A stretch of DNA of 51,984 nt from Erysipelotrichales bacterium (GTDB lineage Bacteria; Bacillota_I; Bacilli_A; RF39; UBA660). Both the position numbers and the translations under genes were made by a program. Shown here piece by piece: positions 1 through 51,984 of the stretch. Every line of letters begins with the position of its first letter. Within the stretch, counting starts at the first letter, position 1. The notes under the pieces are model-generated. The model was not told the DNA's origin and did not search any database. It was given only the letters and a program-made list of their open reading frames with translations. Where the stretch lies: assembly GCA_022508565.1 (NCBI GenBank), contig JAFLUY010000009.1, positions 1-51,984 on the forward strand, written 5' to 3'.

Positions 1-706
1 CAGCTAGCCAATCTATAATGACATTATCAAAATCATCGCCGCCAAGATGAGTATCTCCATTCGTTGATTTTACTTCAAATACGCCATCTCCGAGTTCTAG
101 AACGGATACATCGAACGTCCCTCCACCGGCATCAAAAACTACAATCTTCTGCTCTTTGTCTGATTTATCCAAACCATAAGCGAGAGCGGCTGCGGTCGGT
201 TCGTTGATGATTCGTCTAACTTTAAGTCCAGCAATTTCTCCAGCTTCCTTAGTTGCTTGTCTCTGAGAATCATTAAAATACGCCGGAACTGTGATGACAG
301 CTTCAGTAACCTGCTGCCCGAGATAATCTTCGGCAGTCTTCTTCATTTTCTGAAGAATCATGGCAGAGATTTCCTGCGGACTATATTTTCTATCATTTAT
401 ATTTACTTTTGGGAGATGATTTTCGCAAACAACCTTATAAGGTACTCGTTTAATTTCATCTTGAACGTCATCACAAGATTCTCCCATAAATCTCTTAATT
501 GAATAAATAGTGTTGGTTGGATTAGTCACTGCTTGTCTCTTTGCAGGATCACCAATCTTTCTTTCTCCATCGTTTGTAAATGCTACCATAGAAGGTGTAA
601 CATTTTTGCCTTCTTGATTTGGTATTACTGTTACGTTACTATGATCTAATACAGCAACTACAGATCCAGTAGTTCCCAAATCGATTCCAATAATTTTATT
701 ACTCAT
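1..706 (-). CDS. dnaK: DnaK/Hsp70 chaperone, N-terminal part (cut by window edge)
   Basis: Translation from the ATG at 706 gives the Hsp70 nucleotide-binding domain: phosphate-1 loop [13 protein letters not shown] near the start, the segment [35 protein letters not shown], and phosphate-2 loop [12 protein letters not shown], then GGDDFDN, where the window ends. Hsp70 proteins fold and remodel proteins using ATP. Two loop residues differ from the usual form (DLGTTNS, DLGGGT), but the nucleotide-contacting glycines and threonines remain. The gene looks richer in G and C than its neighbours, which suggests recent capture from a host. A phage might use it in capsid assembly or replication-complex remodelling; that is inference. 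The substrate-binding domain is outside the window. Confidence 0.95.
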
Positions 707-785
707 ATGCATCTAAAATTTAAGTTAAATTTCAATTTTTAAAATATTTTATTATATAAAATAGCAAATAGTGTGCCAAAATTAA

Positions 786-1901
786 TTATTTCCAAAAAAA
801 AAATTGAATATATTTTTGAATTTCTGAAAAGAGTTCTTCTATATTTGTATATACTTTATCAAAATATTTTATATTTTCAAATTTTTTATTAAATGTAAAA
901 TAAAATAATTTTATTCCATTCGTCATACACAAATTATATTTTCTTAAATCTAATTTTTTACGATTTTCTAATGAATGATGACTATCAGAATTTAAATATT
1001 TATTTTCTTCAAAATGCTGTTGTCCTTGATATTCGATAGCAAATTTATATTTATCATTATAAATATCTAAGCTTTGTCTACCAAAAATTTCTTTATTTCT
1101 ATATCCATTTTCGAAAATTAAATTATTAAATTTTTCTTTAAGTAAAGTTAATAATCTTTGTTCATTAGGAGAAGTTCCATTTACAAATAATCCTTTAGCA
1201 CAAATAGGACAACCTTCCCCACGTAAATGCATTGATGGCATTTGCATAAACGATCCATGTATTGGACAAACAATTTCAATTTTTGAAAGCCTTCCAGATG
1301 TATTTACCAATGAATAATCATACTTATTTCCGTGAATTTTCCTAGCGCTTTCTACAAAAGAATTTCTTCTATTTTCTCCATGCTTTACATTTTGTAGATT
1401 ACTATAATTTTTTCTACATCTAGGACATACGTATTTTTTATTTATAAAAGATATAGGAAAACATTTAAATTTTCCGTGTTTTTTACAATCACATTCAATA
1501 AGTTTATTTAAACATATGTGATGTCCATTACTAAAATTACCTTGATTATATCGAATAGTTGATAAATTTATCGTAATAGACGGAAATCTCTCTTTTGTTA
1601 TTTCGAGGAATTCATCTAAATGATAATATTTTCTTTTCTTATCAAGAGATCTATTTCTATTTTGTATAATATTAATTTGTTTATTAAGAGCTTCCTTTTT
1701 ACATTTAGGACAACAATTTTTGTCTCTACACATAGATTTACATGTTTTAGTAAACCAAATATTATGAATATTACATTTATATTCATAAGAGGTTTCGCTA
1801 AATGTAAAATTATTCTTATCAATTTTAGAATAATCATACTTATTACCCCATTTTTCTTTTAAGCGTTTTATATATTCCTCGTATGTTAATTTCCTCGGCA
1901 T
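786..1901 (-). CDS. Free-standing homing endonuclease with zinc-ribbon repeats
   Basis: 371 aa. The N-terminal two thirds hold repeated modules of about 60 residues, each with a GNKYDYS-like start followed by a CxxH...CPxC pair (examples: CPIHGSF...GCPICAKG and CDCKKHGKF...CPRCRKN). Such modules are common in phage homing nucleases. The C-terminal third carries a restriction-fold core: an early Glu (SPNEQRLL), then RQSLDIYNDKYKFAIEYQG and QHFE, the D...ExQ pattern of PD-(D/E)xK / Vsr-like nucleases. It sits alone between dnaK and a methyltransferase, the usual position for an intergenic mobile nuclease. Its target is unknown. Confidence 0.8.
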   Translation of the reverse strand: MPRKLTYEEYIKRLKEKWGNKYDYSKIDKNNFTFSETSYEYKCNIHNIWFTKTCKSMCRDKNCCPKCKKEALNKQINIIQNRNRSLDKKRKYYHLDEFLEITKERFPSITINLSTIRYNQGNFSNGHHICLNKLIECDCKKHGKFKCFPISFINKKYVCPRCRKNYSNLQNVKHGENRRNSFVESARKIHGNKYDYSLVNTSGRLSKIEIVCPIHGSFMQMPSMHLRGEGCPICAKGLFVNGTSPNEQRLLTLLKEKFNNLIFENGYRNKEIFGRQSLDIYNDKYKFAIEYQGQQHFEENKYLNSDSHHSLENRKKLDLRKYNLCMTNGIKLFYFTFNKKFENIKYFDKVYTNIEELFSEIQKYIQFFFWK

Positions 1902-1932
1902 ATTTAATTTTCATTATATTATTTTATAAATA

Positions 1933-1962
1933 CTCCTGTGGGTTATTTAGGAGTCCGCAGGA
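1933..1962 (+). other. Unusual GC-rich hairpin between endonuclease and methyltransferase
   Basis: CTCCTGTGGG and TCCGCAGGAG form a 10-bp stem with an 11-base loop. The two non-Watson-Crick positions are G-U pairs only on plus-strand RNA; on minus-strand RNA they are mismatches. The flanking genes run on the minus strand, so the polarity is odd. It is one of the few G/C-dense spots in the region. Function unknown. Confidence 0.35.
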
Positions 1963-2049
1963 GCACATAAAAATCAAAATAATATAAATATATAAGTTTC
2001 TCTTTAATCGTTTTTATATAACGTCTATTTAAATATTTTTTTTAAAAAA

Positions 2050-3291
2050 TCAATTATAAAAAGGACCTAATTTTTGATATATTTTATCTTTAATATGATT
2101 GAGATGAAAATAATCAAATAAATATTCATCAATAACATTAAAATGGTTTTGGAAAATTTCATTTTTAAAATCAAACCAAGGTATTCGAATACATCCTTTA
2201 CAATCTGCTACTCCTTGTGAAATTTTAGATAAAAACATTGAAGCTCTAAAGAAATATGTTTTTGAATAATTTATAAATCCATCTAATTCTTCTTTACTAT
2301 TAAATTCAATATATCTTTTAATATTAACTTTATTTATTAAATCAGATAGTTTTCCTGAATTATTCTTTAAATATATTTCATCATTTGGAAACATAGTATA
2401 CATATCAGATCTACCAAGATGTCCTCGTATTCTAGGAACTCTAATTATGTAATTATCTTTTAAAAACGATTCTTTTTGAAATTTTTTAATATGCTTATCG
2501 ACATTATCTTTTATATAATATTCATAAATTGACTTATTAAATTCTTCTAAATAATCGATACCTATAAATCTATATATTCTCTCAGGCCATTCTTTTAAAA
2601 CTGAATAATATCCTTCATTATTTATAATTAATTTAGTCTCTTTTAAATTATCTATATAGAAAATACCTACTATCATTGGATCGCCTACCGAATTCAAAAA
2701 AGCATTTTCAATCTCATCATCTTTATCATATTCTAAATATTTATTCCTTATCTTATTTAACAAAGAATTATTTTGTCTTAATCCAATAAACCAGGTATAA
2801 GGTTGTATAGTGATAATCCTATCTGCTATATCAATACATTTTTCTAAAAACTTTTCTCCTAATCCGGCATTATAAGGAGGATTCATCAGAATAACATCAT
2901 AATGATTATGATTTTCTATCAATAAGAAATTTCCACATATTAAATTTTTATTGATTATATTAATAGCCTCTTTTTTCTCTTCTAAAGATAAATTTAAATA
3001 TTCTAATATTCGGTTTTTACATTCTTCAACATTATCTTCCATTAATTCTATACCATAGATAGAATTTAATGCGGTTCTCCAATCTATCTTATTGTTTATT
3101 TTTCTTTTTAATATTTCTAATATGAAATTTCCGTCTCCAAAACAAGGTTCGAAAAAAGAAGTATTAGGATTCTCCCATATCTTATCATTTATTTTATTGC
3201 TCATACGATTGACAATAAAACCTGGAGTAAAGAATTCTTGGGTGCCATTTCTACCTTTTCTTCTAGATGATCTTATGTTTTCTATATTCAT
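2050..3291 (-). CDS. DNA adenine-N6 methyltransferase
   Basis: 413 aa. The SAM-binding motif I is FFEPCFGDGNFILEIL (about residues 45-60) and the catalytic motif IV is NPPY in VILMNPPYNAG (about 135). This order is typical of N6-adenine methylases of the gamma / type IIG-like class. The remaining 250 residues probably form the target-recognition part. No restriction endonuclease is adjacent, so it is likely a solitary phage enzyme that modifies phage DNA against host restriction. It starts two bases after the residual topoisomerase tail at 3294-3332 and is probably cotranscribed with the topoisomerase gene. Confidence 0.85.
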   Translation of the reverse strand: MNIENIRSSRRKGRNGTQEFFTPGFIVNRMSNKINDKIWENPNTSFFEPCFGDGNFILEILKRKINNKIDWRTALNSIYGIELMEDNVEECKNRILEYLNLSLEEKKEAINIINKNLICGNFLLIENHNHYDVILMNPPYNAGLGEKFLEKCIDIADRIITIQPYTWFIGLRQNNSLLNKIRNKYLEYDKDDEIENAFLNSVGDPMIVGIFYIDNLKETKLIINNEGYYSVLKEWPERIYRFIGIDYLEEFNKSIYEYYIKDNVDKHIKKFQKESFLKDNYIIRVPRIRGHLGRSDMYTMFPNDEIYLKNNSGKLSDLINKVNIKRYIEFNSKEELDGFINYSKTYFFRASMFLSKISQGVADCKGCIRIPWFDFKNEIFQNHFNVIDEYLFDYFHLNHIKDKIYQKLGPFYN

Positions 3292-3293
3292 CT

Positions 3294-3332
3294 TTATTTA
3301 GATAACATATTTTTGAGTTCGTCAGAATTATG
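3294..3332 (-). pseudogene. Residual second copy of the topoisomerase 3' end
   Basis: Downstream of the topoisomerase stop, the same strand reads HNSDELKNMLSK-stop, matching the real C-terminus DNSDERKNMLSE-stop. Codons differ (for example TTA TCT AAA TAA against TTG TCA GAA TAG). It has no start of its own and ends two bases before the methyltransferase ATG. It looks like the leftover end of an older topoisomerase allele. Confidence 0.75.
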
Positions 3333-3348
3333 TAATTTAAAAATTAAA

Positions 3349-5253
3349 CTATTCTGACAACATGTTTTTACGTTCGTCAGAATTATCTTTTGAGAACCAT
3401 TTTCTGATCATACTATCTGCCATATTATCTTTATTGAAATACATAAATATTGGTTCATGCATCATTTGATGAAATTCTGCTTGTGATAATCCACCCAATC
3501 CCTTAGTATATTTTGTAGACCATCCTTTATATTGATTTTGTACTTTTCTATACTCTTCTAATGAATAAAAACATTTTTTATTTTTTCCTTTACTTACAAT
3601 AATAATAGGTGATACTGATCTACAAACTATATTCTTTTCAAACAATTCAGGCCATAAATTATAAAATACAAGAAGCAAACTCGAAATCTTGTCTCCATCA
3701 ACATCAGCATCTGCAGCAATAACTATTTTACCATAATTCAAATTTTTAACATCAAAATCTTTACCAAATTGAAGTCCAAGAATAGATACAAGATCGCTAA
3801 ATACTTCATTTTTCATAATTTGTGCAGGAGTCATATTATATACATTCATAGGAACTCCTCTCATACAATATCCAGCTTGTTTTTGTGGATCTCTTCCTTG
3901 CCTAAAACCAGCTTTAGCAGAATCTCCTTCAAAAATCCAAAGTTGACGATCTAATCTTTTTTTAGTATTGCATTCAATATATTTATCAGGACGTTTTAAT
4001 TGTGATTTTGCTTGACGATTAAGTTGTCGTATAGTTTTTTGATCTTCGGCTGCTTGTTTTTGTTTGTACCAATCTCTAACAATATTGACTATTTCTGATT
4101 TAGTTATCTTATCAAGAAATTTATCAGGTACTTCAAACTTAATTTTTTCATCTTTATAAAATCTCTCTACAGGTAATGTTAAAGTTTCTTTTGTTTGAGA
4201 ATCATAGGTAGGATTACTAACAGTCAATTCACAAAACATCGAATATTTACCATCGATTTGTCTAGGAGTAACCTCGATTTTATCTTTCTTTTTAAGAAAT
4301 TCAGAAATCTTATTATTGATGAAGCCATGCAATTCTTTTATATGAGTACCTTTAGAACATTCAGCGCCATTTACAAATCCGACATTAATATTACTATCAG
4401 GATATACATATACTTTCTTATATTGATCTTCAAAAGAAATACAATCTTCAGGATTTATATAAGATTTATAAAGATTTACATACTCTTTAAAATTTTTAAA
4501 TTTCCAAATTGAATGATATATTAAATTATTCGAATCCGTTTCGGAATAAGTCACTTCCAAACCAGGATTTGCAATAGCCGCATCAATAGACCTTTTTTCG
4601 AGGATTCTACAAAAATCTTCAAACCATGTTTCGGAATTTGTCTCAAATCGATCCCAGTCTAATTTAAATGTGATTTTAGTATGATGCTCATTCTTTTTAG
4701 AATTTTCTATTTCAGGATCGCTCTTATAAGACATATTGTCAGACCATTCAATAGTACATAATTTCTTACCATCCGAGGTCTCAACTTTAAAATATGTCGA
4801 AAAAATATTTGTTAAAGCCGATCCAACTCCATTTGTTCCTAGGCCTGCTCTATCTTCAGTATCGTCATAGTTTGATGAAGTACGTAAATTACCGAAGATA
4901 AATTCAGGAACATAACATTTTGCTTCTTTATGTTTTACTACCGGAATTCCTCCATTATCATATATAGTAATAGATTTGTTTTTAATATCAACTGAAATAC
5001 AAAGTTTATTCAATCCAAGGTTATCTTTTCTTCGATATTCGTCACAAGAATTAGAGATTACTTCATCAACTAATTTTAACATTCCTGGAATATAATTAGT
5101 TGTTTCAATTTTAATAAGTTCTTCATCTCGATCATAAAGAAACATATCTAAATCATGTAAATTAGTCGAACCTATCCACATTCCAGGTTTTGCTAGGCAG
5201 TGTTCGATTTCACTCAAAGAACGATATTTTTCTTCAATTGTTTTCTTTGCCAT
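3349..5253 (-). CDS. DNA topoisomerase II large subunit (GyrB/gp39-type ATPase plus TOPRIM)
   Basis: 634 aa. The GHKL ATPase domain shows NSCDEYRR (Mg-binding Asn), YDNGGIPV and AGLGTNGVGSALTNIFST. The TOPRIM domain has EGDSAKAGF (about residue 440) and the acidic triad ADADVDGDKI (about 512). With the small GyrA-like subunit, not in this window, it would pass duplexes through each other during phage replication. The length corresponds to T4 gp39 plus gp60 joined in one frame. The last codons form a hairpin (ATTCTGAC at 3351-3358 with GTCAGAAT at 3376-3383) that overlaps the TAG stop, and a second recoded tail follows. Confidence 0.93.
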   Translation of the reverse strand: MAKKTIEEKYRSLSEIEHCLAKPGMWIGSTNLHDLDMFLYDRDEELIKIETTNYIPGMLKLVDEVISNSCDEYRRKDNLGLNKLCISVDIKNKSITIYDNGGIPVVKHKEAKCYVPEFIFGNLRTSSNYDDTEDRAGLGTNGVGSALTNIFSTYFKVETSDGKKLCTIEWSDNMSYKSDPEIENSKKNEHHTKITFKLDWDRFETNSETWFEDFCRILEKRSIDAAIANPGLEVTYSETDSNNLIYHSIWKFKNFKEYVNLYKSYINPEDCISFEDQYKKVYVYPDSNINVGFVNGAECSKGTHIKELHGFINNKISEFLKKKDKIEVTPRQIDGKYSMFCELTVSNPTYDSQTKETLTLPVERFYKDEKIKFEVPDKFLDKITKSEIVNIVRDWYKQKQAAEDQKTIRQLNRQAKSQLKRPDKYIECNTKKRLDRQLWIFEGDSAKAGFRQGRDPQKQAGYCMRGVPMNVYNMTPAQIMKNEVFSDLVSILGLQFGKDFDVKNLNYGKIVIAADADVDGDKISSLLLVFYNLWPELFEKNIVCRSVSPIIIVSKGKNKKCFYSLEEYRKVQNQYKGWSTKYTKGLGGLSQAEFHQMMHEPIFMYFNKDNMADSMIRKWFSKDNSDERKNMLSE

Positions 5254-5321
5254 ATTTATTTAATATTATTTTCTGATATTATTTTGATTTCATTATAATG
5301 ATAGGCACTTATTATAAAATT

Positions 5322-5354
5322 TCAAACCTATAGAAATGAATTCCATAGGTTTGA
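5322..5354 (-). terminator. Hairpin terminator between the small gene at 5.4 kb and topoisomerase
   Basis: TCAAACCTAT and ATAGGTTTGA form a perfect 10-bp stem around a 13-base loop, downstream of the stop at 5394 and upstream of the topoisomerase start. The following tract is only moderately T-rich, so it could be partial. Confidence 0.55.
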
Positions 5355-5393
5355 TCTATTATATATAGTTTGCCAAGGTCGGAGTAATATGAA

Positions 5394-5657
5394 TTAATAG
5401 ATAGATATTTGAATTCTCCATCCATTATCGTTACGAATTACTAATATTCCTTTATCGCTAACTTCTCCTTTTTTATTAGTGATACATCCGATAAAATCAA
5501 CTAAATCTTCAACTTCTGCTTTAATATCTCGAATATAATCTGTCTTATCTAAAATATTATTTATTTCATCGAAATCGATTTTTTTAATTGCTTTATTTTT
5601 AGTCTTACAATATCCTGTATCAAACTCATAAATAATATCTTTAAAATCTTGTTCCAT
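5394..5657 (-). CDS. Hypothetical protein, 87 aa
   Basis: Not recognised. A small acidic protein with alternating charged helices and a short C-terminal strand pattern (GILVIRNDNGWRIQISIY). It has its own promoter-like TTTCTATATTT 46 bases upstream and a hairpin after the stop, so it may be a single-gene unit. Confidence 0.65.
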   Translation of the reverse strand: MEQDFKDIIYEFDTGYCKTKNKAIKKIDFDEINNILDKTDYIRDIKAEVEDLVDFIGCITNKKGEVSDKGILVIRNDNGWRIQISIY

Positions 5658-5700
5658 TTTTATAATTTTAATTAGTTTAATTACTTAATTTTTATTAATT

Positions 5701-5712
5701 AAATATAGAAAT
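5701..5712 (-). promoter_or_regulatory. Recurrent TTCTATATTT promoter-like element
   Basis: Minus-strand TTTCTATATTTA lies about 46 bases before the ATG at 5657. The same string recurs at similar distances before many genes in the window. Confidence 0.5.
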
Positions 5713-5720
5713 AATTTAGT

Positions 5721-6584
5721 TTAAATATTCAAACGATTTTGTATATTATCTAATCCTACTTTTGATTCGTTATGAATTTCAAATATATCCCTAAATTTAT
5801 TTATTAAATCAATAATATGATTATTTAATCCACATCCATTTTCTATAATTTCATTTATTAACGAATCCGATATTGAAGTATCTATATTTGCATTACAAAT
5901 ACTTCCAGCTATACAAGCTTCAGTATCACAATCACCTCCTAAACTTACAGCTTTTCTAATACAATCTTCATAAGAATCAGAATTTAACCAAACAATAATT
6001 GATCGAGGTACTGAATATTGACAAATACAATTAAATTCATGATCTTTATAAATATCTTCATAAGATAGACTCAAATCATATTTAAATTTATTTTTAATAT
6101 ATTCTTTAATCGTTTTCTTGGATTCTCCTATCCGATTCAAATAAATACATGCGGCAATTGCTTGGGCTCCTTTAATTCCTTCACTATGATTATGTGTAGG
6201 AATTGCGCTCATAATTGCTAAATCTAATGCATGATCTAAACAATTAGCGGCCCATGCTACAGGACTGACTCTCATCGCCGACCCATTTCCAAATGAATCA
6301 TACGGAGCCCAATTATTTGCTCCGGCGATCCATTTTACCATCATAGGACCATATCCAGCAAAAGGATATAATCTAGACCATTTTAATAACATTTGTTTAC
6401 AAGCATGGATAGAACGGTCAGTATTCATTAACCAATCCATAATCGCAAAAGTATGAATGCTATCATCTGTTATTCTCGATCTTTCTGTAATAAGTTTAAA
6501 ATTATAATCTTTGGTTCTATATTTTGTGTTTTCGTACGAAGAACCAATGATATCTCCTGCTATAGCTCCTATAACTCCAATCAT
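5721..6584 (-). CDS. ADP-ribosylglycohydrolase (DraG/ARH family)
   Basis: 287 aa, normal for the family. Metal-binding motifs are in the expected order: GAIAGDIIGSSYE near the N-terminus, ITDDS (about residue 40), GNGSAMRVSPV, THNHSEGIKGAQAIA, and GGDCDTEACIAG (about 215). Members remove ADP-ribose from proteins or nucleic acids through two Mg ions. Its ATG overlaps the end of the HAD gene upstream (ATGA), so the two are translationally coupled. A phage enzyme of this type could reverse ADP-ribosylation by host toxins or by the phage's own transferase; that is inference. Confidence 0.9.
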   Translation of the reverse strand: MIGVIGAIAGDIIGSSYENTKYRTKDYNFKLITERSRITDDSIHTFAIMDWLMNTDRSIHACKQMLLKWSRLYPFAGYGPMMVKWIAGANNWAPYDSFGNGSAMRVSPVAWAANCLDHALDLAIMSAIPTHNHSEGIKGAQAIAACIYLNRIGESKKTIKEYIKNKFKYDLSLSYEDIYKDHEFNCICQYSVPRSIIVWLNSDSYEDCIRKAVSLGGDCDTEACIAGSICNANIDTSISDSLINEIIENGCGLNNHIIDLINKFRDIFEIHNESKVGLDNIQNRLNI

Positions 6585-7090
6585 ATCAAGTATTTTAAAA
6601 TATTTTCTATATGTTTTTCCTCTAATCCATTATACGCATCAACTTGTACAAAGTTTTGATCTTCTAGCATATCTGAATCATCATCTATTATGACATATTT
6701 ATTAACTTCAGAATGAGTCTTAAGATAAATATCTATTTCTTGTCCTCTTGTTCGATTATAGAAATCTTCTCCATATAATTCTTTAAATATTCTCTTTTGC
6801 TCTTTAATTCTTGATGAATCTTTAGCTAAAGTTACATCAATAACTTCTCCAGGTAGATTTCTATCTTTCCAAAGATTTTTCATTTCTTCTAATCCTGCAT
6901 ATCTCCAAGTTGAAGATATTATAATTTTCGCATCGGTTTCTTTAATTATATTTCTAAGTACTTCTATACATTTATCATCAAAGATATGTCCGTATTTATC
7001 ATGCACAGCCATATCATTTTCAATAGCATTTACTATGTATCGTTCAGTATTTAGAACTCCATCTAGATCGAGAAAAATCGCTTTCATCAT
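6581..7090 (-). CDS. HAD-superfamily phosphatase-like protein
   Basis: About 169 aa. HAD motif I is AIFLDLDGVLN at the N-terminus, motif II is KIIISSTWR (about residue 55), and the motif IV acidic pair is VIIDDDSDML near the C-terminus. The arrangement resembles HAD domains found in RNA-repair proteins and polynucleotide 3'-phosphatases. I start it at the ATG at 7090; an in-frame TTG at 7099 is less likely. It overlaps the ADP-ribosylglycohydrolase by four bases, suggesting a shared role in removing modifications from nucleic acid or protein (inference). Confidence 0.8.
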   Translation of the reverse strand: MMKAIFLDLDGVLNTERYIVNAIENDMAVHDKYGHIFDDKCIEVLRNIIKETDAKIIISSTWRYAGLEEMKNLWKDRNLPGEVIDVTLAKDSSRIKEQKRIFKELYGEDFYNRTRGQEIDIYLKTHSEVNKYVIIDDDSDMLEDQNFVQVDAYNGLEEKHIENILKYLI

Positions 7091-7111
7091 TTTTTTCAAT
7101 TTTTAATAAAT

Positions 7112-7124
7112 AAAATATAGAAAT
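7112..7124 (-). promoter_or_regulatory. TTCTATATTTT promoter-like element before the HAD gene
   Basis: Minus-strand ATTTCTATATTTT lies about 25-35 bases before the ATG at 7090 and is the same element seen before other minus-strand genes. Confidence 0.5.
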
Positions 7125-7152
7125 AAAAATTTAAAATTTAATATATAACTAT

Positions 7153-7584
7153 ATGAAAACTTTAGTAGAATTCATTGCTGAAAAATGTTGCAAAAAATGC
7201 AAGATTAAGAATTTTGATAAAGATATTCTTAAGAAGAAAAACTTCAAACATCTTAAATTCAAAGAATTAAAGAAATTATTGAATGAATCTTATGATGAAG
7301 ATGATGAAAATGATTATGAAGAATATTACGAAACATTCGAAGATGATGTTGCAACATTCTTATATAATTGGGTGAATAACGGAGACGAAGAAGAAACGCA
7401 AGAAATGCTTGAATATTTCATTAAAAGTAGAGGAGAAGGAGAACTCTGGGATATGATTTGTGAAGATTTATCTAACGATCCTTGGGGAGGATATCAAGGA
7501 GAATATGATGAATGGGAATTAGCTGATGATGATTTCTGTAAAGAGATAGCCGTTATGGTAGCTAAAAAGATTTTAGAAGAATAA
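7153..7584 (+). CDS. Acidic protein with capsid-targeting-like N-terminus
   Basis: 143 aa, function unknown. It begins MKTLVEFIAEK, close to the T4 internal-protein tag MKTYQEFIAEA, and contains the (I/L)-x-E signature twice (FIAE at 10, LLNE at about 44). After a basic, Cys-containing segment (KCCKKCK) it becomes strongly acidic (DEDDENDYEEYYE) and ends in helices with paired Trp residues. It is isolated on the plus strand and has its own terminator. The likely role is a packaged internal or injected protein (inference). Confidence 0.7.
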   Translation: MKTLVEFIAEKCCKKCKIKNFDKDILKKKNFKHLKFKELKKLLNESYDEDDENDYEEYYETFEDDVATFLYNWVNNGDEEETQEMLEYFIKSRGEGELWDMICEDLSNDPWGGYQGEYDEWELADDDFCKEIAVMVAKKILEE

Positions 7585-7607
7585 TTAATTTTAATAATAT
7601 ATGAAAA

Positions 7608-7634
7608 TGGCTAGGTTTTTCCTAGCTATTTTTT
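7608..7634 (+). terminator. Rho-independent terminator
   Basis: GGCTAGG, loop TTTTT, CCTAGCT, then a run of T follows the plus-strand gene ending at 7584. Confidence 0.75.
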
Positions 7635-7636
7635 AT

Positions 7637-7699
7637 TTACACAGATTGAGACTTCTCGAGATTCGCTATGCGATGCTCGAGATATATCAAACCGAGTTT
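7637..7699 (-). pseudogene. Residual second copy of the DNA polymerase fragment's 3' end
   Basis: Read on the minus strand this gives KLGLIYLEHRIANLEKSQSV-stop (21 codons with stop). The real polymerase ORF just upstream ends SYLEHRIDDLEKSS-stop. The shared YLEHRI..LEKS is written with different codons (CTC GAG CAT CGC ATA against TTG GAA CAT CGT ATT). No start codon precedes it. It contains its own CTCGAG...CTCGAG inverted repeat. Confidence 0.75.
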
Positions 7700-7705
7700 G
7701 AGAGT

Positions 7706-7754
7706 TTTGGAACATTATGATGACTTTTCAAGATCATCAATACGATGTTCCAAA
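7706..7754 (-). other. Hairpin overlapping the polymerase stop codon
   Basis: TTTGGAACAT (7706-7715) pairs with ATGTTCCAAA (7745-7754), and TGATGA/TCATCA form a second stem inside. The structure covers the last 13 codons and the stop. There is no T-run, so it is not a standard terminator; it may shape mRNA ends or recombination. Confidence 0.6.
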
Positions 7755-9271
7755 TATGACACCAACTCGGCATCAATACTCCATCCAAGATATTTATATT
7801 CTCCTCGGCGTTTCTTTCGGTCGATTTGAAATTTTTTAAATGCATAATCTCGATCATTTCTATATACATTACCCATAACTGTCACAAAATAGTTTGGATC
7901 TTTACGATATTTTTCGAGCTCCTCTTCTGTCCAAGGAATTTTAACTCTTCTTCCAAGACTATCAGGTTCAGATAAATTATACATAATATTTTCCATCGAT
8001 AAGTTACAAGTAATGATCTGACTTGGATAAAGTGAAGCAAAATCATCACAAATTGTATATTCATATCGTCCAGGAACACATCCACAAAATGCTCCTTCAT
8101 AAGGTACTTTTATTCTATCGCAATGATCCCAATCATATACAACATGCTTACCTTCATTATAAAATACTTCAAACATACCGGCCGTTGTCAATGCTACTTG
8201 TCCCATTGCTTTCATAACAGGTACTAAAGTTAATGATGAATTATTCAATACCGGTTCCATACAACGGAGTCTATAATGAATTAATTGTACGATTAGACTA
8301 TCGACAGCATTGTAATAATAGTACCATTCAGGATCCCTTTCCCAAAGTTGTTGAATAGTACCTTCATATTTAATTTTATGAGCTTTAACAGCATGACTAC
8401 CTACCCAATCCAAAGAATAACTTTCATAAGGCCTAAGAACAAAATCATATTTCTTAACAAGTTCCATATAATCAAATTCTGCTTGATGTACTGGACCATA
8501 AGTATATCCTTCAGTACCATCCATCTCTGACCATTTGATTTTCTGAACTTCTTTTGTTGGGCTTGCTGCTTTAATCATATTCATTGCTTGTTTTTCTCCA
8601 AACAATTTTTTAATACGATTTACTAGATATTGTCTATCGAATCGGTAGTTATTCCAACCTACAATTAATGCAATATTAGGCAAAATCTTTAGAAACCAAT
8701 GTTCAAGCAATTTTTCTTCGGTTTCGAAATATTGATAAAAGAATTTTGGTTCAAATTTCTGATGATTTTTAAGATTTCTCGCATAATCATTTTTCTCAAT
8801 CCATTCGAAATATCTTGTTTTCATCAATTCAATTTGCTCTTTATCGAGATTATGCCTACCTAAAACCATACAAGATAGATCAGGACCACAAAGTGATATT
8901 GAAGTTACTGGCATAGGAGCAATAGCGGGATCTGGAAAGAACGCTCCAGATTCTGTCTCGATGTCATAACAGTATAATTTTGAAGGATATGCAGTTTTCA
9001 GATCTTTATACATTTCAGCTGTCTCTGGATCATCCTTCATCTTATACATCAATTCTAAAAGATCGAATTCATTTGGTTTATATTGGGTTGAATCTTTAAA
9101 AATTCTATTTGCTTTCTTCCCGTCCCATGTATCATATTTTCCATTATCATCAAACTCGTATGTGGAAATATGGTGCAAGTATTTTTTCCATATTTTTCTT
9201 TTATTATTCTTATCCAAATAAGATATTGTCAATCGCTGATCAAATTTATTCCAAGTTCTATCTATTATCAT
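7715..9271 (-). CDS. Family B DNA polymerase, N-terminal half (exonuclease plus motif A)
   Basis: 518 aa. The 3'-5' exonuclease motifs are present: YCYDIETE (Exo I), VGWNNYRFDRQYL (Exo II) and YYYNAVDSLIVQL (Exo III). Polymerase motif A is DDFASLYPSQI (about residue 410). The reading frame stops about 100 residues later, after LEKSS, so motif B (KxxxNSxYG) and motif C (DTD) are missing; T4 gp43 is 898 aa. Nothing in this window supplies them. Either the polymerase is split, with the other half elsewhere (known in some T4 relatives), or it is truncated. The 3' end carries a hairpin and a second recoded tail. Confidence 0.9.
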   Translation of the reverse strand: MIIDRTWNKFDQRLTISYLDKNNKRKIWKKYLHHISTYEFDDNGKYDTWDGKKANRIFKDSTQYKPNEFDLLELMYKMKDDPETAEMYKDLKTAYPSKLYCYDIETESGAFFPDPAIAPMPVTSISLCGPDLSCMVLGRHNLDKEQIELMKTRYFEWIEKNDYARNLKNHQKFEPKFFYQYFETEEKLLEHWFLKILPNIALIVGWNNYRFDRQYLVNRIKKLFGEKQAMNMIKAASPTKEVQKIKWSEMDGTEGYTYGPVHQAEFDYMELVKKYDFVLRPYESYSLDWVGSHAVKAHKIKYEGTIQQLWERDPEWYYYYNAVDSLIVQLIHYRLRCMEPVLNNSSLTLVPVMKAMGQVALTTAGMFEVFYNEGKHVVYDWDHCDRIKVPYEGAFCGCVPGRYEYTICDDFASLYPSQIITCNLSMENIMYNLSEPDSLGRRVKIPWTEEELEKYRKDPNYFVTVMGNVYRNDRDYAFKKFQIDRKKRRGEYKYLGWSIDAELVSYLEHRIDDLEKSS

Positions 9272-9333
9272 TTATCAAAATATTTTTTTAAAATTATTGT
9301 TTAATATAGTTATTTATTAACTAACGTTTCAAT

Positions 9334-9657
9334 CTATATTAATCTCTTACCATATTTATTTTCTAGTTTTTTTAATGTCTCATTTGGATCTTCTTTCATG
9401 ATATCTTCACAATCTATATAAATAACATCTAAAACTTGTTTATCTGCTTCTGTATATTGATTATTGGCAATTTCATCACAAAAATTTTCAATAATAATCT
9501 TACCAAAAGTTTTATGTGGATATTTATCTATATGATAATCCATGATTCCATAAAATAAATTTGTGGCCATCGGATGATTGATAACTTTTTCAATCAATCG
9601 ATTTGACTTAATATATTTCAATAGTTTTTTATTTCTTTGTTTAAATTTAATTCCCAT
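9334..9657 (-). CDS. Hypothetical protein, 107 aa
   Basis: Not recognised. Basic N-terminus (MGIKFKQRNKKLLKYIKSNR) followed by predicted helices. It sits between the dehydroquinase gene, 17 bases upstream, and the polymerase, in the same direction, so it is likely cotranscribed. Inverted TTAATATAG/CTATATTAA surrounds the stop region. Confidence 0.7.
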   Translation of the reverse strand: MGIKFKQRNKKLLKYIKSNRLIEKVINHPMATNLFYGIMDYHIDKYPHKTFGKIIIENFCDEIANNQYTEADKQVLDVIYIDCEDIMKEDPNETLKKLENKYGKRLI

Positions 9658-9674
9658 ATCTAAGTAATATCTAA

Positions 9675-10112
9675 TTAATATTTATTTAAAATTGCTTGAA
9701 TTCCTAAATTATATCCATCTAATCCTAATCCAATTATTGATCCAGAGCATACTGGACTAAGTAAAGACTCTTTCCTAAAATTCTCACGATTTACTATATT
9801 TGATATATGTACTTCTATAATAGGAATATGTGAAATCTCAATAGCATCACGAATAGTTATAGAAGTATGCGTATATCCTCCAGCATTAATTACTATCCCA
9901 TAGTAATTTAAACTATCAAATTCTACTTCTTGAATTTTATCTATGAGATCTCCTTCATGATTACTTTGATAATATTCTAATTTATTATATTGTTTTTTAA
10001 GTTTATTAAAATATTCTTGAAAAGTTTGTTCATTATGTGAATAAATTAAGGGATCTCGATATTTCAATAAATTTAAATTAGGTCCATTAATAATTAATAT
10101 TTTCTTTTCCAT
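9675..10112 (-). CDS. aroQ: 3-dehydroquinate dehydratase, type II
   Basis: 145 aa, full length for the family. All signature blocks are present: INGPNLNLLKYRDPLIY (active-site Arg and Tyr), QSNHEGDLIDKIQ, VINAGGYTHTSITIRDAI, EVHISNIVNRENFRKES (catalytic His about residue 102) and the C-terminal CSGSIIGLGLDGY. The enzyme interconverts 3-dehydroquinate and 3-dehydroshikimate in aromatic amino acid synthesis or quinate breakdown. No other pathway gene is in the window. In a phage it is an auxiliary metabolic gene of unclear purpose; all expected catalytic residues look intact. Confidence 0.93.
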   Translation of the reverse strand: MEKKILIINGPNLNLLKYRDPLIYSHNEQTFQEYFNKLKKQYNKLEYYQSNHEGDLIDKIQEVEFDSLNYYGIVINAGGYTHTSITIRDAIEISHIPIIEVHISNIVNRENFRKESLLSPVCSGSIIGLGLDGYNLGIQAILNKY

Positions 10113-10128
10113 ATTTTTTTAATTTATT

Positions 10129-10191
10129 TTATAGACTAATAAGAATTCGTTGGAGATGAGCAACTTCTTCATCAGTAGAATTAGTATATTG
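10129..10191 (-). pseudogene. Residual second copy of the MoxR ATPase 3' end
   Basis: Downstream of the ATPase stop the minus strand reads QYTNSTDEEVAHLQRILISL-stop. The real end is KYSEHTGEEIAYIQRLLISL-stop. The amino-acid changes are conservative and most codons differ, so this is the tail of a diverged homologue, not a fresh duplication. Confidence 0.8.
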
Positions 10192-10218
10192 AAATGAAAA
10201 TCATTTCAGTCAGCGAGA

Positions 10219-11442
10219 TCAAAGACTAATAAGTAGTCTTTGAATATAAGCGATTTCTTCGCCCGTATGCTCGCTGTATTTATGTACAATAATTGATCTA
10301 AATGCTTCGATCATTTCAAATCCATCAGCTACCATTTCTGCCATCGCAATAGTTTCTCTTGTCGAACAAGATTTCGTCAATACTTCGTCTTGATAATCTT
10401 TTCTAATTCGATTAGCAAAATTGACAATTTTAATAGCCTCTTCTTTAGAAATTCCGGTACGATTAATCAAAACATTGATTTCATGTTCTGGTTCAATATA
10501 TTTCAATTGGAGAGGTAAAAAACGATTCATTAAAGCAGCATCTATATCATTTGTCCCAGAATATTCAATTCCAATATTAGCTGTAGCAATAAATACACAA
10601 TCTGGATGTATTTTTATATTCCTTGCGGATTTCGAATCAGCAATTTCAACTGGTAATTCTCTTCTCGAATCCAAACACGGGAACAAGATGTTATTCGCCA
10701 TAAGTGGCGCCCGAGATAATTCGTCGAGAACAATTATACAAGGTTCTTGAATTTCTTGAGTGAATTTTGCATAATCAAATATAGATGAACCATTTTCGAG
10801 GCGATGAGATCCAAGTAAATCTGTGAGAGGATCTTGCATCGCTCCCATATCGTGAACATAACAAGGAATATTTAATATTTCACTAATTTTAAGAATAATT
10901 TCGGTTTTACCAGTTCCAGTAGGACCAACAAGTATAGTATTTTTCTTCTTTAAAATATTTCTAACAAGATATTTCCAAGTAAAATTATCTATATACATTC
11001 CAGATTCTTCTATAGAAGGACAAGGATAGGTATCTAATATATTTTTGATAAAATTCTTATCAATTTTGATATTTTTTACATCTGAAATCTTTTTTCTTAG
11101 TTTTTTAATATCGATTTTTTCGCTTTTCGGAAAATCGTATTGTTGAGTAGGATCAAATGAAGTTATATAAGATGATGCTGTAAAATATTCTTCTTCAGAT
11201 ATAGTTTCGATTTTATTGAAATCAAAACAATTATTATTAGGATTCCAAGAATAATCTATACTTGAATAAACTTCATAAGATCCGTTTCTTGATTCAATAA
11301 AATCTTTTGTATATTGATTATAATTTTTTATATTTTTCTTGATTACTCCAGAAGAACAAAAAATTGAATCTAAAATAGCAGATTGCTTTTTTGTCGGAAT
11401 AAGCGCTCCATCAGCAATTTTAAAATAAATTTTTGGATTCAT
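10219..11442 (-). CDS. MoxR/CobS-type AAA+ ATPase
   Basis: 407 aa. The core has Walker A GPTGTGKTE (about residue 172), Walker B CIIVLDELSRAP (about 235), sensor CVFIATANIG and an arginine-rich AALMNRFLPL segment, the order found in MoxR/CobS-type ATPases. These usually remodel a partner protein, often with a VWA-domain protein; none is in the window. The N-terminal 130 residues are family-unknown. The gene has a duplicated 41-bp start upstream (11495-11535), and its stop codon lies in a hairpin (10220-10242) followed by a second homologous tail, so the whole gene seems inserted into remnants of an older allele. Confidence 0.88.
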   Translation of the reverse strand: MNPKIYFKIADGALIPTKKQSAILDSIFCSSGVIKKNIKNYNQYTKDFIESRNGSYEVYSSIDYSWNPNNNCFDFNKIETISEEEYFTASSYITSFDPTQQYDFPKSEKIDIKKLRKKISDVKNIKIDKNFIKNILDTYPCPSIEESGMYIDNFTWKYLVRNILKKKNTILVGPTGTGKTEIILKISEILNIPCYVHDMGAMQDPLTDLLGSHRLENGSSIFDYAKFTQEIQEPCIIVLDELSRAPLMANNILFPCLDSRRELPVEIADSKSARNIKIHPDCVFIATANIGIEYSGTNDIDAALMNRFLPLQLKYIEPEHEINVLINRTGISKEEAIKIVNFANRIRKDYQDEVLTKSCSTRETIAMAEMVADGFEMIEAFRSIIVHKYSEHTGEEIAYIQRLLISL

Positions 11443-11535
11443 ACTATTTGATTTTTTATTGTTTAATCCAAAAAGTACTTTGAGTTTGACTCACATAAAT
11501 TTTTGGATTCATACTATTTGATTTTTTATTGTTTA
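11425..11535 (-). repeat. 41-bp direct repeat duplicating the MoxR gene start
   Basis: 11425-11465 and 11495-11535 are identical over 41 bases and 70 bases apart. Each copy holds the leader and the start codons for MNPKIY. The outer copy, nearer the promoter element at 11555-11567, runs into a stop after 18 codons (MNPKIYVSQTQSTFWIKQ); the inner copy is the functional start. The outer copy therefore looks like the original 5' end. Confidence 0.9.
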
Positions 11536-11554
11536 GATTTTTATTGACACAATT

Positions 11555-11567
11555 AAAAAATAGATTT
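11555..11567 (-). promoter_or_regulatory. TCTATTTTTT promoter-like element for the MoxR gene
   Basis: Minus-strand AAATCTATTTTTT lies about 43 bases from the outer, residual start codon, which matches the spacing at other genes, and about 113 bases from the functional one. Confidence 0.5.
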
Positions 11568-11671
11568 TTTTAAATATTTTTCATTGAATCTTGATGAAAA
11601 GTTTAACTCATGATTCATATTTTTACATATAATATATATTGAATATTGCAATAAGCAATGAAATTATAATA

Positions 11672-13429
11672 ATGATTTGGGGAAACTTAACATCTGTTTT
11701 AGAAGGAGATGAAACTCCATATAGCCAGTTAAAAGAAAATATAAAAATTTTTGAAGATTATAAACCGTCATCAGGAATATCTAAATTGTTGAAACGATTA
11801 TCTAGATACGGAATGAACTATGATGATCAGGTTTATAAAAATATGATGGCAATTCCTGCTGATAAATTATATCAAAACAAGCAGGATGTTATGATGGTCA
11901 ATAACATGTATTCCGGTTTGATGAATAATTGGAAAATCAAACCTGAAGAAGATAAATCATTCGCAGAAAAAACATTAGACCAAAAAAGAGATATTCTCCG
12001 AAAGATGGCGATGCAGCCAGAATTGGAAGATATATTGGATATCATGGCGAATGAATGTATTGTTTATGATGACGAATCTGTATATATTGGACAACCATAT
12101 ATAGATAGTGCAGTCTTACAAACTTTACAAGAAAAATCATCTAAAGCATTTTCTAATTGTCTTGATACAGGATTTTATAAATTATATATGTTATTAGATT
12201 GGAAAGATAATGCTTGGGACACTTTTAAAAGATGGTTAGTAGATGGAGTATTAGCGTATGAAATAGTATATGATAATAATGAAAACCCTCACACGATTAT
12301 TGGCATTATTGAATTAGATCCTGGTACATTGACTAAAAAATTTGACAAAGGAATGATTTATTGGATCCAATTTGAAGGAGTACTTGGACAAGAAAGAAAA
12401 TTATTAGATTCTCAAATTATTTATATTAAGTATGAGGATAGCGGAGTTAGTGCTAGACAATCATATCTTGAGCGTTTAATTCGTCCTTTTAATATATATA
12501 GAATTATCGAACAAGCACAAGTTATTTGGACGGTAACTCAATCTTCATTTAAAACAATGTTTACTATTCCTGTAGCAGGAATGAATAGAGCAAAAGGTAC
12601 ACAAACTCTTCAATCAGCAATGGCTAGATATCGCGAGGATATTAGTTTCAATAATGAAACTGGAGAGTTGAAAGTGAATGGTAGGACAAACCTTCCTTTC
12701 AATAAAGAGTATTGGATGCCAGAAAATGAAAATGGTAAACCTGAAATTGAAACTTTAGTAGATCAAGGACCTTCTTTAAATGATAGTGATCAGCTTAGAT
12801 ATTTCTTATCAAAATTATATAAAATGTCTAAAATTCCTGAATCTCGATTCGATAAAGAAGCTCAATCAACTTGGTTTGGGACAGATCCTTCGCAATCTTT
12901 AAGAGATGAAATCAACTTCGGAAGATTTGTAGATCGAATGAGAAACGCTTTTATCGAAATATTGCTTAAACCTCTTCGTATATATCTGGCGTTGAATCTT
13001 CCCGGAATTAAAAATGATAAAAGACTTTTAAATGCTGTTGGTTTTAGATTTAATTCCTATAATCAATTTGAAGAGATGATGAATATTGAAGTATCGACGA
13101 AAAGAATTGAATATATTAGTTTATTAAAAGATACTTTTATGACTACTGATAGTGAAGGAAATGAGACTCCATATTTTTCATTGAAATTCTTAATTCAACG
13201 TTTCTTGGGATTTTCTGATGCAGATCTTGAATTGAATGAAAAATGTAAACTTGAAGATGCTGTACAGAAAAAACAATTAGAAAACGATGAAGAAGAGGAA
13301 ACCGAAGATATGGATAACGAAGAAAGTGGTGAAAGCGATGAAGGATCTGAAGGAGATGAAGGAGATTCTTTAGATGACGAAATGCTCGGAGACGTTCAAC
13401 CAGAATCTTCTGAGACAACACAAGCATAA
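11672..13429 (+). CDS. Portal protein (T4 gp20-like)
   Basis: 585 aa. The central part matches T4-type portals: ILLDSQIIYIKYEDSG region, IRPFNIYRIIEQAQVIWTVT, AMARYREDISFNNETGE, then EYWMPENENGKPEIETLVDQG and FLSKLYKMSKIPESRFDKEA. Twelve such subunits form the DNA entry ring and anchor terminase. The C-terminus is an acidic Glu/Asp/Ser/Gly tail. I use the ATG at 11672; the in-frame TTG at 11639 would add 11 residues without leader support. TTTTTACATATA at 11617-11628 may be its promoter. It opens a plus-strand virion block. Confidence 0.92.
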   Translation: MIWGNLTSVLEGDETPYSQLKENIKIFEDYKPSSGISKLLKRLSRYGMNYDDQVYKNMMAIPADKLYQNKQDVMMVNNMYSGLMNNWKIKPEEDKSFAEKTLDQKRDILRKMAMQPELEDILDIMANECIVYDDESVYIGQPYIDSAVLQTLQEKSSKAFSNCLDTGFYKLYMLLDWKDNAWDTFKRWLVDGVLAYEIVYDNNENPHTIIGIIELDPGTLTKKFDKGMIYWIQFEGVLGQERKLLDSQIIYIKYEDSGVSARQSYLERLIRPFNIYRIIEQAQVIWTVTQSSFKTMFTIPVAGMNRAKGTQTLQSAMARYREDISFNNETGELKVNGRTNLPFNKEYWMPENENGKPEIETLVDQGPSLNDSDQLRYFLSKLYKMSKIPESRFDKEAQSTWFGTDPSQSLRDEINFGRFVDRMRNAFIEILLKPLRIYLALNLPGIKNDKRLLNAVGFRFNSYNQFEEMMNIEVSTKRIEYISLLKDTFMTTDSEGNETPYFSLKFLIQRFLGFSDADLELNEKCKLEDAVQKKQLENDEEEETEDMDNEESGESDEGSEGDEGDSLDDEMLGDVQPESSETTQA

Positions 13430-13464
13430 AAATAAAATACAAAACAAAAACATAAAATATTAAT

Positions 13465-14139
13465 ATGAATTTTAGTGATTTTGAATTATATCCGGGAGTA
13501 GTTACTAATGGTAAAGATCCTGAAAAATATGGGAGAATAAAATGTGTAATAGCAGGACATACTAACAATATAGATCCTGAAGATTTTTATTGGTGTGCTC
13601 CATTTATGACATTTGGATATCAAAGAGTATCTCAACCTTCTGTAGGACAAACCGTATGGATAATCCATAATAAAAATAATGCTATGGAATATTATTGGTT
13701 ACCTAGATGGGAATTGAATGCAAATACAGCATTAGCTGTAAACGATGATGATTATGATGTATTAGTAAGTCGTCCAGGAGTAGATACAGGAGCTCAAATG
13801 TATTATACTGATGGACAAGGATTTGTACAAAGGATAAATCAAAATGTTGAATCCACAATGACTCAAAATTCTATAACCCATAATCATTCAGGAATGGGAA
13901 TGACTATATCAGAAGGAGGAATAAATTTAGGAACTATAGGAGAAGATCATCAGCCAATGGTAAGAGGAAATGATTTAGTTAAAGTATTAGAAAAGATATG
14001 TGAAAAACTCGACGACCTTTCACAAACATCTTCTAATTCTTGGACCACCGCTCATCTTAGTACCGATGTTGTAAGTTATTCTTCTCAAATTAAACCTCTT
14101 ATTGATGCTATTAAAAGTGATAAAGCTTTTGTAAATTAA
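13465..14139 (+). CDS. Baseplate hub OB-fold protein (gp5/VgrG N-terminal type)
   Basis: 224 aa. FELYPGVVTNGKDPEKYGRI, the GRIKCVIAGH strand and PSVGQTVWII are typical of the OB domain in T4 gp5 and related hub proteins that cap the tail tube. A repetitive beta-like segment follows (HNHSGMGMTISEGGINLGTIGEDHQP). There is no lysozyme domain as in T4 gp5, so the peptidoglycan-cutting activity must lie elsewhere. It is 35 bases downstream of the portal gene and probably in the same transcript. Confidence 0.8.
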   Translation: MNFSDFELYPGVVTNGKDPEKYGRIKCVIAGHTNNIDPEDFYWCAPFMTFGYQRVSQPSVGQTVWIIHNKNNAMEYYWLPRWELNANTALAVNDDDYDVLVSRPGVDTGAQMYYTDGQGFVQRINQNVESTMTQNSITHNHSGMGMTISEGGINLGTIGEDHQPMVRGNDLVKVLEKICEKLDDLSQTSSNSWTTAHLSTDVVSYSSQIKPLIDAIKSDKAFVN

Positions 14140-14161
14140 AATAAAATAGACTCTAAAAACT

Positions 14162-15085
14162 ATGATTGGTAGTAATAATGTACAAACTTTACTAGGGCCT
14201 ACAATAAATGCAGCAGCTAATTTTGTATCAGGGACAACTACATCAGCGTTCCAGGTAGTTAGCTCGTTATCGGCTAATCCAATTAATGAAATTTCTAAAA
14301 TTAATGGAGAAGCTATGATGATTGTTGAAATGGCCAAAAATGGAGTTTTTAGTCTTACCGACAATTTCTCACAAACTGTTGGAGGCAGTTTAGGACAAAT
14401 CGCTGGAATAGGATCTAACGTACTTGGAGCAATTACACAACTTAAAGATGTCGGTATGACTTGTGTACAAGATGTATTTAATTATGGTTTAGGAAAAATT
14501 GATGTATTAAGAGATAAAGTAACTCCAGATCCTGATAGAGTAGTTTATTGGACTACTTATTATACTACATATCATCACGACTATCTACTTAGTCAATATA
14601 TGAAAAAAGATAATTATTCAGAAGATGATATTAAAAGTGATGAAGAAAAAAGAATCTCTAAGAAAAGTTTAGATGATTATTTAATGGTTGCGGAAAATGC
14701 AGTACAAGAAGCAAATCAATGGATCCAAAAAATTAAAGGGAAATTAGAAGAAAAGATAAAATGGCTTGAAGGAAAAGTATTGATTGGTCCAGAAAAAGCA
14801 GATGAATGGATAAATAAAGAATTAGCGTATGCATTCAATTTTTTAGATGATGTTTTTGATGAAAAATTAGGTCCTAAAGTTGAAAATAAAAAAGAAGAGT
14901 ATTCTGAATGGGTCGGTAAACAAATGGGCAAATCCGCTGGAGCAACTTGGGCTTGGACCGAATATATGGTTATTTATAAAACGAAAATGGCTATACAAAG
15001 AAAAAAAGATGCGGCAATAACCGAAGCAAAAGCAACCACACAAGATCTAACTCTTAGAGTAATAGCAGACTTAGGACTGGCTTAA
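14162..15085 (+). CDS. Probable virion-associated protein of unknown function
   Basis: 307 aa, not recognised. The N-terminal 110 residues are small-residue rich and partly hydrophobic (GPTINAAANFVSG, GGSLGQIAGIGSNVLGAI), like amphipathic or membrane-interacting virion segments. The rest is charged helix (IKGKLEEKIKWLEGKV), likely coiled coil. Its place between the hub protein and terminase, with 22- and 16-base gaps, argues for a structural or assembly role. Confidence 0.7.
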   Translation: MIGSNNVQTLLGPTINAAANFVSGTTTSAFQVVSSLSANPINEISKINGEAMMIVEMAKNGVFSLTDNFSQTVGGSLGQIAGIGSNVLGAITQLKDVGMTCVQDVFNYGLGKIDVLRDKVTPDPDRVVYWTTYYTTYHHDYLLSQYMKKDNYSEDDIKSDEEKRISKKSLDDYLMVAENAVQEANQWIQKIKGKLEEKIKWLEGKVLIGPEKADEWINKELAYAFNFLDDVFDEKLGPKVENKKEEYSEWVGKQMGKSAGATWAWTEYMVIYKTKMAIQRKKDAAITEAKATTQDLTLRVIADLGLA

Positions 15086-15101
15086 AAATATTTTTATAGA
15101 G

Positions 15102-15746
15102 ATGGCTAAGAAAAAAGATAAAGAATTTGAATATGAATATAATCCTGTAAAAGAGCAAATTGGCGGTAAAGGGGCTGAAAAGGTTATTTGGACTACGAAA
15201 TCCTTAAATATGGCTGTAGAAGCGATATCGCAAGGTTTACCTCTTAAAGCTAATCCGTTTTGTGGAAAAAACACAAAACTTCTTAGACCTGACTTGGTTT
15301 ATAAAAGAACACAAGAAGAAATTGAAGATTATATCAAATGTAAAGAAGATCCTGTATATTTTGGAGAAAAATGTTATTTGATGACTCCTGAGGGATTGCA
15401 ACAATGTAAACTTAGAGGATATCAAAAGAAATATTTAGAGCATTTAAAAAATAATAGATTCACATGCTATCTCGCGGCACGCCAAGTTGGTAAGACTCTT
15501 AATATGTCGTCAATAGTTAATATTTTTTTAAATAAAAATTCTAAATATATTGACAAGTTGATAAGAAAATATTTTTTTTATATAAAAGATAATTTAATTT
15601 ATATACAATTACCATTATTTGAATTATGGAATATTTATGGTATTCATAATAAATATTGGAAAATTAAATATCAGTTATATAAAATAATTTATAAATTAAA
15701 AACATATGAAAAAAATTCCAAAAGAAGAAAATCCAAGAAAAATTGA
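15102..15746 (+). CDS. Terminase large subunit, N-terminal part fused to an intein N-terminal segment
   Basis: 214 aa. Residues 1-132 are the start of a T4 gp17-like packaging ATPase: Q-motif-like region and RGYQKKYLEHLKNNR, then Walker A AARQVGKT (residues 125-132). T4 continues after GKT with TVVAIFLAHF; here LNMSSIVNIFLNKN follows and the frame runs 82 codons of Ile/Lys/Tyr-rich sequence to a TAA at 15744-15746. The rest of the ATPase is in a separate frame from 16319. The extra 82 residues are read as the N-terminal piece of a split intein. No canonical Cys or Ser directly follows GKT; the nearest candidates are the two Ser in NMSS. Confidence 0.85.
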   Translation: MAKKKDKEFEYEYNPVKEQIGGKGAEKVIWTTKSLNMAVEAISQGLPLKANPFCGKNTKLLRPDLVYKRTQEEIEDYIKCKEDPVYFGEKCYLMTPEGLQQCKLRGYQKKYLEHLKNNRFTCYLAARQVGKTLNMSSIVNIFLNKNSKYIDKLIRKYFFYIKDNLIYIQLPLFELWNIYGIHNKYWKIKYQLYKIIYKLKTYEKNSKRRKSKKN

Positions 15747-16318
15747 ATTTTATATTAAAAATTATCCAGAATTATCAAAAGAAGAACAAGAAAAAATGTG
15801 CTGAAAATATGGATATCAGATATTATATATTTGGGAATCTGAATATAAAGAAAATAAAGATGCAACAATTAAAAAGTGTATTGATTTTTTGACTAATGAT
15901 AAAGAGATGGATCATAAATAAATTATATAAATTAATTTCGTTTCTAGATTGTAAAGAATTTGATAAACAGAAAGATCAAATTGTTTATGATATAAATCTT
16001 CCTGAAGGTATTGAAATTGAAACCGATACAGGATATAAACCGATAACTAATTTTATATACAAAAGACCTTTCAAAAATTGGATAATAAAATTAGAAAATG
16101 GTTATGAATTAGAAGGCGCAGATAAACATATATTATTTAGAGAGGATTATTCTGAAGTTTTTATTGATGAATTAAAAATTGGAGACAAAATATTAACTAA
16201 TAAAGGCCCTTCTAAAGTTATTCATATTGAAAATACTAGAATAAAACTTTGTATGGGAGATATATCAGTAGAGGATGAAAATCATAGATTTTATTCTAAT
16301 GGTATACTTTCGCATAAT
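15498..16318 (+). mobile_element. Split intein (with decayed endonuclease) interrupting terminase at Walker A
   Basis: The insert lies between the codons for GKT and SVVTGIYTLW, the catalytic P-loop, a favoured intein site. The downstream part shows intein blocks: strand pair TDTGYKPITNFIYKRPF, block B-like GADKHILF with its His, DELKIGDKIL, block F GDISVEDENHRFYSNG and block G ILSHN followed by Ser+1. The penultimate His, terminal Asn and +1 Ser of a splicing C-terminus are intact. Three stop codons separate the halves, so any activity must be in trans. The position of the break, before block B, resembles the atypically split terminase inteins reported from lake viromes. Confidence 0.75.
15706..15921 (+). 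pseudogene. Homing-endonuclease remnant with in-frame TGA
   Basis: From the ATG at 15706 the frame reads 32 codons to TGA at 15802-15804, then stays open to TAA at 15919-15921. Reading through, the second half is KYGYQILYIWESEYKENKD followed by ATIKKCIDFL, the pattern at the C-terminus of Vsr-like and related phage homing nucleases. A single TGA-to-TGG change would restore Trp. The nuclease core is absent. It overlaps the end of the first terminase frame and the start of the second. Confidence 0.6.
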
Positions 16319-17788
16319 TCTGTAGTAACTGGGATATATACTCTTTGGAAAACTTTATTTAATATGGATAATAATGCTTTAATACTTTCTAAATCTGGGC
16401 AAGCAGGAGTAGATTTAGTTAAAAAAATTAAAGATATGTATCTATATCTTCCTTATCACCTTAAAGCAGGTACATTAAAATGGAATCAAGGAGGATTTTC
16501 TTTAGATAATAATTCGTCAGTAAAAACAGAATCTTTTAGTCCTACCGCTGGACTCGGCTCGACAATAAATACGCTTGTACTTGATGAGTTCGCATGGTGT
16601 CCTCCGAATGACGTAGAATTATTTTATGAAAACATTATTCCAACAGTAACTACAATGCCGAATTCTAATGTCTGTATAATGTCAACGCAAAACGGATTTA
16701 ATAAATTTTATCAAATCTGGAATGGTGCTATTACAGGAAAAAACATCTATGCTCCTTTTAAAACTGATTGGTTTGAAGTACCTAATTACAATTTAGAAAC
16801 TAGAGAATGGGAACCTCGTACAGAAGAATGGAAAGAAATGATGATTGGCGTACTTGGTAGTGAAGAGGCATTTTATTACCAATATGGTACACAATTTTCA
16901 GCTAGCGATAAATGTTTGATATCGAGAGAAAAACTAGTAGAAATTAGAGAAAATAATATATTATATAAAGAAAGAGGAGATGATTTAGAAAATTTAACGA
17001 TGCTAAATCCGAACAATCTTCACTGGAATCCTGAATATGATTTGTCAAGATTAAAAGAAGAATTTTTTATATTGACCATAGATCTAGCCGAAGGAGGAGG
17101 AAATGATTATACGATATTCCAGATATTTCAGATAACAGATAAAGATAGGTACCAACAAGTTGGGTACTATAGAAGTAATACTACATCATTAGAAGATGCG
17201 GCTGCCGATTTTTGGTTAATGTGTCCACAATTATTTACACAAGACCATTATATTATATCTATTGAATGGAATACGTATGGAGCATTATTTTATCAATATC
17301 TTTTACAATTGAATGAAGAGACTTATCGTCCAGAAATTTTAAATAGATTCAATATTGTTGAAGAATTTGATTTAAGTTGTATTGCTCATTATAAAAAAGG
17401 TACACAAGAAGAAATTGATATTAATGGTAGAAAATCTGGCCGTAAAGAGATTCCTGGAATACGATTTTCCCATTCTAATAAAGTTACTGCTTGTATGTTG
17501 ACAAAAATTCTTATTGAAAAATCTGAATTAGTTTTAAATGATATTGTTACTATAAGTGAATTAGAAAATTTTGAAGATAAAAATGGAAATGGATCATATT
17601 CAGCAAGTTATGGACATGATGATTTAATTTGTGCTTGTTTACAATTACCATTATTAAAAAATACTCCTAGATATAAAAATTTTATAGAAGATTTTGAAGC
17701 ATTAAAAAATATTGGTACTAATAACATACAAGCGATTGATTATTATTCAAGCGTTCCGTCTAATCCGTTTAATCAATTTAATTATTAA
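15896..17788 (+). CDS. Intein C-terminal segment fused to terminase large subunit C-terminal part
   Basis: 630 aa. Residues 1-141 are intein, ending SHN. From Ser142 (16319) the gp17-like sequence resumes: SVVTGIYTLWKTLFN, Walker B with catalytic acid TLVLDEFAW, coupling motif IMSTQNG, then the nuclease domain with LTIDLAEGGGNDYT and, near the end, GHDDLICACL, giving the RNase H-like acidic triad. With the upstream part this makes a complete packaging motor of about 620 residues. The ATG at 15896 overlaps the endonuclease remnant. The extein residues look well preserved, so the protein is probably still made and used. Confidence 0.9.
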   Translation: MIKRWIINKLYKLISFLDCKEFDKQKDQIVYDINLPEGIEIETDTGYKPITNFIYKRPFKNWIIKLENGYELEGADKHILFREDYSEVFIDELKIGDKILTNKGPSKVIHIENTRIKLCMGDISVEDENHRFYSNGILSHNSVVTGIYTLWKTLFNMDNNALILSKSGQAGVDLVKKIKDMYLYLPYHLKAGTLKWNQGGFSLDNNSSVKTESFSPTAGLGSTINTLVLDEFAWCPPNDVELFYENIIPTVTTMPNSNVCIMSTQNGFNKFYQIWNGAITGKNIYAPFKTDWFEVPNYNLETREWEPRTEEWKEMMIGVLGSEEAFYYQYGTQFSASDKCLISREKLVEIRENNILYKERGDDLENLTMLNPNNLHWNPEYDLSRLKEEFFILTIDLAEGGGNDYTIFQIFQITDKDRYQQVGYYRSNTTSLEDAAADFWLMCPQLFTQDHYIISIEWNTYGALFYQYLLQLNEETYRPEILNRFNIVEEFDLSCIAHYKKGTQEEIDINGRKSGRKEIPGIRFSHSNKVTACMLTKILIEKSELVLNDIVTISELENFEDKNGNGSYSASYGHDDLICACLQLPLLKNTPRYKNFIEDFEALKNIGTNNIQAIDYYSSVPSNPFNQFNY

Positions 17789-17815
17789 AGCTCCCAGACG
17801 CGTATATAATACTAC

Positions 17816-17849
17816 AAATGCAAGATGCCTAAACATCTTGCATTTTTTT
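17816..17849 (+). terminator. Strong terminator after terminase
   Basis: AAATGCAAGATG, loop CCTAAA, CATCTTGCATTT, then a T-run: a 12-bp perfect stem that ends the portal-to-terminase block. It may also serve the converging minus-strand gene. Confidence 0.85.
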
Positions 17850-17868
17850 ATTTGTAAAAACAATATTA

Positions 17869-18255
17869 TTATCTTCCGTTAGGGCGACGATTATTTTCTT
17901 CTATATTAGGAGAGCATTCACAATCTTCTCCTTCTGTTATCTTTTCTGTTTTTGTTGTAGTTGTAGTATTTGTTTGGTTTGAACTATTTGTAGTAGTTGT
18001 ATTGATTGTCTCTTCAATATTTATTGAACGATTATCTGTTTTCTTAAATATTTCTGTAACAGAATTAACTCCCATAAGAGTAGCCGCTACAATCATTGCG
18101 GTAGTCATTAATGAATCTACTGTAGGAGTAGCTCCCTCTTTAATTACCAGATACACGATACAACCTATAAGAACAAACATTGAAAGTGCTCCTACAGTGG
18201 TTTTTTCAATACCGTCTGAAAGTTCAGTAGCAATAAATTTAAAAATTTTAAACAT
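17869..18255 (-). CDS. Small membrane protein with Thr/Asn-rich tail (holin-like topology)
   Basis: 128 aa from the ATG at 18255. Two hydrophobic segments are visible, VGALSMFVLIGCIVYLVI (about 20-37) and LMTTAMIVAATLMGVNSV (about 47-64), joined by a short charged loop. A hydrophilic tail follows, with TTTTNSSNQTNTTTTTKTEK and an acidic Cys-containing end. Size, two-helix layout and a charged C-terminus fit phage holins, but there is no lysin beside it, so this is a guess. The gene may instead encode a virion or superinfection membrane protein. Confidence 0.65.
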   Translation of the reverse strand: MFKIFKFIATELSDGIEKTTVGALSMFVLIGCIVYLVIKEGATPTVDSLMTTAMIVAATLMGVNSVTEIFKKTDNRSINIEETINTTTTNSSNQTNTTTTTKTEKITEGEDCECSPNIEENNRRPNGR

Positions 18256-18272
18256 AATTATAAATGCCCTAC

Positions 18273-18300
18273 GACTCAAAACAGTGTTTTGTTTTGAGTC
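18273..18300 (-). promoter_or_regulatory. Hairpin in the 5' leader of the membrane-protein gene
   Basis: GACTCAAAAC and GTTTTGAGTC form a 10-bp stem around eight bases, ending 17 bases upstream of the ATG at 18255, in the divergent region before 18401. It could be an operator or a leader structure. Confidence 0.4.
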
Positions 18301-18400
18301 TATATAATATTTATATATTTAAAAATAATTCCTTTTAATATTTCCTTTTATAAAAATTTAAAGATATTTTTATATATAAATCAAAATACTTTTATAATAT

Positions 18401-20047
18401 ATGAAAAATTATAAACAAATTACTGAAGATTTTAGTTCTATAAGAGAATCTGTAGAAGAAATCCTAGAAGCAATGGGTAAACCATCAGGAATTAAAAAAT
18501 ATAAAGATTTTGTAAGAAAAGAAACTGTCCATTTTAAATCGGGTGATGTTTATGATTTATCTGATCCTGGATACGATGAAGAATTTAAATATTATGATGG
18601 CTCTGGTAATGGCTATATAAAAGATAAAGAAGGTCATGTTTATGATGTTGTAACTTGGGAAAGACAAGGAGATGCTGGTCGTATCGCTGGAGGTTCTACA
18701 AAATTTGGTGTAATAATTAAAAAGGCAAATGGTAAAGATGATTTTTCAGTAAGCGGATATATTGCAGTATTTTCTAACGGAAGTAATGTAGGATGCGTCG
18801 CTGATATAGAAGATGGATATTATCTTGAAGATTATATTGCTAAATATTATAATTCTTATAGCCATGGAGATAAATTTAAAGAATTAGCGGAAAAAGGAGA
18901 TAAAAATGCTAAATCTTTCGCAAAAGGTAAAGCAGAAAAGAAAGCGCAGAGGGTAGCCGATTTTAAAGAAAGATATATCCCTATACCAAAGACTATTTAT
19001 TGGGAAGTTGACTCTAATGGCTTCAATATTCTTAGATGGAGCCCATCTGATAATAAAGAAGGAGAAGAATATAATGATTTAGCAAAACAGAGAAGCAATA
19101 CATCTTTTTGGGCTAAAGACGAAAACGGACGCGAAAGTAATGAGAAAAATCCAGTTTGGCAAGAGCTTGATAAAAAAATGCAAGATATTAAATCTAAATT
19201 AGATGCCCAATATCTTTCTGTATTTAAACCAATTCTAGAAAATACTATAAAAGAAATTTTTAAGACTTCTAATGTAAATACACTTAGTGGCATTGGAGGA
19301 ACATTTAATGTAAAAAGTAAAAATTCTTGGGATAGTAATTCTCAATATGCTATTGATACAAAAAACAATAAGATTGTTTCTATCGATGTTGAAAAATCGA
19401 AAGTAACAAAAGAAGATCTATCTTATACTGTTGGTGATATAATTTCTATCAATAAGAAAGATGTAAGTCCAGAAATGGAAAAACTTTTCAAAGCGGTTTC
19501 TAAAGCTTGGATGAAGATTAATGGTAAGAAACAAACAGAATATATTGAGAAAAACTGGAGAAGAATACAAAATGCAAGTTCTCCATATTGGAATCGACAG
19601 ATATCTAATAGTGATGCAAAATCAAATGCTAAATATGAATATAAAAAAATGGTAGCTGCACATGATTGGGATAAAAATGATAAACTTCAGTTCTCATTAT
19701 CATTAATTAAAGATTATGTTGAAGGTGATCTTCCTGATTCTGAAGGTCCAGTAAACAAACCATTATCAAATCCTGAACCAGAAAATATTGCTAAGCAAAG
19801 GGGTAAAGATACGAAAATGAGTAAAGGTGCAGAAAAAGTGGCTTATGATAAAATGACTGCATGGCATGAAGGTAAGCGTAAACAAAACTTAGCAAATTGT
19901 TCGGACGCCAAACTCAAAATGAATTATAAAGTTTGTAAAGAACTTGGTTATGAAAAAGAAATGGAATTATTAAAGAAAGAAGCAGAAAGCAGAGGAATAG
20001 ATATAAATGAAAGCTTATCATTAATTGAATTTATGAAAAAAATTTAA
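18401..20047 (+). CDS. Large protein with internal-protein-like N-terminus, function unknown
   Basis: 548 aa, not recognised. It starts MKNYKQITEDFSSIRES and has prohead-protease-like (I/L)-x-E sites at SIRE/S and EILE/A within the first 23 residues, and INES near the C-terminus (GIDINESLSLIEF). The body is hydrophilic with repeated Lys/Asp/Ser and a beta-rich centre (GIGGTFNVKSKNSWDSNS). It stands alone on the plus strand with its own terminator. A packaged head protein is plausible by analogy with the other tagged proteins, though its tag is less typical. Confidence 0.65.
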   Translation: MKNYKQITEDFSSIRESVEEILEAMGKPSGIKKYKDFVRKETVHFKSGDVYDLSDPGYDEEFKYYDGSGNGYIKDKEGHVYDVVTWERQGDAGRIAGGSTKFGVIIKKANGKDDFSVSGYIAVFSNGSNVGCVADIEDGYYLEDYIAKYYNSYSHGDKFKELAEKGDKNAKSFAKGKAEKKAQRVADFKERYIPIPKTIYWEVDSNGFNILRWSPSDNKEGEEYNDLAKQRSNTSFWAKDENGRESNEKNPVWQELDKKMQDIKSKLDAQYLSVFKPILENTIKEIFKTSNVNTLSGIGGTFNVKSKNSWDSNSQYAIDTKNNKIVSIDVEKSKVTKEDLSYTVGDIISINKKDVSPEMEKLFKAVSKAWMKINGKKQTEYIEKNWRRIQNASSPYWNRQISNSDAKSNAKYEYKKMVAAHDWDKNDKLQFSLSLIKDYVEGDLPDSEGPVNKPLSNPEPENIAKQRGKDTKMSKGAEKVAYDKMTAWHEGKRKQNLANCSDAKLKMNYKVCKELGYEKEMELLKKEAESRGIDINESLSLIEFMKKI

Positions 20048-20068
20048 ATAAAATATAAAATTTAATCA

Positions 20069-20097
20069 AGAAAGCCAGAACGTCATTCTGGCTTTCT
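20069..20097. terminator. Bidirectional terminator
   Basis: AGAAAGCCAGAA, loop CGTCA, TTCTGGCTTTCT: a 12-bp perfect stem between converging genes ending at 20047 and 20106. Confidence 0.8.
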
Positions 20098-20105
20098 CCT
20101 TATAT

Positions 20106-20423
20106 TTAATTTAGTTTTTCCATTTTTTCATACTCTTTAATAACTCTTCTAAATTTAGCAATTTCTCTCAAATCATTTTCAGTGATGACAGTTCTTGCGT
20201 CTTGGAATAAAAATCTTAAAATAGAATTCTTGACAACTTTATCATCATATAAATCCATAAGATCTATCCCATAAAGATCTGCAAGCTTTTCAAGAGATTC
20301 TAAATCTAAAACAAATTCTCCGCTTTCATATTTTGGATAAAACTCACGATCTATTCCGAGAAAATCTGCTATAGCATTCATAGGAATATGATTAGCAATT
20401 CGATAATTATATAGTGCGTTCAT
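20106..20423 (-). CDS. Xre-family helix-turn-helix regulator
   Basis: 105 aa. The N-terminal 60 residues fit an Xre/Cro HTH: NYRIANHIPMNAIADFLGI (helices 1-2), then REFYPKYESGEFVLDLESL and LEKLADLYGIDLMDLY, the usual helix 3 to 5 pattern. The C-terminal helix (LREIAKFRRVIKEYEKMEK) may dimerise. It is at the promoter-distal end of a minus-strand set, with its ATG overlapping the stop of the preceding frame. It may control the surrounding small genes or act as an antitoxin; no binding site is evident. Confidence 0.8.
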   Translation of the reverse strand: MNALYNYRIANHIPMNAIADFLGIDREFYPKYESGEFVLDLESLEKLADLYGIDLMDLYDDKVVKNSILRFLFQDARTVITENDLREIAKFRRVIKEYEKMEKLN

Positions 20424-20659
20424 TTCAATTTATTTTGTAATTCATTTTTAAAGTCTTCTCTAAATTTATCAGTATAGCTTTTATCATTATTATCAACAAA
20501 CCACCCAATCAATCCAACTTTAACTATCTTATTGTTTTCTTCAATTAGCTCAATATTTATAGATGAATCATCAAAGAAAAAGAAGTCTATCGTATGAGAA
20601 TTAGATATTCCAGTTTGGATATTTTTAATATTTTCATAAATATCTTTAACGAGCTTAAT
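20420..20659 (-). CDS. Small ORF without ATG, overlapping both neighbours
   Basis: 79 codons reading IKLVKDIYENIKNIQTGI, then DFFFFDDSSINIELIEENNK and VGLIGWFVDNNDKSYTDKF, ending LKNELQ-type helix at a TGA that overlaps the Xre ATG. Composition is protein-like, yet the frame contains no ATG and begins in an ATT that overlaps the previous gene's TAA. It could use ATT as a coupled start, result from a frameshift, or be a 3' remnant. Product unknown. Confidence 0.45.
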   Translation of the reverse strand: MKLVKDIYENIKNIQTGISNSHTIDFFFFDDSSINIELIEENNKIVKVGLIGWFVDNNDKSYTDKFREDFKNELQNKLK

Positions 20660-20921
20660 TGATTTTTACAGAATCTTTATATGAAATAATTATCCCATAA
20701 TTATCGTCATCTATTTTGTGATAATCTGAAATAAATTTATTTTGATTTTCTAAAAACTCTTTTTTACATCTTTCAATATCTTTATAATTCCATTCAGAAA
20801 CATCATTATCCCAAATTATTTCACAAGGAGGATTCTTAAATACCTTTTCGGTCAATTCGTTTCTATTTAAGAAAAGATTTATTTGATCTGAAATCATTAA
20901 TGCTTCAGCTTTGCTTATCAT
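20655..20921 (-). CDS. Hypothetical protein, 88 aa
   Basis: Not recognised. Acidic, helical, with a Trp pair (IIWDNDVSEWNYKDIE). Same strand and likely same transcript as the following ATG-less frame and the Xre gene. Confidence 0.6.
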   Translation of the reverse strand: MISKAEALMISDQINLFLNRNELTEKVFKNPPCEIIWDNDVSEWNYKDIERCKKEFLENQNKFISDYHKIDDDNYGIIISYKDSVKIN

Positions 20922-20951
20922 AATATAAAATTTTATATAATTTTAGATAGT

Positions 20952-21767
20952 TTATTTAATGCCTTTGATTTTTCCCAAGTAAAATGGAACAACTTTGTTA
21001 TACCAGAATCTAAATAACCAATCATGATGTGTCTTTACATAATCTCCGCCATAAAGTTGCTTAAGATTTCTTTCATTTGGATTCTTAAGATATTTTTGAT
21101 AATCTCTCTTAGTTGTATTAATTCTCCATTTCAATCTTGTACAAAGATTCTCATGAACTGCATAAGAATATAGTCCTCCACCCAATTTGTCGGATCTAAT
21201 TAGATATTTTAGAGAAGGTCTAACTAATTTGCATTTCCCAAAATTATCATAGTGATAACTGAAATCAATTGTCGGAACAATCTTCTGAGATTTCCACAAT
21301 CTAAATCTCCATTCTTTTACTTTTCCTGGAGCATGAACATCATTATAAGAGGTAAAAGAAATGGAATTGATAGCGTCATGTGACCATCCGTCCATTTTAA
21401 AAGTATCTTTCAAAAAATGTTTATCACTAAAGAAATTTTTCCACATTATTTCATCAGAATCTCTATCTTTAGGGAAATCTAAATAAGATTCTCCAAGATA
21501 ATTCCACATTGTATATTTGGAAGCTTCACAAGAGCATTTATAGACGGTCTTATAAGAAGGTGTCCCATTCGGATCCATAACATGCTCGTCAAGAGTTTCC
21601 ATTCGCTCTTGTCTATCTGTAGCGCTTAAACGATGTCCACAATAAGGACAATACATTTGATTAGGAATCGTTTCTCCATAGAATTTTTCATGAAGAGTTC
21701 TGGCTGTATTAAGCGCTTTCTTAAATGATTCTGACTTTTTTGCGTCAAAAAGAACGGGAAATTTCAT
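20952..21767 (-). CDS. Hypothetical protein with zinc-ribbon
   Basis: 271 aa, not recognised. A likely zinc ribbon is CPYCGHRLSATDRQE (about residues 40-43) paired with YKCSCEASKY (about 78-80). The rest is aromatic- and Lys-rich without known catalytic motifs. The leader carries AACAATCAAA just before the ATG, shared with other genes in the cluster. A nucleic-acid-binding role is possible. Confidence 0.7.
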   Translation of the reverse strand: MKFPVLFDAKKSESFKKALNTARTLHEKFYGETIPNQMYCPYCGHRLSATDRQERMETLDEHVMDPNGTPSYKTVYKCSCEASKYTMWNYLGESYLDFPKDRDSDEIMWKNFFSDKHFLKDTFKMDGWSHDAINSISFTSYNDVHAPGKVKEWRFRLWKSQKIVPTIDFSYHYDNFGKCKLVRPSLKYLIRSDKLGGGLYSYAVHENLCTRLKWRINTTKRDYQKYLKNPNERNLKQLYGGDYVKTHHDWLFRFWYNKVVPFYLGKIKGIK

Positions 21768-21858
21768 AGTTTGATTGTTTTTTATAAATTAATTACATAC
21801 ATAAAATATATTTGGTATAACCAAAGAGTTTTTTCAAATGGTTACATTTGAAAAATAG

Positions 21859-21895
21859 AAAAACTCCAGAAAATTTCAAATTTTCTGGAGTTTTT
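21859..21895 (-). terminator. Long AT-rich hairpin terminator
   Basis: AAAAACTCCAGAAAATTT pairs with AAATTTTCTGGAGTTTTT downstream of the minus-strand stop at 21920. A second inverted repeat, TTTTTCAAATG/CATTTGAAAAA (21830-21855), lies next to it. Confidence 0.75.
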
Positions 21896-21919
21896 TATAT
21901 ATTACATAAATACTATTTT

Positions 21920-22522
21920 TTACTTTAAATCACTTTTCATCGCGAAACAAACTGCAGAATAAATGTTATCTAAATTTGGTTCAGTTACATGTGTCCAACC
22001 GCTAAAATTTTCACTAATTGCTAATAAAAATTTCTTATTTTCAAATCCAAATGTCTTTTTGATTTTTTCTTTATCGACAATATTGTTGTCTGGAATAACA
22101 AGATTAAAAGCTTTACGACTTCTTACATCTAAACCTAACAAACAAAGATTGCTTTCATTTTCATACCAATATGGTATCAATGTCCACTTTTTGTTTTCTT
22201 TCAATTCTTTGTAAGATATTGAATTGCTAAATCCATCAATATCAGCACCATCTATATTGTCATAGAAATCATAATCACCAACATGTTCGGGATCTATACA
22301 TTTTGCCCATTGTTCAAAACATTTTTCACCGGACCATTTTAATGGCTTAAATACATTTATAACATCTTCAGTTATATTTATTGGTGTTTCCCAAGTTTTA
22401 TCTGCATATCTTTTATGATATGTTTGTTTAGCATTATTGTTGTTAAAACCAATTATTTTAACTCCTTGAGGTGGTTCATCATAATTTTGCGCTTCCTTAA
22501 TATATTCAGATAATGACTTCAT
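21920..22522 (-). CDS. Tagged protein of unknown function (MKSLSEYIKEA)
   Basis: 200 aa. The N-terminus MKSLSEYIKEAQ matches the shared tag, with YIKE/A fitting the prohead-protease consensus. The remainder has alternating strands and helices (KWTLIPYWYENESNLCLLGL, KKFLLAISENFSGWTHV), suggesting a compact globular domain. No catalytic motif recognised. Candidate packaged protein. Confidence 0.7.
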   Translation of the reverse strand: MKSLSEYIKEAQNYDEPPQGVKIIGFNNNNAKQTYHKRYADKTWETPINITEDVINVFKPLKWSGEKCFEQWAKCIDPEHVGDYDFYDNIDGADIDGFSNSISYKELKENKKWTLIPYWYENESNLCLLGLDVRSRKAFNLVIPDNNIVDKEKIKKTFGFENKKFLLAISENFSGWTHVTEPNLDNIYSAVCFAMKSDLK

Positions 22523-22583
22523 ATTATTTAACTGTGATTATATTATATATAAAAATATAAAAATCATTTACGATTTTTGTATT

Positions 22584-22919
22584 TTATTCCCAATTAAGAA
22601 CTGTCATAATAGATTTGAAATAGCCCTTGGGAAGTTCGACAGGATCTAAGATATAATCTTCTCCGTTAGCTATCCAAATTGTTACGAATGCTTTTCCATC
22701 TTCTCTAGCAAGATCATTTACCTTTTCATAAAGAAAGATTGGCATATCTTTATAGAAATGAAAATATGTTCGAATAGCTCTCATGTCTTCTGGAGATATT
22801 GCAAACATTTCTGCGCATTCTTCTTTGGCACTATTGATTTTAGCGTAAAGCGCTTTCTTTTTGTTTTCAATAACGTCTTCAGAGACTTTGATAAATGAAA
22901 TGATATCTGTTGCTTTCAT
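22584..22919 (-). CDS. Hypothetical protein, 111 aa
   Basis: Not recognised. Helical N-terminal half (NKKALYAKINSAKEECAEMF), then strands (AFVTIWIANGEDYILDPVEL). An AACAATCAAA leader precedes the ATG. Just 16 bases separate it from the gene at 22936. Confidence 0.65.
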   Translation of the reverse strand: MKATDIISFIKVSEDVIENKKKALYAKINSAKEECAEMFAISPEDMRAIRTYFHFYKDMPIFLYEKVNDLAREDGKAFVTIWIANGEDYILDPVELPKGYFKSIMTVLNWE

Positions 22920-22935
22920 GATTTGATTGTTTTAT

Positions 22936-23205
22936 TTATTTTTGAAGTGATAAATAATAAGCTTCTGCTTTCTCTCTTTCGGTGAAAACATGTTGGGTGT
23001 AATCGTCCCATCTTACAATTGCTGAAGAAGCATTGGGATTAAATCTTACCCATCCATTAGCCAATCTAATCACCACTTTATTGTCTGATGACATTTTTAC
23101 CTTTTCCACGTAAAACCGATTGATGTTCGGGGTACGTCCTTCTTTATTGAATACATTAACAATGTAGATTAAAGATGATTTTCTGATTGATCCAAATGTT
23201 GCCAT
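22936..23205 (-). CDS. Hypothetical protein, 89 aa
   Basis: Not recognised. Mostly beta-like (VVIRLANGWVRFNPNASS, IVRWDDYTQHVF), basic, possibly a small nucleic-acid-binding fold. It has a full upstream set: TTTCTATATTT about 36 bases before the ATG and AACAATCAAA nearer. Confidence 0.65.
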   Translation of the reverse strand: MATFGSIRKSSLIYIVNVFNKEGRTPNINRFYVEKVKMSSDNKVVIRLANGWVRFNPNASSAIVRWDDYTQHVFTEREKAEAYYLSLQK

Positions 23206-23235
23206 AGTTTTGAATTTTTGATTGTTTGTTTTTAC

Positions 23236-23250
23236 ATTTTAAATATAGAA
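23236..23250 (-). promoter_or_regulatory. TTTCTATATTTAAAA promoter-like element
   Basis: One of the clearest copies of the recurrent element, located between the lipoprotein-gene terminator and the start at 23205. Confidence 0.55.
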
Positions 23251-23253
23251 AAA

Positions 23254-23289
23254 CTTCCCAAAATTTCAAATTTTTTAGGAAGTTTTTTG
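23254..23289 (-). terminator. Terminator after the lipoprotein gene
   Basis: AAACTTCCCAAAATTTC and its near-complement AAATTTTTTAGGAAGTTT form a long stem, downstream of the minus-strand stop at 23298. Confidence 0.7.
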
Positions 23290-23297
23290 TCAAATTT

Positions 23298-23567
23298 TTA
23301 TTTCTTCAAAATAAGATCGTTTTTTCTTAAACAAACAGAATCTCCTGATTGAATATTGTCTATTTTTCTATCTACAGATATAATCAAACTCTTTTGAACA
23401 TTATTTTTCGATAGCGTTATCGAATATTTATAATGCGGTTGCGCTGTATAAAATAATTGATCATGATACTCTTCTATGAAATCAATATTTTCTAACTTAT
23501 ATGACGTAGATTTTGAACAAGAACAAAGCAAAATCATTACAAAGATAAATATTATAATCTTTTTCAT
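23298..23567 (-). CDS. Small lipoprotein
   Basis: 89 aa. MKKIIIFIFVMILLCSCSKS is a classic lipoprotein signal: basic start, hydrophobic core, lipobox ending at Cys17. The mature 70 residues are beta-rich with two aromatic pairs. Its ATG overlaps the stop of the coiled-coil gene upstream (ATGA). Phage lipoproteins often block superinfection at the host envelope; that role is inferred. Confidence 0.8.
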   Translation of the reverse strand: MKKIIIFIFVMILLCSCSKSTSYKLENIDFIEEYHDQLFYTAQPHYKYSITLSKNNVQKSLIISVDRKIDNIQSGDSVCLRKNDLILKK

Positions 23568-23740
23568 GCTGCAATAAGGTTTTGAAGTTTTTGAATTTTA
23601 ATTTCCATTTCTTTCATCATATATCTTGTCATGATCTTCGCTATGCTATCTGGAACATAGTTATAGATGTTTTCGATATCTTCTTGAAGACTTTCAATTT
23701 CTAATTCAAGTCTATAAATTTGAGCACTAGTTGTTTCCAT
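23564..23740 (-). CDS. Small coiled-coil protein, 58 aa
   Basis: A continuous frame from ATG at 23740 to a TGA overlapping the lipoprotein start. It reads METTSAQIYRLELEIESLQ, then DIENIYNYV and KEMEIKIQKLQNLIAA: heptad Leu/Ile spacing of two helices, probably an oligomer. The four-base overlap supports real translation. Confidence 0.7.
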   Translation of the reverse strand: METTSAQIYRLELEIESLQEDIENIYNYVPDSIAKIMTRYMMKEMEIKIQKLQNLIAA

Positions 23741-23745
23741 ATCTT

Positions 23746-24054
23746 TTATGCGAATTTATAGTATTCTTTAATAAGTTTGTTTGCTTCTTCTTTAGAATTG
23801 TCTTTTTTGATCAAGCTATCAAATTTAGCTAAAACTTTATAGGCATCTTCTCCGTAGATAAATGGACCAGAATTTCCTTCAAAGAAATTTTTCTCTTCTG
23901 TAAACATTGTCTTAGCAGAATCGCAAATAAATTTAAAGAATTCTTTATCAGTTTTATCTGCTGTGAAAACTGCGAATTCATATCTTTCCATTTGTGAAGT
24001 TGAAAGGAATGCCTCTTCCAAATAATTGAAGAATTTTTCGTCTGTTAGTTTCAT
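23746..24054 (-). CDS. Hypothetical helical protein, 102 aa
   Basis: Not recognised. Almost wholly helical and acidic (KFFNYLEEAFLSTSQMERY, LIKKDNSKEEANKLIKEYY). It has a TTTCTATATT element and AACAATCAAA upstream and lies five bases before the coiled-coil gene, so it probably heads that operon. Confidence 0.65.
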   Translation of the reverse strand: MKLTDEKFFNYLEEAFLSTSQMERYEFAVFTADKTDKEFFKFICDSAKTMFTEEKNFFEGNSGPFIYGEDAYKVLAKFDSLIKKDNSKEEANKLIKEYYKFA

Positions 24055-24089
24055 GATTTTTGATTTTTTGATTGTTAATATTTACAATA

Positions 24090-24102
24090 TCAATATAGAA
24101 AA
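24090..24102 (-). promoter_or_regulatory. TTTCTATATTG promoter-like element
   Basis: About 39 bases before the ATG at 24054. Directly beside it is the palindrome AAAAAATCTAGATTTTTT (about 24101-24118), which may end the upstream gene at 24139. Confidence 0.55.
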
Positions 24103-24138
24103 AATCTAGATTTTTTCAAAGAATTCTATAATAAAATT

Positions 24139-24558
24139 TTACTTATTCCACCAAGGACCATATTTTTTAAATTTCAATAAATTTTCATATACTTCTGACA
24201 AAGGATATTTTTTAAGTAGATAATATTCTTCTTTATTTATTTTATCTAAAGGCATATCTAGAGCCACTTCAAAGGTAGGATCAATAATAGAATAACCTAG
24301 GATAACCCATGCATGTTCAATAGGAGTTGAATTATTTACTGATACATAACCTTCACAATACCAAGCATCTTCTCTTCTAGTTTTTTCGAGTAGTTTAACA
24401 GCATTCGAAAAACATTCTTTTTTTCTAAATGGGCGATATGAATGTTTAGGAATAACATGATCAACAGAAATAACATTATTATATAGGATTTTTCCGTCAA
24501 GTCTATTAAATAATCCTGCTGATTTTAATGATTGCATTATTCTTGCAAATTCTGTCAT
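24139..24558 (-). CDS. Possible papain-like thiol hydrolase
   Basis: 139 aa. A Cys-His-Asp order is visible: ECFSNAVKLLE with Cys49, a strand YCEGYVSV, TPIEHAWVIL with His82, and SIIDPTFEV with Asp93. The same C..NA / EHAW / DPT pattern occurs in transglutaminase- and NlpC/P60-related folds, so a protease, deamidase or transferase is possible. The start overlaps the next gene upstream by four bases. The triad is an inference from spacing only. Confidence 0.6.
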   Translation of the reverse strand: MTEFARIMQSLKSAGLFNRLDGKILYNNVISVDHVIPKHSYRPFRKKECFSNAVKLLEKTRREDAWYCEGYVSVNNSTPIEHAWVILGYSIIDPTFEVALDMPLDKINKEEYYLLKKYPLSEVYENLLKFKKYGPWWNK

Positions 24559-24857
24559 GATATCTGATTTTTTAATTGTTTACATATTTTATCTAAATAT
24601 TTATTTTCAAATTCTTTTTGTGATAATACTATTCCATTTTTAATATGATATGCATATTCATAGAAAATCGATTCGTCATCATCACACGAAAAATAATCTT
24701 TACGTATCAATAGATGTTTACCTTTTATTTTTGCATACTTTTCAGATATTCCATCAAATATATTTACTTCATCTATTTTAATAGCCGAAAAATAATTTGG
24801 CTTATCATCATAAATAAACCATTTAATCGAAGGTTTTATAAGATCTTTTAAAAACAT
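24555..24857 (-). CDS. Hypothetical protein, 100 aa
   Basis: Not recognised. I start at ATG 24857 and not at the in-frame ATG at 24911, because the longer form would run through a TTCTATTTATTT promoter-like element (24881-24893) and a terminator. Mixed strands and helices, acidic centre (SCDDDESIFYEYAYH). Coupled by ATGA overlap to the thiol-hydrolase-like gene. Confidence 0.65.
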   Translation of the reverse strand: MFLKDLIKPSIKWFIYDDKPNYFSAIKIDEVNIFDGISEKYAKIKGKHLLIRKDYFSCDDDESIFYEYAYHIKNGIVLSQKEFENKYLDKICKQLKNQIS

Positions 24858-24891
24858 AATATAATTTTTTATTTGTGTTAAATAAATAGAA

Positions 24892-24918
24892 AAAGGATAT
24901 GAAAATTTCATATCCTTT
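24892..24918 (-). terminator. Terminator after the tagged gene at 24.9-25.4 kb
   Basis: AAAGGATATGAAA and TTTCATATCCTTT form a 13-bp stem downstream of the minus-strand stop at 24945. Confidence 0.8.
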
Positions 24919-24944
24919 CTTAAAATTATAAATATATTTAAATT

Positions 24945-25430
24945 TTAATCTCCTTGCCATTCTTTTCTATCATAAGCATCAGATATTTCTTCTCCTTTTA
25001 TTCTCCAAATATATTTAGGATCTCTAAATTTCTTTAAATCTTTTAAATATTTAGTATCATATAAAACAGAAAATACTAATTTATCTATAACTTTATCTGT
25101 TTCATGATATTCTAATATTATTCCAGTTTCTTTATCAGTGAAATTTTTAGATATAATGTCGTAAATTTCTTTAGATATTTTTTTGTAATCTTTTGTATAG
25201 TCGACTTGTTCTGTCTTATTTTTCATCATAATATCGACTTTCAAACTGTCATCTTCAGGAAGATTTATACGTTTTCTACGTATTATTTCCGAATCTAAAT
25301 GGTCAAATAATGAATAGATACGATCTTCTACATCTTCTCTATCTTTGTAAGAAACATCCATAAAGTTAAAAGCATATACTTTCTCTAACTCATTATTTGA
25401 TTCTTTTATGAATTCTATCAAACTTTTCAT
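24945..25430 (-). CDS. Tagged protein of unknown function (MKSLIEFIKES)
   Basis: 161 aa. It begins MKSLIEFIKESNN, with FIKE/S fitting the prohead-protease site. The body has helices and strands with many charges and no known motif. It ends a three-gene run of tagged proteins (24945-27179), the densest group of these tags in the window. Confidence 0.7.
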   Translation of the reverse strand: MKSLIEFIKESNNELEKVYAFNFMDVSYKDREDVEDRIYSLFDHLDSEIIRRKRINLPEDDSLKVDIMMKNKTEQVDYTKDYKKISKEIYDIISKNFTDKETGIILEYHETDKVIDKLVFSVLYDTKYLKDLKKFRDPKYIWRIKGEEISDAYDRKEWQGD

Positions 25431-25455
25431 AATTTATTAATAGTTTATATATAAT

Positions 25456-25965
25456 TTATGCTAGCGCTTCTATTGCTTCTTTTATTAGTGTTTTCTTAAT
25501 ATCATCTATTGAAACTACATATCCAGTTTCTTCGCCGTCTCTATATGGAACTACTGTTCCCTCCCAATTTGAAAATCCCCATCTAAGAATAGTCCATCTT
25601 TTACCAATTTCTCCATAAATTACTACCCAATCATGTTCTTCCTCTTTGCCAACATCATATTTGACAAATTCTAGGTTGTCAATAAATCCTTTTTCATTTT
25701 TGATATCTTTCCATTGAGCAACGATTTTATTATCAATAAGATATTTCTTAAATTCTTTTTTATTATTTATGTCAACAGATTCTAAGCATTTATTTGCAAT
25801 ATCTTCCATATATTTATATCCGCAATCAGACATTGCTTCGACAATTTTTGAGAGATATTTTAATGGTTTTACAGCAACATCTTTACCAAGAATCATTTTT
25901 GAAACTTGATAACCAAATTTATCTTTTAATTTGCCTTCTTGTATAAATTCAACCAAACTTTTCAT
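25456..25965 (-). CDS. Tagged protein of unknown function (MKSLVEFIQEG)
   Basis: 169 aa. Begins MKSLVEFIQEGKLKDKFGY; FIQE/G fits the consensus. A Trp-rich second half (EEEHDWVVIYGEIGKRW, WGFSNWEGTVVPY) suggests a beta-sandwich. The start overlaps the protease gene's stop by four bases, so the two are coupled. Confidence 0.7.
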   Translation of the reverse strand: MKSLVEFIQEGKLKDKFGYQVSKMILGKDVAVKPLKYLSKIVEAMSDCGYKYMEDIANKCLESVDINNKKEFKKYLIDNKIVAQWKDIKNEKGFIDNLEFVKYDVGKEEEHDWVVIYGEIGKRWTILRWGFSNWEGTVVPYRDGEETGYVVSIDDIKKTLIKEAIEALA

Positions 25966-27179
25966 TCTTTATCTATTTCAATTAATTTCTTATCATTTTC
26001 TGCTGATCCTTTGATTTCTTCAGATTCACTATTTTCAATTTCTTCAGCGTAATCTGCGATTTCTTCAAAGTCAACATTATCTAAAGGAGTGCCGCCCTTA
26101 ATACCAATAAAAACACTCATAATCTTATCTATAATTTTTTTAAACCAAGATCCTAGACCTTCATTGATGTTTAATATGTCTTTGCCATCTTTCTTTATGT
26201 GATCTATAACCTTAGGATATTCATTAGCATTCCAGAATCTAGCATACTTATTACATGTTGAGAATTTTCCGTAATCCTTAATTATATTTTTCATTACTTC
26301 CGGATCGCCGACCCAAATATGCTCAACCCCTTTGCTTCTCTTTATCTGTTCAAGAATACTTTCGAGCTTCCATTTAGTACAGCAAACAAAACGTTTATCA
26401 AATTTCATCATTTGAATCTGAGGTAATGTATCGCCAGGCATTTTCCTTTTATCATATTCAATAAGAATTGGATAAATGCCTCCGCCACGACTAACTTCTT
26501 TTTCTAAATCTGCTTTGATATCTTTTTTAATTTCATTAGTATAGTTATCAGTATATGATTTATCTTCTTCATCATGATCTTGGGCATAAGTTTGTAAATC
26601 ATATTCAATACCATATAATTTCTTAGCTAAAGCTCTAACTCTGTTGCATTCTTTTCTAAAATCTGCCCCATGAGCTCTTTTTGGTGCAACTCCGCCAACA
26701 TAATTTTCCAAATGGACCATTTCATGAATTAAGGTATCTTCTTTCTGAAAATCTGAATAATCATATCGGTTATTCATAGAGATAACAGGCTCTAATTCAG
26801 AAATATCATCCACTTCTCTTAGTTTTTTCGCCCATCCAGATACTCTTAAGCTACCTATTTTTTCATCATTACGTTCTACTGTGTCATTGACAAATACTTT
26901 ATATTTACTTCCTACTAATCTGTCTTTTCTATAAAACCATTGTTTTTTGAAACTTTGATAACCCAAAAAAGTATTTTTGCGATCATTTATAATTGTAAAT
27001 TCAATAGTTTTGGGCAATCTATTGTCAAAAAGCTCTTTATTATATTTTTCGTAATGCTCTTTCATCCATTCGATTGTTACCTTGGATTGAGCTTCGAATA
27101 ATTCCCTTTGTTCGATTATATATTTATCTAAAGATAAAGAATTTAAACTATGTTCAATAAATTTTCTAAGCGATTTCAT
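25962..27179 (-). CDS. SprT-like zinc metalloprotease with targeting-like N-terminus
   Basis: 405 aa. After an MKSLRKFIEHS start, residues 35-160 look like a SprT/WLM-type domain: MKEHYEKYNKELFDNRLP, then HEMVH at 152-156 (zinc ligands and catalytic Glu) and HGADFRKECNRV as the downstream His region. SprT-like proteases cut DNA-protein crosslinks or bound proteins. The C-terminal 200 residues are unknown, with an INEG site (about 345) followed by a hydrophobic patch (WFKKIIDKIMSVFIGIKGG) and an acidic tail. Its tag is a weaker match (FIEH, no I-x-E), so packaging is less certain. Confidence 0.8.
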   Translation of the reverse strand: MKSLRKFIEHSLNSLSLDKYIIEQRELFEAQSKVTIEWMKEHYEKYNKELFDNRLPKTIEFTIINDRKNTFLGYQSFKKQWFYRKDRLVGSKYKVFVNDTVERNDEKIGSLRVSGWAKKLREVDDISELEPVISMNNRYDYSDFQKEDTLIHEMVHLENYVGGVAPKRAHGADFRKECNRVRALAKKLYGIEYDLQTYAQDHDEEDKSYTDNYTNEIKKDIKADLEKEVSRGGGIYPILIEYDKRKMPGDTLPQIQMMKFDKRFVCCTKWKLESILEQIKRSKGVEHIWVGDPEVMKNIIKDYGKFSTCNKYARFWNANEYPKVIDHIKKDGKDILNINEGLGSWFKKIIDKIMSVFIGIKGGTPLDNVDFEEIADYAEEIENSESEEIKGSAENDKKLIEIDKE

Positions 27180-27191
27180 ATATAAAATATA

Positions 27192-27512
27192 TTAAATTTC
27201 TTTCATTAAAAATTTCATTAATTTAGATTTATAAGAAAGTTTCCAAAAATATTTTGCATCTTCTGATGAAATACCTAAATTAATAAACCATAAAGTACAT
27301 GCTGTATCAACCACATCAAAACATATTCCTATATACGGAAATATATTAAAGAAAATTGTTATGATCAACATCCATACTTTTAATACTTTTGAACCTTTGT
27401 TATCTCTACAATCCTTCTGTAACAAAACTAAAAAGATTGCCCAAATAATTTGCGCAATCATAACCACAATATTTTGTGAATACGTAGTCATAAAATAATT
27501 TATACAATCCAT
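27192..27512 (-). CDS. Small membrane protein
   Basis: 106 aa with two to three hydrophobic segments: NIVVMIAQIIWAIFLVLL (about 14-31), VWMLIITIFFNIFPYIGICF (about 46-65), and a weaker third. The C-terminus is basic. It lies 13 bases upstream of the metalloprotease gene, probably in one operon. Function unknown. Confidence 0.7.
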   Translation of the reverse strand: MDCINYFMTTYSQNIVVMIAQIIWAIFLVLLQKDCRDNKGSKVLKVWMLIITIFFNIFPYIGICFDVVDTACTLWFINLGISSEDAKYFWKLSYKSKLMKFLMKEI

Positions 27513-27542
27513 TTTTCTTAGGAAAATAATCTAACTTTAATT

Positions 27543-27577
27543 AAAAATAAGAATCTATTTTTAGATTTATCTTATTT
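27543..27577 (-). terminator. Hairpin after the UDP-galactopyranose mutase gene
   Basis: AAAATAAGATAAATCTA and TAGATTCTTATTTTTA pair with one interruption, downstream of the stop at 27590. Confidence 0.55.
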
Positions 27578-27589
27578 TAATCAAAATAT

Positions 27590-28780
27590 TTATGAAAAAT
27601 AATTTATAATTTCCCAACTAAGTTTAATTGCATCATCAATTGAAGGAGCCATATCTTTATATCGATATTCTGCTAATCTACCCAATAAATAAAGGTTTTC
27701 ATTTTTATTTGCTTCTTCTTGATATTTCTGAAGAATCTCAAAATTACTTTCATTATTTATAGGATAATATGGTTCCATACCAGGTTTCCATTCTATTGAA
27801 TATTCTTTACTAATTAATGTCCTATTAGATTGATAAATGTCCTGATCAAATATACAAGTAAAATGTTTATGTTCAATAATGCGAGTATGTGTATCATCTT
27901 TTGTAGCATAATTTATTACTGCATTACCTTGATAATTCGGTACATGAACTAATTCATGTTCAAACTTGACAGTTCTCCATTCAAGTTTACCAAATTTATA
28001 ATCAAATAATTCATCGATTGGCCCTGTATATACTAATGGGATATTTTTTAATTTTACATACTTCAATATAGCTTCTTTACAATAATTAAAATCTATATTT
28101 AATCGTACTTGAATTTTTTTATCATCGATCATTTTATTAAGCATTTCAGAATATCCATTTTCTGGAATGCCTTGATAATAATCATTAAAATAATTATTGT
28201 TAAATGTGAATCTTAATGGAAGCCTTTTAATAATACTAGCATCTAATTCTTTACAAGATTTACCCCATTGTTTTTCAGTATACGATTTAATAAATGCATT
28301 ATAGATTTTTTTGCCTACTAATGATATGGCCTGTTCTTCTAAATTTTTAGGATTTTCTTTATCAATATTATATTTCTTACATGATCCCTCTATATCTTCT
28401 TCTATGATTCTTTTAATTTTTGAAGGATTATATTCTCCAAAAAATTTAGAAAAAAGATTCATATTAAAAGGAAGATTAAATAATTCTTTATCATTTCCTT
28501 CTGCTTTAACTAAAGGAGAATTTACAAAATTATTAAAACTTGTAAACTCATTTACAAATGCCCAAACATCATCATTCGAAGTATGAAAAATATGAGGACC
28601 ATAATCATGCACATAGTAATTATCCATCAAACTATCCGCACAATTTCCTCCGATTCGATCTCGTTTATCTAATATAAGAACATTTTTATTATTTTCTGCC
28701 ATTATATTTGCTACAGTACAACCACTAATACCTGCGCCAATGATAATAATATCAGGTTTAAATCTCTTTGTCTTTATCAT
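27590..28780 (-). CDS. glf: UDP-galactopyranose mutase
   Basis: 396 aa, full length. FAD-binding start DIIIIGAGISGCTVANIMAE and RIGGNCADS, then HDYGPHIFHTS, the YTEKQWG motif and YTGPIDELFDYKFGKLEWR, all hallmarks of the family. The enzyme makes UDP-galactofuranose, a donor for surface polysaccharide. No galactofuranosyltransferase is adjacent, but a GT-A-like glycosyltransferase is at 41.2-42.0 kb. It may serve to alter host surface sugars or decorate virions or DNA (inference). Confidence 0.93.
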   Translation of the reverse strand: MIKTKRFKPDIIIIGAGISGCTVANIMAENNKNVLILDKRDRIGGNCADSLMDNYYVHDYGPHIFHTSNDDVWAFVNEFTSFNNFVNSPLVKAEGNDKELFNLPFNMNLFSKFFGEYNPSKIKRIIEEDIEGSCKKYNIDKENPKNLEEQAISLVGKKIYNAFIKSYTEKQWGKSCKELDASIIKRLPLRFTFNNNYFNDYYQGIPENGYSEMLNKMIDDKKIQVRLNIDFNYCKEAILKYVKLKNIPLVYTGPIDELFDYKFGKLEWRTVKFEHELVHVPNYQGNAVINYATKDDTHTRIIEHKHFTCIFDQDIYQSNRTLISKEYSIEWKPGMEPYYPINNESNFEILQKYQEEANKNENLYLLGRLAEYRYKDMAPSIDDAIKLSWEIINYFS

Positions 28781-28844
28781 AACAATTAATTTTTTTATAG
28801 ATAAAAAATAGTATTTAACCGATTTATATTCAAAGAGATTTTCT

Positions 28845-28945
28845 TTTTTACATATCCATTTTCAATGCTTCTGTAAAAACTAAATCTTATTTTTACATAT
28901 CCATTTTCGATGTCTCTGTAAAAACTAAATCTTATTTTTACATAT
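28845..28945 (+). repeat. 45-bp tandem repeats upstream of the first giant gene
   Basis: A unit starting TTTTTACATATCCATTTTC recurs every 45 bases: 28845, 28890 and (truncated, continuing as TTTTTACATATATAC) 28935. Within a unit TTTTTACA pairs with TGTAAAAA 19 bases on. The last unit ends about 30 bases before the start at 28979, and its TTTTTACATATA also precedes the portal gene, so the array may be a late promoter with repeated operator sites. Confidence 0.75.
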
Positions 28946-28978
28946 ATACAATTTAATAGATTTATAAGAAACTAAATA

Positions 28979-31900
28979 ATGTTTAAGCCACTTCTTAGAA
29001 CTACTCCATTATACTCCGGAAACGTAAAAATAGCTTGTGAATTAAGAGACTATAAAAAAATAGATAAAGATACTTTTGAATGTAATATTCGTTCTGCTAA
29101 ACTTTATCCAATCTCACATCAATTATATCAAAAAAATATTGAATGTGGATTATTAGGTTCTTCATACGAATACGATTTGCGTAAATTCTATTCAGCATAT
29201 TCAAATTATTTTTACGAAAATTGTTTTGAATATCCTAAAGAAGAAATGCAGATTATTGATTTTGCTCAATCCCAATATCAAAGAAATACTGATTTTGAAT
29301 ATGGAGCAAAAAGAATATCTTATCAAAAGTCAGGATATCAATATGCATTTTTTGCTCCAATCTATATAGAATCAGAAAAGGATATTCCTAATGCTTTTAT
29401 TATTGATTTGGAACTTTATTTTGGTAAAGATCGAATGAAGATTTCAAAACAAATTAAAATAAATATTGGATCGACTAAGAATTCTAATGAAAACTATATA
29501 TATCCTTATTTGTATAAATATGCTAGTAAGATCGATGGATTAGTTTGTCATATTTCTCAAGATAGTGATAATGCATTATATTATGGTATCGATTGTGTAA
29601 ATGGAGGATTTACTAAAAAGGTTGATAATTTAGTTACTAGAATATTTAAAGAACAAACAACAATAAATAATTTTGATGCGACAATTTCATTAGGATTCAA
29701 ACATAGCCAAATGGTGATGAAACAGATTATTCCATTATGTTTTATGTTCAATATTGATGAAATTCTTTCTAAGAGTGAATTATCAAAATATATTAATTGC
29801 AATGTATGTTGTTCAGGATATTATTTAGATTCTTTATATAATAGAAAAAATGCTTTTTATGATTTTTCTTTTGATTATGATAATTTTACTCAAAATATCA
29901 TGAAGATGGATGAATTATCCGGAATATTAAAAGAAATAGAAACAAACATAAATATTTGTAATCAAAGCTTTCCTTGTTTAAATGAAGCTTATTTATCAGA
30001 ATATCAATTCAGTAATAAGATTAGTCCGATGTTTACTAGATGGAAATTAAAATATTCATCAGATGATTATCCTTATATAACAAACCTAAATTATGCATTT
30101 TCTAAAAACCAAAATTCAATATATAAATATAGAGAATTTCCAACTAATTTCCTTGAATTAGATGCTATTTGTAATGTCATAAAAAATTCTAATTATGAAA
30201 ATGTATTTAACTTTTTATTTCCGCTAGGTTCAGTAGGCAAATCATGGTATAAAAAATATTTACCAATGAATGGAGACGAATCAGAAAAAACTAAAGAAGA
30301 TTATATATATTCAATTTTTGTAGAACATTTAGACCATTTAAATTCTACTAGCATACTTACTAGAGCGGAAGAGATCTCTAAGATGCCTTCTAACAATACC
30401 GAATTAAAAGAAGCAAAATATGAAAAAATCAAAGAATTATATATAGAATTAGGATATGATGAAAAGGAAATATTGTCCGAAGGAGATATCGTATTGCTTT
30501 TATATGATTTGACATATTTTGTCGAAAAAATTTTTGGATTAGTTCACAAGGAGGACGGAGATGATGAAACAAAAGAAGAATTATCAGAAACTTTAAATAT
30601 TCTTACGTTTAATGAAGTTTATGATTTATTAATTGAATATTATGATATTATAGAAGGACGAAACCAAAATACTAATTTTGATGAATGGTACGAGAAAATT
30701 AAAGAAAATAATATCATATTAAATATTGATTTATCTAAAACTGAAGAAAGAAGTTTTTGGGAAACTCTATGGTCACATTGGAATGGCCAATATGTTTCTG
30801 AAGATGTTGAAATAAAAGAAATGTACCCAAAAAATCTTTTATTTACTTTCTTATTAAAGAAATCTACAGAGGAAGGTGCCGGAAGATATAATAGTATTTT
30901 ATCGGCAGAAAATAATTCTATTATTGATAGGTATAATTTTGTGCGCAATAATTACTCTTGTGATTGGTTTTCTATATTAGAAAATCTAGAATACGAATGG
31001 TGGAAAACCGCAGAATGGTTAGATGTAGTTGATGATAAAGTGTATTATAAAGGAATATTATATGATCTTAATCATGTATATAATTTATTGAATTCGGAAG
31101 AATATGAAAAAGTTGATAAATTTGGAGTATTTCTTTATCCTAATTTTAAACCTTTAAAAGATGATGATTATGAAAATATCATCTATAGTGAATGGGCATT
31201 AGCGAGATCCCAAGATACTATCATGTCTTCGAATTGTAATTATAATTATGATATGATTTCTGAAGGGATAACCTATAATAATTCTACGTATATTTTTGAT
31301 AATGAAAATAATAATAGAGCCAGAACTGCAGATTGGCAATATAATAAACAATTTAAAAAATATGAAATAGAAGGAATTAAGAAGGAAAAGTATGTTATTT
31401 CAGAAAGTACTTATTTCGATGAATATATAGAATCTTCTAAAATTATAGATAGTTATGGGCCAATTTTTATTTCTTTAGAAGATACAAATCTACAATATTC
31501 AGAGATAAACAAATATTATGATTATAGCGATATTGAAAATGTTTTATATGTTAGTCATAGTGACCAATATTCTGAAAGTGAAGATATCAATGAAATAGTT
31601 AAAGACATTATAGGAAATACATTAACAGGAATTAATAGAGATAATGTAATTACTTCTTATGAATTGTTGCCTATACATACTTCATATATGGTAACTGATA
31701 AAAACATATATAAAAAAATAATTAGTAAGGATGCCAAATATGCTAGTTATGGAAATTGCATAGATTTTAATACTCCATTTACAAGTATTTTGAATCCTGA
31801 TGATGAATCTAAACAAGACGGAATTATTTTTGATACAGATATCGCTAATGATAGAGAATCTGAAAGTAATTTTGAAAATTTCCCTAATAATTATGATATA

Positions 31901-34693
31901 TTCTCTTATACATATTTAAATAATACTTTATTCATATCAGATATAAACGATATGACTATAAAACCTTCACAAAATTCACTAAATCAACAAAATACTGCAT
32001 ATACATATTTTTGGGCAGGGCCTTTAAATCTCGCTAAAAAAGAATATGGAGTAAATTTTTACAGAAAAGGAAATTTTGTAAAGTCAACTAATCTTGATGC
32101 TAAAAAATTAAATAAAATATTAGATTTGATAGGAGAAAATGGAGAATTAGATGAATTGAAAGATTATACTTATTTCTATCTTATTTCACATCCTGAAAAA
32201 TATAATGAACAGACATATCCTAATATTTTTTATAATTATGATATGCCAATAGATAATAAAGTTGAGAGTATCGCTAGGTCTGTTAAAGATTTATGTGAAG
32301 AGATTTATAAAGAACTTCCAACAAGATTAAATAATTTTGATGAATATGAATTTCATCCTATTTGTGTTAGTAATAATGGAGATAAGTTTGCTTTTTCGAT
32401 ATTTACTAAAAGAACTCCTGAAACATCAAGATTTTATGGATCACAAATAGATGAATCCGAAATGTCTCATGATATCGATTGCTTATGGGTAGACGAATAT
32501 AATCTATATAATGCGGCATATTATATGGATAATCCAGAAGATACAACCAATTTAATCAATAAATTAATTAACAACGATAAAGAAACAATATATAAACATG
32601 AATTTTTTGCCAAATTTTTATCTAAAAAACATATCTATCATTGGGTAAATCAACTTTCTAAAAATTATAAATTAGAAAGAAAGTGGAAATTTGAAGAATG
32701 GGATAAGAACATATTTGTTAGGATGCGTCGAATGATAAATGATGAATCTATTCCAGAATCCGATTTCAAATATTATCAAGGAAATTATGAAGATTTTAAA
32801 AAGATATTTAAAATCTCTATAAAAGATGAATATATTCCTTTAAGTCGATATGTGGAAATTTATTATCCTAAATATAAATATGAAGAATCCTTTTTAGATT
32901 TTTATGCAAATAATTTAGTTTTTAATAGTGTAGATAACTATTATCAATTAAAATTATACAAAGATGATGGAGGATTCTATTATACAAATCCTATTGAATT
33001 AGTATTTAAAAAAGATTTTATAAGATTGAATGAAAGTTTATTTAATTTAATAAATCTTGAATTGAAGGATAAATATAAAGATCTATATATCTATTATATT
33101 CAAACTATAAAAGAATATGAAGATGAATATAAAAATTATTTAGATATTAAATATATCGATCTTCAAGGTTTGAACAATACCGGTTCATATGAAGGATTTG
33201 TAAAAAAGTATTTAGGAGAATTCAGAGATATTGACCAATGTTTAGTACCTTTATTTAATGATATTTTTAGACAGCCAAGAAATGAAACGGAATTGTATTC
33301 TGCTAAAACTTTACAAAAAATTACAAAAACAATAGTATATCAAAAAGATAAAGATAATTCAAAGTCTAAAATTGATACAATATATAGATATGATAAGAGT
33401 ACTACTTCAGTAGTCGTTGAATTAGTACAACATGATATTGATGTATTGACTAAAATTCCTGAAAATTATAATCACTTAATAATAGAAGAAGACGGAAAGA
33501 AAAGAATCATGACACCTTTTGAAAAAAGAACTGGAAAAAAATTAGAAGATTGTTTATATAAACCATATACTGTTTGTGATTTTAATTTATATCAGGATCC
33601 TAGATATGATCAGTTAAAATATATTTCAATGAATTCGTCAAATAGTAATCTAATTAATGAAAACATTTCTTTAAGTACTATTGTTGATAAAGATGGAACT
33701 AAATATGGATTTTACTTAATTAAGCTTGATTTTGATAATACTACTAATTCTTTCAATCTAAGAGGAATGAGAGAAATATTGAATAAACAAACAGGAATAA
33801 CTCACTATAAGTTCGATCAAAAGATAAATTTCTTTAAATATATAAATTCATATAATATAGTTGATCGAGATGATCCTGAATTTTTTGACAACTATACATC
33901 AAAAGTAATTAGAGAATTATTACCTTTTATGAAAATACAACCATTAAATATATTAAATAAAATGAGTTGTGTAGTAAATCCAAAAATGTATAGTTTAATT
34001 TCTTTATATAATACGATACCTTTAGTAGAAGGAAATAAAGAGATAAAAGAAAGAAAAATATTATTTCAAGAATATAATAATCGACAATCTTTATTAAGAT
34101 ATATGAATTCGGTAGTACCTTATATTCCACAAACAAATAGTGTAGTTAAGAATCAATATAATTTAAAATTTAAAAACATACAAGGAGATGTTATCGAAAC
34201 AGGAAAATTGAATTCTATTGGAGATAGTGTCATATATAAAGAAAATATTTATCTTTCTAAATATCAACCGATAAAGATTTTCACGATAAATAATTCTTAT
34301 AATCAAGGAAGTGATAATAAAGAATCTAATAATTATAATCCTTTCTATCACATAAAATCTTACAATACTAATATTTTTGATTTTAGTCCATTTGAATATA
34401 AACATTATAATTGTTCTAAGGTCTTAAATACACCATCAAAATTAGAATATCGATATCCAAACAATGTATATTATGATGCTTTAGAAAATTTAGAATCAGA
34501 AGAAAATACTTATAAAGTATTTAAACATTTAATTTCAAATATCTTAAATACTTTAGATGATGATGTGAAAGAAAATTTTGCAAAATACTTATATAGTAAA
34601 TATTCGGTACAATATGATACGGTTTCTACAGGATTAGATATTTCTAAAACTAGAAAAATTTATAAATTAATATATAAATTCAATTTACTTTAA
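28979..34693 (+). CDS. Giant virion-type protein, 1904 aa
   Basis: Not recognised. One open frame of 5.7 kb, hydrophilic, rich in Tyr, Asn, Asp, Glu and Lys and poor in Cys; no signal peptide or membrane segment. There is no obvious long repeat, and the even composition argues for a globular multi-domain protein more than a tape measure. It is followed 68 bases later by another giant gene. A baseplate wedge, tail-associated or host-binding structural role is likely from size, strand and context; that is inference. Confidence 0.75.
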   Translation: MFKPLLRTTPLYSGNVKIACELRDYKKIDKDTFECNIRSAKLYPISHQLYQKNIECGLLGSSYEYDLRKFYSAYSNYFYENCFEYPKEEMQIIDFAQSQYQRNTDFEYGAKRISYQKSGYQYAFFAPIYIESEKDIPNAFIIDLELYFGKDRMKISKQIKINIGSTKNSNENYIYPYLYKYASKIDGLVCHISQDSDNALYYGIDCVNGGFTKKVDNLVTRIFKEQTTINNFDATISLGFKHSQMVMKQIIPLCFMFNIDEILSKSELSKYINCNVCCSGYYLDSLYNRKNAFYDFSFDYDNFTQNIMKMDELSGILKEIETNINICNQSFPCLNEAYLSEYQFSNKISPMFTRWKLKYSSDDYPYITNLNYAFSKNQNSIYKYREFPTNFLELDAICNVIKNSNYENVFNFLFPLGSVGKSWYKKYLPMNGDESEKTKEDYIYSIFVEHLDHLNSTSILTRAEEISKMPSNNTELKEAKYEKIKELYIELGYDEKEILSEGDIVLLLYDLTYFVEKIFGLVHKEDGDDETKEELSETLNILTFNEVYDLLIEYYDIIEGRNQNTNFDEWYEKIKENNIILNIDLSKTEERSFWETLWSHWNGQYVSEDVEIKEMYPKNLLFTFLLKKSTEEGAGRYNSILSAENNSIIDRYNFVRNNYSCDWFSILENLEYEWWKTAEWLDVVDDKVYYKGILYDLNHVYNLLNSEEYEKVDKFGVFLYPNFKPLKDDDYENIIYSEWALARSQDTIMSSNCNYNYDMISEGITYNNSTYIFDNENNNRARTADWQYNKQFKKYEIEGIKKEKYVISESTYFDEYIESSKIIDSYGPIFISLEDTNLQYSEINKYYDYSDIENVLYVSHSDQYSESEDINEIVKDIIGNTLTGINRDNVITSYELLPIHTSYMVTDKNIYKKIISKDAKYASYGNCIDFNTPFTSILNPDDESKQDGIIFDTDIANDRESESNFENFPNNYDIFSYTYLNNTLFISDINDMTIKPSQNSLNQQNTAYTYFWAGPLNLAKKEYGVNFYRKGNFVKSTNLDAKKLNKILDLIGENGELDELKDYTYFYLISHPEKYNEQTYPNIFYNYDMPIDNKVESIARSVKDLCEEIYKELPTRLNNFDEYEFHPICVSNNGDKFAFSIFTKRTPETSRFYGSQIDESEMSHDIDCLWVDEYNLYNAAYYMDNPEDTTNLINKLINNDKETIYKHEFFAKFLSKKHIYHWVNQLSKNYKLERKWKFEEWDKNIFVRMRRMINDESIPESDFKYYQGNYEDFKKIFKISIKDEYIPLSRYVEIYYPKYKYEESFLDFYANNLVFNSVDNYYQLKLYKDDGGFYYTNPIELVFKKDFIRLNESLFNLINLELKDKYKDLYIYYIQTIKEYEDEYKNYLDIKYIDLQGLNNTGSYEGFVKKYLGEFRDIDQCLVPLFNDIFRQPRNETELYSAKTLQKITKTIVYQKDKDNSKSKIDTIYRYDKSTTSVVVELVQHDIDVLTKIPENYNHLIIEEDGKKRIMTPFEKRTGKKLEDCLYKPYTVCDFNLYQDPRYDQLKYISMNSSNSNLINENISLSTIVDKDGTKYGFYLIKLDFDNTTNSFNLRGMREILNKQTGITHYKFDQKINFFKYINSYNIVDRDDPEFFDNYTSKVIRELLPFMKIQPLNILNKMSCVVNPKMYSLISLYNTIPLVEGNKEIKERKILFQEYNNRQSLLRYMNSVVPYIPQTNSVVKNQYNLKFKNIQGDVIETGKLNSIGDSVIYKENIYLSKYQPIKIFTINNSYNQGSDNKESNNYNPFYHIKSYNTNIFDFSPFEYKHYNCSKVLNTPSKLEYRYPNNVYYDALENLESEENTYKVFKHLISNILNTLDDDVKENFAKYLYSKYSVQYDTVSTGLDISKTRKIYKLIYKFNLL

Positions 34694-34761
34694 AATTTTT
34701 ATTTACTAAAATAAAATTATTTTCATAATTTTTAAATATAGAATATTATAATAATTACGAT

Positions 34762-37700
34762 ATGCCAACTGTAAACGTTAATATGTTTCAAGAAGGTATC
34801 AATAATTCAGAATACCTTACACAATATACTGACCAATATTTAAAACAATCTTTGGCTAATCTAGGACAAAGAATGTCTATAAAAGGAGATAGTATATATT
34901 CAGGATCTTTTCAAATTAAAGATTTATTTCCAAAATATCTTGATGATTGGTCTAAACCTGGATTATGTGCCATATTTACTATTGAAACGGATGATGATGG
35001 CATATCAAAATTATCTGGAGCGATTAAACAATTCAAACAATATTTCAAGAATGATAAAGAATATTGGAAATTTAAAGAATTAGAAAATAGCCAATATTCA
35101 GAAACTCAATTAAATGAATTGCCAATAACTCCAATTATCAAAGACGTCTATAAAGAAGGAGGATTCGATTACGAGGCTTTACAATTATTGAACGGATTAA
35201 ATATCATTAATGATACTATATATTGGAAAGGCGAAAAGGCATATATAGAAAAACAACATAATGGATATTTATATAAGACTCGTGCAGTAAATAATGATTT
35301 AGGAGAACCTCAAACCTTTGAAGATGTTTTTGAGTATGTCTCAAACAAAGGAGAATTATTGGACGGATTAAGAGTATTTCTTATTAATAACTATATTGTC
35401 TTTATAAATGTTTTCTTAAGTGCAGACGATAATTATTTTTTAAGATTTTTTGTATTGTCTGAAGAGAATCCTATTGAATATAAAGAAGAATCTAATAATA
35501 TATTAGATAATTTATATGAATATTTAGCTGCTCAAGATCCTGAGATTTATGATGAAAATATAAAAATTAATAGTTTGCCAAAAAATATATATGATTATAT
35601 CTTATCTAATGAAAATTTTGAAAAGATATACATATATGAAAATCCTGAAGATCATAATCAATTATGTGAAATCAACTATAATACTGAAAAAAATCAATTT
35701 TTATCATTAAAGGATAGAAACGAAATAGCAAAACAACTTCCAGAATATCTTAAAGATTTAAATATCGATAGACGAATATTGACATTTTTCAATAATGATG
35801 TTGCTAATTTATTCCCATTAACTCAAGAAACCTATAATAAAATAAAGTTTGAAGCTGAAACTAATGAAAAAGTTTATGGTAATATTTTAGGAAATCTTTT
35901 AATTGGGCCTGTCTATAAAGATTTATTGATTCAAAGAGATAAATATTCTACTAACGGAGAAACCGGAGAGATTTCTAGATTTGAAATATTATTTCCTGTA
36001 GATTTTGAAATCTCTTATAATGTAAATAGTAATAACCCTAATCTTATATATAATTCAATAACTAATACTTCTATTCAATATGTAAATTCACAAAATTCTA
36101 CAGAAGATGATATTGAAGACAACATTGTTATAGATTATCTTCAACAAATTTCAAATATAAGATTAGATGCTAGCAATAATCCTTTAAACAATAATACCGG
36201 TATAATATTAGGATATGAAACTAAAACAGTACTTTATGAGTTTTCTATAACATATCTTAAAGAAACACTTATTAATCGTATTGTATGGTTCCAATCTTTT
36301 TCTTTACCATATATCAATTCTCAAGGATTTTGGAATATTAATGGAATAGATACTGAAGTATATGCATATGGAAGAGATTCACAAAAAACTAATTTTGTAG
36401 TCTTATTATCAAGATTGAATAATCCAGAATATGCTACAGTCGAATATTCCGACGATGCTCAAATAATTTCAGAAATAATTTCATCCCCTTATCAAATAAA
36501 TAAACTTATTGATAAAGATGAAAAATCTGATAAATATATTTCAGTTTTAGAAAATTGGAATACTCTTCCTATTAAGTTACCATATCTTAATAACGTTGAG
36601 AGGGATGTTATTGATGAATCTGATATCTATATTTTGCAGGCATGTATGCCTAGTGAAAAATTTATCAATGAAGAATTAATTGGATCTAATGATTTTGAAT
36701 ATTTAAAAAATACTATTTTCATAAATCTTATTTCTCCAACGACAGAAAAGGATTTATGGAATCTAAAATATTCTATTGAAAGAGAGGCCACAGGATATGT
36801 TCCATATTTTGATAAAGATTCTAATCAAATATTATGGGGTATATTTGAACGTCGTCCTGGAACATTAGTATCTAAAATCGGTACAGAAGGAGTGATGACT
36901 ACTTTCTGGACTTTAGAATATAATGAAAAAGAAAATAAGTATCAATTTAAATATCTTTCTCGTCCAGAAAACAAAAATATTGGATTAGATTTAACTTATC
37001 TTACTAATATAGATAATCTTATTAAATTTCATATAAATAATAATCTTGAACCCGATAAATATGAGCATTCTTGGTTAGTATTTGATGAAGTAAATAGAAA
37101 TTATAAGAATACTTTATCAGACGCAAATAATTCAGTATGGCCAACAATAAAGAATAACGATGTTGATGATTATGCATCGTTTTTTGATACTAGCTATAGT
37201 TTCAATAATCCTTCTAATATAGGAGTATCTTTTTCAAATGTTGATAAAGACGTATCTGGGATGATTCTTGGTATCGATGATAGCTCTAAAAATATTCATT
37301 GGAAAACTACAACTGATGTAAAAATCGATAGAGTACCTAAAGATCCTGCTGATTATTTCCAAAATTTCGGAAAAGATGTAGCCGACGATCAAATTTTTAA
37401 TATGGTTTATACTTATTTAAATCATATTGAAGGAGGCATACGATACCGTGATCCGTATACTTATGAATATATTCCTAATCCTAATATTGATGATACTAAA
37501 ACTATATTCCCATATTTAGATTTAAGTGAAGTTTTAGTTAAAGATGAAACAGTAATCAATCGAGTAAATATCTTGTCGACTGCTCCGATGAGTTATAATA
37601 CAAAAACTATTTGGCCATTATATTATACTTATATCGGAACATCATTTGAAGATGAAGATAAGAGTATAGTTCATGTTGGTACTAGTTATATGAATCCTAA

Positions 37701-39477
37701 TTTAGGGACTAGGACTCAAGTAGATGATCGAACAAAACAAAACCTTACTCTTTCTAAAAAGATTTCTATAGATTTTGAAGAAATCGAATTAAATGGAAAT
37801 GTATCTGTTACAGGAAACTTCCAAAATTCAAAAAATATTTGGAAAAAGAATGAATTCGAAATCGATGAAGATGAGAAGATTACTACATTTAGTTCTATTA
37901 TAAATCCTATTGGCAAACATGAATTGAAAAAATTAGAGGCGAAAGATAATTTATGCTATAGTTATATTGGAGTAATTGAAGAAAGTCAAGGAAATGTATT
38001 AGTTAGTTATATTTATGGAAATACAAAAATAGAAGAACAAGAATATATTAATAGAGTATCTCCTATAACTACTGAAGATCCTAATAGTCCATTATATAAA
38101 GCAAAAAATAATCATTATCAAAGTTGGATTTTTAATAAGAATAATCAATTTTCTCCTGAAGATAATGATAATTTATTCACAACTATTGAATTTATTCCTG
38201 ATGAAAATATATCTAATGCGACAAGATATTACACGACATCAGATCCTGTAAGAATTTCTTATTTGAATGTAAATGAATTGTTAAGACAAGAAGGAATATA
38301 CCAAAAAACATATATGACGGTATATTCAAATTGTCCATTAACATATTTCACTTATGTAGATAACGAACATCCTCATGAAGGTAACTATAATACATATTTC
38401 TTAGAATTATCTTCAGATCTTTCTAATAATGAAAATTTATTAGCACCAACTAATAAAGAAAACCTTGATATAAGAATTTGTAATCCTATTCAAATTTCAT
38501 ATACTAAATCCATTTCTCCAATAGAAGTAGTTACATTTAGAGACAATATAAAGAATATGGCAACCTATCTATATCCATTATCTTATACAGAACATTGGTC
38601 TTGTTCAGGATGTGAATTTTGTAACAATCCGGAAAATTGTCCAATGATGAAAATATGCAATAATGGAGTTAGTTGTGAAGGTTGGATAACTGGATGGGAA
38701 TATGGACAAATTGAAGCAGATAAGACTGATACTATAAAACCTAATAAATTTAAAGTGTCTCGTACAGTACCTATAACTTATTATGATTATGATGCTGATG
38801 GAGATCTTATACAAGAAGAAACTACATATCATAATATAGAAATTGATTTACCATTCCCTAATTTCAATATTAGAAGAAAAGATACTTTAACAAGAAATCC
38901 TTCTTATAATCTTACAGAAGGAGAATATGGATATGACGAATATAGCTCATATAAATATTATTATTGTTTATTTGGAATAGATGATAAAGATTATAGAGTA
39001 TATACTAGTTATTCAGACCATCCAGAAAGATGGCAAGATACTTTTACTTCAAGGATAGATTTTGAACCAGAGCAATTTAATACTTATACATTATTAAATG
39101 ATATGTATCGCGATACATCTTATGAGATGAAAGAAAATGGAACAATCTCATATAATGACAATAATGGAAATAGCGGATATATATTATTTACTTATTCTTA
39201 TCCTGAATTTGAAGAAGTAGAAGTTCCCGGATTAGCTCCACATACTTATTTCAAATATAAAGGAATGTCTGAACCTGTTTCTATACCTGTTTCATATTCA
39301 TTTGAATATTCAGATGATCAGAATCGAATTGAAGAAGCCACATATTGTTATAATTTAACTGTAAATATTAGAGAATTGATTTCAACTCATTCTGATCCAA
39401 GATATTACAACGGAATATCTTCATTAGATGCACCAAATAATCCTGATTCAACATTAGGAACTAACAAATATAAATAA
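34762..39477 (+). CDS. Giant virion-type protein with Cys-cluster, 1571 aa
   Basis: Not recognised. It starts with MPTVNVNMFQEGINNSEYL and is beta-rich with many Tyr/Asn. A distinctive metal-binding candidate lies at about residues 1281-1305: six Cys spaced C-x2-C-x2-C-x5-C-x5-C-x5-C (SCSGCEFC ... NCPMMKIC ... SCEGW). The last 150 residues look like a separate beta domain. Likely a tail or baseplate structural protein paired with the preceding giant protein. Confidence 0.75.
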   Translation: MPTVNVNMFQEGINNSEYLTQYTDQYLKQSLANLGQRMSIKGDSIYSGSFQIKDLFPKYLDDWSKPGLCAIFTIETDDDGISKLSGAIKQFKQYFKNDKEYWKFKELENSQYSETQLNELPITPIIKDVYKEGGFDYEALQLLNGLNIINDTIYWKGEKAYIEKQHNGYLYKTRAVNNDLGEPQTFEDVFEYVSNKGELLDGLRVFLINNYIVFINVFLSADDNYFLRFFVLSEENPIEYKEESNNILDNLYEYLAAQDPEIYDENIKINSLPKNIYDYILSNENFEKIYIYENPEDHNQLCEINYNTEKNQFLSLKDRNEIAKQLPEYLKDLNIDRRILTFFNNDVANLFPLTQETYNKIKFEAETNEKVYGNILGNLLIGPVYKDLLIQRDKYSTNGETGEISRFEILFPVDFEISYNVNSNNPNLIYNSITNTSIQYVNSQNSTEDDIEDNIVIDYLQQISNIRLDASNNPLNNNTGIILGYETKTVLYEFSITYLKETLINRIVWFQSFSLPYINSQGFWNINGIDTEVYAYGRDSQKTNFVVLLSRLNNPEYATVEYSDDAQIISEIISSPYQINKLIDKDEKSDKYISVLENWNTLPIKLPYLNNVERDVIDESDIYILQACMPSEKFINEELIGSNDFEYLKNTIFINLISPTTEKDLWNLKYSIEREATGYVPYFDKDSNQILWGIFERRPGTLVSKIGTEGVMTTFWTLEYNEKENKYQFKYLSRPENKNIGLDLTYLTNIDNLIKFHINNNLEPDKYEHSWLVFDEVNRNYKNTLSDANNSVWPTIKNNDVDDYASFFDTSYSFNNPSNIGVSFSNVDKDVSGMILGIDDSSKNIHWKTTTDVKIDRVPKDPADYFQNFGKDVADDQIFNMVYTYLNHIEGGIRYRDPYTYEYIPNPNIDDTKTIFPYLDLSEVLVKDETVINRVNILSTAPMSYNTKTIWPLYYTYIGTSFEDEDKSIVHVGTSYMNPNLGTRTQVDDRTKQNLTLSKKISIDFEEIELNGNVSVTGNFQNSKNIWKKNEFEIDEDEKITTFSSIINPIGKHELKKLEAKDNLCYSYIGVIEESQGNVLVSYIYGNTKIEEQEYINRVSPITTEDPNSPLYKAKNNHYQSWIFNKNNQFSPEDNDNLFTTIEFIPDENISNATRYYTTSDPVRISYLNVNELLRQEGIYQKTYMTVYSNCPLTYFTYVDNEHPHEGNYNTYFLELSSDLSNNENLLAPTNKENLDIRICNPIQISYTKSISPIEVVTFRDNIKNMATYLYPLSYTEHWSCSGCEFCNNPENCPMMKICNNGVSCEGWITGWEYGQIEADKTDTIKPNKFKVSRTVPITYYDYDADGDLIQEETTYHNIEIDLPFPNFNIRRKDTLTRNPSYNLTEGEYGYDEYSSYKYYYCLFGIDDKDYRVYTSYSDHPERWQDTFTSRIDFEPEQFNTYTLLNDMYRDTSYEMKENGTISYNDNNGNSGYILFTYSYPEFEEVEVPGLAPHTYFKYKGMSEPVSIPVSYSFEYSDDQNRIEEATYCYNLTVNIRELISTHSDPRYYNGISSLDAPNNPDSTLGTNKYK

Positions 39478-39494
39478 TTAAAAGGAGATCATAA

Positions 39495-40061
39495 ATGAAT
39501 TCAAAAATATACATAATTTGTATTGATGAAGATACAGCTTTAAAGGCCGCAAAAATATTATCAGAAATAGATGATAATTTATGTATTGCGAATACATTTA
39601 TTACAGATTCTGATTATAGTGATTTGTGTATAAGTGATAGATATATGTATTATATATCAGAAGATCAATTAAATCTAGATTATAAAAATAATGCGTTATT
39701 ATATGTAGTCACTGATGGAGATACACAAGTTTCTAAAGGAATAGCGATTGATGAATTTTATAATTCTCAAATAATTCCAGTTTCATTAAAAGCTTTCAAT
39801 ACAATAAATAAACATCATTTTGAAAATGAAATTATTGTCTGGATTGATATCAAAATAAATAAGACAAAATTTTCTCTTGTTGATTATAAATTAAATCTTA
39901 TAGAGTCTAATTATCTTTTGAAAATTTTAGATTCATTAAAAAATAATACTCCTTTATATTTTGGTCCAGATGAAGATTTAAAAGAAGGAATGAAAATTGT
40001 ATACGATTATTTTAAAGGAGATAAAGAAACTAAAAATAGTATTTTAAATGAATTATTTTAA
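39495..40061 (+). CDS. Hypothetical protein, 188 aa, with Shine-Dalgarno-like leader
   Basis: Not recognised. Begins MNSKIYIICIDEDTALKAAK and shows a Rossmann-like start of alternating strand and helix. AAGGAGAT at 39482-39489 sits eight bases from the ATG, one of the few Shine-Dalgarno-like sites in the window. It is 17 bases after the giant gene, so probably a partner or assembly factor for it. Confidence 0.7.
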   Translation: MNSKIYIICIDEDTALKAAKILSEIDDNLCIANTFITDSDYSDLCISDRYMYYISEDQLNLDYKNNALLYVVTDGDTQVSKGIAIDEFYNSQIIPVSLKAFNTINKHHFENEIIVWIDIKINKTKFSLVDYKLNLIESNYLLKILDSLKNNTPLYFGPDEDLKEGMKIVYDYFKGDKETKNSILNELF

Positions 40062-40129
40062 TTTTTTAATGAAATAAATATTTATGATTTTCTATTTTTT
40101 ATATTAAAAAACAAGACACAAAACAAAAT

Positions 40130-40816
40130 ATGTATAACCAATATGATGATTGGAATATGGATGGTATCGGAGGACCAAACATATCTGGTAAATGGATGAA
40201 TAAAAGGACAGGAGATACCATATTTGTTAGAGATAGCATAATTATGGATAATAGTATGTCCGTAATGTTATCAGATGGCAGAGCGATAGATATGGAAGAA
40301 TTTTCTAGAGATTATATTCAGATGTCTGAAGAAGAATATGACCTTGGAGGAAATCAAATCTCTAGCAATAATTCTAATAACAACATAATTAATCCTGGTC
40401 CTGGTGGAGTTTCTGGAAGATATAAAGATTCAAATGTTATTCAAACTCCTCCCATGGAAGAGCTTCAACAACCAGAATATGATTTCGGGAATCTTCAAGA
40501 AGATTATTACGAAGAGGCATTTAATACTCCTCCGATAACTCAAAAGAAAGATTCTCCAAATCTAGAGATGATTAAAAAATTATTTGAAAATACTAATCCG
40601 GAAATTTCAATTAATATTTCGATGGAAACCAAAAATTTCCCTGTAAACGAAATTAATATGCTTACTAATATTTTTGGAGTAAGTCCTTTAGAAATTTCTG
40701 AATATATTTTTAATCAATATTTTAATACTGAAAATATTATTGAAGCAATTAAAAAATATTTATCAGAAAAAATTGGATTAAAATTTGAAAATACAGAACC
40801 TAAAGATCCTGAATAA
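40130..40816 (+). CDS. Hypothetical virion-block protein, 228 aa
   Basis: Not recognised. The N-terminal 65 residues contain a beta motif (ISGKWMNKRTGDTIFVRDSI). A Pro/Gln/Asn-rich linker follows, then a helical C-terminus (ISEYIFNQYFNTENIIEAI). It may be an accessory virion or assembly protein. A TTTTCTATTTTTTAT element at 40088-40102 could be its promoter. Confidence 0.65.
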   Translation: MYNQYDDWNMDGIGGPNISGKWMNKRTGDTIFVRDSIIMDNSMSVMLSDGRAIDMEEFSRDYIQMSEEEYDLGGNQISSNNSNNNIINPGPGGVSGRYKDSNVIQTPPMEELQQPEYDFGNLQEDYYEEAFNTPPITQKKDSPNLEMIKKLFENTNPEISINISMETKNFPVNEINMLTNIFGVSPLEISEYIFNQYFNTENIIEAIKKYLSEKIGLKFENTEPKDPE

Positions 40817-40836
40817 AAAAATGTAGTTAATATGAA

Positions 40837-41079
40837 ATGGAAACTAAAATAACTGAAAATGATATCAAATTAATTAAACATTTAGTTGACTATGAGCCAA
40901 AAGTCATAAAATGTCAAAAATATATTAAAGAAAATTTTAATATTGATAGTATATTTGATGAAGAAAATTTATCAATTCGATTAATTTGTAATAATATAAA
41001 TGAAAGTCTTAATCTCTTGGCTGCCAAAGAATATATCCTCAATGAGATTGGGGAAGAGAATATAACAATAAATTTTTAA
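40837..41079 (+). CDS. Hypothetical protein, 80 aa
   Basis: Not recognised. Acidic, helical then beta (FNIDSIFDEENLSIRLICNN). It follows the 228-aa gene by 20 bases and is closed by a terminator. Confidence 0.6.
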   Translation: METKITENDIKLIKHLVDYEPKVIKCQKYIKENFNIDSIFDEENLSIRLICNNINESLNLLAAKEYILNEIGEENITINF

Positions 41080-41100
41080 ATCAATAAGATTTAAAAATAG

Positions 41101-41135
41101 ATGGGACATTTTATCATAAAAATGTCCCATTTTTG
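41101..41135 (+). terminator. Strong terminator ending the giant-gene block
   Basis: ATGGGACATTTT, loop ATCATA, AAAATGTCCCAT, then TTTTT. Confidence 0.85.
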
Positions 41136-41150
41136 ACTTCTAGTGAATTT

Positions 41151-41231
41151 TTATTTCTTAGATATATAATTATACATTTTATAATTTAATCTCCAACCCT
41201 GGTCTCCTGGGATATCCCTATGGGCTTCTAA
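41151..41231 (-). pseudogene. Possible residual second glycosyltransferase 3' end
   Basis: After the glycosyltransferase stop, a start-less minus-strand frame reads LEAHRDIPGDQGWRLNYKM then YNYISKK-stop. The real gene ends KKLDLELFNYIETL-stop; the aligned LNYKMYNYI / LDLELFNYI and equal distance to the stop suggest a diverged homologous tail. The palindrome GGGATATCCC (41209-41218) lies just after the real stop. The match is short, so confidence is moderate. Confidence 0.5.
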
Positions 41232-42040
41232 AGAGTTTCAATATAATTAAATAATTCTAAATCTAATTTTTTAAGCTCTTTTTTAAGTCTTTTTATAATA
41301 TAAGGCATATATTTAGAATTCCCAATCAAATGCTCATATCCTATATTAGAGGAATTATATTGAATTTTTGTAATATGATCTGTCCTAATATCCCCAATTA
41401 GTGTTTTGCATTTATATCCTTCAATCATCCTATCATACATATAAGATTGCTCTAATATTAAATCAGCATTTAAAAACTTATTTCCTTTTATATCATAATT
41501 AAGATTTTTTCGATAATATTCATAATGCTCAATATATTTATCTAATAATTCTTGATTATTGAATCCTAAAATTCCGACACAACAAGCAAACTTACTATTC
41601 ATATCTACAGTTTGAATATGATCTTTTAATAACGATTGCTCTTTATATTCGGATTTTTCAATATGCTGACAAATAAAATCATATCCATCGAATTTCATTT
41701 GTTCGAGACATTCAGGTTTTTTGATAAATACATCATTATCAATATGAATAGTTTTTAAAGGTTCATTTTTAAGAGTTATGAATTTACCAGCTGCCCACAT
41801 TAATGTACTATCAGATTTTTCAATTTTCAAATCATCTAAATCACAATATACTTCATCATATTTCATCTTCTTTAGGTGATTATATACTTTACTATCACAA
41901 TGAATTGTTATATGTGCTCCAGATCTTTTTGCATAAATCGAACTAAGAGCACACAATAACAATGTATGTTTTATTTGGTCTTTAACTTCCCATCGACCAT
42001 CAATCATTGGTTTGGTCCAAAATGTCGCGGTAAGATTCAT
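41228..42040 (-). CDS. Putative glycosyltransferase (GT-A-like)
   Basis: 270 aa. ATFWTKPMIDGRWEVKDQI at the start, AKRSGAHITIHCDSKVYNHL and the acidic KTIHIDNDVFIKKP (Asp-Asn-Asp at about residue 99) fit a GT-A fold with a DxD metal site. NADLILEQ may be the acceptor-side region. The sugar and acceptor are unknown; virion, DNA or host surface are all possible. The start overlaps the end of the upstream gene by 41 bases. Confidence 0.7.
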   Translation of the reverse strand: MNLTATFWTKPMIDGRWEVKDQIKHTLLLCALSSIYAKRSGAHITIHCDSKVYNHLKKMKYDEVYCDLDDLKIEKSDSTLMWAAGKFITLKNEPLKTIHIDNDVFIKKPECLEQMKFDGYDFICQHIEKSEYKEQSLLKDHIQTVDMNSKFACCVGILGFNNQELLDKYIEHYEYYRKNLNYDIKGNKFLNADLILEQSYMYDRMIEGYKCKTLIGDIRTDHITKIQYNSSNIGYEHLIGNSKYMPYIIKRLKKELKKLDLELFNYIETL

Positions 42041-42395
42041 AATTTTTAATAATATATTTTAATCCTTCGATAATAGCTTCTTCAGCAGTACCATACGGTT
42101 CTCCTGTAAATTCTGGGTTTGCTTTATTTAATGAAAATATAATAAAGGCATATCCTAAAAAAGGCATAGTAGCATTACCTACTCTTATTGGAAATAATTG
42201 TAAATCCTTTTCTTCCCTAAGCCATTGACAAACATGTTCGGCCATCGGACAAGGATTTTTACAATCATTAGTCCAATTTTTTAATTTTCTAGCAGTAGAT
42301 TCATCTTCATATTCATATAATACTTCATAATCATATCCTAATTTAAGATATTCTTGAGTAAGGTCGTAAGGTAATAAATTTAAATTTACTTTCAT
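42000..42395 (-). CDS. Hypothetical protein, about 131 aa
   Basis: Not recognised. MKVNLNLLPYDLTQEYLKLG start chosen at 42395, directly after the RNase H stop; an ATG at 42410 would overlap it. CKNPCPMAEHVCQWLREE may be a small Cys/His site. EPYGTAEEAIIEGLKYII is helical. Coupled on both sides to RNase H and glycosyltransferase genes. Confidence 0.65.
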   Translation of the reverse strand: MKVNLNLLPYDLTQEYLKLGYDYEVLYEYEDESTARKLKNWTNDCKNPCPMAEHVCQWLREEKDLQLFPIRVGNATMPFLGYAFIIFSLNKANPEFTGEPYGTAEEAIIEGLKYIIKNYESYRDILDQTND

Positions 42396-42396
42396 A

Positions 42397-43452
42397 TTAA
42401 ATTTCTTCAAATAAATCTATTTTATCTCCAGAAGCTACTTTGGCATTTAATTTTTCTTCTATATATGAAATATTTGTGCTAGCCGGACCGATTTCGATAT
42501 TATCCATTATATCTAAAATTTCTTTAGGATAAGAAGATTTATGTAGCATTACTAATTTTTTATTATAATTGAAATGCTCATAAATATCTTGATATGGTTT
42601 ATCTACGCTATTCTTATAAAGTTTACTTGATAAAAGATTTAATAAATAATTATCAATTTCATTTTCATTAAATACATCTAAATCATATTTTATATCTTTA
42701 ACCCTAACTCTAAATGTCTTATCAGGATTTGTTTTTGATTTTCTTTTAATTATTGGAAAAATATTATCTCCAGCATCTCCTCTAATAATCTTATCAATAA
42801 CAATTTCAATAGGTTTTATAGTTTTTACTTCTTTTGCTTTTGTTTTTATAGAGTTTAAAAGAGTCTCGTTATTAGAAAAATTAAAATTGAATAAAAAATT
42901 CATATCATCTTCATTATTTTCTTCCATCGTCATATATAATTTATTCCAAGTAACTGTAAATACTCCATCTTTGTCGGTTTGTACTAATTGAGTCAAATCT
43001 TTATCCATCGACCAAATAATACAATTTGTGCCATTATTATTTAATTTCCTAGATAAATACCAACACCAATCGTCTCCTTCAATACCAAACTCTCTACAAG
43101 TAGTTATACCTGCTTCTTGTGCTAATTCTCTCCACTCTTCATAAGCTCCAAAAATAAGATCCCAATTTAAAGATTCATCTTGTTCTCTATTACCTTTATA
43201 TGTAATATTTTGGTCTTCTAAAAATTTTGGTATTTCGAGATCACATCGCCAAGATCCTCCATCAGCAACAATAATTATATTGTCGATTTTAGGAATTTTT
43301 CTTAGCATCAATTTAATTGATTGGGTCATAATTTGTTTAAGATTATCTGATAGTTGTTTTTCTATAGCAAATCTATTTTTTATTACAGATAATCTTGACA
43401 TCAATAGCCAATTACCATCGACTATTAATGTAAGTTTAGAATTTAGTTTCAT
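42397..43452 (-). CDS. rnh: T4-type RNase H / 5'-3' flap nuclease
   Basis: 351 aa. FEN-superfamily acidic sites in order: LIVDGNWLLMSR, IIIVADGGSWRCDLE, GIEGDDWCWYL, IIWSMDKDLTQL and the helix-hairpin region IIRGDAGDNIFPII. The same arrangement occurs in T4 RNase H, which removes RNA primers and flaps from lagging-strand fragments. It is slightly longer than T4's 305 aa. The leader has a hairpin with two GGAG sequences and a TTTTCTATTTT element upstream. Confidence 0.88.
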   Translation of the reverse strand: MKLNSKLTLIVDGNWLLMSRLSVIKNRFAIEKQLSDNLKQIMTQSIKLMLRKIPKIDNIIIVADGGSWRCDLEIPKFLEDQNITYKGNREQDESLNWDLIFGAYEEWRELAQEAGITTCREFGIEGDDWCWYLSRKLNNNGTNCIIWSMDKDLTQLVQTDKDGVFTVTWNKLYMTMEENNEDDMNFLFNFNFSNNETLLNSIKTKAKEVKTIKPIEIVIDKIIRGDAGDNIFPIIKRKSKTNPDKTFRVRVKDIKYDLDVFNENEIDNYLLNLLSSKLYKNSVDKPYQDIYEHFNYNKKLVMLHKSSYPKEILDIMDNIEIGPASTNISYIEEKLNAKVASGDKIDLFEEI

Positions 43453-43462
43453 TTTTTAAATT

Positions 43463-43510
43463 TCTCCGAGCATAAAAATGCTCCTTTATTTTAAATTAAA
43501 ATAGAAAATA
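43463..43510 (-). promoter_or_regulatory. Promoter-like element and GGAG hairpin leader of RNase H
   Basis: TTTTCTATTTT (43499-43510) is followed by GGAGCATTTTTATGCTCGGAG, a 6-bp stem flanked by two GGAG. The proximal GGAG could act as a ribosome site that is partly structured. Confidence 0.5.
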
Positions 43511-43546
43511 AAAATTATAGTTTCACATCTATATATAAACTATAAT

Positions 43547-43572
43547 GGCCAGATATTCGAAAATACCTGACC
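43547..43572 (-). terminator. Hairpin after the lipoprotein gene at 43.6-43.8 kb
   Basis: GGTCAGGTAT and ATATCTGGCC pair over 10 bp on minus-strand RNA thanks to two G-U pairs that are mismatches on the other strand, so polarity is minus. It lies 27 bases beyond the stop at 43599. Confidence 0.65.
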
Positions 43573-43598
43573 GAAAATTAAAAATTAATTGTCTTGTT

Positions 43599-43808
43599 TT
43601 ACTGAGCAGATTCTTCTGATTCTACAGAATTGTCAGTGGTATCTGCAGAGATTTCAGTAGTATCATTACTTTCAGCAGCTACACTATCAACAACTTCAGT
43701 AGTATCTGCTACATTAGTAGAATCTGTTCCGGCAGCCATTTCCTTGTTACCACAAGAAACCATTAAACCGGCTGCTACAATCGTAAAAGTAAAAAATAAC
43801 TTTTTCAT
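43599..43808 (-). CDS. Small lipoprotein with acidic low-complexity body
   Basis: 69 aa. MKKLFFTFTIVAAGLMVSCG is a lipoprotein signal with lipobox ending at Cys19. The mature part is about 50 residues of Thr/Ser/Asp/Glu/Val repeats (DSTNVADTTEVVDSVAAES) with no likely fold. It has its own promoter-like element and terminator. G+C is visibly higher than in neighbours. Possibly a surface or exclusion lipoprotein. Confidence 0.8.
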   Translation of the reverse strand: MKKLFFTFTIVAAGLMVSCGNKEMAAGTDSTNVADTTEVVDSVAAESNDTTEISADTTDNSVESEESAQ

Positions 43809-43851
43809 GATTTGTTAAAATTTTAAAAATTAAATTTGTTTAAAAAATATT

Positions 43852-43866
43852 AATTAATATAGAAAT
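43852..43866 (-). promoter_or_regulatory. TTTCTATATTAATTA promoter-like element
   Basis: About 47 bases upstream of the lipoprotein ATG at 43808; a further copy of the recurrent element. Confidence 0.5.
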
Positions 43867-43918
43867 TTCAAAAATAAAATTTCATTTAAATAAATCATTA
43901 TATAATAATAATTTTTTC

Positions 43919-44203
43919 TCATTTAAAAGCTCTAGGCCATCTTTCTCTAGCCATTGACCCGAAAATCTCAGCTCTTTTAATGATTTGTGAAGATATCGCT
44001 GTTGGATTTGCATATTGATTAGGATCCATCATTGAAAATAATTGTAAAGCTGCAGTTGCACAATATATTTCATAATTATATCCCGACAATACTACATTTC
44101 CGTCAAAAACAGCTCCAGGAAATCCTCCTACATCTCCCTCAGCTCCCAAAACATGATTGTCTTTTATTATATCTCCATTCTGATTTTCTTGTAAGTGGTT
44201 CAT
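43919..44203 (-). CDS. Hypothetical protein, 94 aa
   Basis: Not recognised. Gly-rich N-terminal part (GAEGDVGGFPGAVFDGN), then helices ending SMARERWPRAFK. It overlaps the gene upstream by 65 bases in a different frame, more than usual here, so the start may be shorter than annotated. Confidence 0.55.
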   Translation of the reverse strand: MNHLQENQNGDIIKDNHVLGAEGDVGGFPGAVFDGNVVLSGYNYEIYCATAALQLFSMMDPNQYANPTAISSQIIKRAEIFGSMARERWPRAFK

Positions 44204-44645
44204 CTTCTTTAATTGTATTATATTTTATATCTAAATTATACATGTCTCTATTTAGGGATAAAACAATTGGATTCAATTCATTCGGATAAAAATATCTATG
44301 AATATGATTATTTCTTTCATTTGATGAATAAATATAATATCCAGAAAATCCTTTTGTTCCTGATTTATATTGATAAAGAAATAATTTATCATAAGGACAA
44401 TTTGGTATGGTTATATCGAAAATCATACAATTAGATGATCTTCTAGAAAATTTTTCCTGCTCTTCTACAGACGGTTTCCAATGATTTGGATCATCTTCAG
44501 AATATACGAAAATCCCATATTTATTAAATTTAAGATAGTTACCTACTCTGCAAACTGATACAAAATTAATGATGTTTTTAGATTCTCTTTCATTCCAATT
44601 TTCTGGACTTTCTTTCCAAACATCAAAATCTAAATTATACTTCAT
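44139..44645 (-). CDS. Hypothetical protein, 168 aa
   Basis: Not recognised. Aromatic- and Asn-rich, beta-like (YLKFNKYGIFVYSEDDPNHW, KLFLYQYKSGTKGFSGYYIY). Its start overlaps the next gene's stop by 11 bases. Part of a minus-strand run from 45409. Confidence 0.65.
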   Translation of the reverse strand: MKYNLDFDVWKESPENWNERESKNIINFVSVCRVGNYLKFNKYGIFVYSEDDPNHWKPSVEEQEKFSRRSSNCMIFDITIPNCPYDKLFLYQYKSGTKGFSGYYIYSSNERNNHIHRYFYPNELNPIVLSLNRDMYNLDIKYNTIKEDEPLTRKSEWRYNKRQSCFGS

Positions 44646-45216
44646 AATTATTTAATATTTCTTTAAGTTTATTAATTAAAAATTCTTGATTATTATATGA
44701 TAATTTATTATATTTTTCGTTTGTTTGTATTTGTGATCTTACAGCTTGTATGATTGTTTCTTTAGAAATCTTATCTTTATATTTGTTTTTTAAATGATTA
44801 TAAATATCTAAAATATTTAGATTTTTTACGTTATCGTCTTTAAAGGCCATTTTATAAAGATTTTTCATAATACTCAAAATAATATTATTTGAAAAATTAT
44901 CCAAAACCTCTAAAGGATATAATTCTTGTATCTTTATATTTATTTCATCATATTCCTTTTCAGAATATTTATCTTTTTTATAACTAAATCCAACAATATA
45001 TCCATATAAATAATTTTCAAAAAAATTAAAAGACATATTATCTTCAACCCAATTCAAAAATTCCTTATCTCTAATAGATTCTATTAAATCTTTACTGGAG
45101 TCCCAAATATACATCAACGGACAATTATTTCTATTAATTAATTTATTTTGTCCGTCAAATATATTTAAAGCACAAAAAACGTGCATATTTTCATTTATAT
45201 TATTTTCCATAATCAT
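44635..45216 (-). CDS. Hypothetical helical protein, 193 aa
   Basis: Not recognised. N-terminal third is mixed; the C-terminal two thirds are Lys/Ile/Asn-rich helices (LKNKYKDKISKETIIQAV). The ATG at 45216 or 45210 are both possible. Overlaps genes on both sides. Confidence 0.65.
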   Translation of the reverse strand: MIMENNINENMHVFCALNIFDGQNKLINRNNCPLMYIWDSSKDLIESIRDKEFLNWVEDNMSFNFFENYLYGYIVGFSYKKDKYSEKEYDEINIKIQELYPLEVLDNFSNNIILSIMKNLYKMAFKDDNVKNLNILDIYNHLKNKYKDKISKETIIQAVRSQIQTNEKYNKLSYNNQEFLINKLKEILNNYEV

Positions 45217-45409
45217 CTACCTGATCTATCTGATCTAAACCAAAAACAATATCTAACGCATTTATTTTTTCAAAAATTTTCTGTTTTTTATTTATATCAA
45301 CTTCTAATACAAAGTCTTTTTCTAATTTATTTTTAACATTAACTAGAGAGTCCATAAAATGGTCTGAAGTTGATCCTAAAATATTAGGCAATAATGGTTT
45401 ATTATTCAT
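45200..45409 (-). CDS. Hypothetical protein, 69 aa
   Basis: Not recognised. Helical and acidic (VNVKNKLEKDFVLEVDINKK). First gene of the minus-strand run, divergent from gp47. Confidence 0.6.
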   Translation of the reverse strand: MNNKPLLPNILGSTSDHFMDSLVNVKNKLEKDFVLEVDINKKQKIFEKINALDIVFGLDQIDQVDDYGK

Positions 45410-45429
45410 ATTTTTCTAATTTTATGTTT

Positions 45430-45492
45430 AAAAAATAGATTTTTAAGTATATAATTTCAATTGAAAATGGATTTATTAAATTTCTATTTTTT
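45430..45492. promoter_or_regulatory. Divergent promoter-like elements between unknown gene and gp47
   Basis: Minus-strand ATCTATTTTTTAAAC (about 45428-45442) precedes the start at 45409, and plus-strand TTTCTATTTTTTATTTA (45481-45497) precedes gp47 at 45516. Both match the recurrent TTCTATWTTT element. Confidence 0.5.
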
Positions 45493-45515
45493 ATTTAAAT
45501 TATTTTAATAATGAA

Positions 45516-46553
45516 GTGAAAGATTTAATTATTGGAGATTGTCATTTTGGAATCAAAAGTAATTCTATACAATGGCTAGAAACTCAATTAGATTTTTTTA
45601 AAAAACAAATAATTCCAGAATTAGAAAGAAATAATTATAATCGAGTTATATTTTTAGGAGATATTTTTGATATCAGATATGCTGTTAACCAATATATAGG
45701 ATATGAAGTAAAATCATTATTTAGAGATCTTACTTCTAAATTCAATAATGTAGCATTTTATATTGTAGCAGGAAATCACGACTATTATTCCCCAGATATA
45801 AATTATTCTAAATATAATGCTTATAATTTAATTTTTGGATACGAATTTTTATCGATTCATCCTAATTTACATATTATTCAAAATGATTATTTAATAGAAG
45901 ATGATACAGTTTTCGCTCCATGGTATTGGACAGAAAATATAGAATCTTTTAATAAAATGATAGAGGATATAAATAATATTGATGGAAATAAACCGTCATT
46001 AATGTATTGTCATACAGATTTAGCAACATGGCCTATTGATGGTCGATTAGATTTGAAACCAAAAGATATGACAATCATTTCTGGACATATCCATAATATT
46101 CAGAAGGATGAAAAGAATAGATTATTTAATGTTGGTAGTATGTTTGCCATAAACTTTAATGATGTCAATACTAAAAAATATTTCTATTCTTATGATACTA
46201 TCGAGAAAAAGTTTTTAGAAGCTTTTGAGAATATTACTACTCCAAAATTTATTCAATTTAGTAATGAGGATATATTTACACTAAAAAATGAAGATGTGGA
46301 AAATTCTCATGTGAGAATCTTTATTAATTCAGATAATATAAATAAAGCTTCATATATTGAAAGGCTTACAGAGATAAAGAAAAATTTCGAATATAAAAGT
46401 TTAAAAATCCAAACAATAAATACAAATATTATCGAAAATGTTGAAGGAGTAAATATCAATACAAACATTACAGATTTTATTGAGCAAAATATTCCTGAGC
46501 ATTTAAAAAACAAATATAATTTTATTAAAGATAAAGTTAAAGAAGAAAATTAA
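45516..46553 (+). CDS. Recombination endonuclease subunit gp47 (Mre11/SbcD-like)
   Basis: 345 aa. Metallophosphoesterase motifs in order: IIGDCHFGIKSN (residues 5-16), FLGDIFD (about 49), VAGNHDYY (about 88), MYCHTD (about 167) and ISGHIHN (about 190). With gp46 it resects DNA ends for recombination-dependent replication. GTG at 45516 is the start; the nearby ATG at 45511 is in another frame and meets a stop at once. Confidence 0.92.
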   Translation: MKDLIIGDCHFGIKSNSIQWLETQLDFFKKQIIPELERNNYNRVIFLGDIFDIRYAVNQYIGYEVKSLFRDLTSKFNNVAFYIVAGNHDYYSPDINYSKYNAYNLIFGYEFLSIHPNLHIIQNDYLIEDDTVFAPWYWTENIESFNKMIEDINNIDGNKPSLMYCHTDLATWPIDGRLDLKPKDMTIISGHIHNIQKDEKNRLFNVGSMFAINFNDVNTKKYFYSYDTIEKKFLEAFENITTPKFIQFSNEDIFTLKNEDVENSHVRIFINSDNINKASYIERLTEIKKNFEYKSLKIQTINTNIIENVEGVNINTNITDFIEQNIPEHLKNKYNFIKDKVKEEN

Positions 46554-46555
46554 AA

Positions 46556-48226
46556 ATGAAGATTAAAAAAATTTCGATAACTAATTTTAAATCTATTTAT
46601 AATACTTTAGAATTAGATTTTGAAAAATTAGGAGGATTAATTAAATTATCAGGACCAATTGGTAGTGGTAAATCGACTATTTCAGAAGCAATAAGGGTAG
46701 GACTTTATGGAAATACTAAAGAAAATAATTTACCGAATTATATTGCATGGAATACGGATCATTTTTTAATTGAAATCAATTTAGAGTCTAAAGGTAAAGA
46801 TATTTATATTAGAAGACATTCAAAAGAACAATTACAAGCAACAATCGATGGTAAAGAATTGGTAGCCCCAAATAAGAAGAACATGCAAGAAATTTTGGAA
46901 GAATTTTATGATGTTCCAAGGATGGGAGTTGAAAGAATGTGTGTAATATCATTTTCTCAATTCAATTCGATTGCTACGATGAATCCTGGTCAGACAAAAG
47001 AATTTTTAGATGATGTATTTGCATTTAAGACTTTTACGAATTATAATAATATTGTAGTTGAAGAAAGAAAAATTCAAATACAAGAAAAAACAAGGTTAGA
47101 TGCAATAATATCTTCTTTAACAAAACAAATAGATTCTTTAATTGAGAAAAAAGAACATCAAGCAAAAGAATTGCAAAACAATATAAATATTGATAACCTA
47201 AATGATGAACGAAAAAAATTAATCGATAAAGGAATAGAATTAAAGAAAAAGAAAGATCAGTTCTTTTCTGAATATAATATAAAAGCAACTGAATATACTA
47301 AGAAAATGTCAGAAGTAGCCTTATTAGGTAAACAAGAAAAAGAATATTATGAAAAATATAAATCTGGAGTTTGCCCGACTTGTGGACAATCGATAGATAT
47401 GTCTAAAGTAGCTGATTCCAAGGAAAAAATGGAAAAATACGCTTCAGAATGGAAAGAAGCAAACAATTATAAGAAAAAATTAGAAGAGAGTTATAAAAAT
47501 AATACAAAAGGAATCGACGAAGAAATATCAGAACTTAAAAATAAAATTTCAATAATAGATTCAAAAATTGCCGTATATAATAATTCATTAAAAATCATAT
47601 CGGAAAATTATGATGATATGATAGATGATTTACAGAAACAATTGCAAGAAGATTCTAAAAACTTATTAAATATAAATAATGATATAGGTGAATGGAATGA
47701 TATGAATATATTGTTTTCAAAAACTCTTAGATATAATCTATTAGAAAATATCATCCCTAATATAAATAAATCGATACAATATTATATTGATAAGTTAGAA
47801 CAACCTTATAGAGTAGAATTCGATCAAGAATTTAAATGTCACGTATATACAGATACAAATGATAAATCTATTAATTATAAAGATTTAAGTACCGGGCAAA
47901 GGAAGACTCTAGATATTTGTATAATATTTGGGATAATTCAAAATGTTATTGCAAATGTAGATTTTAATATCTTTTTCTTAGATGAATTATTTTCCAATAT
48001 GGATGCAGATTCTCGAAATACTATGTTAGCAATGTTAAACGAGAATTTAGTAAAAGAAGGAAGATCTGTATTTGTAGTAAATCATGCAGAAATGTCAGAT
48101 GATTTTTTCAATCATAAAATCAGAGTAAGATTAGAAAATAAAAAAATAGTGGCAGCTAAAAGACGTAAAAATGATCCTGAAAAAATAGCATTATGTCATA
48201 GCAGCCATTATGACTTTATTTTTTAG
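46556..48226 (+). CDS. Recombination endonuclease subunit gp46 (Rad50/SbcC-like ATPase)
   Basis: 556 aa. Walker A GPIGSGKST at 33-41, coiled-coil arms, zinc hook CPTCGQ at about 272, ABC signature LSTGQRKTLDIC and Walker B FFLDELFSNMD near the C-terminus. Two bases separate it from gp47, the usual operon pair. The arms are short, as in T4. The last residues (LCHSSHYDFIF) are an unusual tail. Confidence 0.93.
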   Translation: MKIKKISITNFKSIYNTLELDFEKLGGLIKLSGPIGSGKSTISEAIRVGLYGNTKENNLPNYIAWNTDHFLIEINLESKGKDIYIRRHSKEQLQATIDGKELVAPNKKNMQEILEEFYDVPRMGVERMCVISFSQFNSIATMNPGQTKEFLDDVFAFKTFTNYNNIVVEERKIQIQEKTRLDAIISSLTKQIDSLIEKKEHQAKELQNNINIDNLNDERKKLIDKGIELKKKKDQFFSEYNIKATEYTKKMSEVALLGKQEKEYYEKYKSGVCPTCGQSIDMSKVADSKEKMEKYASEWKEANNYKKKLEESYKNNTKGIDEEISELKNKISIIDSKIAVYNNSLKIISENYDDMIDDLQKQLQEDSKNLLNINNDIGEWNDMNILFSKTLRYNLLENIIPNINKSIQYYIDKLEQPYRVEFDQEFKCHVYTDTNDKSINYKDLSTGQRKTLDICIIFGIIQNVIANVDFNIFFLDELFSNMDADSRNTMLAMLNENLVKEGRSVFVVNHAEMSDDFFNHKIRVRLENKKIVAAKRRKNDPEKIALCHSSHYDFIF

Positions 48227-48347
48227 AAAAATAAATTAAGTTTTTAACATTATTTAACAATATATTATAAATTCAAATTTTTTTTATATATTTATTTATA
48301 AAATGAATAACAAAAACACAAAATAAAAATTTGCAAATTTTAAATTT

Positions 48348-49529
48348 ATGGCAGTAAAACGCAAAACAGAAGATGAACTTTCAATGGAAGAGATCTTAGC
48401 AGGTCAAATTCCAGAAGCCCCAGAAGGTTATGGGCCAGAGTTTTATGGTGATGAAGAAGATACTAGCGATATAGTAGAATCTACTGAACCGGAGAATATA
48501 CAAAATCATGAAAACGCAGAACAAGAAGCTCCGCAAAGAGACATGTCACAACTAGGTATGGTTGGTACAAAATTGACTCATAATTTTAACCAGCATGATC
48601 CTAACGCTAGAGAAAATGATGCTAAGTTGGCAGAAGCAAAAGGTCTTTCGAAATTAGGAGAAAATATCAAGCAAAATGTCGAAGTAAGAGATGGATGGAT
48701 TCATATGGATAAAGCACTTTTAGGAGAACGTGCTGATTTTTATCCTGAATCATGGGAATTTATGATTCGTCCAGCAACAGTTGATGCTATTCGTAACTGG
48801 TCTACAGTAGATGAAGAAAATCCTTTGAATGTAGATGATGTATTTAATGAAATTCTTAAATACTGTCTCGCTATTAAGACTCCAACAGGACCTCAACCAT
48901 GGAGTCAGATTAATTCATGGGATAAATTTTGGTTTGTACTTATGATTAGAGCATATACCTTTAAACAAGGTGAACAAAGTATTTCTTGGAATGAAGATTG
49001 TGTAAATTGTGATGCTCCTGTTGATTTCAAATTAGATTTCGAATCTCTTATGTATGATCTTCCTGATCCTGAAGTGATGAGGTATTATGATAGAGAATCT
49101 AGAACCTGGATGATTGATCCTGCTGAATATGATCTTCCAGATGCTCCGATTACTCTTTATAATCCTACTGTAGAGAAAGATGCTAATATTAAAGCATGGA
49201 TGATCAACAAATATCAAGAAAATCGTAATGCAAAAGTTGAAGGTAATTTTGTTAAATTCCTTACTTGGTTAGCTCCTAAGATCTCTAAAGACCAAGAAAT
49301 TGCTAAACGTCAAATCAAAGAATATCAAATGAAATACAAATCCTGGGATATGGATATGTTTACATTTATGGAAGATGTTGTAAAGAATATTGCAGTTACT
49401 CCAAGTACCAATATTAGTGCAATTTGTCCATCTTGCGGTGAGGAGGTTACCGCTCAAATTCGATTTCCGAATGGAATCAGCGATCTATTTAACGTTCGTC
49501 GTAAATCTAGAAAGTTCGGTAAAAAATGA
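48348..49529 (+). CDS. gp26-like baseplate protein with zinc-finger pairs
   Basis: 393 aa. After an acidic disordered N-terminus, WEFMIRPATVDAIRNWSTVD, WDKFWFVLMIRAYTFKQG and two Cys pairs, CVNCDAPVDF (about 226) and CPSCGEEVTAQIRFP (about 363), resemble the T4 gp26-type baseplate family. The small chaperone-like gene that overlaps its end supports a tail-assembly role. Identification rests on motif pattern and context, not on a search. Confidence 0.65.
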   Translation: MAVKRKTEDELSMEEILAGQIPEAPEGYGPEFYGDEEDTSDIVESTEPENIQNHENAEQEAPQRDMSQLGMVGTKLTHNFNQHDPNARENDAKLAEAKGLSKLGENIKQNVEVRDGWIHMDKALLGERADFYPESWEFMIRPATVDAIRNWSTVDEENPLNVDDVFNEILKYCLAIKTPTGPQPWSQINSWDKFWFVLMIRAYTFKQGEQSISWNEDCVNCDAPVDFKLDFESLMYDLPDPEVMRYYDRESRTWMIDPAEYDLPDAPITLYNPTVEKDANIKAWMINKYQENRNAKVEGNFVKFLTWLAPKISKDQEIAKRQIKEYQMKYKSWDMDMFTFMEDVVKNIAVTPSTNISAICPSCGEEVTAQIRFPNGISDLFNVRRKSRKFGKK

Positions 49530-49764
49530 TCTATACATTTGTAGAGACTATCATATTCAACCATCAGAATTAAGAAGGTTACGATATTATGAATATGAGA
49601 CAATGCTAGAATGTATACAAGAAATTAATAAAAAGGCCGAAGAAGACGAAAAGAAAAGAGAAAAGAATAATGGATTGCCTGAAGGTTATTCGATGCCTAA
49701 GATGCCATCATTTCCTTCAATGTCTGGTACTTCGATGCCAACAATTTCGATTCCTAGTTTATAA
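49471..49764 (+). CDS. Small tail-assembly chaperone-like protein (gp51-type motif)
   Basis: About 97 aa if started at ATG 49471, overlapping the previous gene by 59 bases. The segment YICRDYHIQPSELRRLRYYE has the His...PSE...Leu...Tyr-Glu pattern of small phage tail assembly proteins, followed by a charged helix and a Pro/Met/Ser tail. No ATG lies closer to the conserved part, so the start is uncertain; a non-ATG start near 49528 would give a shorter protein. Confidence 0.6.
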   Translation: MESAIYLTFVVNLESSVKNDLYICRDYHIQPSELRRLRYYEYETMLECIQEINKKAEEDEKKREKNNGLPEGYSMPKMPSFPSMSGTSMPTISIPSL

Positions 49765-49776
49765 TTCTATACTACA

Positions 49777-49803
49777 AAGACCAGTACATTGTACTGGTCT
49801 TTT
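49777..49803. terminator. Bidirectional terminator
   Basis: AAGACCAGTAC, loop ATT, GTACTGGTCTT between converging genes, with A and T runs on either side. Confidence 0.85.
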
Positions 49804-49822
49804 TATTTTATTCTTAAAAATT

Positions 49823-50461
49823 TTAATCAATAATTGTCCAAATTTCAAATATTTTTTTGAAATCTTTATAAGGTAAGACAGAATATCCATTAAATGCCCA
49901 ACTACTACCCCATGAATTTCTAATAATAAATCCATCTTTATTATAACCTACGATTGAAATAGCATGTCCACCTTGATTTTTATCATTATTCTTTTTATTC
50001 CAAAAATCCGTACCATAATTATATACGACCATTCCGCCGACACAAGGACCATTAATTATTAATGCTTCTTTTAAAGATTCTATATCATTTATTTTAGCAT
50101 AATATTCAATTTTTTGATTACCTACATCTGTTTTTACTCCATGATTTCTTAAATAAGAGAAAGCTTCTTTAAAAGTCATTCCTATATCCCCAGGAGTTTT
50201 TCTAGAATTATATATAGCTAGTCTATCTACATGGTTATCTTTTCTTTCAGTCTTATAATCCATGTTTATATTCCAATCTATATGTGCCCCTAAAGAATAA
50301 GTAACACACATATTTGTTTTTCCTTGATTAAGTACAGGAGACATATCATTTTGAAAACTATATTCTTTTGGTAAATCCAATGATTTAGAAACTCCAAAAA
50401 CTATTTCAGATCCATCGATAACAGATGGAGTACATCCTAATCCAAAAATATTATTTTCCAT
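49823..50461 (-). CDS. Papain-family (C1) cysteine protease
   Basis: 212 aa, complete catalytic set: oxyanion Gln46 and Cys52 in SPVLNQGKTNMCVTYS, His166 in GGHAISIVGYN and Asn182 in IIRNSWGSSW. No signal peptide or long inhibitory propeptide, so it is probably active in the cytoplasm or packaged. The residues before Cys are NM and not the usual SCW/GCC. A phage could use it to process virion proteins or degrade host targets. It follows a lipoprotein gene by ten bases. Confidence 0.9.
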   Translation of the reverse strand: MENNIFGLGCTPSVIDGSEIVFGVSKSLDLPKEYSFQNDMSPVLNQGKTNMCVTYSLGAHIDWNINMDYKTERKDNHVDRLAIYNSRKTPGDIGMTFKEAFSYLRNHGVKTDVGNQKIEYYAKINDIESLKEALIINGPCVGGMVVYNYGTDFWNKKNNDKNQGGHAISIVGYNKDGFIIRNSWGSSWAFNGYSVLPYKDFKKIFEIWTIID

Positions 50462-50471
50462 AATTTATTAA

Positions 50472-50819
50472 TTATTTTCTAATTCTTTTTGTTATTTTCA
50501 TTTTTGAAGAATTTATTATTTGTACACGATAAATAACTTCATTTTCTCCTAAACTTTGAATATAAATATATTGTGTAACGTCTTCTCCGGTTTCACCATC
50601 AATAAGTTTTAATTTTCTCCATTTTTTTAAATCTTTATTAATATTATCTGCTTGACAAATTGAATCGAATTGAAGAGTCGAGTAATATCCTTCAAAAGCA
50701 TTCATCATTTGTGAAGAAAATATTTCTGATTTAGGTTCAATCGGAGTAGGATTGCTAGATTTACAACCATAAATAAAAAAGATTAAAATAATAAATAAAA
50801 AACTTTTAATGTATTTCAT
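50472..50819 (-). CDS. Small lipoprotein
   Basis: 115 aa. Signal MKYIKSFLFIILIFFIYGCK with lipobox ending at Cys19; the mature part begins SSNPTPIEPK and is mixed beta, ending in basic residues. In operon with the downstream C1 protease gene. Function unknown; envelope-located exclusion or lysis factor possible. Confidence 0.8.
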   Translation of the reverse strand: MKYIKSFLFIILIFFIYGCKSSNPTPIEPKSEIFSSQMMNAFEGYYSTLQFDSICQADNINKDLKKWRKLKLIDGETGEDVTQYIYIQSLGENEVIYRVQIINSSKMKITKRIRK

Positions 50820-50860
50820 ATTAAATTCATAATCTATATAATTAAAAATTGAGAAAACAC

Positions 50861-50890
50861 AAAAGGAGCAAATTTAATTTGCTCCTTTTT
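50861..50890 (-). terminator. Terminator after the small membrane-protein gene
   Basis: AAAAGGAGCAAAT and ATTTGCTCCTTTT form a 13-bp stem downstream of the stop at 50909. Confidence 0.8.
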
Positions 50891-50908
50891 CATATATATA
50901 ATAATCTC

Positions 50909-51115
50909 TTATTTTAATAAGATGAATGTTATAAGAGAAAGCATTCCAAAAACTGCGCTTCCAAACATTGTATAAACGAACCAAGACGTATCTGCCATTT
51001 TTGAAATAATTGAGTTTTCTGAAACATTTGGTTCAATAAGCCATGAAAAGGTACCAAACATAAAAAATACAGAATAACCAATTATTGCGATAATAAGAAA
51101 AATTGAAGTTGTCAT
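50909..51115 (-). CDS. Small two-helix membrane protein
   Basis: 68 aa. Two hydrophobic segments (IFLIIAIIGYSVFFMFGTF and FVYTMFGSAVFGMLSLITFI) joined by a polar loop. AACAATCAAA and TTTCTATTTT lie upstream. Possibly a holin or an inner-membrane exclusion protein; nothing decides. Confidence 0.7.
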   Translation of the reverse strand: MTTSIFLIIAIIGYSVFFMFGTFSWLIEPNVSENSIISKMADTSWFVYTMFGSAVFGMLSLITFILLK

Positions 51116-51197
51116 ATCTATAAGATTTTGATTGTTATTGAATACATATTTAAAATAGAAACAATATAAAAAATTTCAAAATCTTATATAAAAATTT

Positions 51198-51230
51198 TCA
51201 AATCAAATTTGAAATTTTGATATATTTTTC
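51198..51230 (-). pseudogene. Residual second copy of the 3' end of the tagged gene at 51.3 kb
   Basis: The minus strand reads EKYIKISNLI-stop; the real gene ends DKTYIKISNLI-stop. The last nine codons are identical but for one synonymous base. The hairpin AAATTTCAAAT/ATTTGAAATTT across the stop is present in both. No start codon belongs to this copy. Confidence 0.7.
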
Positions 51231-51254
51231 ACAAAGCGAAAAAAGTTTGAAATT

Positions 51255-51710
51255 TCAAATCAAATTTGAAATTTTAATATACGTCTTATCAGCTTCAGCT
51301 TCTCCATCTTCTTCCTCTATAAGATCCATAATCTCATTTTTAGTCAATTCGCTGAAATAGAAATATTCGGAAGGGCTCTGCTGAGGGCCGGAAATGATAT
51401 GAGCTACAGATACGATATAATCATCTTCAACATACATTCTAAATCCATGCCAAGTCTTATCGATTAGATATTCCCAAGCTTCTTCAGCATCTTCGAAAAC
51501 ATCTTCATAATAGAGACCATCCATATGTTTTCTAGATTCGCTTTTGTACATAACTATAGACTTAGCGCCTGAATCATCAAATATTCTGAAAAATTCATCT
51601 TTCATATCTTCAAATTCAAATTCGGCGTCATCCATATCGTCATTATATTCTCCAATAAGAATTGGGAATTTATGATTAGCTTCAACTATAAATTGCGTAA
51701 GTGATTTCAT
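51255..51710 (-). CDS. Tagged acidic protein of unknown function (MKSLTQFIVEA)
   Basis: 151 aa. Begins MKSLTQFIVEANHKFP, a very good match to the shared tag (FIVE/A). Strongly acidic (YNDDMDDAEFEFEDMKDE), with a mixed fold and ending in DKTYIKISNLI. The stop codon lies inside a perfect hairpin and a second copy of the tail follows at 51198. Candidate packaged protein. Confidence 0.7.
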   Translation of the reverse strand: MKSLTQFIVEANHKFPILIGEYNDDMDDAEFEFEDMKDEFFRIFDDSGAKSIVMYKSESRKHMDGLYYEDVFEDAEEAWEYLIDKTWHGFRMYVEDDYIVSVAHIISGPQQSPSEYFYFSELTKNEIMDLIEEEDGEAEADKTYIKISNLI

Positions 51711-51751
51711 AATTTAAAATTTATAAAATAAATTTATATTCACTAAAAAAA

Positions 51752-51984
51752 TTATTTACTATATTTTAAAGTTATTGTAAAGTCTTTAATAAGTTTAGTT
51801 GCATGTTCTTTCATCATATCTTTGATCGCTCCTAAGACTTCAGGATCTTTTGTATCAAAATCGTAAGTGTCTCTAAAATGATCAATAACTTTTTGCGTAA
51901 GAGAAAGTTTATCATTTCCCTTTTCAACCGCTTCAAGTTCTTTAATCATTTTTTCTCTGGAATCATATTCGAAAACGATTTCAT
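51752..51984 (-). CDS. Hypothetical protein, C-terminal part (cut by window edge)
   Basis: The frame is open from the window end: EIVFEYDSREKMIKELEAVE, then a helical acidic segment and a C-terminal strand (ITLKYSK). An internal ATG at 51949 could be mistaken for the start, but sense codons continue upstream to the edge, so the gene is probably longer. Not recognised. Confidence 0.6.
   Translation of the reverse strand, partial: EIVFEYDSREKMIKELEAVEKGNDKLSLTQKVIDHFRDTYDFDTKDPEVLGAIKDMMKEHATKLIKDFTITLKYSK

Follow-up and report, generated by a model that had tools for sequence, protein, structure and literature searches.

The internal proteins IPI, IPII, and IPIII of phage T4 are small and basic and carry the N-terminal sequence MKTYQEFIAE. 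The T4 capsid-targeting and cleavage peptide (CTS) brings foreign proteins into the head, and those proteins reach the host (PMC9026906). T4 propeptides range from 10 to 19 residues in length, and suppressor mutations in IPIII revealed that targeting depends chiefly on residues 4 and 7 and processing chiefly on residues 8 and 10; an aspartate at residue 10 blocks processing while targeting is kept (PMC9026906). IPI inhibits a restriction enzyme; IPIII is required to infect one strain of Escherichia coli and, lacking its CTS, is active from within the cytoplasm (PMC9391042). In the T-even phages, the internal proteins have been described as diverse defense proteins in which the CTS alone is conserved (PMC3012670).

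The phage described here has a similar tag on about 67 open reading frames (ORFs), whereas T4 has three or so. As in IPI, IPII, and IPIII, the tag occupies roughly 10 N-terminal residues conserved at positions 4, 7, 8, and 10, ends in I-x-E followed by a small residue, and precedes unrelated mature parts. Unlike in T4, residue 4 is leucine rather than tyrosine or phenylalanine, and the cargo comprises acidic enzymes with a frequent second cleavage-like site, in contrast to the small and basic cargo of T4. The likeness extends over 10 residues, too few for judging common descent. Sphingomonas phage PAU also presents unrelated proteins with an MKT-type start and L-x-E↓A sites (↓ marks the predicted cut). 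The PAU variant, MKT[LI]xxLYEA, is found on genes beside the portal, protease, and capsid genes, and two of the products are annotated as internal capsid protein; however, its glutamate is at residue 9 (LYEA), a second LNEA follows immediately, and few genes are involved. The phiKZ-like giants (SPN3US and phiKZ) likewise have a large set of proteins that are packaged, processed by a protease, and ejected (PMC5694885, PMC13282480), packaging being a prediction in our case, but they belong to a different virus lineage, and long propeptides (in several cases of about 125 residues) predominate among them, with no single short shared tag. The searchable literature, outside which most subscription journals lie, contained no earlier report of the tag in huge phages.

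The phage and the tagged genes of the window

The stretch of DNA analyzed (the window; 51,984 nucleotides) is contig C37 of a 1.69-Mb bin composed of 37 contigs. Judged from its sequence, this contig comes from a huge T4-like phage, whose group is identified by the portal protein (Table 1). Nine phage-like contigs (C2, C11, C13, C16, C19, C22, C32, C36, and C37), which sum to 371 kb at 27 to 30% GC and on which T4-type head genes are present, were treated as one phage. They presumably belong together because, in the relative L031, homologs of the genes at the end of C36 continue into the capsid gene that begins C22. Relatives of the phage derive from rumen and goat-gut bins.

TABLE 1 Coordinates of the portal protein, the tagged genes, and the promoter-like motif in the window
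Feature	Positions	Strand	Remarks
Portal protein (gp20-like)	11639..13429	+	tblastn to annotated phage portal proteins, 34 to 40% identity to closest
Tagged protein MKTLVEFIAE↓K, 143 aa	7153..7584, tag 7153-7182	+	No Pfam or PHROG match
Tagged protein MKSLSEYIKE↓A, 200 aa	21920..22522, tag 22493-22522	−	No known family; no Pfam or PHROG match
Tagged protein MKSLIEFIKE↓S, 161 aa	24945..25430, tag 25401-25430	−	No family above cutoff
Tagged protein MKSLVEFIQE↓G, 169 aa	25456..25965, tag 25936-25965	−	No family above cutoff
Tagged SprT-like protein MKSLRKFIEH, 405 aa	25962..27179, tag 27150-27179	−	PF10263
Tagged protein MKSLTQFIVE↓A, 151 aa	51255..51710, tag 51681-51710	−	No known family; no Pfam or PHROG match
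Promoter-like motif ATTTTTA...TA	7096..7112	+	Upstream of tagged gene at 7153, weak evidence

The first-pass annotation had described a shared N-terminal tag at six starts of the window, and these are exactly as described, all with ATG and all opening ORFs of 143 to 405 amino acids. Their profile scores are 19.8 to 25.9, compared with −0.1 for the next-best ORF start in the window, a separation that is not fully independent, as the six belong to the 67 training sequences of the profile. A looser form of the tag had also been proposed at position 18401 (MKNYKQITED). This start scores −7.3 and ranks 23rd in the window, and the ORF (18401..20047, +) was dropped as a tagged gene.

The I-x-E cleavage motif is found in five of the six window tags, the exception being the SprT-like protein. 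Cleavage after FIxE had been expected for this protein too, but its tag reads FIEH, so that E10 is missing while the targeting residues are kept, and the nearest [IL]xE sites lie further in, ending at residues 23 (IIE) and 29 (LFE). The protein matches PF10263 (E value of 1.6e-07; 31.6 bits against a curated cutoff of 25.6), and its HExxH motif reads HEMVH in the translation. A single-sequence AlphaFold model was unusable (pLDDT of 35) and gives no confirmation of the fold, and a peptide scan of IMG/VR retrieved no relatives of this protein.

The six tags of the window represent about a tenth of the whole tagged set. A search for more tagged genes had been suggested in the first-pass annotation, and a scoring scan of the nine phage-like contigs retrieved 67 tagged ORFs among 442; this is the count after hand removal of four signal-peptide-like or weak starts caught by the relaxed score. 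On C11, 16 consecutive tagged genes lie within 6.6 kb.

Other genes on these contigs also deserve mention. Four belong to the shikimate pathway (window 9675-10112, −; C36 13995-15023, 42402-43124, and 62024-62812), comprising type II dehydroquinase (4.7e-49), chorismate synthase (7.5e-126), the N-domain of shikimate dehydrogenase (2.5e-20), and DAHP synthase (3.9e-36), and none of them is tagged. The large terminase is encoded in two ORFs (window 15102-15746 and 15896-17788, +), the second of which opens with a weak intein-splicing match (0.0059, under the cutoff) followed by terminase domains; the split is possibly that of a split intein. An untagged ADP-ribosylglycohydrolase (window 5721-6584, −; 1.3e-29) could reverse host ADP-ribosylation. 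DnaJ-, GrpE-, and DnaK-like ORFs, read by eye (C36 60853-61923, C13 7861-8325, and C16 6976-7665), suggest a phage chaperone set, or could be host DNA.

The tag compared with the T4 peptide

The tag consists of about 10 residues at the N terminus, with the consensus MK(S/T)Lxx(F/Y)IxE↓(S/A). In a set of 57 genes picked solely for an MK[ST]L start, residue 7 is phenylalanine or tyrosine in 53, and residue 8 is isoleucine, valine, or leucine in 55. Residue 10 is glutamate in 46 of these 57, whereas about a fifth are without E10; aspartate occupies this position in four and histidine in two, one of the latter being the SprT-like protein. Information in this set reaches background level by residue 13. 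Among the tagged ORFs, 35 of the 67 have serine or alanine at residue 11, against a background of 10.6%. The conserved positions coincide with the functional residues 4, 7, 8, and 10 of T4 IPIII.

All of the sequence-level features of a T4-type CTS that were looked for are present: a short N-terminal peptide conserved at residues 4, 7, 8, and 10, an (I/L)-x-E at its end, unrelated mature proteins behind it, and a gp21-family protease together with a gp23-type capsid protein encoded by the phage. The cargo lacks the basic character of T4 internal proteins, and for this reason, the tag was classed as a CTS-type tag with different cargo.

The strongest single result is a scan of T4 itself, since the profile run on its 3,030 ORF starts was built from the phage tags alone and owes nothing to T4. 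The three best starts are gp61.1 (19.9), ipIII (15.0), and ipII (15.0), and ipI and gp24, another substrate of gp21, rank 7th and 8th. The recovery of ipIII, ipII, ipI, and gp24 within the top 8 of 3,030 has a hypergeometric probability of 1e-10. Alt, which is a packaged T4 protein, ranked 139th and was not recovered. The profile also points to an uncharacterized T4 protein, gp61.1 (MKTFKEFIKED; NC_000866 18966-19130, −), which outscores ipII and ipIII and is a candidate T4 internal protein.

Cargo and predicted processing

The Pfam families identified among the tagged proteins, each in one protein, are EcoRI-type adenine methyltransferase (5.8e-44), NUDIX, HAD hydrolase, nucleoside diphosphate kinase (NDK), RimK ATP-grasp, PGA_cap, phosphoribosyltransferase, and SprT-like. 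In relatives, the tag is also found on a CTP_transf_like protein and a P-loop kinase. The median length of tagged proteins is 141 amino acids, and 1 of 67 exceeds 420 amino acids, compared with 57 of 314 untagged proteins. The basic cargo expected from T4 was looked for by pI and not found: the cargo is acidic, with a median pI of 5.5 that equals that of the untagged genes, and thus, the mature proteins are not of the small, basic type. A sigma-70-like protein on C32 (23911-25185; L017:3911-5185; phrog_351, 8.9e-13) has a tag-like start, MKKLSQLINE↓A, and its orthologs mostly start tag-like as well (MKLFTEIIAES and MKSFTEQILEN); this protein is possibly a packaged sigma factor.

Proteins with this tag could be targeted to the capsid and yet serve chiefly in assembly or as parts of the core, remaining in the head instead of being delivered as effectors, a role for which there is precedent in the effect of T4 IPIII on head form (PMC9026906). 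The cargo nevertheless contains enzymes that act on cellular substrates (methyltransferase, NDK, NUDIX, and RimK) and is poorly conserved between phages, with an ortholog detected for 12 of 66 tagged genes (those of at least 80 amino acids) versus 85 of 312 untagged ones, so retention of most of the set in the head appears unlikely.

A search for a gp21-like protease, which the first-pass annotation had suggested, retrieved a fragment of this family at the end of C36, which breaks off inside the gene (S77, E value of 1.9e-4, below the curated cutoff). The relative L031 encodes a complete gp21-like protease (44.8 bits against a 27-bit cutoff), and in several other relatives, the protease is fused to scaffold-like sequence. 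A PDB sequence search with a relative's protease as the query gave no meaningful match. The assembly also encodes a gp23-type capsid protein (Gp23, over the cutoff), and the phage thus has homologs of gp20, gp21 (fragment), and gp23. In the capsid proteins of seven relatives, the sequence IHE↓A/S is kept within an otherwise variable N-terminal region and matches the I-x-E↓S/A of the tags. It is presumably the real capsid cut, located where the alignment with the T4 prodomain is unreliable.

Sites of the form [IL]xE[ASG] occur at 11.0 per 1,000 residues at positions 11 to 40 of tagged proteins, compared with 2.0 at positions 41 to 140 of the same proteins (P = 1.6e-6) and 3.0 at positions 11 to 40 of untagged proteins (P = 2e-5). 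Second sites are, in this way, 5.5-fold enriched in residues 11 to 40 of tagged proteins. A longer module, ENxxFSKISLxE[SA], which ends in a site of this type, is common to four unrelated proteins of the phage. Two genes ahead of the protease, a 188-amino-acid protein (C36 88779-89345, +) starts with MKSLLENIKEY, a half-tag that has I8 and E10 without F7; it is absent at the same place in L031.

A cargo that is enzymatic and acidic, and not of the basic DNA-binding type of T4, would also suit a tag that sends proteins elsewhere in the infected cell, such as to a phage compartment, the membrane, or a replication center. However, E10 and S/A11 form a protease site like that of the relatives' capsid proteins, which a plain address does not need, and the profile picks T4 head proteins in a phage that has T4-type head genes. 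Another destination in the cell is, on this evidence, improbable.

Distribution of the tag and its implications

The back-translated tag pattern has 37 matches in the assembly, located on C2, C11, C13, C16, C19, C32, C36, and C37, versus 0 for the reversed pattern. In 59 related bacterial genomes, it has five matches, three of which are one repeat. The motif M[KRI].[LIFY]..[FY][IVL].E opens 51 of the 442 ORFs of the phage, compared with 1 match at 7,848 internal methionines in the ORFs of this phage and related ones. The unrelatedness of the mature proteins, stated in the first-pass annotation, is borne out by the 61 BLASTP families into which the 67 tagged proteins fall, and the tags include 66 distinct 30-mers. 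The codons for Ser3 come from both the TCN and AGY boxes, which indicates that the tag is conserved at the protein level. Chance or compositional bias, conceivable in a genome this AT rich (27% GC), is rejected by the ORF starts against internal methionines and by the reversed pattern, as is recent duplication of one gene family by the number of families, the distinct 30-mers, and the two unconnected serine codon boxes, leaving these origins with a negligible probability.

In related phages (18 records), there are 48 matches to the tag pattern versus 0 for the controls. A 410-kb relative from a rumen bin has 61 of 304 ORFs tagged, in sampled parts that favored tag-rich stretches, whereas the more distant relatives LR756500, Lak, and PTm1 presented no strict tag matches. 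Orthologs are tagged in 14 of 27 cases for tagged proteins, compared with 5 of 318 for untagged ones. In the 410-kb relative (ONIZ01000001.1; L075, L076, and L080 to L083), more than 25 ORFs start with MKKLxQFITEKFRLSKDN, and most of these continue as one YNYHPKT family, so that a single tagged family is greatly expanded there.

A promoter-like motif, ATTTTTA(A/C/T)N0-4(A/T)TA, spotted by eye on the same data as those counted, is found upstream of 15 of 29 tagged genes with a leader versus 22 of 118 others. It also precedes 17 of 31 untagged genes of at least 500 amino acids, including that of the portal. In held-out relatives, it is present at 10 of 30 tagged genes versus 50 of 285 genes (P = 0.049), and its frequency at large genes is no different. 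The motif hints, weakly, that tagged genes may be expressed together with virion genes.

The residue match with T4, the T4 scan, the gp21 and gp23 genes, and the I-x-E↓A/S of the relatives give strong support at the sequence level to the T4-type capsid-targeting and cleavage peptide first proposed for this DNA; what did not stand is its member at 18401 and the FIxE of the SprT-like protein. The points against capsid targeting are the acidic cargo, the fifth or so of MK[ST]L genes without E10, the failure to recover Alt, the sub-cutoff protease fragment of the phage itself, and the distant relatives without strict matches. Taken together, the tag very probably acts as the T4 CTS does, as a capsid-targeting propeptide. 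About 65 accessory proteins carry this single peptide of some 10 residues, in which residues 4, 7, and 8 would line one side of a short helix that binds the prohead core. The gp21-family protease would cut after I-x-E, often with a further cut among the 30 residues that follow, and so release the cargo within the maturing head. By analogy with T4, these proteins would then be injected together with the DNA and work, during the first minutes, against defense or on nucleotide pools or transcription.

A more general proposal, which we put forward tentatively and hold to be somewhat short of an even chance, is a delivery system in which a single short, interchangeable tag would bring dozens of enzymes into the head, with trimming at one or two sites and delivery ahead of any phage gene expression. 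Its cargo would include the EcoRI-type adenine methyltransferase, nucleotide enzymes, and the sigma-70-like factor. Takeover and counter-defense would then start at entry. The mechanism is known from T4; the scale, the enzyme cargo, its acidic character, and the frequent second cleavage-like sites are new. With this tag, the T4 signal becomes a readable list, in which any protein that starts with it is predicted to travel in the head, and dozens of family-less genes in huge gut phages gain a testable role. This suggests that some phages may carry tens of premade enzymes instead of a handful.
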